A stretch of DNA of 49,154 nucleotides. It comes from Pseudonocardia sp. SCN 73-27 (GTDB lineage Bacteria > Actinomycetota > Actinomycetes > Mycobacteriales > Pseudonocardiaceae). The stretch covers positions 1 to 49,154 of the forward strand of contig MEGH01000029.1 of NCBI GenBank assembly GCA_001725415.1, written 5' to 3'. Every line of letters starts with the position of its first letter. Position 1 is the first letter of the stretch. Positions 1-49,154 of the stretch are shown in pieces. Both the position numbers and the translations under genes were made by a program. Under the pieces are notes generated by a model. It worked only from the letters and a program-made list of their open reading frames with translations. It made no database searches and was not told the origin of the DNA.

Positions 1-88
1 CCCGACGATCCGCTACCAGCGGATCATCAGGCCATGACCACCTGTCTCACATGTGTTGAGACAAACCTGTCGCACATGTGCTGAGACA
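1..88 (-). mobile_element. Probable end of an insertion sequence cut by the window edge
   Basis: Two imperfect 21-bp copies, TGTCTCACATGTGTTGAGACA (43-63) and TGTCGCACATGTGCTGAGACA (68-88), lie 25 bp apart. Each is itself an inverted repeat of TGTC-CA and TG-GAGACA. A hairpin GATCCGCT-ACC-AGCGGATC occupies 7-25. Read on the minus strand the segment starts with TGTCTCAGCACATG, which resembles termini of IS481-type elements as I remember them. No transposase codons can be read here because the window starts inside the element. The outer boundary near 88 is inferred from where the repeat ends and the palindrome at 94 begins. Confidence 0.45.
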
Positions 89-93
89 GAACA

Positions 94-121
94 GGTCGCT
101 ATAGCGACCATTACCGCTCAC
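94..121. repeat. Half copy of the 40-bp palindromic repeat
   Basis: The perfect 16-bp palindrome GGTCGCTATAGCGACC (94-109) is followed by ATTACCGCTCAC (110-121), the right arm of the repeat found intact at 10950, 24133 and 35139. The left arm expected at 82-93 is missing and is replaced by the IS-like end. The simplest reading is that an element inserted into, or recombined with, this copy. Confidence 0.7.
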
Positions 122-229
122 AGGCCCTGAAAGGCCTGCGTGGAGCGGCGTTGGACGGGCGTTGGACGGGTCCGGCGCACCGTCGTGGCAGCGGGCGGAC
201 CCACCGCCCCCACCACGGAGGACCGGGTC

Positions 230-742
230 ATGAGCACCCTGAGCATCTGGAAGTTCGACACCCCCGAGGGCGCCGAGACCGCGCTGCGCACCCTGGAACG
301 CCTGCAGGCGCAGCGGCTCGTCGTCGTCGACGACGCGTCCGTCGTGTCGTGGCAGGAGGGCAAGCGGCGCCCGAAGACCTACCAGGCGGGCAGCGTCGCC
401 GGCACCGCCGCGCTGTCGGGCGCGTTCTGGGGGCTGCTGTTCGGGCTGCTGTTCCTGCTGCCGATCGCGGGCATGGCGATCGGCGCCGCCGCGGGTGCGG
501 CGATGGGCCTGTCCAGGCTCGGGCTGTCCGACGAGTTCCTGCAGCAGGTCCGCGACAACGTCACCCCCGGGACGTCGGCGCTGTTCCTGCTGACCCGCGA
601 CGCCGTCGTCGACCGGATCGCCGAGACCTTCGAGGGCACCCACGCCGACCTGCTGGTCACGAACCTCGGCCGCGAGGAGGAGGCCGCCTTGCGGGCCGCG
701 TTCTCCGCGAACGAGACCGAGGAGGCCCCCGTCGCGTCCTGA
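230..742 (+). CDS. DUF1269 family membrane protein
   Basis: This 170-residue protein resembles the DUF1269 family of actinobacterial membrane proteins, whose function is not established. The N-terminal part (about 1-60) is a soluble ferredoxin-like segment with the sequence WKFDTPEGAE near its start. A Gly/Ala/Leu-rich hydrophobic stretch at about 62-96 probably forms a hairpin in the membrane, and the C-terminal part is acidic. I chose the ATG at 230 because GGAGGA lies just upstream at 217-222 and the family begins here. A longer in-frame reading from 140 would run into the intergenic region. It converges on the large regulator that ends at 753. Function unknown. Confidence 0.8.
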   Translation: MSTLSIWKFDTPEGAETALRTLERLQAQRLVVVDDASVVSWQEGKRRPKTYQAGSVAGTAALSGAFWGLLFGLLFLLPIAGMAIGAAAGAAMGLSRLGLSDEFLQQVRDNVTPGTSALFLLTRDAVVDRIAETFEGTHADLLVTNLGREEEAALRAAFSANETEEAPVAS

Positions 743-752
743 GCGCGGACGG

Positions 753-3632
753 TCAGGCGGGTGCCGACGCCGTGACGTCGAGGCCCGCCACCACCTCTGC
801 GAGCGTCAGCCGGGAACCCTCGGCCCGGGCCTGGTCGACCTCGTCGTCGGCCAGCGCCCGGGTCACCTGGTCGAGCAGCGCCGTCGACCCCTCGACGGCG
901 GGCCACCGCAGCCCGTTGCGCAGCGCCTGCGTCCGCGCCGCCGCGTACAACCGGGCAGCTTCGTACGGCTCACCGGCCATCGCGACGACGACCGCCCGCA
1001 GCTCCAGGGCGACGGGCCCGTCGGACGACCCGAGGACGAGCCGGTGCGCGATCATCCGGTCCGACCACGTCAGCCCGGTGGCGACGTCGCCGGCGCGGAT
1101 CGCGGCGATCACCCCGACCCCCGACGTCAGCAGGGCGACGTGCAGGTTGCCCAGGCGGGCGGCCCGCTCGTGCAGGTCGTCGACGTCGATACCGGTGAGG
1201 TCGCCCGCGTTGCTGCCGGCCATGGCGTCACAGGTGTCGGCGAGCAGCCGCAGGTCGGGGTCGTCGGCGGCGTCGGCCGCGACCGCGACCCGGGCGCCGA
1301 CCTCCCGTCCGCGGTCGGCGGCGTCGGCCATGAACAGCGAGTGCGCGAGCAGCATCGCCCCCTCGGCGACGACCCGGCTCGTCCCGGCCCGGGCCTCGTC
1401 GACCAGCGCGAACGCGCGGTCCATGTGCGGGGCGGCGAGGTCGACGCGGTCGGCGGAGGCGAGATGGTGGGCGAGGGTGAGCCGCACCAGCGCCGCCGAC
1501 ATCGGATCGGCGAGGTGTTCCAGGCCGAGGGCGCGTTCGGCCCACGTCCGGCCCTCGATGCTCTTGCTGCGGAAGTACCAGTACGGCCCGAGCCGGGCGA
1601 CGAGCTCCACCCCGGCAGGCCCGGGCGCGTCGACGAGCAGGTGCTGCAGCGTCGCCCGCAGCGTGGGCAGGTCGTCGTCGAGGACGTCGAACCACTCCGA
1701 CTCGGCGGCGTGTCCCAGCGGCGGTTTCGTCCGCACGACCGTGCGGACCCAGGCGTCGCGACGCTCCTGCAGTGTCGTCGGGTCGCCGGCGGTGTGGGCG
1801 GCGTGCCCGCGGACGGTCGCGAGCTGGCTGAACCGCGACGGTCCGCCCGGCCGGCCCGGACCCAGCGGCACGAGCAGCGACCGGTGCACCAGCCGGGCGA
1901 CGACGTCACCCACGTCGGCGGTGTCGTCCGCGACCGCGTCGGCGGCCGTGACGGTGAACGCGCCCCGCAGCACCGACACCGCCCGGTGCACGGCGGCCTC
2001 GTCGGGCGGGAGCATCGCGTAGCTCTGCTCGATCGCCGCCCGGACCGTGCGGTGGTGGTCGCTGCCGCGGCCGATGCGGGCCAGCGAGCTGGGGTCGGTG
2101 GTGACCTGGTGGGCGATCTCGTCGAGGCTGAACGCCCGTACCCGGGCGGCGGCCAGCTCGAGCGCGAGCGGCACCCCGTCGACGGCCGCCGCGATCTTCA
2201 CCGCGTCCCCGATCACGCCGAGGTCGGTGACGTCGGCACCGGCCGTGGCCAGCCGTTCCAGCAGCAGCGACACCGCGGGGGAGCGGGTGACGTCCTCGTC
2301 GCCGTCGGGCAGCGGCAGCGGCCCGACCGGGTGGACGTGCTCCCCGTAGACCTCCAGCGGCTCCCGGCTCGTGACCAGCACGGCCGCGCCGGTGGGGGCG
2401 TCGAGCCACTCCTCGACCAGCTCCGCCACCGGGTCGAGGATCTGCTCGCAGTTGTCCAGGACGAGGAGCACCCGCCGCGCCCGCACGACCGAGGCGAGAG
2501 CGTCGCGGGGGTGGTCGCCGAACTCGGCGGCCGGCCCGAGCGCCGTCGAGATCGCGGCGACGACGTGGTCGGCGTCGGTCGCGGCGACGAGGTCGACGAA
2601 GTAGGCGCCGCCGTCGAACGTCGGGGCGGCGGTGCGCGCGACCTCGATCGCCAGTCGCGTCTTGCCGCAGCCGGCGGCGCCGACGAGCGTGACCAGCGGC
2701 GTCGTCGTCACCAGGCCGGCGAGTTCGGCCAGCTCCTCGGTCCGGCCGACGATCGGGGACACCCGGTGCGGGAGCCGGACCTCGGCCCGTTCGAGCGGGT
2801 CGGGCTCAGGAGAGCGCGGCGCCGGGACCGTCCGCGGCGGGCCGGCCAGTGCCGGGTCCTCGTGCAGGATGCGGGCCTGCACGTCGCGCAGCTCGGGGCC
2901 GGGCTCGATGCCGAGCTCCTCGTCGAGCAGTCGGCGGACCCGCCGGTACGTCGCGAGCGCCTCGTCGGCGCGGCCCAGCCGGTGCTGCGCGAGCATCCGC
3001 AGCGCCCACAGCCGTTCGCGCATCGGGTTGTCGGCGACGGCCGTCTCCAGTTCCAGCAGCGCCCGGTCCGGTGTGCCCCCGGCCAGCAGCGCCTCGACCA
3101 GCAGCTCCCGGACCTGGTCGCGCTGCTCCTCCAGGCGGGCGACCGCGGGGGCCGCCCACTCCTCGTCGGACAGCGGGGCGAACGGACGGCCCCGCCACAG
3201 GCCGAGCGCCTCGTCGGCGCGGTCGCGGGCGTCGGCGGGGCGACCGTCGGCGAGCAGGGCGCGGGCCTCGTCGGCCAGCCGGGAGAACCGCAGCGAGTCG
3301 ACCGCAGCCGGGTCGACGACGAGCCGGTAACCGCCGGCCTCGTGCAGCAACACTCCCGACGGCGCCCCACGGCCACGGTCGGGTTCGAGCGCCTTGCGCA
3401 GCCGCCACACGTGCGAGTCGAGCGTCGACGGCGAGCGCGGGACGTCGCCCCACATCGCCGCCATCAACGCCGCCGACCCCACGTGCCGGCCCGTCCCGAT
3501 CAGCAGCAACGACAGTGCGGCCATCAGGCGGCCACCGCCGAGCGCGACAGGCTCGCCCGCGCGCGCGACCTCCAACGTGCCGAGGTCGCGGAACCGCAGA
3601 CCCCCCGGCGCCGCCGCGACGCTCCCCACCAT
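753..3632 (-). CDS. AfsR/SARP-type regulator: BTAD domain plus NB-ARC-like ATPase and repeat region
   Basis: A protein of about 959 residues. An OmpR-like winged helix occupies about 10-100 (RFRDLGTLEVARAGEPVALG at its start) and is followed by a bacterial transcriptional activation domain (about 105-250). An AP-ATPase follows, with Walker A GAAGCGKT at 318-325 and Walker B LLVLDNCEQ near 391-400, then TPR-like helices to the C-terminus. Such proteins activate transcription in response to unknown ligands. The ATG at 3632 has GGGAGG six bases upstream; the open frame continues to 4040 but without homology. It is divergent from the PrsW gene, and direct repeats in the gap (3756-3785) look like a binding site for this class. 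Target genes are unknown; the PrsW/ligase pair is the obvious candidate. Confidence 0.88.
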   Translation of the reverse strand: MVGSVAAAPGGLRFRDLGTLEVARAGEPVALGGGRLMAALSLLLIGTGRHVGSAALMAAMWGDVPRSPSTLDSHVWRLRKALEPDRGRGAPSGVLLHEAGGYRLVVDPAAVDSLRFSRLADEARALLADGRPADARDRADEALGLWRGRPFAPLSDEEWAAPAVARLEEQRDQVRELLVEALLAGGTPDRALLELETAVADNPMRERLWALRMLAQHRLGRADEALATYRRVRRLLDEELGIEPGPELRDVQARILHEDPALAGPPRTVPAPRSPEPDPLERAEVRLPHRVSPIVGRTEELAELAGLVTTTPLVTLVGAAGCGKTRLAIEVARTAAPTFDGGAYFVDLVAATDADHVVAAISTALGPAAEFGDHPRDALASVVRARRVLLVLDNCEQILDPVAELVEEWLDAPTGAAVLVTSREPLEVYGEHVHPVGPLPLPDGDEDVTRSPAVSLLLERLATAGADVTDLGVIGDAVKIAAAVDGVPLALELAAARVRAFSLDEIAHQVTTDPSSLARIGRGSDHHRTVRAAIEQSYAMLPPDEAAVHRAVSVLRGAFTVTAADAVADDTADVGDVVARLVHRSLLVPLGPGRPGGPSRFSQLATVRGHAAHTAGDPTTLQERRDAWVRTVVRTKPPLGHAAESEWFDVLDDDLPTLRATLQHLLVDAPGPAGVELVARLGPYWYFRSKSIEGRTWAERALGLEHLADPMSAALVRLTLAHHLASADRVDLAAPHMDRAFALVDEARAGTSRVVAEGAMLLAHSLFMADAADRGREVGARVAVAADAADDPDLRLLADTCDAMAGSNAGDLTGIDVDDLHERAARLGNLHVALLTSGVGVIAAIRAGDVATGLTWSDRMIAHRLVLGSSDGPVALELRAVVVAMAGEPYEAARLYAAARTQALRNGLRWPAVEGSTALLDQVTRALADDEVDQARAEGSRLTLAEVVAGLDVTASAPA

Positions 3633-3755
3633 CGCCCTCCCGATCACCCGACGACCAGCGAATCGGGCAATCTTCCACTCGCACACCGCCGCTCGGGTGT
3701 TACGCACCGGCACCGGCGCACCGCGGCCCGTCACCGGGCTTCTGTGCGGACGCCG

Positions 3756-3785
3756 TTGGCGAGATCGTTGGAGAGGGATTGGAGA
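3756..3785 (+). promoter_or_regulatory. Direct repeats resembling a SARP operator
   Basis: TTGGCGA (3756-3762), TTGGAGA (3768-3774) and TTGGAGA (3779-3785) are heptamers whose starts are 12 and 11 bases apart. SARP/BTAD regulators are known to bind direct heptamer repeats at about one helical turn, usually next to the -35 region. The array lies between a BTAD regulator and the gene starting at 3856. I could not place a convincing -10 hexamer after it. Confidence 0.4.
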
Positions 3786-3855
3786 CAACGGTGCGAGCGT
3801 CCTCGCAGACACCGCGGAACACACAGACACCGCACTGCGAGGAAGGACCACCCCG

Positions 3856-4686
3856 ATGACCGCACCCGCCCCCGGCCTCACGCGAGGCTCAGCAGCAAGA
3901 CGACACGGCTGGATCGCCGTGCTCGTCGTCGGCGCGGTCCTGTTCGTGGTGGTCGAACGAACCCTCGTCGGTACCCAGAACCCCAACTTCGTCCCGTCGG
4001 CGATCCTGCTCGGCGCGGCGATCGTGCCCGCCGCGTTCATCGCCTTCGTCTACGGACGGCGGCTGCCCTACGACGTCGGCGGCGCCGCGATCGGGCTGTC
4101 CGCCCTGTTCGGGGGCATCGTCGGCACCGTCGTGGCCGGGACGCTGGAGTACGACGTCCAGCGTGATCTCGGCGTCCTGCCCATGATCGGCGTCGGTCTC
4201 ATCGAGGAGGCCAGCAAGCTGCTGGTCCCACTTGCGGTGCTGCTGTTCGTGTCCCGCTTCCGCACCCGCGCCGACGGCCTGCTCCTCGGCGTCGCCGCGG
4301 GCGCCGGGTTCGCCGCGCTCGAGACGATGGGCTACGCCTTCACGACGCTCATCCAGTCCAAGGGCAGCATCACCGACACGATCGACGTGCTCATGTTGCG
4401 CGGCATCATGAGCCCTGCCGCCCACATGTCGTGGACGGGCATCACCGCCGCCGCGCTGTACGCCGCCGCCGAGTCGGGCTGGGCCGGCCGCAAGGTCGGG
4501 ATGTTCGTGGGCGCGTTCGTCGTCGCCGTCGGCCTGCACACCGCGTGGGACAGCTCGCCCAACCTGTTCTGGACCGGCGCGGTCGCCGTCGTCAGCCTCG
4601 GGCTGCTGGGCTGGACCGTGCACCGCACGGCCGTCGACACCCGCGCCCGCCTGCACCCGCACGCCGCGCACGCCCGGGTGGCCTGA
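3856..4686 (+). CDS. PrsW family intramembrane metalloprotease
   Basis: A 276-residue polytopic membrane protein with the PrsW signatures: EEASK (residues 117-121), FAALE (152-156), a histidine in AAHMSW (190) and HTAWD (228-232). These residues are thought to coordinate the metal in this CPBP-related superfamily. PrsW of Bacillus cleaves an anti-sigma factor; the substrate here is unknown and no anti-sigma gene is adjacent. Start ATG 3856 follows AGGAAGG. The stop is followed one base later by the GTG of the acyl-CoA ligase, so the two are probably cotranscribed. The BTAD regulator is divergent. Confidence 0.88.
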   Translation: MTAPAPGLTRGSAARRHGWIAVLVVGAVLFVVVERTLVGTQNPNFVPSAILLGAAIVPAAFIAFVYGRRLPYDVGGAAIGLSALFGGIVGTVVAGTLEYDVQRDLGVLPMIGVGLIEEASKLLVPLAVLLFVSRFRTRADGLLLGVAAGAGFAALETMGYAFTTLIQSKGSITDTIDVLMLRGIMSPAAHMSWTGITAAALYAAAESGWAGRKVGMFVGAFVVAVGLHTAWDSSPNLFWTGAVAVVSLGLLGWTVHRTAVDTRARLHPHAAHARVA

Positions 4687-4687
4687 C

Positions 4688-6160
4688 GTGGACACCTACA
4701 TCGAGAACCTCGTCGAGACCCTCCAGCGGGCCGGCGACCGGACGGTCCTGCGCCGCGACGGCGTCGGCACCTCCGCCGCCGACCTGCTCGCCTCGATCCA
4801 CCGCTACGCCCGGGCGCTCGACCGGATGGGTGTCGGCCGCGGCGACCTCGTCGCGATGATGGCGCCCAACCGGCCCGAGGCCCTCGCCGTCCGGTACGCC
4901 GCGCACCTGATCGGCGCGGGCGCGGTCTATCTGTCGGTACCGCCCGATCCGCAGCGCCGGGCACGGATGATCACGCAGTTCGACCCGCGGTTCGTCGTGG
5001 TCTTCCCCGACACGGTCGCCCTGCTGCCGCCCGGCATCCCCGAACCGGTCGTGGCCGTCGGCGACGTCCCGGGTGTCGACGTCCGGCTCGACCTGTTCGC
5101 CGCCGCCGAGTCGTCGGAACCCGTGGCGTGCCGGGCGCGGCCCGAGGACCTCGCCGTCGTCATCTCCTCCGGGGGGACGACGGGCGTACCCAAGGGCAGC
5201 CGCCGTGACTTCGCCTCCTACACCGCCGCCGTCGTCGTCCCGAGCCCGCCGGGCCGCCGGCAGCTGGCCAACGGCAAGCTCGCCTACCTCACCCAGATCC
5301 TCGTCGACACCACGCTGCTCGGCGGTGGAACCGTTGTGCTGCAGGACTCCTACGAGCCCGTCGCGACGCTGCGGGCCATCGAGGACGAGCACATCACACA
5401 CCTGTTCCTCGTCGAACCGCAGCTGTTCGACCTCATGGACCACCCTGCCGTCGACGACCACGACCTCACCTCGCTGCAGGCAGTCACCCACATCGGTGCG
5501 CTCGCCCCGCCGGTGCTGCGCGAACGCGCCCGCGCCCGGCTCGGCCCCGTCGTCATGCACACCTACGGCGCCAGCGAGATCGGCATCGTCAGCGCGCTCA
5601 GCCCGGCCGAGCACGACCGGCCCTCCCGGTTCCGCTGCGCCGGCCGCGTCGCCCCGGGTGTCGACGTCCGCTTCCGCGCCGCCGACGGCACCCTGCACCT
5701 GACGGCCGGGCACGTCGAGGTGCGCTCGCCCGCGATGGCGCAGGGCTACCGGCACCGAGCGAGCGAGGAGGCGGAGAACTTCGTCGACGGCTGGTACCGC
5801 ACCGGCGACCTCGGGGAGATCGACGACGAGGGCATGCTCCGCATCCTCGGCCGCGCCGTCGACATCGGGGAGGTCGGCGACGTGACGCTCGCCGACGTCA
5901 TGGACACCCTGTGCCGCAGGTCCGACGTCCGCTACGCCGTCGGCGTCATGGACCCCGACCGGGGGGTGCGGATCGCGGCCGTCGAGGCGTGGCCCGGGGG
6001 CACTGTGGACGTCGACGGCTGCCGGGCCACGGTCGCGGAGGTCCTCGGGGCCGATGTCGCCGACCATCTGCAGGTGCTGCCCGTCGAGACGATTCCCCGG
6101 ACCGAGCAGGGCAAGCCCAACCGGCCGGCCATCCGCGAGGCGGCGCTCCCGACAGCGTGA
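4688..6160 (+). CDS. AMP-binding acyl-CoA synthetase / fatty-acid--CoA ligase family
   Basis: A 490-residue adenylate-forming enzyme. It has the P-loop SSGGTTGVPKG (160-170), YGASEIG (about 293), the hinge motif YRTGDLGE (about 371) and a C-terminal EQGKPNR with the lysine expected to act in adenylation. The family activates a carboxylic acid with ATP and transfers it to CoA or a carrier protein. It is shorter than classical long-chain ligases, and the substrate cannot be read from sequence. Start GTG 4688 lies one base after the PrsW stop. No thioesterase, carrier protein or polyketide gene is next to it. Confidence 0.85.
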   Translation: MDTYIENLVETLQRAGDRTVLRRDGVGTSAADLLASIHRYARALDRMGVGRGDLVAMMAPNRPEALAVRYAAHLIGAGAVYLSVPPDPQRRARMITQFDPRFVVVFPDTVALLPPGIPEPVVAVGDVPGVDVRLDLFAAAESSEPVACRARPEDLAVVISSGGTTGVPKGSRRDFASYTAAVVVPSPPGRRQLANGKLAYLTQILVDTTLLGGGTVVLQDSYEPVATLRAIEDEHITHLFLVEPQLFDLMDHPAVDDHDLTSLQAVTHIGALAPPVLRERARARLGPVVMHTYGASEIGIVSALSPAEHDRPSRFRCAGRVAPGVDVRFRAADGTLHLTAGHVEVRSPAMAQGYRHRASEEAENFVDGWYRTGDLGEIDDEGMLRILGRAVDIGEVGDVTLADVMDTLCRRSDVRYAVGVMDPDRGVRIAAVEAWPGGTVDVDGCRATVAEVLGADVADHLQVLPVETIPRTEQGKPNRPAIREAALPTA

Positions 6161-6263
6161 GCGCCTTCTGACCTTCGTCTGCCGGACAGCCGTCCCGCCG
6201 AGTTCGACAACGGACTGGTACGAGGCGCCGGTGACTCGCGGCACAGCGCCACCCGAATGGACG

Positions 6264-6313
6264 GTGACGGTCTTCGACCGCCTCGCCATAGTAGGGCCAC
6301 TGGTCAGACCAGT
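6264..6313 (+). promoter_or_regulatory. Promoter with overlapping FadR/GntR-type operator
   Basis: ACTGGTCAGACCAGT (6299-6313) is a 15-bp palindrome, perfect except for its centre base. Its core TGGTCAGACCA matches the TGGT-N-ACCA style of site bound by FadR-subfamily GntR regulators. A possible -35 (GTGACG, 6264-6269) and -10 (CATAGT, 6287-6292) with 17-bp spacing would place the transcription start at the operator, consistent with repression. The nearest GntR gene (8660) is in the operon that starts 39 bases downstream. Confidence 0.55.
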
Positions 6314-6351
6314 AGCCGAGGTGGACGTCGAGCGAGCCCGGGGAGCGACCC

Positions 6352-7368
6352 GTGAACGACGGTGGGACCACGAACACCACGAGGGAACGGCCGGAACCGC
6401 GGACCGACGCCGTGGCCGGGGCCGCCGGGATGCGTGCCGTGCGCGAGATCGCGACACGTTACGGCCTGGTCGCGGTGTGGATCGCCATGATCGTCGCGTT
6501 CACGATCCTCGCCCCGGGCCGGTTCCTGGTGGCGCAGAACATCGGCAACATCTTCGGTTCGCAGGCGGTCCTGCTGATCCTCGCGCTCGGTCTGATGTTC
6601 CCCGTCATCGCCGGTGAGTGGGACCTGTCGGTCGGCGCCATGCTGGGGCTGTCGCTCACCGTCGTCGGCTTCTTCAACGCGGTGCTCGACCTGCCGGTCT
6701 GGGTCGCGATCCTGGTCGCGCTGGTCATCGGGCTGGTCGTCGGCCTGCTCAACGCGTTCTTCATCGTCGTCGCCGGGGTGCCGTCGCTGATCGCGACGCT
6801 CGGCATGGCGACGCTGCTCGGCGGGGTCACCTACGCCATCTCCAACTCGACGATCTCCGGGCTCGACCAGGGGTTCGTCGACATCGGTCAGCACTCGATC
6901 CTCGCGATCCCGACGCCGTTCTACGTCGCGATCGTGATGGCGCTGATCGCCTGGTACGTCCTGCGATGGACCCCGGGCGGGCGGTACCTGTTCTTCGTCG
7001 GGTCCAACCGCGACGTCGCCCGGCTCTCGGGCATCCGCGTGGGTCGCGTCCGGGTCACGGCGCTGGTCGTCTCCGGCGTCGTCAGCGCATTCGCCGGCGT
7101 CGTGCTCGCTGCGTCGCTCGGCGCCTCGGGTCCGACGATCGGTGCCCCCTACCTGCTGCCCGCGTTCGCCGCGATCTTCCTGGGCGCCACCGCCGTCACC
7201 CCCGGCCGGCTCAACGTCTGGGGCACGGTCATCGCCGTCTACTTCCTGATCACCGGCGTCACCGGCATGCAGCTGCTGGGCGCTCCGTCGTGGGTCCAGG
7301 ACGTCTTCTACGGCGCGATCCTGCTCGCCGCCGTCGCGCTGAGCCTGCTCGCCAGGCGGCGCCGATGA
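6352..7368 (+). CDS. ABC transporter permease, RbsC/BPD_transp_2 type
   Basis: A 338-residue membrane protein with about eight to ten hydrophobic helices and the family pattern AGEWDLSVGAMLGL near residues 86-99, followed by LNAFFIVVAGVPSLIATLG. Permeases of this type serve importers for sugars, nucleosides, autoinducer-2 and some N-heterocycles. Here the cargo is probably the substrate of the amidohydrolase encoded downstream. GTG 6352 is preceded by GGGGAG. It is the first gene of the cluster running to 14623, directly behind the palindromic operator. Confidence 0.9.
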   Translation: MNDGGTTNTTRERPEPRTDAVAGAAGMRAVREIATRYGLVAVWIAMIVAFTILAPGRFLVAQNIGNIFGSQAVLLILALGLMFPVIAGEWDLSVGAMLGLSLTVVGFFNAVLDLPVWVAILVALVIGLVVGLLNAFFIVVAGVPSLIATLGMATLLGGVTYAISNSTISGLDQGFVDIGQHSILAIPTPFYVAIVMALIAWYVLRWTPGGRYLFFVGSNRDVARLSGIRVGRVRVTALVVSGVVSAFAGVVLAASLGASGPTIGAPYLLPAFAAIFLGATAVTPGRLNVWGTVIAVYFLITGVTGMQLLGAPSWVQDVFYGAILLAAVALSLLARRRR

Positions 7369-7400
7369 GCCGGCCGACGAGCCACCCGAACACCGAGCCC

Positions 7401-7416
7401 GGCCCGGCGCCGGGCC
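7401..7416. repeat. GC-rich palindrome between permease and binding-protein genes
   Basis: GGCCCGGCGCCGGGCC is a perfect 16-bp palindrome in the 85-base gap. Hairpins just upstream of a binding-protein gene often stabilise that part of an ABC operon mRNA and raise its expression; that role here is inference. There is no T-tract, so it is not a classical terminator. Confidence 0.4.
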
Positions 7417-7453
7417 AGGAGCACGTCCCCGTCCGTCCCGGTGAGGAGCAGCA

Positions 7454-8632
7454 ATGAGAACAGGACCGCAGCAACGACGCCGCGGCGCGACCAGGGCGTT
7501 CGGGGCACTCGCCACCGCCGCCGCACTGACCGTCCTCGCGGCCTGTGGCGGCCAGAGCGGCGGCGGATCGGGCGGTGGCTCCGGCGCCGCGGCCGATCCG
7601 GCCGCCGTGCAGAAGGCCACCGACTCCACGACGGCGCTCAGCGCGCCCCCGGAGTTCGGCCTCACCGACGCCGACAAGGTCGACCCCGCGGGCGCCTCGG
7701 GCAAGAAGCTGTGGATCATCGACATCTCGTCGTCCATCCCTCTCGTCCAGGTCAGCGACGCCGCCACGACGCAGGCCCTCGGGCTGGTCGGCGCGACCGT
7801 CAAGACCTACGACGGCAAGGGCTCGGTCACCGAGTACACCCGCGGCATCCAGGCCGCGATCGCCGACAAGGCCGACGTCATCGCCCTCTACGCGATCGAC
7901 CCGAACCTCGTCGCGGGCCCGATCCAGCAGGCGGCCGACGCCGGCATCAAGGTGATCGTCGTCCAGTACGGCGACCCCGGCGCGCCGCTGCCCAAGAACG
8001 TCGCCGCCCAGGTCACCTACCCCTACACCGACGCCGGCGCGGCGATGGCCAACTTCATCGTCTCCGACTCCAAGGGCGCCGCGGTGGGCGTCGAGTTCAT
8101 CTCGGCCTCGGACGTCAGCAACTCGAAGGCGATCGTCGGCGGCTTTCAGGACACGCTCGAGGCGGCCTGCCCGAACTGCTCGCTGACCGTCGACGACGTG
8201 CCCGTCGCCGACTGGCAGACCAAGATCACGACGCAGGTCAACTCGACGCTCAACAGCCACCCGGACATCAAGTACGTCGTCCCGGTCTACGACGGCATGG
8301 CCACCTTCGCCGTCCCGGCCATCAAGACGTCGGGCAAGAAGGACGTCAAGCTCGTCAGCTTCAACGCGACGAAGTCGATCATGCAGAACCTCAAGGACAA
8401 CGACACCGTCGTCGCCGACGTCGGCTCCCCGCAGGCATGGGAGGGCTGGGCGCTCGCCGACCAGTTCATCCGCGTCGTCACCGGCAGCAAGCCGCTCGAC
8501 GACACCAAGGTCGGGCTACGCATGTTCACGGCGCAGAACATCGGCTCGATCGACCTGTCCGCGCCCGAGTCGACCTGGTACGGCGTCGACTACGAGAGCG
8601 GATACAAGAAGCTGTGGGGTGTCGGCCAGTAG
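7454..8632 (+). CDS. Substrate-binding lipoprotein of the ABC importer (Peripla_BP_4 type)
   Basis: A 392-residue exported protein with a basic N-terminus, a hydrophobic stretch and lipobox LTVLAAC with the lipidated cysteine at position 31, followed by a Gly/Ser linker. The mature part has the two-lobed sugar-binding-like fold pattern (KKLWIIDISSSIPLVQ, VIALYAIDPNLVAGPIQQAADAGIKVIVVQYG). It would capture ligand outside the membrane and pass it to the permease at 6352. ATG 7454 follows GAGGAG. The ligand is not evident; cluster context suggests a cyclic amide or ureide rather than a sugar. Confidence 0.9.
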   Translation: MRTGPQQRRRGATRAFGALATAAALTVLAACGGQSGGGSGGGSGAAADPAAVQKATDSTTALSAPPEFGLTDADKVDPAGASGKKLWIIDISSSIPLVQVSDAATTQALGLVGATVKTYDGKGSVTEYTRGIQAAIADKADVIALYAIDPNLVAGPIQQAADAGIKVIVVQYGDPGAPLPKNVAAQVTYPYTDAGAAMANFIVSDSKGAAVGVEFISASDVSNSKAIVGGFQDTLEAACPNCSLTVDDVPVADWQTKITTQVNSTLNSHPDIKYVVPVYDGMATFAVPAIKTSGKKDVKLVSFNATKSIMQNLKDNDTVVADVGSPQAWEGWALADQFIRVVTGSKPLDDTKVGLRMFTAQNIGSIDLSAPESTWYGVDYESGYKKLWGVGQ

Positions 8633-8659
8633 TCACCCCACACGGACAGGAACGCACGC

Positions 8660-9436
8660 ATGAGCGACCCGGGCCCCTTCAGCCAGGTCAAGCCGGTCAG
8701 AGCGTACGAGGCGATCGTCGCGCAGTTCGACGAAGCGATCCGCTCCGGCGCGATCCGGCCGGGCGACCGGCTGCCGTCGGAACGCGAGCTGATGCGGCAG
8801 TTCGGGGTCGGGCGCTCCACGGTGCGCGAGGCGCTGCGTGTCCTGCAGAGCAACGGGATGGTCCGGTCCCGGCCCGGCGACAGGCGCGGCCCCGAGGTCG
8901 TGTCGTTCTCCACCGAGCTGTTGCACCGGCCGATGGAGGCACTGCTCAACGTCGGGCAGGTGACGCTCTACGAGTTGATCTTCTTCCGGATGGTGACCGA
9001 GGGCAGCCTCGCCGGCCTGGCGGCGACGCGCTCCGACGTCGACCCGGACGGCGTCGCGCAGCTCTGGTCGCTCGTGCAGGACCTCAAGGACGGCGCGGCC
9101 CGCGGGATGCAGCACTTCCTGAAGGCCGACTCGGCGTTCCACGAGGGGGTGTCGCGGGTGGCGGGCAGCAGTTTCCTGGCCGTGCAGAACGACGTCGTCC
9201 GTATCGCCGCCCGCAACTACCTGGCGACCAACATGGACACGCCTGTTCGCAGGTCGGACTACATGACCAGGGCGATCGAGAGCCACGAGCTGCTCGTCCG
9301 GCACATCGAGGCGGGCGAGCAGCACGCGGCCACCCGGATGAACCACCACACGATCCTGGCGCACTACTCGGTGTTCTTCAGCGAGGACGAGGCCGCCCGG
9401 CTGCGGGCGTTCTTCCTGTCCGGCGAAGGAGGGTGA
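8660..9436 (+). CDS. FadR-subfamily GntR transcriptional regulator
   Basis: 258 residues. A winged helix at about 11-75 (GDRLPSERELMRQFGVGRSTVREALRVL) is followed by an all-helical FCD-like effector domain with His residues (FHEGVSR, ESHELLVRHIEAG) suited to binding a metal and a carboxylate. Members usually repress a catabolic operon until a pathway acid binds. It lies inside the transporter operon: ATG 8660, and its stop overlaps the first base of the ATPase gene at 9436. The palindrome at 6299-6313 is the likely operator, giving autoregulation with the transporter. Confidence 0.9.
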   Translation: MSDPGPFSQVKPVRAYEAIVAQFDEAIRSGAIRPGDRLPSERELMRQFGVGRSTVREALRVLQSNGMVRSRPGDRRGPEVVSFSTELLHRPMEALLNVGQVTLYELIFFRMVTEGSLAGLAATRSDVDPDGVAQLWSLVQDLKDGAARGMQHFLKADSAFHEGVSRVAGSSFLAVQNDVVRIAARNYLATNMDTPVRRSDYMTRAIESHELLVRHIEAGEQHAATRMNHHTILAHYSVFFSEDEAARLRAFFLSGEGG

Positions 9437-10953
9437 TGGGCGAGATCCTGCAGGTCACCGACCTGACCGTGCGGTTCGGCCCGACCACCGCGCTCGACGG
9501 CGTCTCGCTGACGCTGCGTGGGGGTGAGGTGCACGGACTGCTGGGACACAACGGTTCCGGCAAATCCACGCTGATCAAGACACTTGCGGGCGTGAACACC
9601 CCGGAGTCGGGGACGGTCACCTCGAACGGCGAGGACCTGGCGCTGCCGGTGAGCCCGACGGCCGCGCGGGCGAGCGGGCTGGCGTTCGTCCACCAGGGAC
9701 TCGGGCTCGCCGAGGACCTCAGCGTCCTGGAGAACATCGCCGTCGTCGCGTTCGACACCGGCCGCGCCGGGCAGATCCGGTGGGGCCACGAGGCCCGCAA
9801 GGCGCGCGAGGAGCTGGCCCGCTTCGGCGTCTCGGTCCGGCTCGACACCCTGGTGCGCGACCTGCCGCCCGTCGAGCAGGCGATCGTCGCGATCGTGCGG
9901 GCGCTCGCCTCGGTCGAGGGCCCGCCGGGTGGCCGGCTCCTCGTGCTCGACGAGCCGACCGTCTACCTGCCGCGTGACCAGGTGCAACGGCTGTTCGACG
10001 CGGTGCGCGGCTTCGTCGCGGGCGGCGACGCGGTGCTGTTCGTGTCGCACCGCATCGACGAGGTCCTGACGTTGACCGACACCATCTCGGTGCTGCGCGG
10101 TGGCCGGCTCGTCGCGACCGAACCCACCAGCGCGCTCGACGAGCGCCGCATCGTCGGGCTGATCGTCGGCCGCGAGCTCGCCGCCGCCGCGCCGGACACC
10201 CACCACGCCACCGGCGAGGTCGCCGCCACGTTCGACGATGTCGCCGGAACGGTGCTGCGGGGCATCTCGTTCACCGTCGCCCGCGGGGAGATCCTGGGCG
10301 TCACCGGGCTCGCCGGCTCGGGCTTCGACGAGCTGCCCTACGTCCTCGCCGGCGCCCGGCGCGGCGCGGGCACCGTCGCGATCGGGGACCGGCGCATCGA
10401 CGTCGCCGGCCTCGACCCGCGCGGTGCCATCACCGCCGGGATCGTGCTCATCCCCGCCGACCGGGCCCGCCTCGGCGTGATCGGCGAGGTCAGCATCCGG
10501 GAGAACGTCGCACTGCCCCGGATGCAGCGGTTCTTCCGCAACGGCCTGCTGCGCGAGGGCTCCGAGCGTGACTGGGTGCGCGCGCTCGTCGACGGGTTCG
10601 GCGTCCTGCACGGTGGCGTCGACCGCGAGATGAACACCCTCAGCGGCGGTAACCAGCAGAAGACGGTGCTGGCCAAGTGGCTCGCGGGCGACCCCGACCT
10701 GATCCTGCTGCACGAACCGACCCAGGGTGTCGACGTCGGCGGCCGCTTCGACATCTACGCCCAGCTGCGCGAGGCCGCCGACCGTGGCGCGGCCGTCGTC
10801 GCCGCAGGTGAGTCGCCCGAGGAGCTCGCCGAGCTGTGCGACCGGGTGCTGATCGTCAAGGACGGCGCGCTCTTCGGTGAGCTCCGCGGTGCACGGGTCG
10901 AGAAGCACGCGATCGTCGACGCCACCTTGTCCGAGACCCCACTACCGCTGTGA
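9436..10953 (+). CDS. Sugar-type ABC transporter ATPase with two nucleotide-binding domains (RbsA-like)
   Basis: 505 residues and two tandem ATPase domains. The first has Walker A GHNGSGKST (37-45) and Walker B LLVLDEPT, but where LSxGQ is expected it reads LPPVEQAI. The second has the degenerate P-loop usual for this family (GLAGSGFDE) but a good signature LSGGNQQ (about 402) and Walker B LILLHEPTQG with His in place of Asp. Asymmetric sites are normal in RbsA-like proteins, although the LPPVEQ change is more drastic than usual. ATG 9436 overlaps the regulator's stop by one base. The stop codon lies inside a 40-bp palindromic repeat (10950-10989). Confidence 0.88.
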   Translation: MGEILQVTDLTVRFGPTTALDGVSLTLRGGEVHGLLGHNGSGKSTLIKTLAGVNTPESGTVTSNGEDLALPVSPTAARASGLAFVHQGLGLAEDLSVLENIAVVAFDTGRAGQIRWGHEARKAREELARFGVSVRLDTLVRDLPPVEQAIVAIVRALASVEGPPGGRLLVLDEPTVYLPRDQVQRLFDAVRGFVAGGDAVLFVSHRIDEVLTLTDTISVLRGGRLVATEPTSALDERRIVGLIVGRELAAAAPDTHHATGEVAATFDDVAGTVLRGISFTVARGEILGVTGLAGSGFDELPYVLAGARRGAGTVAIGDRRIDVAGLDPRGAITAGIVLIPADRARLGVIGEVSIRENVALPRMQRFFRNGLLREGSERDWVRALVDGFGVLHGGVDREMNTLSGGNQQKTVLAKWLAGDPDLILLHEPTQGVDVGGRFDIYAQLREAADRGAAVVAAGESPEELAELCDRVLIVKDGALFGELRGARVEKHAIVDATLSETPLPL

Positions 10954-10989
10954 GCGGCAACGGTCGCCATGGCGACCATTGCCGCTCAC
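10950..10989. repeat. 40-bp palindromic repeat, intact copy 1
   Basis: Arms GTGAGCGGCAAC and ATTGCCGCTCAC flank the perfect 16-bp core GGTCGCCATGGCGACC. Only one arm pair mismatches over all 40 bases. The TGA of the ATPase gene (10951-10953) is inside the left arm. It sits between the transport and enzyme parts of the cluster, so it could form a strong mRNA hairpin and reduce read-through into the hydrolase gene. Related copies are at 94, 24133 and 35139. Confidence 0.9.
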
Positions 10990-11022
10990 GACCGACTCGA
11001 CCTCGTACGAGAAGGAGTGACC

Positions 11023-12459
11023 ATGCTCGACCTCGCGCTCACCGGCGGCCTCGTCGTCGGACCCACCGAGACCTCCGCGCTCGACGTCGGCATCGCCGAC
11101 GGCCGCATCTCGATGCTCACCTCGCCCGGTGGGCTGCCCGAGGCCCGCGAAACCGTCGACGTCTCCGGGCTGACGCTCGTGCCCGGCGGCATCGACCCGC
11201 ACGTGCACTGCGACCTCGCGATCGAGCACGAAGGCCACGAGCCGGCAGTCTCGTTCGGGCCGGACGTCGTCGGCTCCGCGGCGCTCATCGGCGGCACGAC
11301 GACGCTGATCGACTTCGTCTGGCTCAACCCCGGCGAGGCCATCCCGGACGGGATCGAACGGTTCTCCCGGCGCTGGGAGGAGGTCAGCCCGATCGACTTC
11401 TCGTTCCACGTCGTGCTGCGCGGCGGGGTCGGGCGCGAGCTGCTGGCGCAGATGCCGGGCGCGATCGAGGCAGGTTTCCCGAGCTTCAAGGTGTTCACCA
11501 CCAACGTCTTCCCGAGCGCGCCGATCGGCGGCATCCCGCTGATGGTCGACTTCGGGTCGCTGCAGGAGATCCTCGAGACCGCTGCCGAGAACGGTGGCAT
11601 CACGATGATCCACTCCGAGGACGACGACATCGTCCAGCACATGTACCGCAGGCTCCTCGCGGACGACCGCATGGAGTACACGAACCTGCACGAGGTCCAC
11701 AACTCGCTGTCGGAGGACCTGTCGTTCCGCCGCGCGATCAGGTTGGCGCACAAGGTCGGCGACGCCCCGATCTACTTCGCCCACGTCAGCGCCAAGACCG
11801 GCGTCGACGCCATGGCCGAGGCCCGTGCGGAGGGTCGCCCGGTGTTCGGCGAGACCCTGCACCAGTACGCGCTGCACACCTACCACGACTACCGCGAGCC
11901 CGACGGGATGAAGTACCACACCTACCCGTCGCTCAAGGACCACGAGGACACCGAACGTCTGTGGTCGGGCATCGGCCAAGGCGTCCTGTCCTGCTTCGCC
12001 ACCGACGCCCAGGCCACCACCTACGCCGTGAAGACGCAGGGCCGCCGGGTCGACGACGTCGTCGGCGGCAACACCGGCCTCGAGCCGCGGATGGCGCTGC
12101 TCTACACCGAGATGGTCGGCAAGCGAGGCATGACGTTGCAGCAGTACGTCGAGGCCACGTCGGCCAATGCGGCGAAGATCCACGGCCTCTACCCGCGCAA
12201 GGGGTTGCTGGCCGTCGGGTCCGACGCCGACATCCTCGGCCTCTCGACCGGCGTCGAGCGGACGATCACCCACACCGACCTGCACGAGTCCGACTACACG
12301 CCGTGGGAGGGCTGGAACGTCACCGCGTGGCCGCAGCTGACCCTGTTGCGCGGCAAGGTCGTCGCCCGCGACGGGCAGTTCGTCGGCGACCCGACGGGCG
12401 GCCAGGTCGTTCCGCGCACGATCGCCGACGCGATCACCACCGGCCCCCGGTACGCGTGA
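11023..12459 (+). CDS. Dihydropyrimidinase/hydantoinase-type cyclic amidohydrolase
   Basis: 478 residues of the metal-dependent amidohydrolase superfamily. Ligands expected for a binuclear centre are visible: HVH (H60, H62), a lysine that can be carbamylated (K156 in SFKVFTTN), H197, H254 in HVSAKT and D328 in FATDAQ. These enzymes open cyclic amides such as dihydropyrimidines, hydantoins, imides or allantoin. The sequence ATDAQATT at the last ligand differs from the STDHCPF of typical dihydropyrimidinases, so an atypical substrate is likely. ATG 11023 follows GAAGGAG, 33 bases after the palindrome. Its stop overlaps the amidase start by one base, so the two probably act in sequence. Confidence 0.85.
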   Translation: MLDLALTGGLVVGPTETSALDVGIADGRISMLTSPGGLPEARETVDVSGLTLVPGGIDPHVHCDLAIEHEGHEPAVSFGPDVVGSAALIGGTTTLIDFVWLNPGEAIPDGIERFSRRWEEVSPIDFSFHVVLRGGVGRELLAQMPGAIEAGFPSFKVFTTNVFPSAPIGGIPLMVDFGSLQEILETAAENGGITMIHSEDDDIVQHMYRRLLADDRMEYTNLHEVHNSLSEDLSFRRAIRLAHKVGDAPIYFAHVSAKTGVDAMAEARAEGRPVFGETLHQYALHTYHDYREPDGMKYHTYPSLKDHEDTERLWSGIGQGVLSCFATDAQATTYAVKTQGRRVDDVVGGNTGLEPRMALLYTEMVGKRGMTLQQYVEATSANAAKIHGLYPRKGLLAVGSDADILGLSTGVERTITHTDLHESDYTPWEGWNVTAWPQLTLLRGKVVARDGQFVGDPTGGQVVPRTIADAITTGPRYA

Positions 12460-13466
12460 TGGGCCTGCCCCGCATCGGGATCGCCGCGTGCGGCGGGACC
12501 ATCGCCGCGACCGCTTCCGGGGACGGCACCGCGACGCCCCGGCTCGGCGCGGCCGACCTGCTCGACGCCGCGCCCTGGCTGCGTGACATCTCCGATCCAC
12601 AGGCGCGCACCGTCATGACCAAGGCGTCGCCCGACATCACGGTCGACGACGCGCTCCGGCTGTGCGCCGAGCTCGTCGATTTCGTCCGTGACGAGCGGCT
12701 CGACGGCGTCGTCGTCACGAGCGGGACCGACACCCTGGAGGAGGTCGCGTTCACCCTCGACCTCCTGTGGGACGCCGATGTCCCCGTCGTGGTGACGGGC
12801 GCGATCCGCAACGCGAGCAAACCCGGTGCCGACGGGCCGGCGAACCTGACCGCGGCCGTCGCCACGGCGGCGTCCCCGGCGGCCCGCGGGCTGGGCGCGC
12901 TGCTCGTGATGAACGACCAGATCCATGCCGCGCGATACGCCCGCAAGGGCAACTCCGGCAACGTGGCTGCGTTCGTCTCGCCGACGATCGGGCCGGTCGG
13001 TTACCTCGCCGAAGGGGTCCCGGTGATCCCGATGCGGGTCTCGCGGACGCCGCGCGTCGAGACACCGGCTGTTCCGGTGACGGCGCGGGTCGCGCTGCTC
13101 ACCACGTTCATGGGCGACGACGGGGCCCTGCTGCCCGCGGTGGTCGCGGGCGGGTTCGCGGGGCTCGTCGTCGGCGGGTTCGGGGGTGGTCATCTGCCCG
13201 CGGCGGTGGCTGAGCACCCCGCGTTCGAGGAGCTGCTCGCGACGGTGCCCGTCGTGCTCGCGTCGCGGGCCAACTCCGGGGAACCGTTGCGCGCCACCTA
13301 CAGCGGCTTCGCCGGGTCGGAGACGGAGCTGGCTCGCAGGGGCGTCATCAGCGCCGGATCGCTCGACGCCCCGAAGGCCCGCGTCCTGCTCACCCTGCTC
13401 ACGGCCGCAGGACAGTCGCCGGACGGGGTCCGCGCGACCTTCCGCCGGTTCTCCGCACTCCCGTAG
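12459..13466 (+). CDS. Asparaginase-family amidase
   Basis: 335 residues with both catalytic signatures of L-asparaginases: GGTIAAT (T14) and SGTDTLEE (T90, D91). No signal peptide is visible, so it is cytoplasmic. The family hydrolyses the amide of asparagine and relatives. Translationally coupled to a cyclic amidohydrolase (TGATG junction at 12457-12461), it is more likely to cleave the half-amide produced by ring opening than to serve asparagine use. It replaces TGAMRP-like sequence with TGAIRNASKPGADG and keeps the rest of the family core. Confidence 0.85.
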   Translation: MGLPRIGIAACGGTIAATASGDGTATPRLGAADLLDAAPWLRDISDPQARTVMTKASPDITVDDALRLCAELVDFVRDERLDGVVVTSGTDTLEEVAFTLDLLWDADVPVVVTGAIRNASKPGADGPANLTAAVATAASPAARGLGALLVMNDQIHAARYARKGNSGNVAAFVSPTIGPVGYLAEGVPVIPMRVSRTPRVETPAVPVTARVALLTTFMGDDGALLPAVVAGGFAGLVVGGFGGGHLPAAVAEHPAFEELLATVPVVLASRANSGEPLRATYSGFAGSETELARRGVISAGSLDAPKARVLLTLLTAAGQSPDGVRATFRRFSALP

Positions 13467-13489
13467 TCCCTGTCTTGGAGGACACCCGC

Positions 13490-14623
<1,134 letters not shown>

Positions 14624-14670
14624 CGGGTTCGGGCCTTGTCAGCGAGCCGCGCGGGCGCGAACCTGCGCGG

Positions 14671-15795
14671 GTGGACGGCGTTGCGGTCCTGCTGCTCGGG
14701 CCGGTCGCGGCAGAGGGCGGCAGCCGGCCCGTCGACCTGGGACCGCAGCGTCGGCGGGCGGTGCTGGCCGCGCTCGCGTCTTGCGCTGGAGGTGGCGGCC
14801 CGGGCCACACAGGAGGCGGTGTCCGTCGATCTCGTCGCAGCGACGACAAGTGGCGCTGACGTGGACGAAGCCGTCGCCGGCGCCCTCGGCGTGCGCCCCG
14901 AACCCGGTGCGGCCCCGCGGGACACGATCGTCGCCGCACTCGGCGCCCGGGACGTCCTGCTCGTGGTCGACAACTGCGAGCACGTCGTCGACGCGTGCGC
15001 CGCCGCGGTCGGTGCGCTGCTCACCGCGACCCCGGCGCGGGTCCTCGCGACGAGCCGGGAGGCACTCGCGGTGTCCGGGGAGCACGTGTACCCGGTGGCG
15101 CGCTTGGCCTGCGCCCGTCCCGGAGCCCCGGCCGAGGAGATAAGGCGGAGCGACGCCGTCGCCCTGTTCCTCGCCCGTGCGGCGACCGCCCGCCCCGGGT
15201 TCCGCACCGACGATCTCACCGGGGTGCTCGACGTCTGCCGCCGCCTCGACGGGCTGCCGCTCGCAGGCGCCGGGATCGGGGTCGTTGCTGCGTCGCCTCG
15301 ACGTCGAGGTCCCCAACCTGCGGGCCGCGCTGACCTGGGGATTCGGCGCGACCGGCGACCCGTCCGTCGGTGTCGCGCTCGCCGGGTCGTTGTGGCACCA
15401 CTGGGACCTGCGCGGCGCCCGCGCCGAGGGCCTGCGCTGGACCACGGCCGCGCTCGCCGTCGTCGACGACCCGGCCGGGCGGCTGCCGCTGCTGTCGGCC
15501 GCGGCGCTGCTGCACGTCGGCCGCGCAGAGTCGACGCGACCGACGCCGCCGCCCGCGAACAGCTGACCCTCGCCCGCCGCCTCGGCGACCGCGCATCGGA
15601 GGGCGACGCCCTCGGCATGATCGCGACGACCGCGTGGGCGCGCGACGCGCTGCCGACCTCACCGCGCGAGCCCGCGAGCACTACCGCGCCGTCGGCTACC
15701 GGGAGGGTGAGGCGTCAGCGCTGCAGCAGTCGGGACGGCTTGCCGCCGCGTCGGGCGACGACGCCGCGGCACGTCGCGCGTTCGGTCAGGCCCGA
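14671..15795 (+). pseudogene. Decayed AfsR/BTAD-type regulator
   Basis: Pieces of one regulator family occur in order but in different frames. GTG 14671 begins a winged-helix start (VAVLLLGPVAAEGG, PVDLGPQRRRAVLAALA). Near 14780 this jumps to the ATPase just after where the P-loop should be (LALEVAARA, then Walker B VLLVVDNCEH at about 14955). After CRRLDGLPLA (about 15262) there is another deletion and frame change to LLRRLDVEVPNLRAALTWG. TPR-like helices then alternate between frames to about 15795. At least two large deletions and several frameshifts make a functional product implausible. The intact relative at 753-3632 shows what was lost. Confidence 0.8.
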
Positions 15796-15799
15796 CCTC

Positions 15800-16156
15800 G
15801 TCCCCGGCCTGCCGACGCCCACGACCGGCATCGGGCTGCAGGCGCTGCGCGGCGCGGCGGCACGGGTGGCTCCCGACGCCACCGCGTTCCTGCACCGCTC
15901 GCCGCGCCACGACCTGCTCGTCCTCGCCCAGTGGCCCGATCCCGCCGACGACGAGCGCGTCGTCGGCTGGACCCGGACCGCGTACGAGGCGCTGCGGCCG
16001 AACCTCGACGTCGCCGTGTACGTCAACAATCTGGGTGTCGAGGGGCGGGACCAGGTGCGCGCGGCGTTCGGCGCCAACCACGACCGGCTGGTCGCACTCA
16101 AGCGTCGCCTCGACCCCGGCAACGTGTTCCGGCTCAACCAGAACGTCGCACCCTGA
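15800..16156 (+). pseudogene. C-terminal remnant of a berberine-bridge-type FAD-linked oxidase
   Basis: An open stretch without a credible start encodes the end of an FAD-linked oxidase. It includes GLQALRGAAARVAPDATAF, a WTRTAYEALRP segment, YVNNLGVEG and the closing BBE motif LVALKRRLDPGNVFRLNQNV. The FAD-binding PP-loop domain that should precede it is absent; the upstream bases belong to the decayed regulator. It stops eight bases before the end of the minus-strand HTH gene at 16164. Confidence 0.75.
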
Positions 16157-16163
16157 CCACCGC

Positions 16164-16853
16164 TCAGCGGTCGTCGGGCCGGTCCTCCAGGACCGCGACG
16201 CACAGCGCGGGCTCGACGAACGCGAGCAGGTCGGTGGCGCGCAGAGGTGCACCGCAGTCGTCGAGCAGCCCGCGGAGCAGGCCGAGGTGCAGCGCGCAGA
16301 CGACGTCGGGGTGCTCGACGGCCACCTCCCGATAGGGGCACGCGTTCAGCCGGACGCGCGGCCCGTCGACATCGGGTTCGAAGCCGAGCTCGGTGAACAG
16401 CGCGACGACCCGGTCGAGGGCCTCGGGGCCGGTCGCCGGCGGTGTGCCCGGAGCGGGGGCGTGGGCGGCGGCCATCTCCCGGCCGGCCTGCTCGGCCCGG
16501 TCGCGGCGCTCGTCCGGGGTGGGGGCGAGGTTGCCGGCGAGGGCCGCGGCGAGCGCGGCGTAGGGTCCGGGGTTGGCGGCGTGCGTCGCGGTGTAGACGG
16601 CGCGCGGCCGCCCACGGCCGGTGGTGGACGCGAAGTCCTTGCGCGCGAATCCGGCCTCGCACAGCACACCGAGATGGAACCGGACGGTCGTGAGGTGCAG
16701 GCCGGAGGCCGTGCCGAGCTCGTGGACGTCGAGGGGGCCGCCGGCACCGCGCAGCAGGTCGAGCAGGAGGACGCGGCTGGGCACCGAGAGCGCCTCGTGC
16801 CCGCGAACACGCGAGGACGGAGCCTGAGAGGACGGCTGCGCAGGGTTGGTCAT
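16164..16853 (-). CDS. Winged-helix transcriptional regulator (COG2345-like)
   Basis: 229 residues. An ArsR-like winged helix (VPSRVLLLDLLRGAGGPLDVHELGTASGLHLTTVRFHL) is followed by a wing containing GRGRPRAVY. The C-terminal half has NACPYREVAVEHPDVVCALHLGLLRGLL, where the cysteines and histidine could bind a metal or Fe-S cluster as proposed for related regulators. ATG 16853 lacks a Shine-Dalgarno sequence, so the mRNA may be leaderless or start later. It is divergent from the GAF-LytTR gene across about 100 AT-richer bases, suggesting a shared control region. Confidence 0.75.
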   Translation of the reverse strand: MTNPAQPSSQAPSSRVRGHEALSVPSRVLLLDLLRGAGGPLDVHELGTASGLHLTTVRFHLGVLCEAGFARKDFASTTGRGRPRAVYTATHAANPGPYAALAAALAGNLAPTPDERRDRAEQAGREMAAAHAPAPGTPPATGPEALDRVVALFTELGFEPDVDGPRVRLNACPYREVAVEHPDVVCALHLGLLRGLLDDCGAPLRATDLLAFVEPALCVAVLEDRPDDR

Positions 16854-16956
16854 TGTGGCGCTATCCGAATTTAGAGGACCGTCATAGTGTCGGACCGGTG
16901 CGCGGTCAGTGCGGACCGGAGCGGGCCGGTCCGCGACACCGCCGCGGGGAGGCGTC

Positions 16957-18321
16957 ATGGGCCGAGCCGGGACGATCGACCTCCGCGCCACGCGTGCAGC
17001 CTGGGAACGGTTCGCCGCGGGCGACGACGACGTGCGCGGTGTCGACCCCACGATCCTCGCGTCCTGGTACCGGTGCCGTGACCTGCACAACGTCGACCCG
17101 CGGCACCACCACCCTGCCGACGGCGACCCCCGCATCCGGGACGACGTCGACGCCGGCGTGTTCGCGCGGCTCGGGTGCGTGGCCGGCACCGTCGCCGACC
17201 GCGACGACCGCCTGCTCGCCACCGTCACCGACGGGACCGGGCACATCGTCGCCTGGTGGGGCAGCAGCGCGGCCCGCCGCCGCGGCGAGCGGGCCCGGCT
17301 CGCACCGTCGTTCGGGTGGGCCGAGCGCGCGTCCGGCACGAACGGGATCGGCACGGCGCTGGTGGAGGCCGCGTCGGTGTCCGTGCAGGGCCCCGAGCAC
17401 TGGTGCGAGGCGTTGCATGCCTGGAGCTGCGCAGGTGTCGCTGTCCGCGACGAGGTCAGCGGGGCCGCCGTCGCGACGCTGAACGTGGCGGCATGGTGCG
17501 GCACGGTCCCCGTGCTGCCCGCCGCGGCGCTCGCCGAGCTGGTTGCGATCCGCGCGGAGATGCACGAGCGGGCGGTGCACGACGGCACCGTGCTCGCCGA
17601 CGCGTTCGCCGCCGCGACGGGCCCGGACGTCGCGCTGCTCGCCGTCGACACCGCCGGTGGGGTCGTCGCCGCGACGGGGACCGCCCGCCGCTGCTTCCCG
17701 GACGTTCCCGTCGGTGTGCGGGTCGATCCCGCCGAACGCTGGCGCCCACCCGGCGACACGCTGCGCCCCCTGGTGACCTCCGCGGTCGAGGCCGCCCGCG
17801 CCGACGCGGGCTGGACGGGCATCGCCGAGCTCGGTTCCCGCCTGGGCGGCGCACCGGAGCTGCTGCGGCTGGTCCCGGTCCCGGTCGCGGTCGGCGGCCG
17901 GGTCGCCGGGCTGCTCGTCGCCCCTGACCTGCGCGAGGCCGACGAGGAGCCGGTCGAGGTCGAGCGGGCGACGAGGCTGCCCGTCCCCGATCGAGTCGCC
18001 GCAGTCTGCGACGGTCGGATGCTGCTGCTCGCGCCCGCGGAGATCCGGTTCGCCGAGGCGGACGGACACGCCGTCTGGCTGGCCACCGACGTCGGCAGGG
18101 TGCGGGCGGTGACCCGTGGCATCGACCGAGTCGCCGCCCAGCTCGCACCGTTCGGGTTCGCCCGCATCCATCGCAGCTACCTCGTCAACGTCGCCCGGAT
18201 CCGGGAGGTCAACGACAACGGCCGCGGTGCGCTGACCGTCAGCACGCAGCTGACCCGCAACGAACGGATCCCGGTCTCCCGGCGCAACGCCCTCGTGCTC
18301 CGGGAGACCTTCGGACTCTGA
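16957..18321 (+). CDS. GAF-domain regulator with C-terminal LytTR DNA-binding domain
   Basis: 454 residues. The N-terminal half resembles the sensory part of AcoR/DhaR-type regulators (ILASWYRC near 30, FGWAERASGTNGIGTALVEA, then a GAF-like core ending AATLNVAAW). The last 100 or so residues are a LytTR domain (ADGHAVWLATDVGRVRAV, FARIHRSYLVNVARIREV, RIPVSRRNALVLRETFGL). AcoR proteins normally end in an AAA+ sigma54 domain and Fis helix, so this is a sensor joined to a different output. Start ATG 16957 follows GGGGAGG. It is the only local regulator reading toward the convergent acyl-CoA dehydrogenase. Confidence 0.8.
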   Translation: MGRAGTIDLRATRAAWERFAAGDDDVRGVDPTILASWYRCRDLHNVDPRHHHPADGDPRIRDDVDAGVFARLGCVAGTVADRDDRLLATVTDGTGHIVAWWGSSAARRRGERARLAPSFGWAERASGTNGIGTALVEAASVSVQGPEHWCEALHAWSCAGVAVRDEVSGAAVATLNVAAWCGTVPVLPAAALAELVAIRAEMHERAVHDGTVLADAFAAATGPDVALLAVDTAGGVVAATGTARRCFPDVPVGVRVDPAERWRPPGDTLRPLVTSAVEAARADAGWTGIAELGSRLGGAPELLRLVPVPVAVGGRVAGLLVAPDLREADEEPVEVERATRLPVPDRVAAVCDGRMLLLAPAEIRFAEADGHAVWLATDVGRVRAVTRGIDRVAAQLAPFGFARIHRSYLVNVARIREVNDNGRGALTVSTQLTRNERIPVSRRNALVLRETFGL

Positions 18322-18327
18322 GACCCG

Positions 18328-19650
18328 TCAGGCGACCGGCGCCGCGATCGTGTCGACGGTCTCCATGTCCTTGCCGAACGGCACGAACTCGTCGTCCATC
18401 AACGCGCGCGGGTCGAACGAGGGGTGGGCCATGATCCCGTGGACGCGGCGGCGTTGCATGCCGAAGTTGCCGCCGTCGTAGACCGGGAGGATCGCCGCCT
18501 CGCGCAGGTGCTTCTCGAACTCGTGCTTGCGGTCGACGCTGTTCACACCGACGACCTGCAGGCACTTGTAGACGGCGTCGAAGAGCAGCTCGGTGCAGAA
18601 CGTCTTGTTCATCGCGCCGATCAGCTCACCGTGGTAGTCGTGCTGGTCGATGTAGTGCGCGGCCTTCCAGCAGAAGTACCGGCAGGCCTCGATCTTCGCG
18701 GCGACGTCGCCCAGCACGTAGCCGACGTACTGGTGGTGGATGATCGGGTGCGGGCCGCCCGCGGTGAACGTCTTCGCCCACGACAGTGCCGCCTCGTAGG
18801 CCGCGCGGGCGACACCGACGGCCGCGATCCCGGCGACGGGGCCGGACCATGCGAAGTTGCGGTTGATCAGCAGGTCGCCGTTGCCCTTGGTGCCCTCGAC
18901 GATGTTCTCGACCGGCACGCGCGCGTTGTCGAAGATGATCTCGGAGTTGGGCGTGAGCCGGTGGCCCATGGTGTCGATCGTCGAGAACGTGACGCCGGGG
19001 GTGCCGCGGTCGACCATGATCGCCGACAGGCCCTCGGTACCGCCCTTCTCCGGTGCGGTGCGCACGACGTAGAGGCTGGTGTTCGCGCCCTGGCCGTCCC
19101 AGCCGCCGACGTTGCACGGCCAGTACTTGCGCCCGTTGATCACGTAGGCGTCGCCGTCGAGGCGGGCGGTGACACCCATACCGGCCGGCTGGGGGAGCGG
19201 GGTGTCGAAGTTGGCGGTGCCGCCGGGACTGCCGGGCGGTTCGCTCGCGCCGTAGCCGACGATGTACTCGCCGGTCGGGTCGGACGTCGCCGCGCCCAGC
19301 ACCTCGGACTTCTGCTTCTCGGTGCCCCAGTACCAGACCGGCAGCAGTCCGAGCCCGTTGACGAGGACCGTGCAGGCGAAGCCGGGGTCGACAGCGCAGA
19401 TCTCCTCGGCGGCGATGATGAGGTCGACGTTGGAGAGCCCGCCGCCGCCGTACTGCTTCGGGATCATGCAGAACGCGATGCCCGCCTTGTAGGCCTCGAC
19501 GTAGGCGGGCTTGGTGAGCTGGAAGCCCTTGAGCGGGTCGGGCTCGCGGTCGGCCTCCCGTACGACCGGGGCGAGCACGCCCTCGGCGAAGTCACGGGCG
19601 TTGTGCTGGAGCTGCTTCTGGTCGGTGGTCAGGGTGAAGTCGATCGCCAT
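18328..19650 (-). CDS. Acyl-CoA dehydrogenase family protein
   Basis: 440 residues with N-terminal helices (TTDQKQLQHNARDFAEGVL), the central beta-domain with GASEPPGSP and INGRKYWPCNV, and the C-terminal helical domain. The family oxidises acyl-CoA thioesters with FAD and passes electrons to ETF. Near the C-terminus the usual YEGT region reads VYDGGNFGMQRRR, so the common catalytic Glu position is altered. The base may lie elsewhere, or the enzyme may act on an unusual thioester. ATG 19650 follows GGAGGC. It is a single gene, convergent with the LytTR regulator. Confidence 0.85.
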   Translation of the reverse strand: MAIDFTLTTDQKQLQHNARDFAEGVLAPVVREADREPDPLKGFQLTKPAYVEAYKAGIAFCMIPKQYGGGGLSNVDLIIAAEEICAVDPGFACTVLVNGLGLLPVWYWGTEKQKSEVLGAATSDPTGEYIVGYGASEPPGSPGGTANFDTPLPQPAGMGVTARLDGDAYVINGRKYWPCNVGGWDGQGANTSLYVVRTAPEKGGTEGLSAIMVDRGTPGVTFSTIDTMGHRLTPNSEIIFDNARVPVENIVEGTKGNGDLLINRNFAWSGPVAGIAAVGVARAAYEAALSWAKTFTAGGPHPIIHHQYVGYVLGDVAAKIEACRYFCWKAAHYIDQHDYHGELIGAMNKTFCTELLFDAVYKCLQVVGVNSVDRKHEFEKHLREAAILPVYDGGNFGMQRRRVHGIMAHPSFDPRALMDDEFVPFGKDMETVDTIAAPVA

Positions 19651-19778
19651 GCCTGCCTCCTCGGATGTCCGCCCGAGCAGTCTTCGACCGGGCGGACGTT
19701 CCTGGAAGGCATCGCGCACGAGCGGTGTCGGGCCGCGCACGACCGGTGGCCACCCCGGCACGAGCCGGGCCCATCGCG

Positions 19779-20534
19779 TCAGCGCAGGCCGACGATCACC
19801 CGGTCGTCGCCCTGCTGCCACACGGTGCCGGTCTCGGTGAACCCGGCGTCGCGCAGGAACTGCAGGTAGTCGTGGACGGTCGGCTTGTCGTCGACGACGT
19901 GGTCGAACCCGCCGGCGCGGGCCTCGACGAGCGCGGCCAGCTCAGGGGCCTCGTCGACGGCACGCCACCACGCCTGCCAGTCCTCGGGCCGGTCGATGCC
20001 GGTCCGGGCGGACTGTCGGGTGGTGAGGACCTTGGACAGCGCGTCGATGCGGGGTGCGGTCTCGCCCTCGTAGAGGTGGTCGCCGTCGACGAACACGCCG
20101 CCGGCCGCGATCTCGGCGCCGCAGCGTGAGATCAAGGCGCGCAACGGTTCGCGGTTCATCCAGTGCAGTGCGGTGGTGCTGACGAACGCGTCCGGCGCCC
20201 GCTCGAGGCCGAGCGTCTCGAACCAGCCGTCCTCGCGGAGGTCGCCTGCGACGGTGCGCAGCCGGTCGGAGCCGTGGGCGAGGTCGGCGAGGCCGCGCAG
20301 CAGAGGGTCGGCGTCGATACCGACGACGCGTGCGCCCGGGATGCGCTCCAGCAGCCGCACGGCCAGCGACCCGGGCCCGATGCCGAGGTCGACGACGAGC
20401 GGGTCGGGCCGGTCGACGACGACCTCGACGATGTCGGCGATCACCGCGAACCGCTCCTCGCGGTCGGGCATGTAGTGCTCCTGCTGGCGGTCCCAACGGT
20501 CCAGCCAGTACAGGGCCCGTTCGCGGGTCAGCAT
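19779..20534 (-). CDS. Class I SAM-dependent methyltransferase
   Basis: 251 residues with a Rossmann methyltransferase fold: motif I VVDLGIGPGSLA (about 46-57), acidic end of strand 2 VVGIDADP, motif near TVAGDLRE, and STTALHWM at strand 4. The substrate is unknown. ATG 20534 is preceded by GGAGGGGAG. It is divergent from the oligopeptide ABC operon (GTG 20641), with about 106 bases between that must hold both promoters. Confidence 0.85.
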   Translation of the reverse strand: MLTRERALYWLDRWDRQQEHYMPDREERFAVIADIVEVVVDRPDPLVVDLGIGPGSLAVRLLERIPGARVVGIDADPLLRGLADLAHGSDRLRTVAGDLREDGWFETLGLERAPDAFVSTTALHWMNREPLRALISRCGAEIAAGGVFVDGDHLYEGETAPRIDALSKVLTTRQSARTGIDRPEDWQAWWRAVDEAPELAALVEARAGGFDHVVDDKPTVHDYLQFLRDAGFTETGTVWQQGDDRVIVGLR

Positions 20535-20640
20535 TCTGCGACTCCCCTCCGCCTGAGTGACCCAGGCGACACCTGATCGGATGCTCAATTGGAACATTCT
20601 ACGATTCATCCGTTCTCGTCGGAGTCGCCCGGAGGTTCCT

Positions 20641-22173
20641 GTGCCCGTTTCCCGCCGTACCTTCCTCGCCGGCGTCGCCGGCGCGGGTGCAGTCGCCGCC
20701 ACGCTGGCGGCCTGCGGCACCGGTAGCGGTGGTGGGAGCGGCTCGGGAGAGCGAGGCGGCCGGCTGCGTGCCGCGTTCGTCGCCGGCGGGTCGACCGAGA
20801 CGCTCGACCCGGCCAAACTGCCGCAGTTCGTCGACCAGTCCCGGGCCAAGGCGTGCTTCGACACGCTGGGCCGCTGGGAGCAGGACATGTCGTGCACGCC
20901 GCGGCTCGCGGAGTCGTGGGAGGCCGACGCGACCGGCACCCGCTGGCGGATCACGCTCAAGGACGCGAAGTTCCACGACGGCCGCCCGGTCCGCTCTGCC
21001 GACGTGCTCTACACCTACCGCCGCGTCGCCGACCCGGCCACGACCGCGAGCGCGGCCGCGCTGTTCAGCAAGGTCGACTTCACGGCCAGCCGCGCGATCG
21101 ACGACCGCGAGCTGGAGATCGTCCTCGGCGCCCCCGACTTCCTCTTCTTCGTGGCGCTCGGCGCGCTCGGCAGCGAGATCGTCCCCGAGGGCACCACGAA
21201 CTTCGCCGCTCCCATCGGCTCGGGCCCGTTCCGGTTCGTGTCGTTCACGCCGGGCGGCCCGGCCCTGTACAAGCGCAACGACGCCTACTGGGACGGCGCC
21301 CCGCTGCTCGACGAGCTCGAGTTCGTCCCGATCGCCGACGAGAGCGCCCGCGTCGGAGCCCTGCTGTCCGGGCAGATCGAGTACGCCCACGACATCCGTG
21401 CCACCAGCGCCCAGCAGCTGGAGTCCGACTCCCGCGCGAAGGTCCTCGTCGCGCCCCTGGCGGCGTTCCAGTTCCTCTACGTCAAGCACGACCGGCCGCC
21501 GTTCAACGACCCCCGGCTGCGCGAGGCCCTGGTGCTCGGCCTCGACCGTGAGGCGCTCGCCCGCGTTGCGCTGCTGGGCCGCGGCCGGCCGGGCAACGAC
21601 ATGTTCGGCAAGGGCCTGCAGTACTACCCGAACGCGGTGCCGCAGCGCAGCCGCGACGTCGAGCGCGCGAAGTCGCTCGTCCGCGAGTCCGGCGTGACGA
21701 CGGTCGAGCTGTCGACGGGCGTCACCGACCCGTCCTGGGCGTCGGCGACCCAGCTGGTCGTCGCGCAGCTCGCCGAGATCGGGCTGACCGTCCAGGTCAA
21801 GACCGTGCCGCCGGAGACCTACTTCGCCGACGTCCGCAAGAACGCGACCATGCACTTCGGCCGCACCGGGACGCTGCCGATCCAGAACTGGATCGCCACC
21901 ACCCAGCTGTCGACGATGATCAACAACAGCTTCGGCAAGGTGAACGACCCCGAGATCGACCGGCTCTACAACGAGGCCCTGGGCAGCGCCGACGAGGCGG
22001 CGCGCAGCGCCGCGATCGGCACCGCGCTCACCCGCATCCACGACTCCGTCGCCGCGCCGATCTGGGGCATCAGCGACTGGAACGTCGGCGTCAGCGCGAA
22101 CGTCAACGGCCTGGCCGGCTCCCGGCCCAACACCTACGACTGGGCGAACTTCAGCAAGGCGTCGCTCGGGTGA
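20641..22173 (+). CDS. Substrate-binding protein of a peptide/nickel-type ABC importer (SBP_bac_5)
   Basis: 510 residues. The N-terminus combines a twin-arginine-like motif (SRRTFLAG, residues 4-11) with a lipobox TLAAC (Cys25), suggesting Tat export of a lipoprotein. The mature part follows family 5 binding proteins (PRLAESWEADATGTRWRITL, KFHDGRPVRSADVLYTYRRV, IGSGPFRFVSF). Ligands of the family are peptides, nickel chelates or opines; this one is unknown. GTG 20641 was chosen because GGAGG lies five bases upstream and the signal sequence starts here. It is the first of four overlapping genes. Confidence 0.9.
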   Translation: MPVSRRTFLAGVAGAGAVAATLAACGTGSGGGSGSGERGGRLRAAFVAGGSTETLDPAKLPQFVDQSRAKACFDTLGRWEQDMSCTPRLAESWEADATGTRWRITLKDAKFHDGRPVRSADVLYTYRRVADPATTASAAALFSKVDFTASRAIDDRELEIVLGAPDFLFFVALGALGSEIVPEGTTNFAAPIGSGPFRFVSFTPGGPALYKRNDAYWDGAPLLDELEFVPIADESARVGALLSGQIEYAHDIRATSAQQLESDSRAKVLVAPLAAFQFLYVKHDRPPFNDPRLREALVLGLDREALARVALLGRGRPGNDMFGKGLQYYPNAVPQRSRDVERAKSLVRESGVTTVELSTGVTDPSWASATQLVVAQLAEIGLTVQVKTVPPETYFADVRKNATMHFGRTGTLPIQNWIATTQLSTMINNSFGKVNDPEIDRLYNEALGSADEAARSAAIGTALTRIHDSVAAPIWGISDWNVGVSANVNGLAGSRPNTYDWANFSKASLG

Positions 22174-23111
22174 CCACCCGTGCCGGGGTCCGGATCGGCA
22201 TCGCGCTGCTGCAGCTCGTCGCCGTCTCCGTGGGTGTCTTCGTCCTGACGACGTTCCTGCCCGGCGACACGGCCGAGGTCGTCCTCGGCCCACTGGCCAC
22301 CGTCGACCAGATCGACACGCTGCGCGCGCAGCTCGGCCTCGACCGCCCCGTCCGGGAACGCTTCCTGGACTGGGCGGGCGGGCTGTTGCACGGCGACCTC
22401 GGCACCTCGCTGGCGACGGGACGACCCGTCGTCGACGACATGGGCGACCGGCTCTCGGTGACGGTGCTGCTGGCGGTGCTCGCCGTCGTCGTGCTGGTCC
22501 CGCTCGCCGTCGCGCTCGGCTGCTACGGTGGCCGCCGGCCCGGCTCCCCGGCCGACCGGATCATCACGGCGACGTCGACCGTGGCCCAGGCCGTCCCCGA
22601 CTTCGCGCTCGGGCTACTGCTCGTCGCGCTGTTCGCGCTGCAGCTCGGCTGGCTGCCCGCCACCGCGGCGGGGACCGTCGGGCTGACCGGGCTCACCGTC
22701 GCGATGCTGGTCCTGCCCGTCGCGATCCTCGTGTCCAACCAGCTCAGCCGCCTCGCCCGGCAGGTCCGGATCGGCGTCGTCGAGACCGACACCGCCGAGC
22801 ACGTCGTGCACCTGCGCCGGCTCGGGCTCGCCGAACGCACCGTCGTGCTGCGCCACGTGCTGCCCGGCGGGGTCGTGCCGTCGGTGCAGCAGTTCGCCCG
22901 GACGGTCGACGGGCTGCTCGGTGGCGTGATCGTCGTCGAGGCGCTGTTCGCGTTGCCGGGCATCGGGTCCGGGTTCGTGCAGGCGGTGCAGACCCGCGAC
23001 CTGCCCGTCGTCCAGGGCTACGCGCTGCTGTTCGCGCTGACGACGGTCGTGGTCAACCTGGTTGCCGACCTCGTCTCGGCGAAGCTCGTCCCGCAGGCGG
23101 TGCGCCTGTGA
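22170..23111 (+). CDS. ABC importer permease, DppB type
   Basis: 313 residues and about six membrane helices. It has the DppB-type N-terminal region (GDTAEVVLGP, LRAQLGLDRPVRERFLDW, HGDLGTSL) and the coupling-helix EAA region around DTAEHVVHLRRLGLAERTVVLRHVLPGG. It forms the channel with the next permease. GTG 22170 overlaps the binding-protein stop by four bases. Confidence 0.9.
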   Translation: MTTRAGVRIGIALLQLVAVSVGVFVLTTFLPGDTAEVVLGPLATVDQIDTLRAQLGLDRPVRERFLDWAGGLLHGDLGTSLATGRPVVDDMGDRLSVTVLLAVLAVVVLVPLAVALGCYGGRRPGSPADRIITATSTVAQAVPDFALGLLLVALFALQLGWLPATAAGTVGLTGLTVAMLVLPVAILVSNQLSRLARQVRIGVVETDTAEHVVHLRRLGLAERTVVLRHVLPGGVVPSVQQFARTVDGLLGGVIVVEALFALPGIGSGFVQAVQTRDLPVVQGYALLFALTTVVVNLVADLVSAKLVPQAVRL

Positions 23112-23956
23112 CCGCCCTCGGCACGCAAGCCCCTCCCGTCGTACCCCGGCGGGCGCGGCGGCGCGGCACGGTCACCCGCCGCACGCTGCGGGCGCTCGGG
23201 ATCGTGCTGCTCGCGATCCCGCTGCTCGCCGCCGTCGTCGGTCCCTTCCTCGCCCCGTCGACGGCCGCAGGCGGCATCCCGCTGCAGGGCCCCGGCTCCG
23301 AACACCTCCTCGGTACCGACGTCCTCGGCCGCGACCTGCTCGGCCTGCTGCTCCGGGGCGGGACGACCGTCGTCACCCTCACCGCGGCGGCCCTGCTGCT
23401 GGCCTACCTGGTCGCGATGCCGATCGGGCTGGTCGTCGCCGCGCGGGGGCGCATCGTCGAGACGATCACGATCGGGCTGCTCGACGTGCTGCTCGCGCTG
23501 CCGTCGCTGCTCGTGCTCATGGTCCTGGCCGCGACCGGCCGGCGCAGCGTCGTCTGGCTCGTCCTCGCGGTGGCGTTCGTGCAGCTGCCCCACGTCGTGC
23601 GGCTGGTCCGCGGGGCGGCCGCCGCGCCCGCGTGCGTGGCCGCGCTCGAGACGATGACGATGACCGGTGAGCCCTGGTGGCGGGTGCGGATCGTCGAGAC
23701 CGGCCGCCGCGTCCTGCCGCCGACGATCGTCGACGCCACCACCCGCGTCTCGGGTGTCGTCGGGCTGCTGTCGTCGGCCAACTTCCTGGGGGCGGGGCTC
23801 GACCCGCTCGTCGTCGACTGGGCGGTCGTCGTCGACCAGAACATGACGGCCCTGTTCCTGAGACCGTCGGTGGTGCTGCTGCCCGCCGGACTGCTCGTCG
23901 CCCTGTGCGCGGGGACGAACCTGCTGGTCGACGACCTGCTGGAGCGTCGCTCATGA
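23108..23956 (+). CDS. ABC importer permease, DppC type
   Basis: 282 residues. After a basic N-terminus and a first helix (GIVLLAIPLLAAVVGPFLAP) comes the DppC signature HLLGTDVLGRDLLGLLLRGG, then a C-terminal membrane domain. The EAA-like loop (ALETMTMTGEPWWRVRIVET) is less canonical than in DppB. GTG 23108 overlaps the previous stop by four bases and its own stop overlaps the ATPase ATG, so the four genes form one translationally coupled operon. Confidence 0.88.
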   Translation: MTALGTQAPPVVPRRARRRGTVTRRTLRALGIVLLAIPLLAAVVGPFLAPSTAAGGIPLQGPGSEHLLGTDVLGRDLLGLLLRGGTTVVTLTAAALLLAYLVAMPIGLVVAARGRIVETITIGLLDVLLALPSLLVLMVLAATGRRSVVWLVLAVAFVQLPHVVRLVRGAAAAPACVAALETMTMTGEPWWRVRIVETGRRVLPPTIVDATTRVSGVVGLLSSANFLGAGLDPLVVDWAVVVDQNMTALFLRPSVVLLPAGLLVALCAGTNLLVDDLLERRS

Positions 23957-25347
23957 CGATCCTGGAGATCGAGGGCCTGTGTGCCGACGCGGGGGAGCAC
24001 CGGCTGCTGCACGACGTCGACCTCGTCCTCGAGCGGGGCGAGGTGCTCGCCGTCCTGGGTGAGTCGGGCGCCGGGAAGAGCACACTCGGCCTGGCGCTGC
24101 TGGGCGAGTCCGCTCCCGGCGTAACGCTCTCTGTGCGCGGCAATGGTCGGCACAGCGACTGTTGCCGCGCACGACCGAGCCGAGGCGTCGCGCTCCTGCC
24201 CCAGCACCCCGGCACCGTTCTCGATCCCGTCCGGCGGGTCGGGTCGGTGCTGCGCGAGCTCGCCGCGCTGCGGCACCGCGCCCGCGCGGGCCGCGCAGCC
24301 GCGGTCGCCGAGGCCTGCGAGGCCGCCCGGTTCGACCCCGCCCTGTTGCGCCGCTTCCCCCACCAACTCTCCGGCGGCCAGCAGCAGCGGGCCGCGCTGG
24401 CGCAGACGCTCGTCACCGGGCCCGACGTCGTCGTCCTCGACGAACCCACCACCGGCCTCGACCCCACGACCTCCGCCGAGCTCGTCGAACGCCTCCACGC
24501 CTTGCGCGCGAACGGGACCGCGCTCGTCCTGCTCACCCACGACCTCGACGTCGCCCGCGCCCTCGGCGGCCGCGCGATGCGGCTGGAACACGGTCGCGTC
24601 GTCGCCCGCGGCACCGTCGCCGAGCTGCTCGGCCCCGCTGTGCCGCACGCCATCCCGACGGGCCGGCCCGCCGGCGACGTCCGGCTGCGGGTGCGCGGCC
24701 TCGCGATCGCCGACCGCGCCGGACGCGCCGTCCTGCACGGCGTCGACCTCGACGCCGGCGCCGGTGAGCTGCTCGGCGTCGTCGGGCTCTCCGGGGCGGG
24801 CAAGACGACGCTCGGCCGCTGCGTCGCCGGACTGGCCTCGGCGCGCGGCACGGTCAATGTCGACGGCGCGCTGCTGCCCGCCCGGATCGGGCGCCGCAGC
24901 CGCGCCCAGCGCCGCGCCGTCCAGTACGTCCACCAGGACCCGCGCGCGACATTCCTCGCCCACCGCAGCGTGATCGACCAGGTCGCCCGCCCCGCCGTGC
25001 TGCTGCGCGACGTCCCCGCCGCCGCGGCCCGCGACGAGGCCCACGAGCTGCTGACCAGGCTCGGCGTCGCGCCTGAGGTCGCGGCCCGCCGCCCGACGAC
25101 CCTCTCGGGCGGCCAGCTGCAACGGGCCGCCGTCGCCCGCGCTCTCGTCGCCCACCCCGCGGTGCTGGTCTGCGACGAGGTCACCTCCGCCCTCGACGCC
25201 GCCCACCGGGACCATCTCCTCGCCGCGATCGATGCCCTGCGCCACGACCACGACACCACGGTCCTGCTGATCTGCCACGACCTGTCGCTGGTCGAACGCG
25301 TCGCCGACCGGATCGTGGTCGTCGAGGACGGGCGGGTCCGGATCTAG
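23953..25347 (+). CDS. Fused double ATPase of the peptide-type ABC importer (DppD-DppF fusion)
   Basis: 464 residues with two full nucleotide-binding domains. Domain 1 has Walker A GESGAGKST (36-44), signature LSGGQQQ (about 139) and VVVLDEPTTGLD. Domain 2 has GLSGAGKTT (278-286), LSGGQLQ (about 384) and VLVCDEVTSALD. Each half is shorter than a separate DppD or DppF. Between Walker A and the Q-loop (LLPQHPG) of domain 1, residues 61-77 (VRGNGRHSDCCRARPSR) are encoded by a 40-bp palindromic repeat plus flanking bases. They stand where the family has a beta-strand and a loop of about 30 residues. Catalytic motifs survive, but domain 1 folding may be affected. ATG 23953 overlaps the previous stop. 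Confidence 0.85.
   Translation: MTILEIEGLCADAGEHRLLHDVDLVLERGEVLAVLGESGAGKSTLGLALLGESAPGVTLSVRGNGRHSDCCRARPSRGVALLPQHPGTVLDPVRRVGSVLRELAALRHRARAGRAAAVAEACEAARFDPALLRRFPHQLSGGQQQRAALAQTLVTGPDVVVLDEPTTGLDPTTSAELVERLHALRANGTALVLLTHDLDVARALGGRAMRLEHGRVVARGTVAELLGPAVPHAIPTGRPAGDVRLRVRGLAIADRAGRAVLHGVDLDAGAGELLGVVGLSGAGKTTLGRCVAGLASARGTVNVDGALLPARIGRRSRAQRRAVQYVHQDPRATFLAHRSVIDQVARPAVLLRDVPAAAARDEAHELLTRLGVAPEVAARRPTTLSGGQLQRAAVARALVAHPAVLVCDEVTSALDAAHRDHLLAAIDALRHDHDTTVLLICHDLSLVERVADRIVVVEDGRVRI
24133..24172. repeat. 40-bp palindromic repeat, intact copy 2, inside the ATPase gene
   Basis: Arms GTGCGCGGCAAT and GTTGCCGCGCAC flank GGTCGGCACAGCGACT, whose core has drifted from the perfect palindrome of the other copies. 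The copy lies wholly inside coding sequence and the reading frame passes through it without a stop. Because 40 is not a multiple of 3, frame retention requires a compensating change or replacement of native codons. Confidence 0.9.
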
Positions 25348-26516
25348 ACGGTGTCCGCCGCCACCAGCGGGCCGCGACGACCGATCGCCCACACCGTCAG
25401 CGCGAACGCGCTCGCCACCGCGCCCGCGACCGAGATCGCCGTCCAGCCGCCCGCCGACCACAGCACCGTCGCCGCCGCCGACCCGATCGCCCCGCCGACG
25501 AAGTTGCCCGCCACCAGCGCCGTGTTGAGCCGGCTGCGCGCCTCGTGGGAGATCGCGAACACCCGCGTCTGGTTGAGGATGTTCTGCGCCTGGATCGCGA
25601 CGTCGAGCAGCACGACCACGAGCAGCACCAGCACGATCGAGTGCCCCGCGAACGCCGACACCACGAACGTCACCACCGTCAGAGCCCACGCCACACCGCT
25701 GGCCGGCAACGACCAACCACGGTCGTGCAGCCGCCCCGCCCGCTGCGCCGCCAACGCCCCCGCCAGCCCGGCGAGGCCGACCAGCCCGATCACCGTCACC
25801 GGCAGATGGAACGGCGGGCCGCTGAGCAGGAACGTCAGCGCCGTCCAGAACATCGAGAACACGCCGAACCCGGTCGCCGCGATCACGAGCGTCCACCGCA
25901 GCACCCGCTCGTGCACGACCGCCCGGCCCACCGAGGCGATCAGCGCCGGATAGGGCATGCGCGTCTTCGGCTCCAGCCGCGGGATCGCCCGGTACAGCAG
26001 CACAGCCAGGACGACCGTCAGGACCGCCGCCGCGGCGAAGATCGCCCGCCAGCCCGCGACCCCCGCGACCAGCCCGCTGATGGTGCGCGACACCAGGATC
26101 CCCGTCAGCATCCCCGAGATCACCGTGCCGACGACCCGCCCCCGCACCGCCGGATCCGACAGATCGCCCGCCAGCGGCGCGAGAATCTGGCCCGCGACCG
26201 TCGTGACCCCGAGCAACGCGATCGCCACCAGCAGGAACCCCATCGACGGCGCCGACGCACACGCCACCAGCGCCGCCGTCGCGCACAACATCATCAACGG
26301 CACCAGCCGCCGCCGGTCCAGCACGTCGCCCAACGGGACGATCAGCAGGATTCCCGCCGCGTACCCGATCTGCGTCGCTGTCACCAGCCAGCCCGCCAGC
26401 GCCGTCGGCGAGTGCAGGTCCGCGGCGACGAAGTCCAGCAACGGCTGCGCCCAGTACAGGTTGCCGACGGCCGCGCCGCCTGCCACCGCGAACAGGAACG
26501 TCAGGCCGCGCGACAT
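25344..26516 (-). CDS. Major facilitator superfamily transporter
   Basis: About 390 residues and twelve predicted membrane helices, with an MFS motif-A-like loop PLGDVLDRRRLVPLMML between helices 2 and 3. It resembles drug or metabolite exporters of the YdhP/NepI group; substrate unknown. ATG 26516 gives a normal N-terminus (SRGLTFLFAVAGG). A GTG at 26555 would add 13 residues, and neither start has a clear ribosome site. Its 3' end overlaps the ABC ATPase gene by four bases tail to tail. Confidence 0.85.
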   Translation of the reverse strand: MSRGLTFLFAVAGGAAVGNLYWAQPLLDFVAADLHSPTALAGWLVTATQIGYAAGILLIVPLGDVLDRRRLVPLMMLCATAALVACASAPSMGFLLVAIALLGVTTVAGQILAPLAGDLSDPAVRGRVVGTVISGMLTGILVSRTISGLVAGVAGWRAIFAAAAVLTVVLAVLLYRAIPRLEPKTRMPYPALIASVGRAVVHERVLRWTLVIAATGFGVFSMFWTALTFLLSGPPFHLPVTVIGLVGLAGLAGALAAQRAGRLHDRGWSLPASGVAWALTVVTFVVSAFAGHSIVLVLLVVVLLDVAIQAQNILNQTRVFAISHEARSRLNTALVAGNFVGGAIGSAAATVLWSAGGWTAISVAGAVASAFALTVWAIGRRGPLVAADTV

Positions 26517-26765
26517 CACGGCCGGAGCGTCGGGGCGGACGGGGAGGCCGCTCACGCGGCGATGCTCGACGACGTCACCCGTCGATCCTGCGCCGACAAC
26601 CGTCCGTGCGCCTCGTGGGCTGCGGCACACACGCTCCGCATCCGACCCGCGGCCGGGCGTCGACCAGCCGGGTAGTTCACCCGAAGATCCTTTGCGGAGG
26701 CCTTCCCGCCGAGCAGAACCGGACATACGCTCGCCGCGGGTCGGGGGGACCGCTCGGGAGGCACC

Positions 26766-28046
26766 ATGCCGTCACGTCGTCGTCTGGTCCGTTCGCTCGC
26801 GGCCCTCCTCGTCGCGCCCCTCGTCCTCGTCGCGTGCACCGACACGCCCACGGAGGGGCCGGGAGCACCGCCGCCGTCCGCCCCGCCGTCCGCCCCGCCG
26901 TCGGTACCCGCGGGCGGCATCGACCCGGCGACGGCGTTCACCCCCGTCACCGCGACGACACTCACCACCCCGGCGCCCGTCACCGGCACCGACGGCAAGA
27001 CCCACCTCGCCTACGAGCTGCTGCTCACCAACGCGAGCCCGGCGACGTTGCGGCTCGACAAGGTCGACGTCCTCGACGCTGCCGACCAGAACATCCTGCT
27101 CTCGCTCAGTGGCGCGACGCTGGGCGCATCGAGCAACCTCATCGGCGCAGCCGCGGAGGAGGGAGCGCCCCCACCGACGGCCGCCCCGCCCGTCCCCGGA
27201 GCGGCGACCGTCATCGTGTGGCTCGACGTCACCGTCGACGGTGCCCCGCCGGCCGCGCTCACCCACCGCGTCAACGTCACCATGACCACCCCCGCCGGCG
27301 ACCGCGCACTGGTGTCGACCGTCGGCCGCGTCGACGTCAGCACCGCGAAGGCGCCGGTGCTGGGCCCCGTCATGGCGGGCGGACCCTGGTATGCCAGCGA
27401 CGGCTGCTGCGCCGACGAGTCGCACCACCGCCGCGGACTCGCCCCCCTCAACGGGAAGCTGCTCGTCCCGCAGCGCTACGCCATCGACTGGTACCTGCTC
27501 GACGACCAGCACCGCGCCTGGACCGGCGACCCCAGCAAGCTGACCAGCTTCTACGCCTACGACAAGCCCGCCCTCGCCGCCGCCGACGGGGTCGTCGTCG
27601 ACGCGACCGACGGCTTCCCCGAGACCACGTCGCTGCCCGAGCCGCCGCCGATCCCGCCGATCAAGGAGACCGTCGGCAACCACGTCACCGTCATGATCGC
27701 CCCCGGCGTCTACCTGCTCTACGCGCACTTCAAGACGGGCAGCGTCGCGGTCAAGACCGGTCAGACCGTCAAGCGCGGCGACGTCCTCGGCCACATCGGC
27801 AGCTCCGGCAACTCGACGGCGCCCCACCTGCACTTCCAGGTCATGACCGAGGGGACGTTCTTCCCGACCGACAGCACCCCCTTCGAGTTCGAGTGCTTCA
27901 CCGTGAACGGGCAGGTCACCGAACGGATCTGGGACGACGTCCTCGCCCTCCAGCCCAACCCGGTGCTGCCCTACACGGCTTCGACCGACACGAGCCGGCG
28001 TCACGGGCAGATGCCCTTGGACCGCAACGTCATCACCTTCTGCTGA
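26766..28046 (+). CDS. M23-type peptidase domain lipoprotein
   Basis: 426 residues. The signal peptide ends in lipobox LVLVAC (Cys24), followed by a Pro/Ser/Ala-rich linker with the repeat PPSA. The central part looks like an immunoglobulin-like domain. The C-terminal domain matches LytM/M23 metallopeptidases: HHRRG with the first His near 220, YAIDW with the Asp near 240, LYAHFKTGSV, and HLHFQ near 354. These enzymes cleave peptidoglycan cross-links or act as regulators of other hydrolases. The zinc ligands appear present, so activity is plausible. ATG 26766 follows GGGAGG. Confidence 0.85.
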   Translation: MPSRRRLVRSLAALLVAPLVLVACTDTPTEGPGAPPPSAPPSAPPSVPAGGIDPATAFTPVTATTLTTPAPVTGTDGKTHLAYELLLTNASPATLRLDKVDVLDAADQNILLSLSGATLGASSNLIGAAAEEGAPPPTAAPPVPGAATVIVWLDVTVDGAPPAALTHRVNVTMTTPAGDRALVSTVGRVDVSTAKAPVLGPVMAGGPWYASDGCCADESHHRRGLAPLNGKLLVPQRYAIDWYLLDDQHRAWTGDPSKLTSFYAYDKPALAAADGVVVDATDGFPETTSLPEPPPIPPIKETVGNHVTVMIAPGVYLLYAHFKTGSVAVKTGQTVKRGDVLGHIGSSGNSTAPHLHFQVMTEGTFFPTDSTPFEFECFTVNGQVTERIWDDVLALQPNPVLPYTASTDTSRRHGQMPLDRNVITFC

Positions 28047-28060
28047 GCTACGGTGGTCCG

Positions 28061-28597
28061 GTGGGGGACGAGGTTGCTCCGCGCGACCTGCGGGTGTCGC
28101 ACGCCGAACGCGAGCACGTGTCGCGGCTGCTGGCCGCGCACCTCGAGGCCGGCAGGCTGAGCCCCGACGAGTACGAGACCCGCAGCGCCGCCGCCGTCGC
28201 CGTCACCCGTGCCGACCTCAACCAACTGCTGCTCGATCTGCCCGGGGCCGAGGCCGTCCGCTCGCGCGAGATACTCGAGTGGACCAGCAACCACGGCGAC
28301 CTCGAACGCAGCGGCGAATGGCTCGTCCCCTCACGGATCGTCGTGCGCTCGCATTTCGGCGACGTCAAGCTCGACCTGCGCGACGCCCGCTTCATGACAC
28401 CCGTCGTCACCCTCGACGTCGACATGTGGGTCGGCGACGTCGACCTGCGGCTCCCGCCGGGCGGCACCGTCGACGTCGACGAGGTCCGCGTCCACGTCGG
28501 GCACGTGACGAACACGATCACCCCGGCGGTGCACCGGGGTGATCCTCATGTCGTCGTCCGCGGCAGGCTCTACGTCGGGGACGTCAAGACCCGCTGA
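28061..28597 (+). CDS. DUF1707 domain protein
   Basis: 178 residues. The N-terminal 55 residues are a DUF1707 domain (DLRVSHAEREHVSRLLAAHLEAGRLS, then DEYETRSAAAVAVTRADLNQLLLDLPG), followed by a beta-rich part with repeated Asp-Val strands (VVTLDVDMWVGDVDLRLPPGG) resembling cell-wall-active LiaF-like domains. GTG 28061 begins 14 bases after the M23 gene, so the two may be cotranscribed. A broken paralogue lies at 29622. Function unknown; DUF1707 proteins are common and poorly characterised in actinobacteria. Confidence 0.85.
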   Translation: MGDEVAPRDLRVSHAEREHVSRLLAAHLEAGRLSPDEYETRSAAAVAVTRADLNQLLLDLPGAEAVRSREILEWTSNHGDLERSGEWLVPSRIVVRSHFGDVKLDLRDARFMTPVVTLDVDMWVGDVDLRLPPGGTVDVDEVRVHVGHVTNTITPAVHRGDPHVVVRGRLYVGDVKTR

Positions 28598-28599
28598 GC

Positions 28600-28893
28600 T
28601 CACCGCCACGTCGGCTCCTCACCGGTGAACGACGGTGCCGGCGGGAACCCGGCGTCGTCGAGCGGGCGGCGGCCCGTCCGGTGGTCGTGCATCCGGCTGT
28701 CCAGCAGGAACAGGATCGCCGACAGCATCAGCAGCCCGACCGCCACCGCGACGTGCAGCGTCGCGGCACAGACGATCGCCACCCCCGCCCCGACCAGCAG
28801 CGCCGCCAGCCGGACACCCGGGTGCCGACGCGCCGGCTCCGGCGGCTCGCCCTGCGTGCCGGTGGTGACAGGGGGCGTGACGGTGGCGTTCAT
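28600..28893 (-). CDS. Small two-helix membrane protein, paralogue of the gene at 29076
   Basis: 97 residues: a Pro/Thr-rich start, two membrane helices (LAALLVGAGVAIVCAATLHVA and AVGLLMLSAILFLLD) and a tail HRTGRRPLDD. It shares this plan and the HR-GRRPL tail with the protein at 29076-29378. ATG 28893 is preceded by AGGAG. It ends two bases after the DUF1707 gene, tail to tail. No known function. Confidence 0.75.
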   Translation of the reverse strand: MNATVTPPVTTGTQGEPPEPARRHPGVRLAALLVGAGVAIVCAATLHVAVAVGLLMLSAILFLLDSRMHDHRTGRRPLDDAGFPPAPSFTGEEPTWR

Positions 28894-29075
28894 GACGCGG
28901 TCTCCTCGCTGGTCCGGGGGTCTTTCCCGATGCCTCCAGACTCGCCCGGTTCGGTGCGCCGCACCGTCGGCCTGCCGGAGGAGGCAGGGGACGACGCGCA
29001 TGTCCGTCGATCGGAGGACACCCCGGACATGCCTCGGGCCCGGCACGAGGCCGGGCCCGGAGAGGCGGTGCACCA

Positions 29076-29378
29076 TCAGCGGACGGTCGGAAGGTTCCCG
29101 GCCATCGGGGCCGACGGGCGGAACTGCTCCATCCGCAGCGGGCGACGCCCCGAGCGGTGACCCTGCACGACCGCGCCGACGAGGAAGAGCAGCGCGGCGA
29201 GCATCAGGACCGAGACAGCGGCGGCGGTGTGGACGCTCGTGCCGAGCGCGACGGCGAGACCGGCGCCGACGAGGAGCGCGACACCGCGGGCGGCGTTCTG
29301 GCCCACGGTCCGGGTGGAGGTGGAGCCGCTGCGGTCGATGGGGGCGAAGGGGTTGGTGGGGGTGAAGGGCGTGTCCAT
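29076..29378 (-). CDS. Small two-helix membrane protein, second copy
   Basis: 100 residues with the same layout as its neighbour: helices ARGVALLVGAGLAVALGTSV and VSVLMLAALLFLVGAVV, then HRSGRRPLRMEQF. ATG 29378 follows GGAGA. The upstream regions of both copies carry similar blocks (TTTCCC-CGATGCCTC and GACGACGC), so promoter and gene were duplicated together. The gap 28894-29075 holds no other gene that I can see. Confidence 0.75.
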   Translation of the reverse strand: MDTPFTPTNPFAPIDRSGSTSTRTVGQNAARGVALLVGAGLAVALGTSVHTAAAVSVLMLAALLFLVGAVVQGHRSGRRPLRMEQFRPSAPMAGNLPTVR

Positions 29379-29621
29379 GATCCGGTCTCCGATCCTGTGG
29401 CCCGGGGCTGTTTCCCCGATGCCTCAAGGTTCGTCCCGAACGTGCCTGCGCACCCTCGGTCGGCCGATGGGTGCGGGGGACGACGCCGCTGTCCCCCGAG
29501 CGGCCGACGGTGCCCGACGCGCGCGGACCGGACAGCCTGTCCCGGCCGGGGGCATCCCCGAGGCCGGGATCGGGGTCGTTCCCGGATGTCCGGGACCCGC
29601 TGCGTCCCTGGCGTTCTTCCC

Positions 29622-29980
29622 ATGACGGACGAGATCGCACCCCAGGACCTGCGCGTCTCCCACGAGGAGCGCGAGCACGTGACGAAGCTGCTGGCGGCCC
29701 ACTTCTCCGAGGGGCGTCCGACCGTCGACGAGTACGGCGAGCGGACGGCTGCCGCCGCGGAGTCGGTGACCCGGGCCGACCTGAACCGGCTCCTGCTCGA
29801 CCTTCCCGGCGCCGAGGGGCGCGGACCCGTGAGGTGCTGGAGCTGTCCAACACGGCGGGCGACCTGAAGCGTGGCGGCACGTGGATCGTGCCGCCGAAGA
29901 TCGGGCCGTCGGCGGAGCGGGGGATGCCGCACGTGGTGGTGCGCGGCGGGTCGTGGATGGGCAACGTGCGGGTGCGCTGA
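29622..29980 (+). pseudogene. Frameshifted and internally deleted DUF1707 gene
   Basis: ATG 29622 starts a DUF1707 domain (DLRVSHEEREHVTKLLAAHFSEGRPT, DEYGERTAAAAESVTRADLNRLLLDLPGAEG) closely like the intact gene at 28061. At about 29815-29825 the frame shifts and the homology continues in another frame (RTREVLELSNTAGDLKRGGTWIVPPKI). That in turn lacks the central beta-rich part before MPHVVVRGGSWMGNVRVR. It is therefore both frameshifted and shortened. Confidence 0.8.
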
Positions 29981-30000
29981 GACCGGCGACGGTTCGCGCG

Positions 30001-30918
30001 TCAGTCGGCCGTTGCGTCGCCCAGTCGGCGGTCCAGTTCGTCGGCGAGGTGGTCGAGTGCGGCGGCGGCGCGCCGGGAGAGGTGCCGGCCTGCTGGGTAC
30101 ATGGCGACGACGTCGGCGCGCGGGGTGGGGACCTCGTGCAGGACGCGGACGAGGACACCGTCGCGCAGCAGGGGGCCGACGTGCCACAGCGAGCGCATGA
30201 GCAGTCCGTGCCCGTCGACGCACCAGCGGGTGGCGACGTCACCGTCGTTGGTGATCATCGTGCCGGGGACGCGGACGGTGGTCTCGGCGGCATCGTCGCC
30301 GAAGCGCCACACGGTGTGGTCGGTGTCGATCTCGCGGATGACGATGCACTGGTGCTCGGCGATGTCGGTGAGGCAACGGGGGGCGCCGTGCTCGGTGACG
30401 TAGCCCGGCGAGGCGCAGACGACGCGGCGGTTGGGCAGCAGCGTCCGGCAGAGCAGGGCCGAGTCGTCGCGGTGGCCGACGCGGATCGCGAAGTCGAAGG
30501 GGCTTCCGGCGACGTGCAGCGGCAGGTGTGAGAGTTCGAGCTCGACGGAGACGCCGGGGTTGGTGGCGGCGAAGGCGCCGAGGGCGGGGGCGACGTGGGA
30601 GCGGCCGAGGCCCATGGTGGCGTGGACGGCGACGCGTCCGCGCAGGGCGCCGCGGCGTCGGCCGACGTCCTCCTCGAGGTCGCTGATCAGGGGGAGCAGT
30701 CGGGCGGCCCCGGCGGCGTAGCGGTCGCCCTCGTCGGTGAGGCTGAGCCGGCGGGTGCTGCGGCGGACGAGCTGGGCGCCGAGGCGGCGTTCGAGCGAGG
30801 CGAGGCGTTTGCTGACGGCCGATGTGGACACGCCCCAGCGCCGTGCGGCCTCGGTGAGGGTGCCGGCGGTGGCGATGCCGTCGAAGAACTCCAGATCGTC
30901 GAGGTCGGGGAGGTCCAC
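30001..30918 (-). CDS. LysR-family transcriptional regulator
   Basis: 305 residues. The HTH (EFFDGIATAGTLTEAARRWGVSTSAVSKRLASLERRLG) is followed by a LysR effector domain (VAVHATMGLGRSHVAPALGAF, NRRVVCASPGYVTEHGAP). I chose GTG 30918 because AAAGG lies upstream and the HTH starts normally; a TTG at 30948 is possible. It is divergent from the tartrate/D-malate dehydrogenase, the classical arrangement for a LysR activator of one neighbouring gene responding to its substrate. Confidence 0.88.
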   Translation of the reverse strand: MDLPDLDDLEFFDGIATAGTLTEAARRWGVSTSAVSKRLASLERRLGAQLVRRSTRRLSLTDEGDRYAAGAARLLPLISDLEEDVGRRRGALRGRVAVHATMGLGRSHVAPALGAFAATNPGVSVELELSHLPLHVAGSPFDFAIRVGHRDDSALLCRTLLPNRRVVCASPGYVTEHGAPRCLTDIAEHQCIVIREIDTDHTVWRFGDDAAETTVRVPGTMITNDGDVATRWCVDGHGLLMRSLWHVGPLLRDGVLVRVLHEVPTPRADVVAMYPAGRHLSRRAAAALDHLADELDRRLGDATAD

Positions 30919-30970
30919 CTCGGCACGCCTTTCTTTCGAGCGACGCAAAGGTCTTGGGTCGAATCGCGCC

Positions 30971-30999
30971 TGGAACCGCAGTTTTGTGCCGCCTAGGCT
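30971..30999 (+). promoter_or_regulatory. Probable promoter of the dehydrogenase gene
   Basis: TGGAAC (30971-30976) and TAGGCT (30994-30999) are separated by 17 bases and resemble a sigma70-type actinobacterial promoter. The start would fall near 31006, leaving a leader of about 30 bases with GGAAAGGA ahead of the GTG at 31038. It lies in the LysR/dehydrogenase divergent gap. Confidence 0.45.
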
Positions 31000-31037
31000 A
31001 CAGACGGCAGGGTCGCCGATCCAGGAAAGGAACGTTC

Positions 31038-32108
31038 GTGACGAAACACCGCATCGCTGTGATCCCAGGTGACGGCATCGGCAAGGAGGTCGTGCCGGAG
31101 GGCGTGCGGGTCCTGCGAGCCGCGGCGGCCACGTTCGGCTTCGATGTCGAGCTCGCGGACTTCGACTTCGCCTCCGCCGACTACTACCAGCAACACGGCG
31201 CGATGCTGCCCGACGACTGGTTCGAGACGCTGCGCGACTTCGACGCGATCTTCTTCGGCGCCGTCGGCTGGCCGGAGGTCGTGCCGGACCACATCTCGTT
31301 GTGGGGCAGCCTGTTGCAGTTCCGGCGCCGCTTCGACCAGTACGTCAACCTGCGCCCGGTCAAGCTGCTGGAGGGCGTCCGCAGCCCGCTCGCCGACCGC
31401 AGGCCCGGCGACGTCGACTTCCTCGTCGTCCGCGAGAACACCGAGGGCGAGTACTCGAGCGTCGGTGGCAAGATGTTCGAGGGGACCGACCGCGAGACGG
31501 TGCTGCAGGAGACGGTCATGACGCGCGTCGGCGTCGACCGGATCCTGAAATACGCCTTCGAGCTCGCGCAGGCCCGCCCGGCCCGGCACCTCACGTCGGC
31601 GACCAAGAGCAACGGCATCTCGATCACCATGCCGTACTGGGACGAGCGCGTCGTCGAGGCGGCCGCCGGCTACCCCGACGTGCGCGTGGACAAGTACCAC
31701 ATCGACATCCTGACGGCCCAGTTCGTGATGAACCCCGACCGGTTCGACGTCGTCGTGGCCAGCAACCTGTTCGGCGACATCCTGTCCGACCTCGGTCCGG
31801 CCTGCACCGGCACGATCGGCATCGCGCCCAGCGGCAACATCAACCCGGAACGCACCTACCCGAGCCTGTTCGAGCCGGTCCACGGCTCGGCGCCCGACAT
31901 CGCGGGCAAGGGGATCGCCAACCCCGTCGGCCAGATCTGGTGCGTGTCGATGATGCTCGAACACCTGGGCGAGTCCGAGGCCGCGGCCGCGGTGATGCGT
32001 GCGATCGAGACGGTGCTGGGCCGTGGCGGCGACATCCTCACCCCCGACATGGGCGGCACCGGGACGACCTCGGCGCTCGGCGCAGCGGTGGCCGCAGAGC
32101 TGGCCTGA
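31038..32108 (+). CDS. Tartrate dehydrogenase/decarboxylase or D-malate dehydrogenase
   Basis: 356 residues, close to the TtuC/DmlA group of beta-decarboxylating dehydrogenases: VIPGDGIGKEVVPEG, FFGAVGWPEVVPDHISLWG, RENTEGEYSSVGG, SNLFGDILSDLGPA and EPVHGSAPDIAGKGIANP. The SLWG segment is typical of tartrate/D-malate enzymes and separates it from leucine-pathway LeuB. It would oxidise D-malate or tartrate with NAD+, giving pyruvate or glycerate-type products. GTG 31038 has GGAAAGGA upstream. Its paralogue at 13490 is more distant and lacks SLWG. Confidence 0.85.
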   Translation: MTKHRIAVIPGDGIGKEVVPEGVRVLRAAAATFGFDVELADFDFASADYYQQHGAMLPDDWFETLRDFDAIFFGAVGWPEVVPDHISLWGSLLQFRRRFDQYVNLRPVKLLEGVRSPLADRRPGDVDFLVVRENTEGEYSSVGGKMFEGTDRETVLQETVMTRVGVDRILKYAFELAQARPARHLTSATKSNGISITMPYWDERVVEAAAGYPDVRVDKYHIDILTAQFVMNPDRFDVVVASNLFGDILSDLGPACTGTIGIAPSGNINPERTYPSLFEPVHGSAPDIAGKGIANPVGQIWCVSMMLEHLGESEAAAAVMRAIETVLGRGGDILTPDMGGTGTTSALGAAVAAELA

Positions 32109-32125
32109 CCGGGCAGGATGCCCGC

Positions 32126-32233
32126 ATGGACGACCGGGCGGGCTTCGCGGGCGCCGTGACGGGCGCGAGTGCGGCCCTGCTCGGTCTGCTGGTCGCCGCG
32201 TCGTCGATGATCGCGTTGCTGATGCTCGTCGCG
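32126..32233 (+). other. Short gap with a possible remnant of a membrane-protein N-terminus
   Basis: The 125 bases between the dehydrogenase and the YihY gene contain ATG 32126 followed by a hydrophobic stretch (AALLGLLVAASSMIALLMLVASG). It then runs antisense through the YihY gene without homology. It could be a fragment or chance; no ribosome site is convincing. Confidence 0.2.
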
Positions 32234-33064
32234 TCAGGCCGGGTCGTCGGTCTCCTCGGGGTCGTCGGCGGTGCCGGTGGTCTGCGCCAGCTCCGCGCCC
32301 AGTACCGCCGACACGACGAGCAGCACCCCGAGCACGACCAGCCACGACAGCACCACGGTGGCGACGCCGAGCAGCCCGAGCCGCTCGGCCGCCCGGGACG
32401 CGGTCACCGGCACGATGAACCCGGACGCGGTCACGAGCAGCGCCTGACCGGCTCCGGTGACCGCCGCGCCGGGCAGCAGCGCCTGCCAGCCGACCCGGCC
32501 CCGCAGCAACAGGAACTGGATGGGCCACCACAGGATGAGCGCGGTCACGGCGTAGGCGACCAGCGACACGACGGGACTGCCGACCAGCCAGCCCAGCAGC
32601 GGTGCGAGCAGCACCAGCACCGCGAGCTCCAGCACGAGCGCCGCGGACACGAGGAGGCTGCGCGCGTAGCCACGGATGCCGGTCGACGGCAGGTTCCACG
32701 CGGCGCTGTAGGCCCGTTGCAGCGAGCGCACGAAGCCCAGCACCGAGACCACGAGCAGAACCCAGCCCAGTGCCGTCAGGGAGTGGTCGGCGGAGGGCCG
32801 TTCGAGGAGGCCGCCGACGGTGTCGGCGGCCGACGGGGAGAAGCCGAGGCTGCTCGCCAGCTCCGTCAGCCGGCCGGAACCACCGAGCCCCTCGGAGATC
32901 ACCAGTATCGCCGGGACGAGCGCCACGAAGGCCTGCGACGCCAGCGCGAGCGCCCGGTCGTAGCCGCTGATGGCGGTCATGCGGCGCATCACCCGCACGA
33001 CGAGCCGGTCGCCCACGAGCGTGGTGACGCGCCGGACCAGCCGGTCAACCAGGTGCGACGTCAT
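32234..33064 (-). CDS. YihY/BrkB-family inner membrane protein
   Basis: 276 residues and about six membrane helices with YihY-type segments (ALASQAFVALVPAILVIS, SLQRAYSAAWNLP, WWPIQFLLLRGRVGWQALLPGA). The family was once annotated as ribonuclease BN, which is incorrect; its role is unknown. ATG 33064 lies 20 bases inside the end of the AI-2E gene, so the two are probably cotranscribed. Confidence 0.85.
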   Translation of the reverse strand: MTSHLVDRLVRRVTTLVGDRLVVRVMRRMTAISGYDRALALASQAFVALVPAILVISEGLGGSGRLTELASSLGFSPSAADTVGGLLERPSADHSLTALGWVLLVVSVLGFVRSLQRAYSAAWNLPSTGIRGYARSLLVSAALVLELAVLVLLAPLLGWLVGSPVVSLVAYAVTALILWWPIQFLLLRGRVGWQALLPGAAVTGAGQALLVTASGFIVPVTASRAAERLGLLGVATVVLSWLVVLGVLLVVSAVLGAELAQTTGTADDPEETDDPA

Positions 33065-34196
33065 CCCGCGGTTCCTCGACGGTCGGTGGCGCGGCCTCGA
33101 CGGCCGCGGGCGCCGGGGCCTTCGGAAGGCTGCCCCCGGTGAGCAGCCCCGACATCCACCGTGTCCCCGGGTCGGCGTCGACGAGCAATGCCTTGGCCAG
33201 CAACGTCAGCGGGATCGCGAGGACGGCGCCGATCGGCCCGACGACGAACGACCAGAACACCACCGACAGGAACGTCAACGTCAGCGAGAGGTTCACCGTG
33301 TTGCTGACGTACTTGGGCTGGATCACCGAGGCGAAGACGAAGTTGAGGACGCAGTAGCCGACGATCACGAAGATCATCAGTCTGGGCCCGCCCGCCAGCA
33401 GCCCGAGCAGCGCGGGCGGGACGAGCCCGATGATGAAGCCGATGTTCGGGATGTAGTTGGTGACGAACGCGAGCAGCGCCCACAGCACGGGCAGCGGCAC
33501 ATCGAGGATCACGAGCAGGGCCCCGTCGAGGACGGCGATGATCAGCCCGAAGATCGTCGAGACGACGAGGTAGCTGCGGGTACCGCGGACGAACCCGCGG
33601 ATCGCGAGCGCCATGTCGGACCGCGACTCCCCGGCCTCCTCCATCCGCCGGGAGAACGTCGCGGCGTCGATCCCCATGAACACGACGACGAACACGATGA
33701 ACACCAGGTCGGTGAGGACGCCGACGAGGCCCGTCAGCAGCCCGGTGACCACCCCGGCGAGCCGGCCGAAGTCGAACTGCGACAACACCGACTGCAGCTG
33801 CTCCTGGCCGACGCCGAGTGTGCCGAGCCAGCGGCGCAGGTCGCCCAGCAGGGACGCGAACTGGCTCTGGTAGGTCGGCAGGACGGTGGCGAGCTGGGCC
33901 ACCGCGAGGGCCAGCGACAACGCCAGGCCGACGATGATCGCGAACGCCACGATCATCGTGACGACGACCGCGAGCCATTGCGGCACACCACGTCTGCGCA
34001 GCGCGCCGGTGAGCGGGTGCACCCCGATCACCACCACCAGGGCCAGCAGCACCGGTGCGACGACGCCCGACAGCTCTCTGAGCGCCAGCACCGACACGAG
34101 CAGTCCGGTCGTCCCCAGCACGACGACCAGCCCTCGCGGAAGCGTCGTCAGGGCCGCGACGCGGCGCGGGGCGTCGCCTGATCCGGTGTCCGCCAT
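33045..34196 (-). CDS. AI-2E family transporter
   Basis: 383 residues with about eight membrane helices and the family's central amphipathic region. Recognisable segments are VIGVHPLTGALRRRGVPQWLAV, LLVILDVPLPVLWALLAFVTNYIPNIG and GPIGAVLAIPLTLLAKALLVD. Family members export autoinducer-2 or act as Na+/H+ antiporters; the substrate cannot be assigned. ATG 34196 follows a G-rich ribosome site. The C-terminal tail is Pro/Ala/Glu-rich. Confidence 0.85.
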   Translation of the reverse strand: MADTGSGDAPRRVAALTTLPRGLVVVLGTTGLLVSVLALRELSGVVAPVLLALVVVIGVHPLTGALRRRGVPQWLAVVVTMIVAFAIIVGLALSLALAVAQLATVLPTYQSQFASLLGDLRRWLGTLGVGQEQLQSVLSQFDFGRLAGVVTGLLTGLVGVLTDLVFIVFVVVFMGIDAATFSRRMEEAGESRSDMALAIRGFVRGTRSYLVVSTIFGLIIAVLDGALLVILDVPLPVLWALLAFVTNYIPNIGFIIGLVPPALLGLLAGGPRLMIFVIVGYCVLNFVFASVIQPKYVSNTVNLSLTLTFLSVVFWSFVVGPIGAVLAIPLTLLAKALLVDADPGTRWMSGLLTGGSLPKAPAPAAVEAAPPTVEEPRDDVAPG

Positions 34197-34303
34197 CGCG
34201 TCCCCCCGTGGGCCGTGCCGGCGGCGTCTGCCCCGGATGATCACCCGGCAGCGTGGCATCGACCGCCCCCGATGTCACGCTTCGCGCGCCCGGCGGGAGG
34301 TGT

Positions 34304-34921
34304 TCAGGCGCGGACCTCCGGGCCCAGCGCGGCGACGTCGTCGTAGCCCACGGCGCCCGGTGCCGCCGACGGCGCGTACTGCAGCCGGACGACGCCCGTC
34401 GGCAGGGCTTCCGTCGACAGCAGCCGCAGGTGCTGGTGCTCGTCGCCCTCGTCGAAGAGCCGCTTCCCCGTCCGGGCGGCGACGGGGTGCACGAACAGTC
34501 GCAGCTCGTCGAGCAGCCCGGCAGCGAGGAGCTGGCGCACCACGGAGATCGAGCCGGGGATCAGCACCCGGCCCAGCGTCTCGTCGGCACGCAGGGCGGC
34601 GACCGCGTCGGTGAGCTCGCCGTCGATCAGCTCGGAGTTGCGCCACGTGAACTCGAGGGGTGACCGGGACACGACGATCTTGCGCCGGTCCCCGAGCGAC
34701 GCGGCGAACTCGGCGTCGTCACCACCCGCGGCCTCCCGGTCGGGCCAGGCCCCGGCGAAGCTGTCGTAGGTGACGCGGCCGAGCAGCAGCGTCCCGACGC
34801 CCTCGTAGTCCTCCGACACGGCCCGGCCCATGTTCTCGTCGAAGTACGGGAAGTGCCAGGTCTCGCCGATCTCGGCGACGCCGTCGAGGCTGATGAACAG
34901 GGTGGAGACGATCGTCGTCAC
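34304..34921 (-). CDS. Dihydrofolate reductase / RibD C-terminal-like reductase
   Basis: 205 residues matching the RibD_C reductase family: FISLDGVAE at the N-terminus, LLLGRVTYDSFAGAWP, KIVVSRSP, and IPGSISVVRQLLAAGLLDELRLFVHPV. It likely binds NADPH; physiological substrate unknown. GTG 34921 is preceded by GGAGG. A second, divergent member of the family is at 39734. Confidence 0.82.
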   Translation of the reverse strand: MTTIVSTLFISLDGVAEIGETWHFPYFDENMGRAVSEDYEGVGTLLLGRVTYDSFAGAWPDREAAGGDDAEFAASLGDRRKIVVSRSPLEFTWRNSELIDGELTDAVAALRADETLGRVLIPGSISVVRQLLAAGLLDELRLFVHPVAARTGKRLFDEGDEHQHLRLLSTEALPTGVVRLQYAPSAAPGAVGYDDVAALGPEVRA

Positions 34922-34980
34922 GGTGGGTCCCTCCGGGTCCGGGTGCGGTCACCGGTTACGACCGCCGGACCCGGAGGAAC

Positions 34981-35135
34981 TCATCGCTCGGGTCGGCCGA
35001 CGGCGGCGGTCAGTGCCTCGACGTCGGCGCCGGAGAGATCGACGGCCGCGGCGGCGACGTTGTCCTCCAGGTGCGCGACCGACGACGTGCCCGGGATCGG
35101 CAGCATCGCGGGGGAGCGGCGCAGCAGCCCACTCC
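34981..35135 (-). pseudogene. C-terminal fragment of an aldo/keto reductase
   Basis: About 50 codons give [20 protein letters not shown], then [25 protein letters not shown] and a stop. This is the typical aldo/keto reductase C-terminus with the NADPH-binding IPGTS segment. The catalytic barrel is missing: sequence homology ends at the 40-bp palindrome that starts at 35139. Confidence 0.75.
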
Positions 35136-35138
35136 CCT

Positions 35139-35178
35139 GTGCGCGGCAATGGTCGCCATGGCGACTGTTGCCGCGCAC
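35139..35178. repeat. 40-bp palindromic repeat, intact copy 3
   Basis: Arms GTGCGCGGCAAT and GTTGCCGCGCAC flank GGTCGCCATGGCGACT. It is the closest relative of the copy at 24133, with identical arms, and shares the CGCCATGGCG core with the copy at 10950. It marks the exact point where the aldo/keto reductase homology stops. Confidence 0.9.
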
Positions 35179-35465
35179 GACCGCACGAAGACGTTGCGGC
35201 GCAGGATGAATCGGATATCGACGACACGACGGGCGACTTCGGGCGCGGTCGCCGGGCTTCTTTCGGGGCCGCGGTTCCGCGGCCACGTCCCCGCTCTTCC
35301 TCGTAGCCGATCAAGGAAGTCACGCAGGCCGCGACCGTGTACGAGTTCCCGGGAACGGACGTGGCCGCCACGATCCACGTCGTGTCCGCGGCCGCGCAGA
35401 TGTACTCGGGCGGGAGCACCCGGTGTTCGCGACCCCGCCGGACCTGCTCCCGTAGGGATGCCCGT
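35179..35465. other. No recognisable gene; probable decayed sequence
   Basis: This 287-base stretch between the palindrome and the lyase gene has open frames on both strands but none with a start, ribosome site or family similarity that I recognise. Given the truncated reductase on the other side of the repeat, it is probably what is left after a deletion. Confidence 0.5.
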
Positions 35466-36455
35466 TCAGCAGGCCCCCGCGCCCGCCAGCGCGACGGCCC
35501 TCGGGTCGCCGCCGGCCGCGCGGTGGGCCGCTGTCCACGGGAAGGCGTCGGCCTTCGAGCGGATGCCCTGCACCGTCCGGGAGCGGTTGGGCTCGTCGAG
35601 CTCGGCGAGCAGGTCGGTCGACAGCGCCGCCAGTGCCACCAGCCCGGCGGGGTCGAGCCACGACGGGCGCAGCGCGAACAGCAGGTCCTCGGTGGAGGTG
35701 TTGCCGCTGGCGCCGGGGGCGAAGGGGCAGCCGCCGAGGCCGCCGAGGGCACCGTCGACGACCTGGGCCCCGGCGGCGACGGCGGCGAGGGTGTTGGCGA
35801 CGCCCTGACCCCAGGTGTCGTGGCCGTGGAACACGATCCGCCGGCCGGGGGCATCCCGGGCGACGCGGCCGACCAGCGCGGACACCTCGGCGGGCGCGGC
35901 CTGGCCGAGGGTGTCGCAGAGGACGACGTCGGCTGCACCGTCGGTGCGCGGGTCGTCGACGATGGCCAGCACCCGGTCGGGGTCGACGGGCCCGTCGAAG
36001 GGGCAGGTGAAGGCGGTGGCCAGGCAGAGCTGGACGCGTCCGCCCGCGGCGAGGGCCGTCTCGACGGCCTCGGGCATCGCGGCGAGGCTGGCGTCGGTGT
36101 CGCGCCCTATGTTGGCGTTGTTGTGGGCGTCGGACACCGAGAGGCAGTACTGCAGGTTGAGGGCCCCGGCGTCGACGGCACGGGCGACGTGGCGTGGCGT
36201 GGCCACCCAGATCCAGCAGCGCTCGAGCTCGTCGGGCGTCAGCGCGGCGACCACCTCGAGCGTGTTGGCCAGCGGCGGCACCAGGTCCGGCCGGGCCAGC
36301 GACCCGATCTCCAGACTGGGCACGCCGAGCGCGAGCAGCTCACGCACGATCTCGACCTTGCGCTCGGTCGGCAGCGTCTTGCCGGTGAGCTGCAGGCCGT
36401 CGCGCAGGGTGACGTCGCGGAGGAGCACGTCGCGCTGGGGCACATTCGGGGTCAT
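35466..36455 (-). CDS. HMG-CoA lyase-like enzyme (DRE-TIM superfamily)
   Basis: 329 residues. Signature segments are LRDVTLRDGLQ at the N-terminus, SVSDAHNNANIGR, FHGHDTWGQGVAN with the metal-binding HxH, and the lyase loop GGLGGCPFAPGASGNTSTED with its catalytic cysteine. The family cleaves 3-hydroxy-3-methylglutaryl-CoA or related branched hydroxyacyl-CoAs (citramalyl-, isopropylmalyl-type) to acetyl-CoA and a keto acid. ATG 36455 overlaps the stop of the CaiB CoA-transferase by four bases, so transferase and lyase act as a pair: CoA activation, then cleavage. Confidence 0.88.
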   Translation of the reverse strand: MTPNVPQRDVLLRDVTLRDGLQLTGKTLPTERKVEIVRELLALGVPSLEIGSLARPDLVPPLANTLEVVAALTPDELERCWIWVATPRHVARAVDAGALNLQYCLSVSDAHNNANIGRDTDASLAAMPEAVETALAAGGRVQLCLATAFTCPFDGPVDPDRVLAIVDDPRTDGAADVVLCDTLGQAAPAEVSALVGRVARDAPGRRIVFHGHDTWGQGVANTLAAVAAGAQVVDGALGGLGGCPFAPGASGNTSTEDLLFALRPSWLDPAGLVALAALSTDLLAELDEPNRSRTVQGIRSKADAFPWTAAHRAAGGDPRAVALAGAGAC

Positions 36456-37678
36456 CGGGCACCTTCCGGCTGGTCGACGGGGGTCACGCCGATCTCGGCG
36501 AGCACCTCTGCGGTGTGTTCGCCGAGGTCGGGTCCGAGGTGGCGCACCGGCAGCGACCGGTCGCCGATGACCGGCACGATGCCCGGGAAGCCGACGCGGC
36601 GCGGGGTGTCCTCGCCGGTGTCGACGTCGAAGTACTGGATCATGTTCCGCGCCTTGTACTGCGGGTCGTCGACGATGTCGCCGGCCGTGTAGATCGGGCC
36701 TGCGGGGACGCCGGCCTCCTCCAGGGCGGCGAGCACGTCGGCGCGGGGGAGGGTGGCCGTCCAGGCGCCGATGGCGTCGTCGAGCTCGTCACGGCGGGCC
36801 CAGCGCTCGGCGTTCGTCTGCAGCGCCGGGTCCTCACCCAGGTCGGCTCGCCCGGCCGTGGCCATCAGCCGTCGGTAGATTCCGTCGCCGTTGCCGGCGA
36901 TGACCACCGACGCCCCGTCCGCGCACGGATAGGCGTTGGACGGGGCGATGCCCTCCATCCGCCCGCCGACGCGCTGCCGGTCGACGCCGTAGGCCAGATG
37001 GTCGGGGACGAGCGACTCCATCACCGACAGGACGGCCTCGTTGAGCGCGACGTCGATCGTGCGCTGGACCAGCGCGGGCCGGTCGTTGCCGCGGGCCTTC
37101 TCGCGCTGGAACAACGCCATGACGACGCCGAACCCCGCGTAGAGCCCGGCGATCGAGTCGCCGATCGAGACGCCGGTGCGCGACGGCGGACGGTCGGGCT
37201 CACCGACGAGGTCGCGCAGCCCACCCATCGCCTCGGCCACGGCCGCGAAACCCGGCCGTTCCGACAGCGGCCCGGTCTGCCCGAACGCCGACACCCGCGA
37301 CAGGATCACGTCGGGGTTGACGGCGTCGAGCTCCGCGGGGCCGAGGCCCCACTTCTCCAGCGTGCCGGGCCGGAAGTTCTCCAGGACCGCGTCGCAGGTC
37401 GCGACGAGCCGCAGCACCGCGTCGCGGCCCTCGGGGCTGCGCAGGTCCACCACGATGGACTTCTTGCCGCGGTTGATCGTCCGGTAGAGCATCGAGGTGT
37501 CGCCCGCGTAGAGCCGCCAGTTGCGCAGCTCGTCGCCGGTCCGCGGGCGCTCGACCTTGATCACCTCCGCGCCGAAGTCCGCGAGCAGCCGTCCTGCCGT
37601 GGGTGCGGCGATGTAGTTCCCCAGTTCCAGCACCCGAACCCCCTCGAGCGGCAGGGTGGAGCCTTCGGCGACGGACAT
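36452..37678 (-). CDS. CaiB/BaiF family (class III) CoA-transferase
   Basis: 408 residues with family landmarks VLELGNYIAAPTAGRLLADFGAEVIKVE, NRGKKSIVVDL, ENFRPGTLEKWGL and GIAPSNAYP. The conserved catalytic Asp is expected about 170 residues in (GVSIGDSIAGLYA). It moves CoA between carboxylic acids, commonly from succinyl-CoA. ATG 37678 has GGAGGAG upstream. First gene of a two-gene operon with the lyase, divergent from an AraC regulator. Confidence 0.88.
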   Translation of the reverse strand: MSVAEGSTLPLEGVRVLELGNYIAAPTAGRLLADFGAEVIKVERPRTGDELRNWRLYAGDTSMLYRTINRGKKSIVVDLRSPEGRDAVLRLVATCDAVLENFRPGTLEKWGLGPAELDAVNPDVILSRVSAFGQTGPLSERPGFAAVAEAMGGLRDLVGEPDRPPSRTGVSIGDSIAGLYAGFGVVMALFQREKARGNDRPALVQRTIDVALNEAVLSVMESLVPDHLAYGVDRQRVGGRMEGIAPSNAYPCADGASVVIAGNGDGIYRRLMATAGRADLGEDPALQTNAERWARRDELDDAIGAWTATLPRADVLAALEEAGVPAGPIYTAGDIVDDPQYKARNMIQYFDVDTGEDTPRRVGFPGIVPVIGDRSLPVRHLGPDLGEHTAEVLAEIGVTPVDQPEGAR

Positions 37679-37936
37679 GGATCTCCTCCGGTGGTGCGGA
37701 TGCCCCGCGTCGACCGGGATCGGACGACGCGCGACAACGGGATGATCAGAGCGATGGCGGCGACGGACGCGGCCGAGACGCCGACCGAGCAGGCTTTCAG
37801 TGTGCCCCTCGTCGTCTGCCCATCAGTGACTACTGCTCGCCGTCGAGGGGAGTGGTTGGCGCCCTTCGAGTAAGTCGTATCGTGAGTACGTCATTCACAT
37901 TGTGGGGCGATTTGGTCGCTCTGACAACATGGAGCT

Positions 37937-38782
37937 GTGGTCGCGGGTTCCTCGTACCTCGACGCGGAGCCGATGCCCGCTCTCCGTTCCCTCGCGTCGT
38001 CGGTGTGGATCCAGCAGGTCGGCGACGCGCCGCTCGCGCAGCGGTCCGTCCCCCACGGCGGCGCCGAGGTCCGCTGCGTTCTCGGCGAGGTACCCCGGTT
38101 GCTCGGCCCGCTGACCACGGCCGCACACCTCGACATCCCCGCCGGCGGGACCGTCGTCGGCATCCGGCTGCGCCCCGGCGTCGTCGGAGGGCTCGCCGGG
38201 ATGCCCGCCGACGAACTCGCCGACACCGACGTCGCCGCCACCGACCTGTGGCGCGACCTGAACCGGCTCACCGATACCCTCGGCGACGCCCCCACCCCGC
38301 ACGCCGCCCTGGACCAGTTGCAGCGCTTCGTCGGACGGGCCGCGGGCGAGGCCGACCCGGTCGTCGACGAGGCCGTCCGACGCCTCATGCCCTGGCGCGC
38401 AGGCGGACCGGCCGTCCTGCCCGACCTGCTGTCGATCTCCGAACGCCAGCTCCGACGACGCTGTCGCGCCACCGTGGGCATGGGGCCCAAGGAGCTCCAG
38501 CGGGTGCTGCGCTTCCACGGCTTCACCGCGCGAATCCAGGCCGCGGTCGACCGGGCCGAACCCGGTGACCTCGCAGGCTGGGCCGTCGAGGCCGGCTACC
38601 ACGACCAGGCCCACCTCACCCGCGAGTGCCGTCGCATCGCGGGCGTGACGCCGGGGGAGTTCCTGGCCCAGTACCGCGCCGCGTGCGCCGGTGCGGACGA
38701 CCACGACCACGTCGCGGCGTACCGGCCAATGCTCCTGGGGGATGGCCGTTCTGTACAAGCGCGGGTTCTGCGCCCGGCCTAG
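37937..38782 (+). CDS. AraC-family transcriptional regulator
   Basis: 281 residues. The N-terminal domain matches the DUF6597-type sensor ([51 protein letters not shown]). The C-terminal domain has two HTH motifs ([20 protein letters not shown] and [20 protein letters not shown], then [10 protein letters not shown]). GTG 37937 retains the first sensor strand, but its GGAG is very close, so the start is uncertain. It is divergent from the CoA-transferase operon across about 258 bases and is the likely local regulator, or it may control the reductases downstream. Confidence 0.8.
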
Positions 38783-38792
38783 CGTCGCGACC

Positions 38793-39722
38793 ATGATCCT
38801 CGTGACCGGCGGGCTCGGGTCGATCGGCTCGCACACCGCGCAGGCGCTGCTCGACCTCGGCGAGCAGGTGGTCGTCACCTCGCACCGCACTGTGCGGGTC
38901 CCCGACTTCCTGGCCGGCGCGTCCCGTGTCCTCGTCGAGCCACTCGACACCACCGACGCCGGGGCGTTCCTCGACATCGGGAAACGCCATCCGATCACCG
39001 ACGTCGTGCACCTCGCGGCGTCGCCGTTCGACACCCCCGATCCCGTCGCCTACCTGCGAGCCGAGTCGACCGCCCTGCTCAACGCGCTGGACGCGGCCCG
39101 CGTGTGGGGCGTCCGACGGTTCGCGGTGGCGAGCTCGATCGGGGTGTACGCCGGGCTCCCTCCGGCCGCCTACAGGGAGGACATGCCGCTCCCGGGCCTT
39201 GCGCCGCACCAGATCCTCGTCTTCAAGAAGACCGCCGAACTGTGGAGCACCCTCGCCGGACCCGGCGTCGTCAACCTCCGCATCGGGACGATCTGGGGCC
39301 CGCTCGGGCTGCCCGACTCACCCTTCTTCGCACTGCCCCGGCTCCTCGGTGCGGCCGTCCGCGGTGAGGACCCCGACCTCGTCCCACCCCGGCCGTCCGC
39401 ACACGCCGACGACGCCACCGACCTCTGCTACGTCAAGGACTGCGGTCGGGCGATCGCGATGCTCGTGCTCGCCGATCACCTGAACCACGACACCTACAAC
39501 GTCTCCAGCGGCCGGCTGGTGCGCTATGCCGAGGTCGTCGACGCCATCAACGCCGCCGTCCCCGGCGCGAACCTGGCCCTGCCGCCCGGGCTCAGCCCCG
39601 ACCGGCCGTCCGGACACCTCGACATCACCCGGCTCCGCCAGGACACCGGGTTCGAACCCGAGTACGACGTCGAACGCACGGTGAGGGACTACGTCGCCTG
39701 GCTGCGCGACCACGAGGCATGA
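38793..39722 (+). CDS. NAD-dependent epimerase/dehydratase family protein
   Basis: 309 residues of the extended SDR family with the nucleotide motif TGGLGSIGS (about 5-13) and a substrate-side region containing SSIGVYAG. Where the catalytic YxxxK is expected the sequence reads [13 protein letters not shown]: the lysine is present but the tyrosine is replaced by a hydrophobic residue. It may not be a normal redox epimerase. ATG 38793 has no clear ribosome site and could start a leaderless mRNA. Eleven bases separate it from the next reductase. Confidence 0.8.
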
Positions 39723-39733
39723 GGAGCAGGACG

Positions 39734-40333
39734 ATGACACGGGTCGTGATGCACGCGGTGGTCTCCGTCGACGGGTTCATCGCCCTCCCGGACGACACCG
39801 TCGGACCACTGTTCGACTGGTACTTCACCGGCGACACCGAGGTCACGGCCCGCGCCAGCGGCTGGACGTTCCAGGTCTCGCAGGCCTCCCACGACTACGT
39901 CCAGCCGTTCTGGGACCGCATCGACGTCACCCTCATCGGCCGGCACCTCTTCGACACCACCAACGGCTGGGACGGCAGACCCGCCGCCGGCGAGCAACTC
40001 GTCGTCGTCACGCACCGGCCGCTGCCCGAGGACTGGCTGGCCGCGCACCCCGACGCGCCGTTCCACGTCGCCGACTCCGTCGAGGCCGGTGTCGCGCTCG
40101 CGAAGGAACTCGCCGGTGACGACGGCCTGGTCTGCGTCACCGCCGGCGATCTGGGCGGCCAGGCCTTCACCGCCGGACTCGTCGACGAGGTCGCGATGGA
40201 CGTCGCGCCCGTCGTCATGGGGGACGGCGTGCGGTACTTCGGCTCCCACACCGGAACCGTCCTGCTCGACGACCCCGACCAGGTCGTCCAGGGCGACCGG
40301 GTGCTGCACCTGCACTACACCGTCGCCAGGTGA
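39734..40333 (+). CDS. Dihydrofolate reductase family protein (RibD_C-like)
   Basis: 199 residues: VVMHAVVSVDGFIALPDD at the N-terminus, DVTLIGRHLFDTTNGWDG, LVVVTHRPLPEDW, and CVTAGDLGGQAFTAGLVDEVAMDVAPVVMG. It is a single-domain reductase relative, longer at the N-terminus than the copy at 34304. ATG 39734 follows GAGGAGCAGG. Probably cotranscribed with the epimerase; its end overlaps a convergent small gene by 19 bases. Confidence 0.8.
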   Translation: MTRVVMHAVVSVDGFIALPDDTVGPLFDWYFTGDTEVTARASGWTFQVSQASHDYVQPFWDRIDVTLIGRHLFDTTNGWDGRPAAGEQLVVVTHRPLPEDWLAAHPDAPFHVADSVEAGVALAKELAGDDGLVCVTAGDLGGQAFTAGLVDEVAMDVAPVVMGDGVRYFGSHTGTVLLDDPDQVVQGDRVLHLHYTVAR

Positions 40334-40623
40334 CGAACCTTTTTCCGGGCCTTCTTGCGCAGCTTCTCTCCACGACGGGTGATGTCGGAGGCGGCGTCGC
40401 CGATCTCCTTCACCTTGAACCCCTTGCGCAACCCACGCCGCACGTCGGCCTGTCGCGGGAGGAGCAGCGTCATCGCGCGCTTCCACAGCTTCACCGCGAG
40501 GAACCCCAAGGCAATCCCCAACGGGAGCAGGATGATCGTCACGCACAACACCAGCGCGACGACGAACGACAACGTGCCCAGCACCATCAGCAGGACGGCG
40601 CCCGCTCCCCGCAGTGCTCTCAT
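40315..40623 (-). CDS. Small membrane protein with a basic tail
   Basis: 102 residues: one long or two short membrane helices (GAVLLMVLGTLSFVVALVLC, VTIILLPLGIALGFLAVKL) and a highly basic C-terminus (RRGEKLRKKARKKVRHL). ATG 40623. No family that I recognise. Its 3' end overlaps the reductase gene tail to tail. Confidence 0.6.
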   Translation of the reverse strand: MRALRGAGAVLLMVLGTLSFVVALVLCVTIILLPLGIALGFLAVKLWKRAMTLLLPRQADVRRGLRKGFKVKEIGDAASDITRRGEKLRKKARKKVRHLATV

Positions 40624-40701
40624 CGTCAGCCACCCCCTCGGGGCGGCCCGTGACTACCCGTCCCGGACATGACGCAACCACTCACGTCCGGTGGAGACCC
40701 G

Positions 40702-40995
40702 TCAGGCGGCGAGATGACGCTGCAGCGCGCGGAGGTCGGCGGTCTCGGCGCGGACGACCAGCTCCTCGAACAGACGCTCGCACAGCTCGGGCGCCGTGAT
40801 CTCGAGCAGCACCTGACCGTCCTCGAGATCGAGGGTGACGCCCGCCGGCAAGCGGTCGGCGAACGCGCACAGCGCCGGCGCGGCCAGCGGGTCGAAGGTC
40901 AGCAGGAGACGCTCCGGCGCGAGACGCTCGGTGTCGCGCAACCACCGGGCCAGGACGATGTCGAACTCAGCCGGCATGACGGCATTCACGCTCAT
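40702..40995 (-). CDS. Hypothetical protein
   Basis: About 97 residues, soluble and acidic, with no motif that I recognise. ATG 40995 is one of three possible in-frame starts (41046, 40995, 40977), none with a strong ribosome site. Codon use is normal for the region and the frame shows helix-like heptads (ELCERLFEELVVRAETADLRALQ), which supports a real gene. Confidence 0.5.
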   Translation of the reverse strand: MSVNAVMPAEFDIVLARWLRDTERLAPERLLLTFDPLAAPALCAFADRLPAGVTLDLEDGQVLLEITAPELCERLFEELVVRAETADLRALQRHLAA

Positions 40996-41073
40996 ACCCG
41001 GGGAACCGGCCGGGCGAGCGCTCTGTTCCCCGGCGAACGGTGTCACCCGCCGGACGGCCGCGACGACAGGAGT

Positions 41074-41109
41074 GCAGGTGGTGGCCGAGGGGGCTCGGCC
41101 ACCACCTGC
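41074..41109. terminator. Strong hairpin, probable terminator
   Basis: A perfect 16-bp stem (left GCAGGTGGTGGCCGAG, 41074-41089; right 41094-41109) closes on a four-base GGGG loop. There is no T-run, as is common for actinobacterial terminators. It lies in a gene-free gap of about 275 bases between 40995 and 41272, where I see nothing else. Confidence 0.65.
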
Positions 41110-41271
41110 GGGGTCCGTCGTGCCATGTCTGCGCGGTCGGGGGACCTTCGGCCGCGCGTGTGCGTGCGGTGACGCTCACCCCCTCTCCTCGGCGGGCTGA
41201 CCGGTGGGCATCGGCCGTGCGGCGCCGTCAGGGCATGCCGTTCGGTCGGTCTCGCAATGACGACTGCGAGG

Positions 41272-41712
41272 TCAGCGTGCGGCGGCGGGATGCGGCACGT
41301 CGTCCAGGTGGAGGTCGGTGACCGGCACGGCGACCGCGTCAGGGTGTCCGACCGATGTGGGCGACCCGCTGCGGAACGAGGCGAAACCGAAGCGGGCCGT
41401 GGCCGGGCCCTCGGCACGGGTGGACACGACCCCGGCCACGTCGAGCTCGTCCAGCTGCGCGAGCAGGCGCGCGAGGGCCGTCGGCGCCTCGGTCGGCTCG
41501 TCCTGCGACTGCGCCAGGGTGCGATGCAGGGAGCCCGTCCGCCAGCCGTGGCGGTCGCCGGCCCCCGACGGGGTCGGGACGACGACGTCGATCAGCCATC
41601 GTGGTCGGCCGCCGGACGTCGCCGGTGCCGGGCGGACGACGATCTCGCTGATCCGGTCCGCGCGGACGAGACCGCCGTCGCACATCTGCAGCCATACGTG
41701 CTCGAGGCTCAC
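41272..41712 (-). CDS. Hypothetical protein downstream of Hsp20
   Basis: 146 residues, no membrane helix and no recognised motif. The N-terminal part (VSLEHVWLQMCDGGLVRADRIS, then EIVVRP) looks like a small beta-barrel. The middle is polar and the C-terminus mostly beta. GTG 41712 has GGAG five bases upstream. It follows the Hsp20 gene on the same strand but is separated from it by a strong hairpin. Confidence 0.6.
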   Translation of the reverse strand: MSLEHVWLQMCDGGLVRADRISEIVVRPAPATSGGRPRWLIDVVVPTPSGAGDRHGWRTGSLHRTLAQSQDEPTEAPTALARLLAQLDELDVAGVVSTRAEGPATARFGFASFRSGSPTSVGHPDAVAVPVTDLHLDDVPHPAAAR

Positions 41713-41754
41713 GAGAACTCCAGGTCGGTGTCCGATTCGTGGTCGATGGTCGGA

Positions 41755-41801
41755 CCCGGCGTGGCCCAGCACTGCCGCTGTACCGGTTGGGCCACGCCGG
41801 G
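41755..41801 (-). terminator. Hairpin after the first Hsp20 gene
   Basis: Perfect 14-bp arms (CCCGGCGTGGCCCA at 41755-41768 and its complement at 41788-41801) enclose a 19-base loop, seven bases beyond the Hsp20 stop. A terminator or partial terminator that uncouples the heat-shock gene from the hypothetical gene behind it is likely. Confidence 0.6.
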
Positions 41802-41808
41802 CCGATGC

Positions 41809-42252
41809 TCAGGACGTTCCAGTGCTGAGTGCCCGTGGACCGGCGCCGGCCGCCACCGCGATCGATCGGGGCTTGGCCTTCTCGGCGACGGGGATCCGGA
41901 GGGTGAGGACGCCGGCGTCGTAGGAGGCGTGGATGCGGTCGCCGTCGAGGGCATCGCCCAGGAACAGCTGGCGGGAGAAGACACCGAGCGGTCGCTCCGA
42001 CACCTGCATCTCGACGGAGCCGTCCTGGGACGGCCGACGCTCCGCCCTGACGGTGAGGACGTCCCGCTCCAGGGAGACGTCGATCGCGGCCGGGTCGACG
42101 CCCGGCAGGTCGAAGTCGACGACGTACTCGTCACCCTGCCGGTAGGCGTCCATCGGCATGCCCGCGGGACGCGACCAGGTCCCGGATGCGGCGCCGAGCG
42201 CCTGCTGGGCGATGCGATCGAGCTCGCGGAACGGGTCGGTACGCATCAGCAT
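41809..42252 (-). CDS. Hsp20/alpha-crystallin small heat-shock protein, copy 1
   Basis: 147 residues. The alpha-crystallin domain covers about 35-130 ([38 protein letters not shown], then [14 protein letters not shown] and [19 protein letters not shown]). It is an ATP-independent holdase that binds unfolding proteins. It is closely similar to copy 2 at 43289 through the whole length, including the start [13 protein letters not shown] 42252 follows GAGGAGAG. Confidence 0.93.
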
Positions 42253-42306
42253 CGCTGGCTCTCCTCTCGTGGTCGGTGTGCGATGCACCAGCCGTACGGC
42301 TGAATG

Positions 42307-42342
42307 TCTGAAGTCTAGACAGGAGACTTCGGAACTCGCAAG
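42307..42342 (-). promoter_or_regulatory. Promoter of Hsp20 copy 1 with inverted repeat
   Basis: On the minus strand, positions 42342-42320 read CTTGCGAGTTCC followed by GAAGTCTCCTG. They match the region upstream of Hsp20 copy 2 at 15 of 23 positions without gaps. A -10-like TCTAGA follows 17 bases after the CTTGCG hexamer. An inverted repeat TCTGAAGTC-N9-GACTTCGGA (42307-42333, one mismatch) overlaps it and may bind a repressor. It is not CIRCE or the HspR HAIR sequence. A 14-bp palindrome CAGCCGTACGGCTG (42289-42302) follows in the leader. Confidence 0.5.
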
Positions 42343-42376
42343 CCCGAAAGGGAGTAAAGTTCCATCAGTGAGCGCA

Positions 42377-42416
42377 GGTTTCGTGGGTTCGCAATGGTTT
42401 CGTGGGTTCGCAATGG
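42377..42416 (+). repeat. 19-bp tandem duplication
   Basis: The unit GGTTTCGTGGGTTCGCAAT occurs twice head to tail (42377-42395, 42396-42414) followed by GG. It lies just ahead of the truncated MerR-type reading frame. It looks like a slipped-strand duplication; no function is evident. Confidence 0.85.
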
Positions 42417-42452
42417 AGGAGTCGCGTCTGGTCCGGCCGTCGGAGGTGGGCG

Positions 42453-42578
42453 ATGGCCGGGCTCGAACAGCTCGACGACGAGGACCACCCGTCGGTGCCG
42501 ATGGGGCGGGCCGCCGAGCCACTCGACGTGCAGCCTGCGTTCCTCCGCAGCCTCGACGCCGGCTGGCCCAGGCCATGA
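42453..42578 (+). pseudogene. Truncated MerR-type regulator (heat-shock-associated)
   Basis: ATG 42453 has GGAGG nearby and encodes 41 residues before a stop: acidic LEQLDDEDH, then [20 protein letters not shown], the first half of a MerR helix-turn-helix of the kind found beside actinobacterial Hsp20 genes. The rest of the DNA-binding domain and the C-terminal helix are missing. It may be a deletion remnant of the regulator that once controlled the two Hsp20 genes. Confidence 0.6.
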
Positions 42579-42853
42579 GACTGCCCGCGCGCCGGCCGAC
42601 GCGCAGGGCGCGGTCGCCGATCGCCGGCACCGGGGCCGGAGCGGTCGGACTCGTCGTCATCGCAGTCGGCCTGGCGGCGTTCGCCGTCTGGCAACTGGCG
42701 GCGGCGTGGCTGGGTGTCCGGCGGCGAGCGGCGGCGAAAAGCGGGAGTGGTGCTCGAACATCCCGCGCCGCGGACGGCCCCGGTCCTCGGTCGCGACGCA
42801 CCTGCCGACTCGTGGGTCCGCTACGGCACTCGTCGGTGCCGGCCTGGTGCTGA
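42575..42853 (+). CDS. Possible small membrane protein or remnant
   Basis: ATG 42575 overlaps the MerR remnant stop (ATGA). The first 58 residues are basic, then one membrane helix ([23 protein letters not shown]), vaguely like DUF1206 proteins. The remainder to 42853 is polar Ser/Arg-rich and overlaps, in another frame, the ferric-reductase remnant, so the gene probably lost its original 3' part. Confidence 0.35.
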
Positions 42854-43155
42854 TGACCGTCCAGTGGCTGGCGGGGCGCGGTCTGCAGGACCTGACCGGC
42901 TGGCCCACCGGCCTCACCTCGCTCGGCCGCTGGTCCGGGCTCGGCGTGTCGCTCTCGTCCCTGGCCCAGGTGCTGCTGATGGGCCGGGATCCAGCTGGTC
43001 GAGCAGGCCTGGGGGCCAGGACCGGCTCGCCCGGATGCACCGCTGGGTCGGGTTCGGCTCGTTCACCCGTCAAGGTCCTCGGCGACGGCAGCCGCCGCGT
43101 CTCGGCGCTCACCCCGGGACCCGGGTACTCGTCGAAGGCCCGTACGGCCGACTGA
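42780..43155 (+). pseudogene. Remnant of a ferric-reductase-like transmembrane oxidoreductase
   Basis: Two frames together give the order of such proteins: [20 protein letters not shown] and [22 protein letters not shown] (membrane part) in one frame, then [15 protein letters not shown] and TRVLVEGPYGRL (start of the FAD-binding part) in the other. About 150 residues between the last two blocks are missing. No start codon is convincing. A decayed gene is the simplest explanation. Confidence 0.6.
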
Positions 43156-43185
43156 TGGCACGTGCACGGAGCGGAAGAAACTCTA

Positions 43186-43248
43186 CTTGTCACTCCGAAA
43201 ATCTCCAGTTACCATTGCAGATATCGGAGCGACAGCTGCTTCGCTCCG
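43186..43248 (+). promoter_or_regulatory. Promoter and leader hairpin of Hsp20 copy 2
   Basis: CTTGTCACTCCG (43186 onward) with AAAATCTCCAG is the counterpart of the copy 1 promoter. A -10-like TTACCA (43209-43214) follows with 17-bp spacing. The leader carries a hairpin CGGAGCGA (43225-43232) / TCGCTCCG (43241-43248). Part of its right arm (CTCCG) could also pair with the CGGAG of the ribosome site near 43273, so a temperature-sensitive RNA switch is conceivable but unproven. Confidence 0.45.
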
Positions 43249-43288
43249 GACGCATCAAGCCAGTTGCCGACACGGAGGGAGTTGCTCG

Positions 43289-43723
43289 ATGTTGATGCGT
43301 ACCGATCCGTTCCGTGAGATCGACCGACTCGCGCAAGCTTTCGGCACCGTCGGGACCTGGTCCAAGCCGAGCGCCATGCCCATGGACGCCTACCGGCGCG
43401 GCGACGAGTTCGTCGTCGAGTTCGACCTGCCCGGTGTCGAGCCGGAGGCGATCGAGCTGTCGGTGGAGCGCAACGTTCTCACGGTCAAGGCGGAGCGTCG
43501 GCCCCCGGCCCGCGACGAGCACACCGAGATGCAGGTCGCCGAGCGCCCGCTCGGCGTGTTCTCCCGCCAGCTGTTCCTCGGCGAGGCCCTCGACACCGAG
43601 AACATCGCCGCCCACTACGACGCCGGAGTGCTGACCCTGCGGGTGCCGGTGGCGGAGAGGGCCAAGCCGCGCTCCATCACGATCACCGACAGTGGCCAGG
43701 GGCCTCAGGCCATCGACGCCTGA
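43289..43723 (+). CDS. Hsp20/alpha-crystallin small heat-shock protein, copy 2
   Basis: 144 residues, paralogue of copy 1: [71 protein letters not shown] and AGVLTLRVPVAERAKPRSI. Compared with copy 1 the N-terminal arm is three residues shorter and the C-terminal tail differs. ATG 43289 follows GGAGGGAG. Two small genes follow on the same strand after a nine-base gap and a terminator. Confidence 0.93.
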   Translation: MLMRTDPFREIDRLAQAFGTVGTWSKPSAMPMDAYRRGDEFVVEFDLPGVEPEAIELSVERNVLTVKAERRPPARDEHTEMQVAERPLGVFSRQLFLGEALDTENIAAHYDAGVLTLRVPVAERAKPRSITITDSGQGPQAIDA

Positions 43724-43732
43724 GGTGAGGCC

Positions 43733-44134
43733 ATGACGATCAGCGCGGACACACTCCGAGTCGTCGTTTCCGGCCGTCCCTCCCTCGCCCGCCCTGCGCA
43801 TGTCGAGACCGTGGCGCTTCCTGACGTCGAGCCCCTCGACATCTGGGAGCAGGAGGTCGTCGACCTGATCTTCGAGGAGATCGTCGAGGCGAACTTCGGG
43901 GACGAACGCCTCGTCCCGCCACGGCCACGGCCGGGCGCAGCGGCCAGACGGCGCCGACACGGCGACGAGCCGCGACGTGGCTGCGGGCCACGCCCGTCGG
44001 CGACGCGCCGTCCGCGGGTGCACGGGTACCTGTCGACGACCGGCGGTCGAGGACGCGGTCCTCCGGCACAGGATCTCGATGGCGCCCCGGACTTCGAGGG
44101 CGGTGTCGCGACGAGCATCGACCGAGGGAGGTGA
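43733..44134 (+). CDS. Hypothetical protein downstream of Hsp20
   Basis: 133 residues. The first 60 look like a real acidic helical protein (VALPDVEPLDIWEQEVVDLIFEEIVEANFG). The rest is Arg/Pro/Gly-rich and low in complexity, so a late frameshift or disordered tail is possible. ATG 43733 has GAGGTGAGG upstream and lies nine bases after the Hsp20 stop, so it is probably cotranscribed with it. Function unknown. Confidence 0.55.
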   Translation: MTISADTLRVVVSGRPSLARPAHVETVALPDVEPLDIWEQEVVDLIFEEIVEANFGDERLVPPRPRPGAAARRRRHGDEPRRGCGPRPSATRRPRVHGYLSTTGGRGRGPPAQDLDGAPDFEGGVATSIDRGR

Positions 44135-44177
44135 GTCGGCACCACACGAGATCGACGGACATCTTTCAGCCCTCACG

Positions 44178-44205
44178 AGGCCCGGCCGGTTCACCGGCCG
44201 GGCCT
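44178..44205. terminator. Intrinsic terminator-like hairpin
   Basis: A perfect 13-bp stem (AGGCCCGGCCGGT, 44178-44190, with its complement at 44193-44205) has a two-base loop and is followed by TCCCTCCC. It lies 43 bases after the hypothetical gene at 43733 and ahead of the next ribosome site, so it probably ends the Hsp20 transcript. Confidence 0.65.
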
Positions 44206-44231
44206 TCCCTCCCACGCGGAAGGAGCCGCAC

Positions 44232-44426
44232 ATGTCGCCCTACCCGGTCCGATCGCCATCGACGTCCCCACCCGACGGTCCGGCGTGGGCGACGCAGGCC
44301 GCAGTGCTCGCGGCGCTGTACGGCGACGACGATCCGGCCCACGAAGACGACCGCGACGAGAACCTGTCCGCGTGCGGACTTCCCGCCGAGCTCGTCGCAC
44401 TCCACGGAGGCGTCCCGCATGACTGA
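44232..44426 (+). CDS. Small hypothetical acidic protein
   Basis: 64 residues with no membrane helix: WATQAAVLAALYGDDDPAHE, DDRDENLSACGLPAELVALH. ATG 44232 is preceded by GGAAGGAG. Its stop overlaps the start of the next gene by eight bases, so the pair is coupled. No known family. Confidence 0.55.
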   Translation: MSPYPVRSPSTSPPDGPAWATQAAVLAALYGDDDPAHEDDRDENLSACGLPAELVALHGGVPHD

Positions 44427-44796
44427 GTTCGCCGGATCGATCGCGCCACCCGTGCGCGAACCGCGTCCACACGGCGTTGCGACGATGCTGCTGCCGCTGA
44501 GGCCGGTCGGCGACACCGGCGCGGCCCTGGCACAGGTCAAGGCGCGGCTGATCGCCGAGTTCGGCTCCGGCGCCTGCGCCGGGACGATCGACCAGGTCGT
44601 CGACGACTGCTGCCGCGACCTGTGCGGTGCGCCTCCGGGCGCGCTCCCCGAACTCGTCGAACGCCTTGCCCGACAACGGCTCCTCGAAGGTGCCGCGTGG
44701 CGGGAGCACGGGAGGCCGTGCCGCGGTTCGACCTCCGATCCCGTCATCGAGTTCCCTGGGGCACCACGCGGCGGGCGCGCGCCTGTCCCTGCGTAG
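44419..44796 (+). CDS. Hypothetical protein, possible three-helix-bundle dimerisation domain
   Basis: 125 residues. The central part (LAQVKARLIAEFGSGACAGTID, QVVDDCCRDLCGAPPGALPELVERLARQRL) is helical and resembles small actinobacterial proteins annotated with a three-helix-bundle dimerisation domain, often near stress genes. This similarity is from memory. The cysteines in DDCCRDLC are notable. ATG 44419 overlaps the preceding stop. Confidence 0.5.
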   Translation: MTEFAGSIAPPVREPRPHGVATMLLPLRPVGDTGAALAQVKARLIAEFGSGACAGTIDQVVDDCCRDLCGAPPGALPELVERLARQRLLEGAAWREHGRPCRGSTSDPVIEFPGAPRGGRAPVPA

Positions 44797-44914
44797 ACCA
44801 CGGCGCAAACGCTGCCCGAGGGAACTGCTCGATGCGCGCGCGGTCTACTCTGTCGCGCCGCGGCGACGGTCGTACGCCCCGTGTTCGTGACTCCAGAGTT
44901 CCGATGGTCAGAGA

Positions 44915-44959
44915 GGCGCCCCCGGCAGGATTCGAACCTGCGACACCCGCTTTAGGAGG
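44915..44959 (-). tRNA. 3' half of tRNA-Arg (anticodon CCT): attachment-site remnant
   Basis: On the minus strand 44959 to 44915 gives CCTCCTAAAG (anticodon loop), the variable region, the T-arm GCAGGTTCGAATCCTGC and the acceptor strand GGGGGCGCC. The 5' half (acceptor 5' strand and D-arm) is absent: beyond 44959 the sequence is unrelated. A 45-base 3' tRNA fragment is the typical scar left where a tRNA-targeting integrase has inserted an element. The intact tRNA should lie at the other end, beyond the right edge of this window. Confidence 0.85.
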
Positions 44960-45024
44960 TCTGCTGTCGGTTGTCTCAACGGTATTTAGCTGCATCTTTG
45001 TTGCCGACATGCTGCTCTGTGATA

Positions 45025-45073
45025 GCTCCATGACCACCATTCGCCTGCGTTTCGCTCCATGGATGGCTCCACG
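45025..45073 (+). repeat. Three short direct repeats next to the attachment site
   Basis: GCTCCATG (45025-45032), GCTCCATG (45054-45061) and GCTCCACG (45066-45073) lie within 120 bases of the tRNA fragment, in a stretch richer in A/T than its surroundings. Integrase arm-type or excisionase sites often look like this; the assignment is inference. The gap 44960-45207 holds no gene that I can support. Confidence 0.35.
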
Positions 45074-45207
45074 ATGCATCCTTGCTGATGGTGCGGGTCG
45101 TCGCGGTGGTTGGAGTTTCCGGGTTTCAGCCGTCGCTTGGAGTCGAGTGTTCGGTTGTGGGCCCTGGCGAGATGCTTCGCGCCGGTGGTGGCCCTAGCCT
45201 CGACGGC

Positions 45208-45546
45208 ATGACCGACCTCCTGACGGTGTCGACTGCGACCCCGAGCCGTGACGCCGCCCTCCGACTGGCCGAGTCCGCGATCACGGCGGGACTTGCTGCG
45301 GGGGGTCAAGTTTCGGGTCCAGTCGTCTCGTTCTTCTGGCACGCGGGTCAGTTCGGTCAGGGGGAGGAGTGGACGGTCTCACTCAAGACCACGTCGGCAC
45401 GTTACGACGAACTCGAGGCGCATCTCGTCGAGCACCATGAGTGGTCCAACCCAGAAGTGACGGCCGTCGCGCTCGCTCGAGTCTCAGCTCCGTACGGCGC
45501 CTGGGTCGAACGTGTCACTGCTCAGGAGGTCTCGCACGACGGCTAG
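45208..45546 (+). CDS. CutA-like (divalent ion tolerance family) protein
   Basis: 112 residues with the CutA1 pattern: LLTVSTATPSRDAALRLAESAITAGLAAGGQVSGPVVSFFWHAG, then EEWTVSLKTTSARYDELEAHLVEHHEW, PEVTAVALARVSAPYGAWV. CutA proteins are trimeric and have been linked to metal tolerance, though the true role is unclear. ATG 45208 has no ribosome site but a TAGCCT lies eight bases upstream, suggesting a leaderless mRNA. Its end overlaps the convergent regulator gene by 63 bases. First gene inside the putative integrated element. Confidence 0.7.
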   Translation: MTDLLTVSTATPSRDAALRLAESAITAGLAAGGQVSGPVVSFFWHAGQFGQGEEWTVSLKTTSARYDELEAHLVEHHEWSNPEVTAVALARVSAPYGAWVERVTAQEVSHDG

Positions 45547-46443
45547 GTCCTGATGCTTGCTGAGCCTGTTGGCGACGGCTGAGAGGCGCGCCTTCGGGCG
45601 GACGGACGCGACATTGCCCATTATTGCCAGGCCGGCCTGCACGACCGTTGTTGCCTGCTCAACTTCGCCGGCGTCTAGGTAGGACTCGGCCAACCATGAT
45701 GAGTAGAGCGCTTTGTCGCGAGCGTTCGCGTTGCTGAAGCCCGCCAGCGCCGTTTCCAGAATCGGCACCGCGCGCAACGGGCGCTGCAATTCGCTCCAGC
45801 AGCGCCCGCTCATGATCGCCAGCTCGGTCTCGTCGATCCATGCCGCGTAGTCGGGCGCCGCCTGGCTGTCCGGCTGGCCGAGTGATTCCTCTGCGAGGCC
45901 AAGGCATCGGGCCGCGGTCTCCGCGTCACCATCGAGCGCGAACGTCCACGCGGCGCGCGAGTACAGCAGCGCGCGAACCTGTGGGTGCACTCCAGGTAGT
46001 CCCGCTGCGTGGAGCGACTTCTCCGAAGCGAGTCGCGCTGGTCTCCCTAGCGTGATGCGTTGGTAGGCCGCGAATGCGAGGGCGTTTCCTGCCAGGCCGG
46101 CGTCGCGAATCTCGGTTGCGGCGGTGTGGCCCCGCTGAAAATGAGCCGTCGCCTGGTCGTGCCAACCGGCATCGAACGCGGCCCAGCCAGCTTGCTGCGA
46201 CTGCTCGGCGTGGAGCGCGATGAGGCGGCGGTTCACGCCGTCTCGGTTCGAGCCTTGCCGGAGGAGTTGCGCACTAAGATCCGCCTCGGCGGCATAGAGC
46301 CTGTACGTGTCGGCCCCACCGAGATGATTGTCGAGCTTCCGCAGCGTTACGAGCCGCTGGGTTAGCTCGTCCACGATGCCCGGTGTGCTCGTGTCGCTCC
46401 CGCTCGTCCCGAGGACCGCTGCGAGAAGTCCCGACGCGGCTAG

Positions 46444-47476
46444 GCCGTGTTTAGAAAGCCTGGGCGGCGAGTGCTCGTAGCCAGATGTTGATCGTGGCGA
46501 TGTGCATGGTGGCCTCGTAACGCAGGGCCAGCTTGTCGTACTGGGTGGCGAGCGCGCGGTGCTGTTTGAGCAGGTTGATCCCGCACTCGACCGCGTGACG
46601 CTGCCGGTGGATCTCCTCATCGAACACGGGTGGACGCCCACCGGCCGAGCCGCGCTTGAGCCGGTGGGCCTGCTGGTCGACCTTGACCGGGATCGTCGCG
46701 GCGATCTTCCGCTCGCGCAGGTAGGAGCGGTTGCCCCGCGACGAGTAGGCCTTGTCCGCGAGGACCCGGTCGGGGCGGGTGCGGGGGCGTCCTGGCCCGA
46801 GCCTGGGCACCCGCAGCGCGTTCAAGACCGGGATGAACTGCGGCGAGTCACCCCGATGACCTGCGGTGATCAGCGCGGCGAGCGGGCCGCGGCCCTGCTC
46901 ACAGGCCAGGTGGATCTTCGTGGTCCAGCCGCCGCGGGAGCGGCCCAGCCCGTGATCGGCGGGCTCGTCGCCGGGCGGCTCGACCTGCTCCTGCGGGCGG
47001 CGTCGGGCTCCGGCGGCGTGCTGGTGGGCGCGGTTGATCGTGGAGTCCACCGAGACGTCCCAGCGGATCAGCCCGCCCGCATCGGCCCAGGCCAGCAGCG
47101 TGGACCACACCAGAGCCCACACGTTCTGGCGCTGCCAGCGCCGGAACAGCGAGTAGATCGACTGCCAGTGCCCATAGCGGTCGGGCACGTCCCGCCACGG
47201 CGCACCAACCCGGGTGCGCCACCGGATCCCGTCGATCAGCTGGCGGTGGGGCCACTTCCGGGGCCGGCCGCGGCCCGTCGGGGCCGGGAGCAGCGGTTTG
47301 AGGATCCGCCACTGCCGGTCCGTCAGGTCCTTACGTGCTCCGATCGATAGGCTGCTCAACGGGGTCTCCGGGCGGGCGGTCTTCTTGGTCGTTGATCACC
47401 TACCGGAGACCTCACTCATGCCCGCGCACCGACACGCGCCCGCCGCGACCCGCCTCGCCGACTTCGTAAACAGCTC
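46444..47476 (-). mobile_element. IS5-family insertion sequence, 1033 bp, with CTAG target duplication
   Basis: The element is bounded by CTAG at 46440-46443 and 47477-47480. Its ends are imperfect inverted repeats: GCCGTGTTTAGAAAG inward from 46444 and GAGCTGTTTACGAAG inward from 47476, sharing TGTTTA and AAG. It holds one transposase gene. CTAG targets are known for the IS427-like group of the IS5 family. The restored host frame confirms both boundaries. Confidence 0.9.
46451..47359 (-). CDS. IS5-family DDE transposase
   Basis: 302 residues. The N-terminal domain is DLTDRQWRILKPLLP, GRPRKWPHRQLIDGIRWRTRVGAPWRDVP. The catalytic triad is visible as D in SVDSTINRAHQH, D in VLADKAYSSR and E in RHAVECGINLLKQHR. 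The start is TTG 47359 with GGAG upstream, as no ATG or GTG fits the conserved N-terminus. The frame is intact, so the element may still be active. Confidence 0.9.
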   Translation of the reverse strand: MSSLSIGARKDLTDRQWRILKPLLPAPTGRGRPRKWPHRQLIDGIRWRTRVGAPWRDVPDRYGHWQSIYSLFRRWQRQNVWALVWSTLLAWADAGGLIRWDVSVDSTINRAHQHAAGARRRPQEQVEPPGDEPADHGLGRSRGGWTTKIHLACEQGRGPLAALITAGHRGDSPQFIPVLNALRVPRLGPGRPRTRPDRVLADKAYSSRGNRSYLRERKIAATIPVKVDQQAHRLKRGSAGGRPPVFDEEIHRQRHAVECGINLLKQHRALATQYDKLALRYEATMHIATINIWLRALAAQAF

Positions 47477-48087
47477 CTAGGGCTGTGCCCGTCCGCAGGA
47501 AGTCGCGGCGTTGCACGTTCCCCTCATCGCCTTCCGTCGTGTCGAACGCATCATCGGTCGCTCGCGACGGTAGGACTGCGTCTCGGTCGGGGGGAGGGCA
47601 AGCGCCTGGCAAAACGGGCCGAGATGCGACCGATGCAGCATGGCCAGGACCGGGCAGAGGTGCGCCCAGTCCGCCGAGGAGGCGGCGGTAGACGGCTTGA
47701 GGTCGCGTGACTGCGCCACTCTCCCAGCGGCTGACGAGACGGGTGTCCAGGCGAGTCCCGCGGTCTTCGTTGCTCTCAAACGCGAGCCGCACGACCTGGT
47801 CCACGAGGTCCTGCTGCGACCAGTGCATGGTGGCTGAGCGCCATGCGCGGAGGCGATCACCCCAGCCTTCGGCCGAGCCCTCCGGAGCGGTCATGTGGTC
47901 GCCTCCGGAGGGACGGGTTTGCCGGGGGTCTGCCGTGTGCTGCCTGCTGTCTGACCTGTGTTGTTCCGCTTCGAGGCGGCACTGTCATCGGCATGATCAC
48001 CAGTGCACCACAGCCTCCATGGCTACGGAGGCGATCAAGACATATTCAGCCAGCTGCTCCGAATGCGAACGCGCAGAGTGACTGCAA

Positions 48088-48444
48088 TCAGGCGCGATTG
48101 TCGGCAGAGTCGAGCCGACGCTCGAGCGCGTCGAGGCGGCTCGCCACCAGCGCGAGCTCGTGTTTGACGGCGTCGAGCTCGCGCAAGATCGGATCTTTCG
48201 CATCGGCAGGGGTCCTGAGATCGCCCTCGAGGATCTCGGCGATCCGGCCAGGTGGCCAGCCGAGGGCTTCGGACACGGCGGTCAAGGTCCGGGGGCTGCG
48301 GCGCCGCGGCTTCAGGTTGTGTTGCAACTCCCGAACGGTCATGAGCGCCACGCCGGCGCGGGTCGCCAGCTCTGCCTGCGTTATGTCCATCTCGAGGAGT
48401 CGCGCCCTGATCGCGGCGGCGACGGCGTCCCAGTCCTTTGCCAT
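48088..48444 (-). CDS. XRE-family DNA-binding protein with coiled-coil tail
   Basis: 118 residues. The HTH is MDITQAELATRAGVALMTVRELQ, preceded by VAAAIRARLLE; then LGWPPGRIAEILEG. The C-terminal third (RELDAVKHELALVASRLDALERRL) is a short coiled coil that probably dimerises the protein. ATG 48444 follows GGAGGGCGC. It is divergent from the excisionase-like gene, as repressors of integrative elements usually are. The gap 47895-48087 contains no gene that I recognise. Confidence 0.85.
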   Translation of the reverse strand: MAKDWDAVAAAIRARLLEMDITQAELATRAGVALMTVRELQHNLKPRRRSPRTLTAVSEALGWPPGRIAEILEGDLRTPADAKDPILRELDAVKHELALVASRLDALERRLDSADNRA

Positions 48445-48477
48445 GCGCCCTCCAGGCTGCTGATTTCGGCGTTGAGG

Positions 48478-48553
48478 TTAGCCCCTGTCGCTCTCGAGCG
48501 GGCCAAACGCGCCCGGCGGCAGGCTTGGAGTATGAGACTAGTTTTAGGGCTAA
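48478..48553. promoter_or_regulatory. Possible paired operator between the XRE and excisionase-like genes
   Basis: TTAGCCC (48478-48484) and its inverted counterpart GGGCTAA (48547-48553) lie in the 153-base divergent gap. The second overlaps an AT-rich stretch (TTTTAGGGCTAATATTGG) likely to hold the -10 region of the rightward promoter. An inverted pair at this spacing would suit a dimeric XRE repressor. Inference only. Confidence 0.35.
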
Positions 48554-48597
48554 TATTGGCGCTACAGTTGGCGGCGCCCCGTTGGAGGAGGAGTTCG

Positions 48598-48831
48598 ATG
48601 GAACGAACCGACGACCAGAAGACCCGTCCGGGTCCGATGTTCTACAACGTGGAGGAGGTGGCCTGCATGCTCAAGATGTCGAGGATGACCCTGTATCGAG
48701 CGATCGCCGCGGGAGAGTTTCCCGCGGTCCGGGTCCGCGGCCGGCTCGCCGTTCCGGCGGAAGCGGTCGAGGCAATGATCAAGGCCGCGATGGCGCGTCA
48801 GACCGTCATCGATGCGGCGGGTTGGGCATGA
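48598..48831 (+). CDS. Excisionase-like helix-turn-helix protein
   Basis: 77 residues with a MerR-like HTH_17 domain: FYNVEEVACMLKMSRMTLYRAIAAGEFPAVRVRGRLAVPAEAVEAMI. Such proteins serve as excisionases (Xis) in actinomycete integrative elements, bending DNA next to the attachment site, but some act only as regulators. ATG 48598 has GGAGGAGGAG upstream. Its stop overlaps the next gene by four bases. No integrase gene is in the window. Confidence 0.75.
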   Translation: MERTDDQKTRPGPMFYNVEEVACMLKMSRMTLYRAIAAGEFPAVRVRGRLAVPAEAVEAMIKAAMARQTVIDAAGWA

Positions 48832-49064
48832 GCAGCGTGGGTGTGCTGATCCTGTTCGCGATCGTGGGTGCGGTGATCTGCGCGAAGTGCCGGGTCCCGG
48901 CCGGTGCGGTGATGTTCTCGCTGGTTGCGCTGGTGCTCTTCATCGCGACCCCGGCTGGTCAGGGGTTGCTGGAGGCGGTGTCGTCGTTCCTGTCGACCGT
49001 GGATGACCCGACCACGCCGGCGTTGACGCATCAGGCTCCGGCCGGTTCGGAGGCGGCTTCCTAA
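48828..49064 (+). CDS. Small membrane protein of the integrated element
   Basis: 78 residues: two membrane helices (VGVLILFAIVGAVICAKCRV, GAVMFSLVALVLFIATPAG) and a polar tail (LSTVDDPTTPALTHQAP). Similar small membrane proteins occur in the early operon of Streptomyces integrative elements, from memory, possibly with a role in transfer or spread. ATG 48828 is coupled to the excisionase-like gene. Confidence 0.65.
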   Translation: MSSVGVLILFAIVGAVICAKCRVPAGAVMFSLVALVLFIATPAGQGLLEAVSSFLSTVDDPTTPALTHQAPAGSEAAS

Positions 49065-49072
49065 TGCGGTTG

Positions 49073-49154
49073 TCAAGCGGCAGTGAGCCCCGTGGTTGGT
49101 GCGTGGAACTCGGTTCGGGTGCGCAGCATTGCGTGCAGAACGTTGATTCGGCGG
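49073..49154 (-). pseudogene. C-terminal end of a possible transposase, cut by the window edge
   Basis: The minus strand reads RRINVLHAMLRTRTEFHAPT, then TGLTAA and a stop at 49073. The RINVLHAMLR ending resembles the C-terminus of IS110-family transposases. Only 26 codons are inside the window, so the family and integrity of the gene cannot be judged. It comes nine bases after the small membrane-protein gene, probably marking another insertion in the element. Confidence 0.4.

What the first reader, a model, noticed from the sequence alone, without database searches (positions are those of the whole stretch)
10950..35178. Dispersed 40-bp palindromic repeat family
Three full copies (10950-10989, 24133-24172, 35139-35178) and one half copy (94-121) share the plan GTGMGCGGCAAY, a 16-bp core GGTCGCCATGGCGACC, and the complementary arm. 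All three full copies are exactly 40 bp, although arms (GTGAG versus GTGCG) and cores vary in compensating ways. The contexts differ: over a stop codon, inside a gene, and at a gene break. It matches no REP, ERIC or MIRUS-type repeat that I know, and suggests a small mobile palindrome or a protein-binding site spread through the genome.
Basis: partly seen in the sequence, partly recalled or inferred. Interest (0 to 1): 0.78.

Follow-up and report, generated by a model that had tools for sequence, protein, structure and literature searches.

The report
Copied DNA hairpins at gene ends
A 40-letter mirror-image DNA repeat, present in at least about a hundred copies in this soil bacterium and mostly sitting just behind genes, looks like a new family of tiny repeats that were copied around the genome and whose two halves change together; what copies them is not known.

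Summary
In detail: the palindromes belong to a family with at least 104 sites in this Pseudonocardia genome. A general pattern matches 49 of 62 genus genomes, with no control hits. All 80 listed loci of a capped scan over 84,980 species are Pseudonocardiaceae. The outer arms are fixed; the inner stem differs between species but stays paired (87.7% of 300 inner cells; 104 double changes, 39 in shuffles). Copies lie behind genes, most densely between convergent ones. Signs of copying: one copy in an ABC-transporter gene is absent from two relatives, and a two-armed hybrid recurs at 17 of 54 sites of one relative. Units at the same gene end in sister species are no more alike than unrelated units (few pairs). 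An IS end lies at the same point of the palindrome in three of three places. It behaves like REP elements but lacks the GTAG tag, and Y1 transposases are absent from 57 of 62 genus genomes, this one included. No T-tract follows it. I call it a new REP-like variant; the copying enzyme is unknown.

The parts
10947..10993 (+). Copy 1 with flanks GCT ... GACC. Its GTGAG supplies the TGA stop (10951-10953) of an ABC ATPase gene.
   Evidence: G023 has a unit at the same place
24130..24176 (+). Copy 2, inside an ABC-transporter ATPase gene, read in frame.
   Evidence: present in G023 and G017 orthologs, absent in G077 and G013
35136..35182 (+). Copy 3 with flanks CCT ... GACC, in the space 3' of an HMGL-like gene.
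94..124 (-). Cut copy: flank CCT, left arm and core, interrupted after GCGACC.
1..93 (-). End of an insertion sequence (begins TGTTCTGTCTCAG on the minus strand), truncated by the contig edge, inserted into the palindrome.
   Evidence: three of three copies of this 93-bp end found in the genome lie at the same point of a family member
9436..10953 (+). Host gene: ABC transporter ATPase whose stop codon lies in copy 1.
   Evidence: PF00005
23953..25347 (+). Host gene: ABC transporter ATPase with two PF00005 stretches, carrying copy 2.

Best explanation
This is a non-autonomous, REP-like mobile palindrome family of Pseudonocardiaceae. In Pseudonocardia each unit is a tag (GGTC or CCTC read on one strand), an 18-bp stem and a 4-nt centre, and a short opposite tail (mostly AGG or GGG). 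Shown: many copies, pairing of the arms kept through changes, genome-specific inner stems, preference for 3' gene ends, a unit in a gene whose relatives lack it, a recurring asymmetric hybrid, restriction to one lineage in the scans made, and three of three IS ends at one point of it. Inferred: an enzyme supplied in trans recognises the fixed outer arms (perhaps as an extruded hairpin) and copies units to new places. Insertions survive mainly behind genes because they do least harm there. Afterwards the two arms are kept complementary, by template switching or by selection, and the units of one genome are homogenised towards its current sequence. The enzyme is unknown and, in this genome, not a Y1 transposase of the PF01797 family. 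A secondary role of resident units in termination or in translation of the gene in front is possible.
For: At least 104 sites in the own genome. 49 of 62 genus genomes match, control 0 in all. All 80 listed loci of the named scan are Pseudonocardiaceae. Inner stem, one unselected unit from each of 30 genomes: 87.7% of 300 cells paired, 104 double changes against 39.0 in shuffles; a chosen set of 36 gives 96.9% of 648. Gene insertion present in 3 of 5 aligned orthologs. In G013 17 of 54 sites hold the same two-armed hybrid, one site has the first arm on both sides. Density per kb of intergenic DNA: convergent 2.35, tandem 0.57, divergent 0.17. The rest of a convergent spacer with a unit (median 20) is about as long as a spacer without one (26), as if 40 bp were added. 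A.C and G.U mismatches are about equally frequent, 24:22 and 25:24. Three of three IS ends lie in it.
Against: No transposase or cognate protein was found, and only PF01797 was sought. No clean empty site gave exact borders, and I saw no target-site duplication; several 'empty' orthologous sites keep remnants of the outer ends, so many units are old. The unit in the ABC gene could in principle have been lost in G077 and G013. Thirteen of 62 genus genomes lack the pattern, and 400 kb of G025 hold no unit. In Amycolatopsis units often lie tens to hundreds of nt from the stop codon.
Confidence: 0.6

Rival explanations
1. Immobile hairpins kept by selection on the RNA: bidirectional terminators, mRNA 3'-end stabilisers, or brakes on translation of the gene in front.
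For: In Pseudonocardia the unit starts a few nt behind stop codons, often of both convergent genes. All double changes at strictly matched gene ends are compensated: 12 of 12, 15 of 15, 4 of 4. In E. coli, REPs nearer than 16 nt to a stop codon were reported to lower translation (passage in PMC12306157 citing earlier work).
Against: No T-tract: 0 of 195 units have 5 or more T in the 10 nt behind the stem. No excess of G.U over A.C mismatches on the oriented strand. A terminator does not need one sequence per genome. One unit lies inside an ABC gene, and a hybrid pairing at only 12.5 of 18 positions recurs at 17 sites.
Confidence: 0.2
2. Binding sites of a sequence-specific DNA-binding protein (nucleoid or recombination factor) that co-evolve with it.
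For: Fixed outer arms, one or a few inner sequences per genome, dyad symmetry at DNA level, no strand bias of mismatches.
Against: A 40-bp site is long for a regulator (recalled); two or three unrelated inner sequences and hybrids coexist in one genome; one unit lies in a gene.
Confidence: 0.15
3. Classical REP/REPIN elements moved by a resident RAYT (IS200/IS605 Y1 transposase).
For: Size and gene-end placement are REP-like (PMC3733652). Five of 62 genus genomes do hold a PF01797 protein, among them one rich in units, G022 (62 and 62 matches).
Against: PF01797 is absent in the own genome and in 57 of 62; G000, G023, G069 and G075, all rich in units, lack it. No GTAG tag.
Confidence: 0.05

Closest known systems
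CGTC-tagged REP superfamily (Di Nocera et al. 2013, PMC3733652; abstract, section 4 part 1 and passages seen)
   Same: Small palindrome with a tag at one end ending in TC (CGTC, TGTC or CCTC there; mostly GGTC or CCTC here), short opposite tail, 4-nt loop in one family, placement behind genes, also found inside genes, no dedicated transposase reported.
   Different: Stem 18 bp instead of 8-9 and beginning GTG instead of AT; tail AGG-like instead of CCA. The phyla that section lists for the two tags do not include Actinobacteria.
GTAG-tagged REP / REPIN-RAYT
   Same: 20-40 bp palindromes at convergent or tandem 3' gene ends, species-specific stems with paired changes.
   Different: No GTAG; no Y1 transposase in the own genome; much longer stem.
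DNA-uptake-sequence terminators (Haemophilus and relatives; PMC5217627, passages seen)
   Same: One repeated sequence in dyad form at gene 3' ends.
   Different: No T-tract; the whole 40-bp unit is conserved rather than a short word; the passage gives about 1300 copies in H. influenzae, here at least about a hundred were found.
REP-targeting insertion sequences such as IS1397, ISKpn1, IS621 (recalled, no call)
   Same: An IS end here lies at one fixed point of the palindrome in three of three places.
   Different: Family of this IS not determined; its body was not found.

Membership tests
GTAG REP / RAYT system | GTAG (or close variant) tag beside the stem | tested here: not met
   flanks are CCY and GA followed mostly by CC or GG in G000
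GTAG REP / RAYT system | Y1 (HUH) REP-associated transposase in the genome | tested here: not met
   PF01797: 0 hits in own genome, 5 of 62 in genus
GTAG REP / RAYT system | Intergenic, between convergent or tandem genes, rarely divergent | tested here: met
CGTC REP superfamily | CGTC, TGTC or CCTC tag at one end | tested here: inconclusive
   reverse of GACC/GAGG gives GGTC in 45 and CCTC in 19 of 71 oriented G000 units; GGTC 42, CCTC 10, CGTC 4 of 64 in Amycolatopsis, where the tag is mostly paired
CGTC REP superfamily | 8-9 bp stem beginning with AT, CCA tail | tested here: not met
   18-bp stem beginning GTG, tail AGG-like (definition)
CGTC REP superfamily | No dedicated transposase associated | tested here: inconclusive
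   no Y1 enzyme in the own genome; other transposase classes not tested
Intrinsic terminator | T-tract directly behind the hairpin | tested here: not met
   0 of 195 Pseudonocardia units
MITE | Terminal inverted repeats plus target-site duplication, related autonomous element | tested here: inconclusive
   the whole unit is an inverted repeat; no clean empty site, no duplication seen, no autonomous element found
Rfam RNA family | Match at gathering score | tested here: not met
   0 matches in the window

The most novel reading that the evidence does not exclude
An undescribed copying system, not based on a Y1 transposase, maintains a population of 40-bp hairpins at gene ends. It both inserts new units and overwrites resident ones in place, so positions are inherited while sequences are replaced by the genome's current version; insertion sequences exploit the hairpins as targets.
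Probability: 0.3. Interest if true: 0.85.

Novelty: new variant of a known kind. Interest (0 to 1): 0.6.

Why it matters
The REP catalogue that I looked into does not list Actinobacteria for either tag; a later tool counts palindromes in three Actinomycetota genomes under a much looser definition. A Pseudonocardiaceae family with an 18-bp stem, without RAYT in this genome, and with positions inherited but sequences replaced, asks directly what copies such repeats. The family includes Amycolatopsis and Saccharopolyspora, known antibiotic producers (recalled).

Tried and rejected
Chance: rejected. Conserved coding sequence: rejected; in 665 kb of G000 only 2 of 54 units lie well inside gene calls, and the window's unit in an ABC gene is missing in two relatives. 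RAYT: rejected for this genome. Canonical intrinsic terminator: rejected by the missing T-tract. Plasmid or phage origin: no match for one typed consensus in each collection, an Amycolatopsis form against plasmids and a Pseudonocardia form against phages. G025 against G065 as a close pair: the assemblies are identical over 320 kb and no unit was found there, so nothing was learned on turnover.

Corrected while working: my count of swapped subfamilies at orthologous sites (three of 11) shrank after reading the alignments: one is at exactly the same place, one about 20 nt away beside a remnant, one elsewhere in the same spacer. The strict comparison keeps 6 of 11 pairs for G000/G023, 6 of 8 for G000/G017 and 4 of 7 for G023/G017. 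In one search the looser G023/G017 comparison gave a permutation fraction of 0.044 in favour of positional memory; the strict one gave 0.57. One search counted one G013 site twice (18 of 55); the recount is 17 of 54. The 36 rows were chosen by me, one per genome, leaving out weak, 39- and 41-bp units, so its 96.9% is too favourable; repeat the inner-stem count on all 30 loci without choice.

Literature: ten searches. Three gave nothing at two to four terms each (47, 48, 64) and 90 gave none; of the long lists I saw only the top (20 of 98, 15 of 37, 12 of 688, 12 of 941). No listed title or abstract described this family. Subscription papers and preprints are not held.
Full report
What is there. 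The three palindromes and the cut copy are at the stated places. A left-half pattern gives 8 matches in the window with 0.04 expected; one of the 8 is unrelated. In the own genome (6.95 Mb, 99 contigs) a covariance model built from 34 of 35 copies first found gives 150 rows, which are 104 distinct sites; only 150 candidates were scored, so this is a floor. The unit is CCY-[GTGAGYGG-YRAYRGTCGC-4 nt-mirror image]-GA followed mostly by CC or GG. Of 71 oriented G000 copies, GACC follows in 45 and GAGG in 19 (6 further copies could not be oriented).

Spread. A looser pattern (GTGMGYGG, 24 free bases, CCRCKCACGA) matches 49 of 62 genomes of the genus, at most 119 and 123 times on the two strands (G023), and its reversed control matches none of them. 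Genomes with one or two matches may be chance. In 396 genomes of the phylum (237 genera) only the own genome and one other, with a single poor palindrome, match; the reversed control hits 3 of these genomes, so that single hit is at chance level. Contig lengths shared with P. kunmingensis and P. oceani identify the window's genus as Pseudonocardia.

Anatomy. On one unit from each of 30 genomes, taken without choice as the first match, the ten inner pairs, which were not part of the pattern, pair in 87.7% of 300 cells; 104 cells are changed on both sides (39.0 in shuffles), the covariation score is 0.785 against 0.218, and slid controls fall far below. A chosen set of 36 gives 96.9% of 648 cells over all 18 pairs; two of its rows come from the duplicate assemblies G025 and G065. 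Within G000 the same holds on a smaller scale. Mismatches are about as often A.C as G.U: 24 to 22 in G000, 25 to 24 in relatives, 21 to 16 in Amycolatopsis (orientation arbitrary there); other mismatches number 6, 20 and 34. Selection on one RNA strand should favour G.U, so the constraint looks DNA-level or acts on both strands. In Amycolatopsis the unit mostly reads GGTC-GTGAGTGG-8 variable-GTT(AG or CT)AAC-8-CCACTCAC-GACC.

Context (gene calls by my own codon-usage script, not by annotation). G000, 51 copies: a gene on the same strand ends -4 to 21 nt before the unit in 35; divergent 4, inside a gene, the other 6 behind genes of the other strand. Relatives, 56 rows including a few weak palindromes: convergent 26, tandem 22, divergent 0, inside 6, undetermined 2. 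Named genomes, 87 rows: convergent 45, tandem 31, divergent 5, inside 4, undetermined 2. In Pseudonocardia stop codons mostly end 3-9 nt away, or the unit's own GTGAG supplies the TGA; in Amycolatopsis distances reach hundreds of nt. In 665 kb of G000, largely chosen because copies were known there, 54 units were found; density per kb of intergenic DNA is 2.35 in convergent, 0.57 in tandem and 0.17 in divergent spacers; convergent enrichment p = 2.6e-8. The rest of the spacer with a unit has median 20 in convergent pairs (26 without a unit) but 106.5 in tandem pairs (19 without), so units avoid close-packed tandem genes. No T-tract follows: 0 of 195 units.

Copying. Window copy 2 lies in an ABC-transporter ATPase gene and is read in frame. 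G023 and G017 carry a unit at the same place; G077 (82% identical) and the more distant G013 do not. In G013, 17 of 54 sites hold one and the same hybrid with two different arms and poor pairing (12.5 of 18), while the first arm is on both sides at one site (arms assigned to the nearest of three reference arms; by an exact 8-base test 16 sites are one-armed). Many copies of one asymmetric combination are best explained by copying.

Old sites, new sequences. Between G000 and G023 (flanks 91% identical) 11 gene ends hold a unit in both; these differ by 8.45 of 40 bases, no less than unrelated cross-genome pairs (7.98), while units within G023 differ by 4.42 and within G000 by 9.74. In the strict set of 6 pairs the difference is 7.5 against 8.77 (permutation fraction 0.19); for G000/G017 (6 pairs) 9.0 against 8.87, for G023/G017 (4 pairs) 6.0 against 6.17. 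All double changes are compensated: 12 of 12, 15 of 15, 4 of 4. At one gene end the inner stem differs at five pairs at exactly the same place. The numbers are small. Several gene ends without a unit in one species keep remnants of its outer ends. So positions are inherited, while sequences change in pairs and tend to the genome's current type. Template switching inside a quasi-palindrome (recalled mechanism) could explain paired drift; it does not explain the likeness of units within a genome such as G023.

An IS uses it. The first 93 bases of the window recur at two other contig ends of the genome (within 4 bases of the end), and in all three places they join a family member directly behind its GCGACC or GCGGCC. 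A similar but different end in contig C84 joins another member at the same point; it was found by looking for half units, so it is not an independent count. The IS bodies were not found; the smallest of the 20 contigs looked at is 5.2 kb.

Comparison. Di Nocera et al. 2013 (PMC3733652: abstract, section 4 part 1 and passages) describe REPs as 20-40 bp palindromes with a GTAG or CGTC tag, mostly between convergent or unidirectional genes, in the two cases detailed mostly within 20 bp of the 3' ends, sometimes inside genes, the CGTC class without dedicated transposase. The present family works like these, and its tag resembles the CGTC class loosely. It fails the GTAG and Y1 tests and the stem and tail definition of the CGTC families, so I do not file it as a member of either. 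PMC12306157 (passages) lists thousands of putative REPs in three other Actinomycetota genomes under a loose definition and does not name Pseudonocardia or Amycolatopsis in its main text; nor does PMC13155455 (passages). PMC5217627 and PMC2267715 were seen by passages.

Noticed in passing
window 1-93; L387 1-93; L388 1501-1593: A 93-bp IS end at three contig edges, always inserted at the same point of a family member; probably a palindrome-targeting IS whose body was not found.
   Followed up: partly
L405 1-127 (G000 contig C84): A second, similar IS end joined to another family member at the same point.
   Followed up: partly
G013 copies listed: A subfamily with two different arms (17 of 54 sites), which breaks the palindrome yet recurs.
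   Followed up: partly
L138 9550-9589; G000:C3:124612 and 208535: A second G000 subfamily with inner stem near GTTAYTGGC, at L138 lying 44 bp from a main-family copy.
   Followed up: partly
L140 12307-12356: Two short 25-bp palindromes GTGAGTGGCGACAGTCGCCACTCAC in tandem, apparently a centre-deleted form.
   Followed up: no
G025:C2:1-320000 and G025:C11:80001-160000 (L323-L342): No unit found in 400 kb although the genome has 36 and 45 pattern matches on its two strands; distribution along the chromosome may be uneven.
   Followed up: no
G025 and G065: Two assemblies counted as separate species are identical over the 320 kb compared.
   Followed up: no
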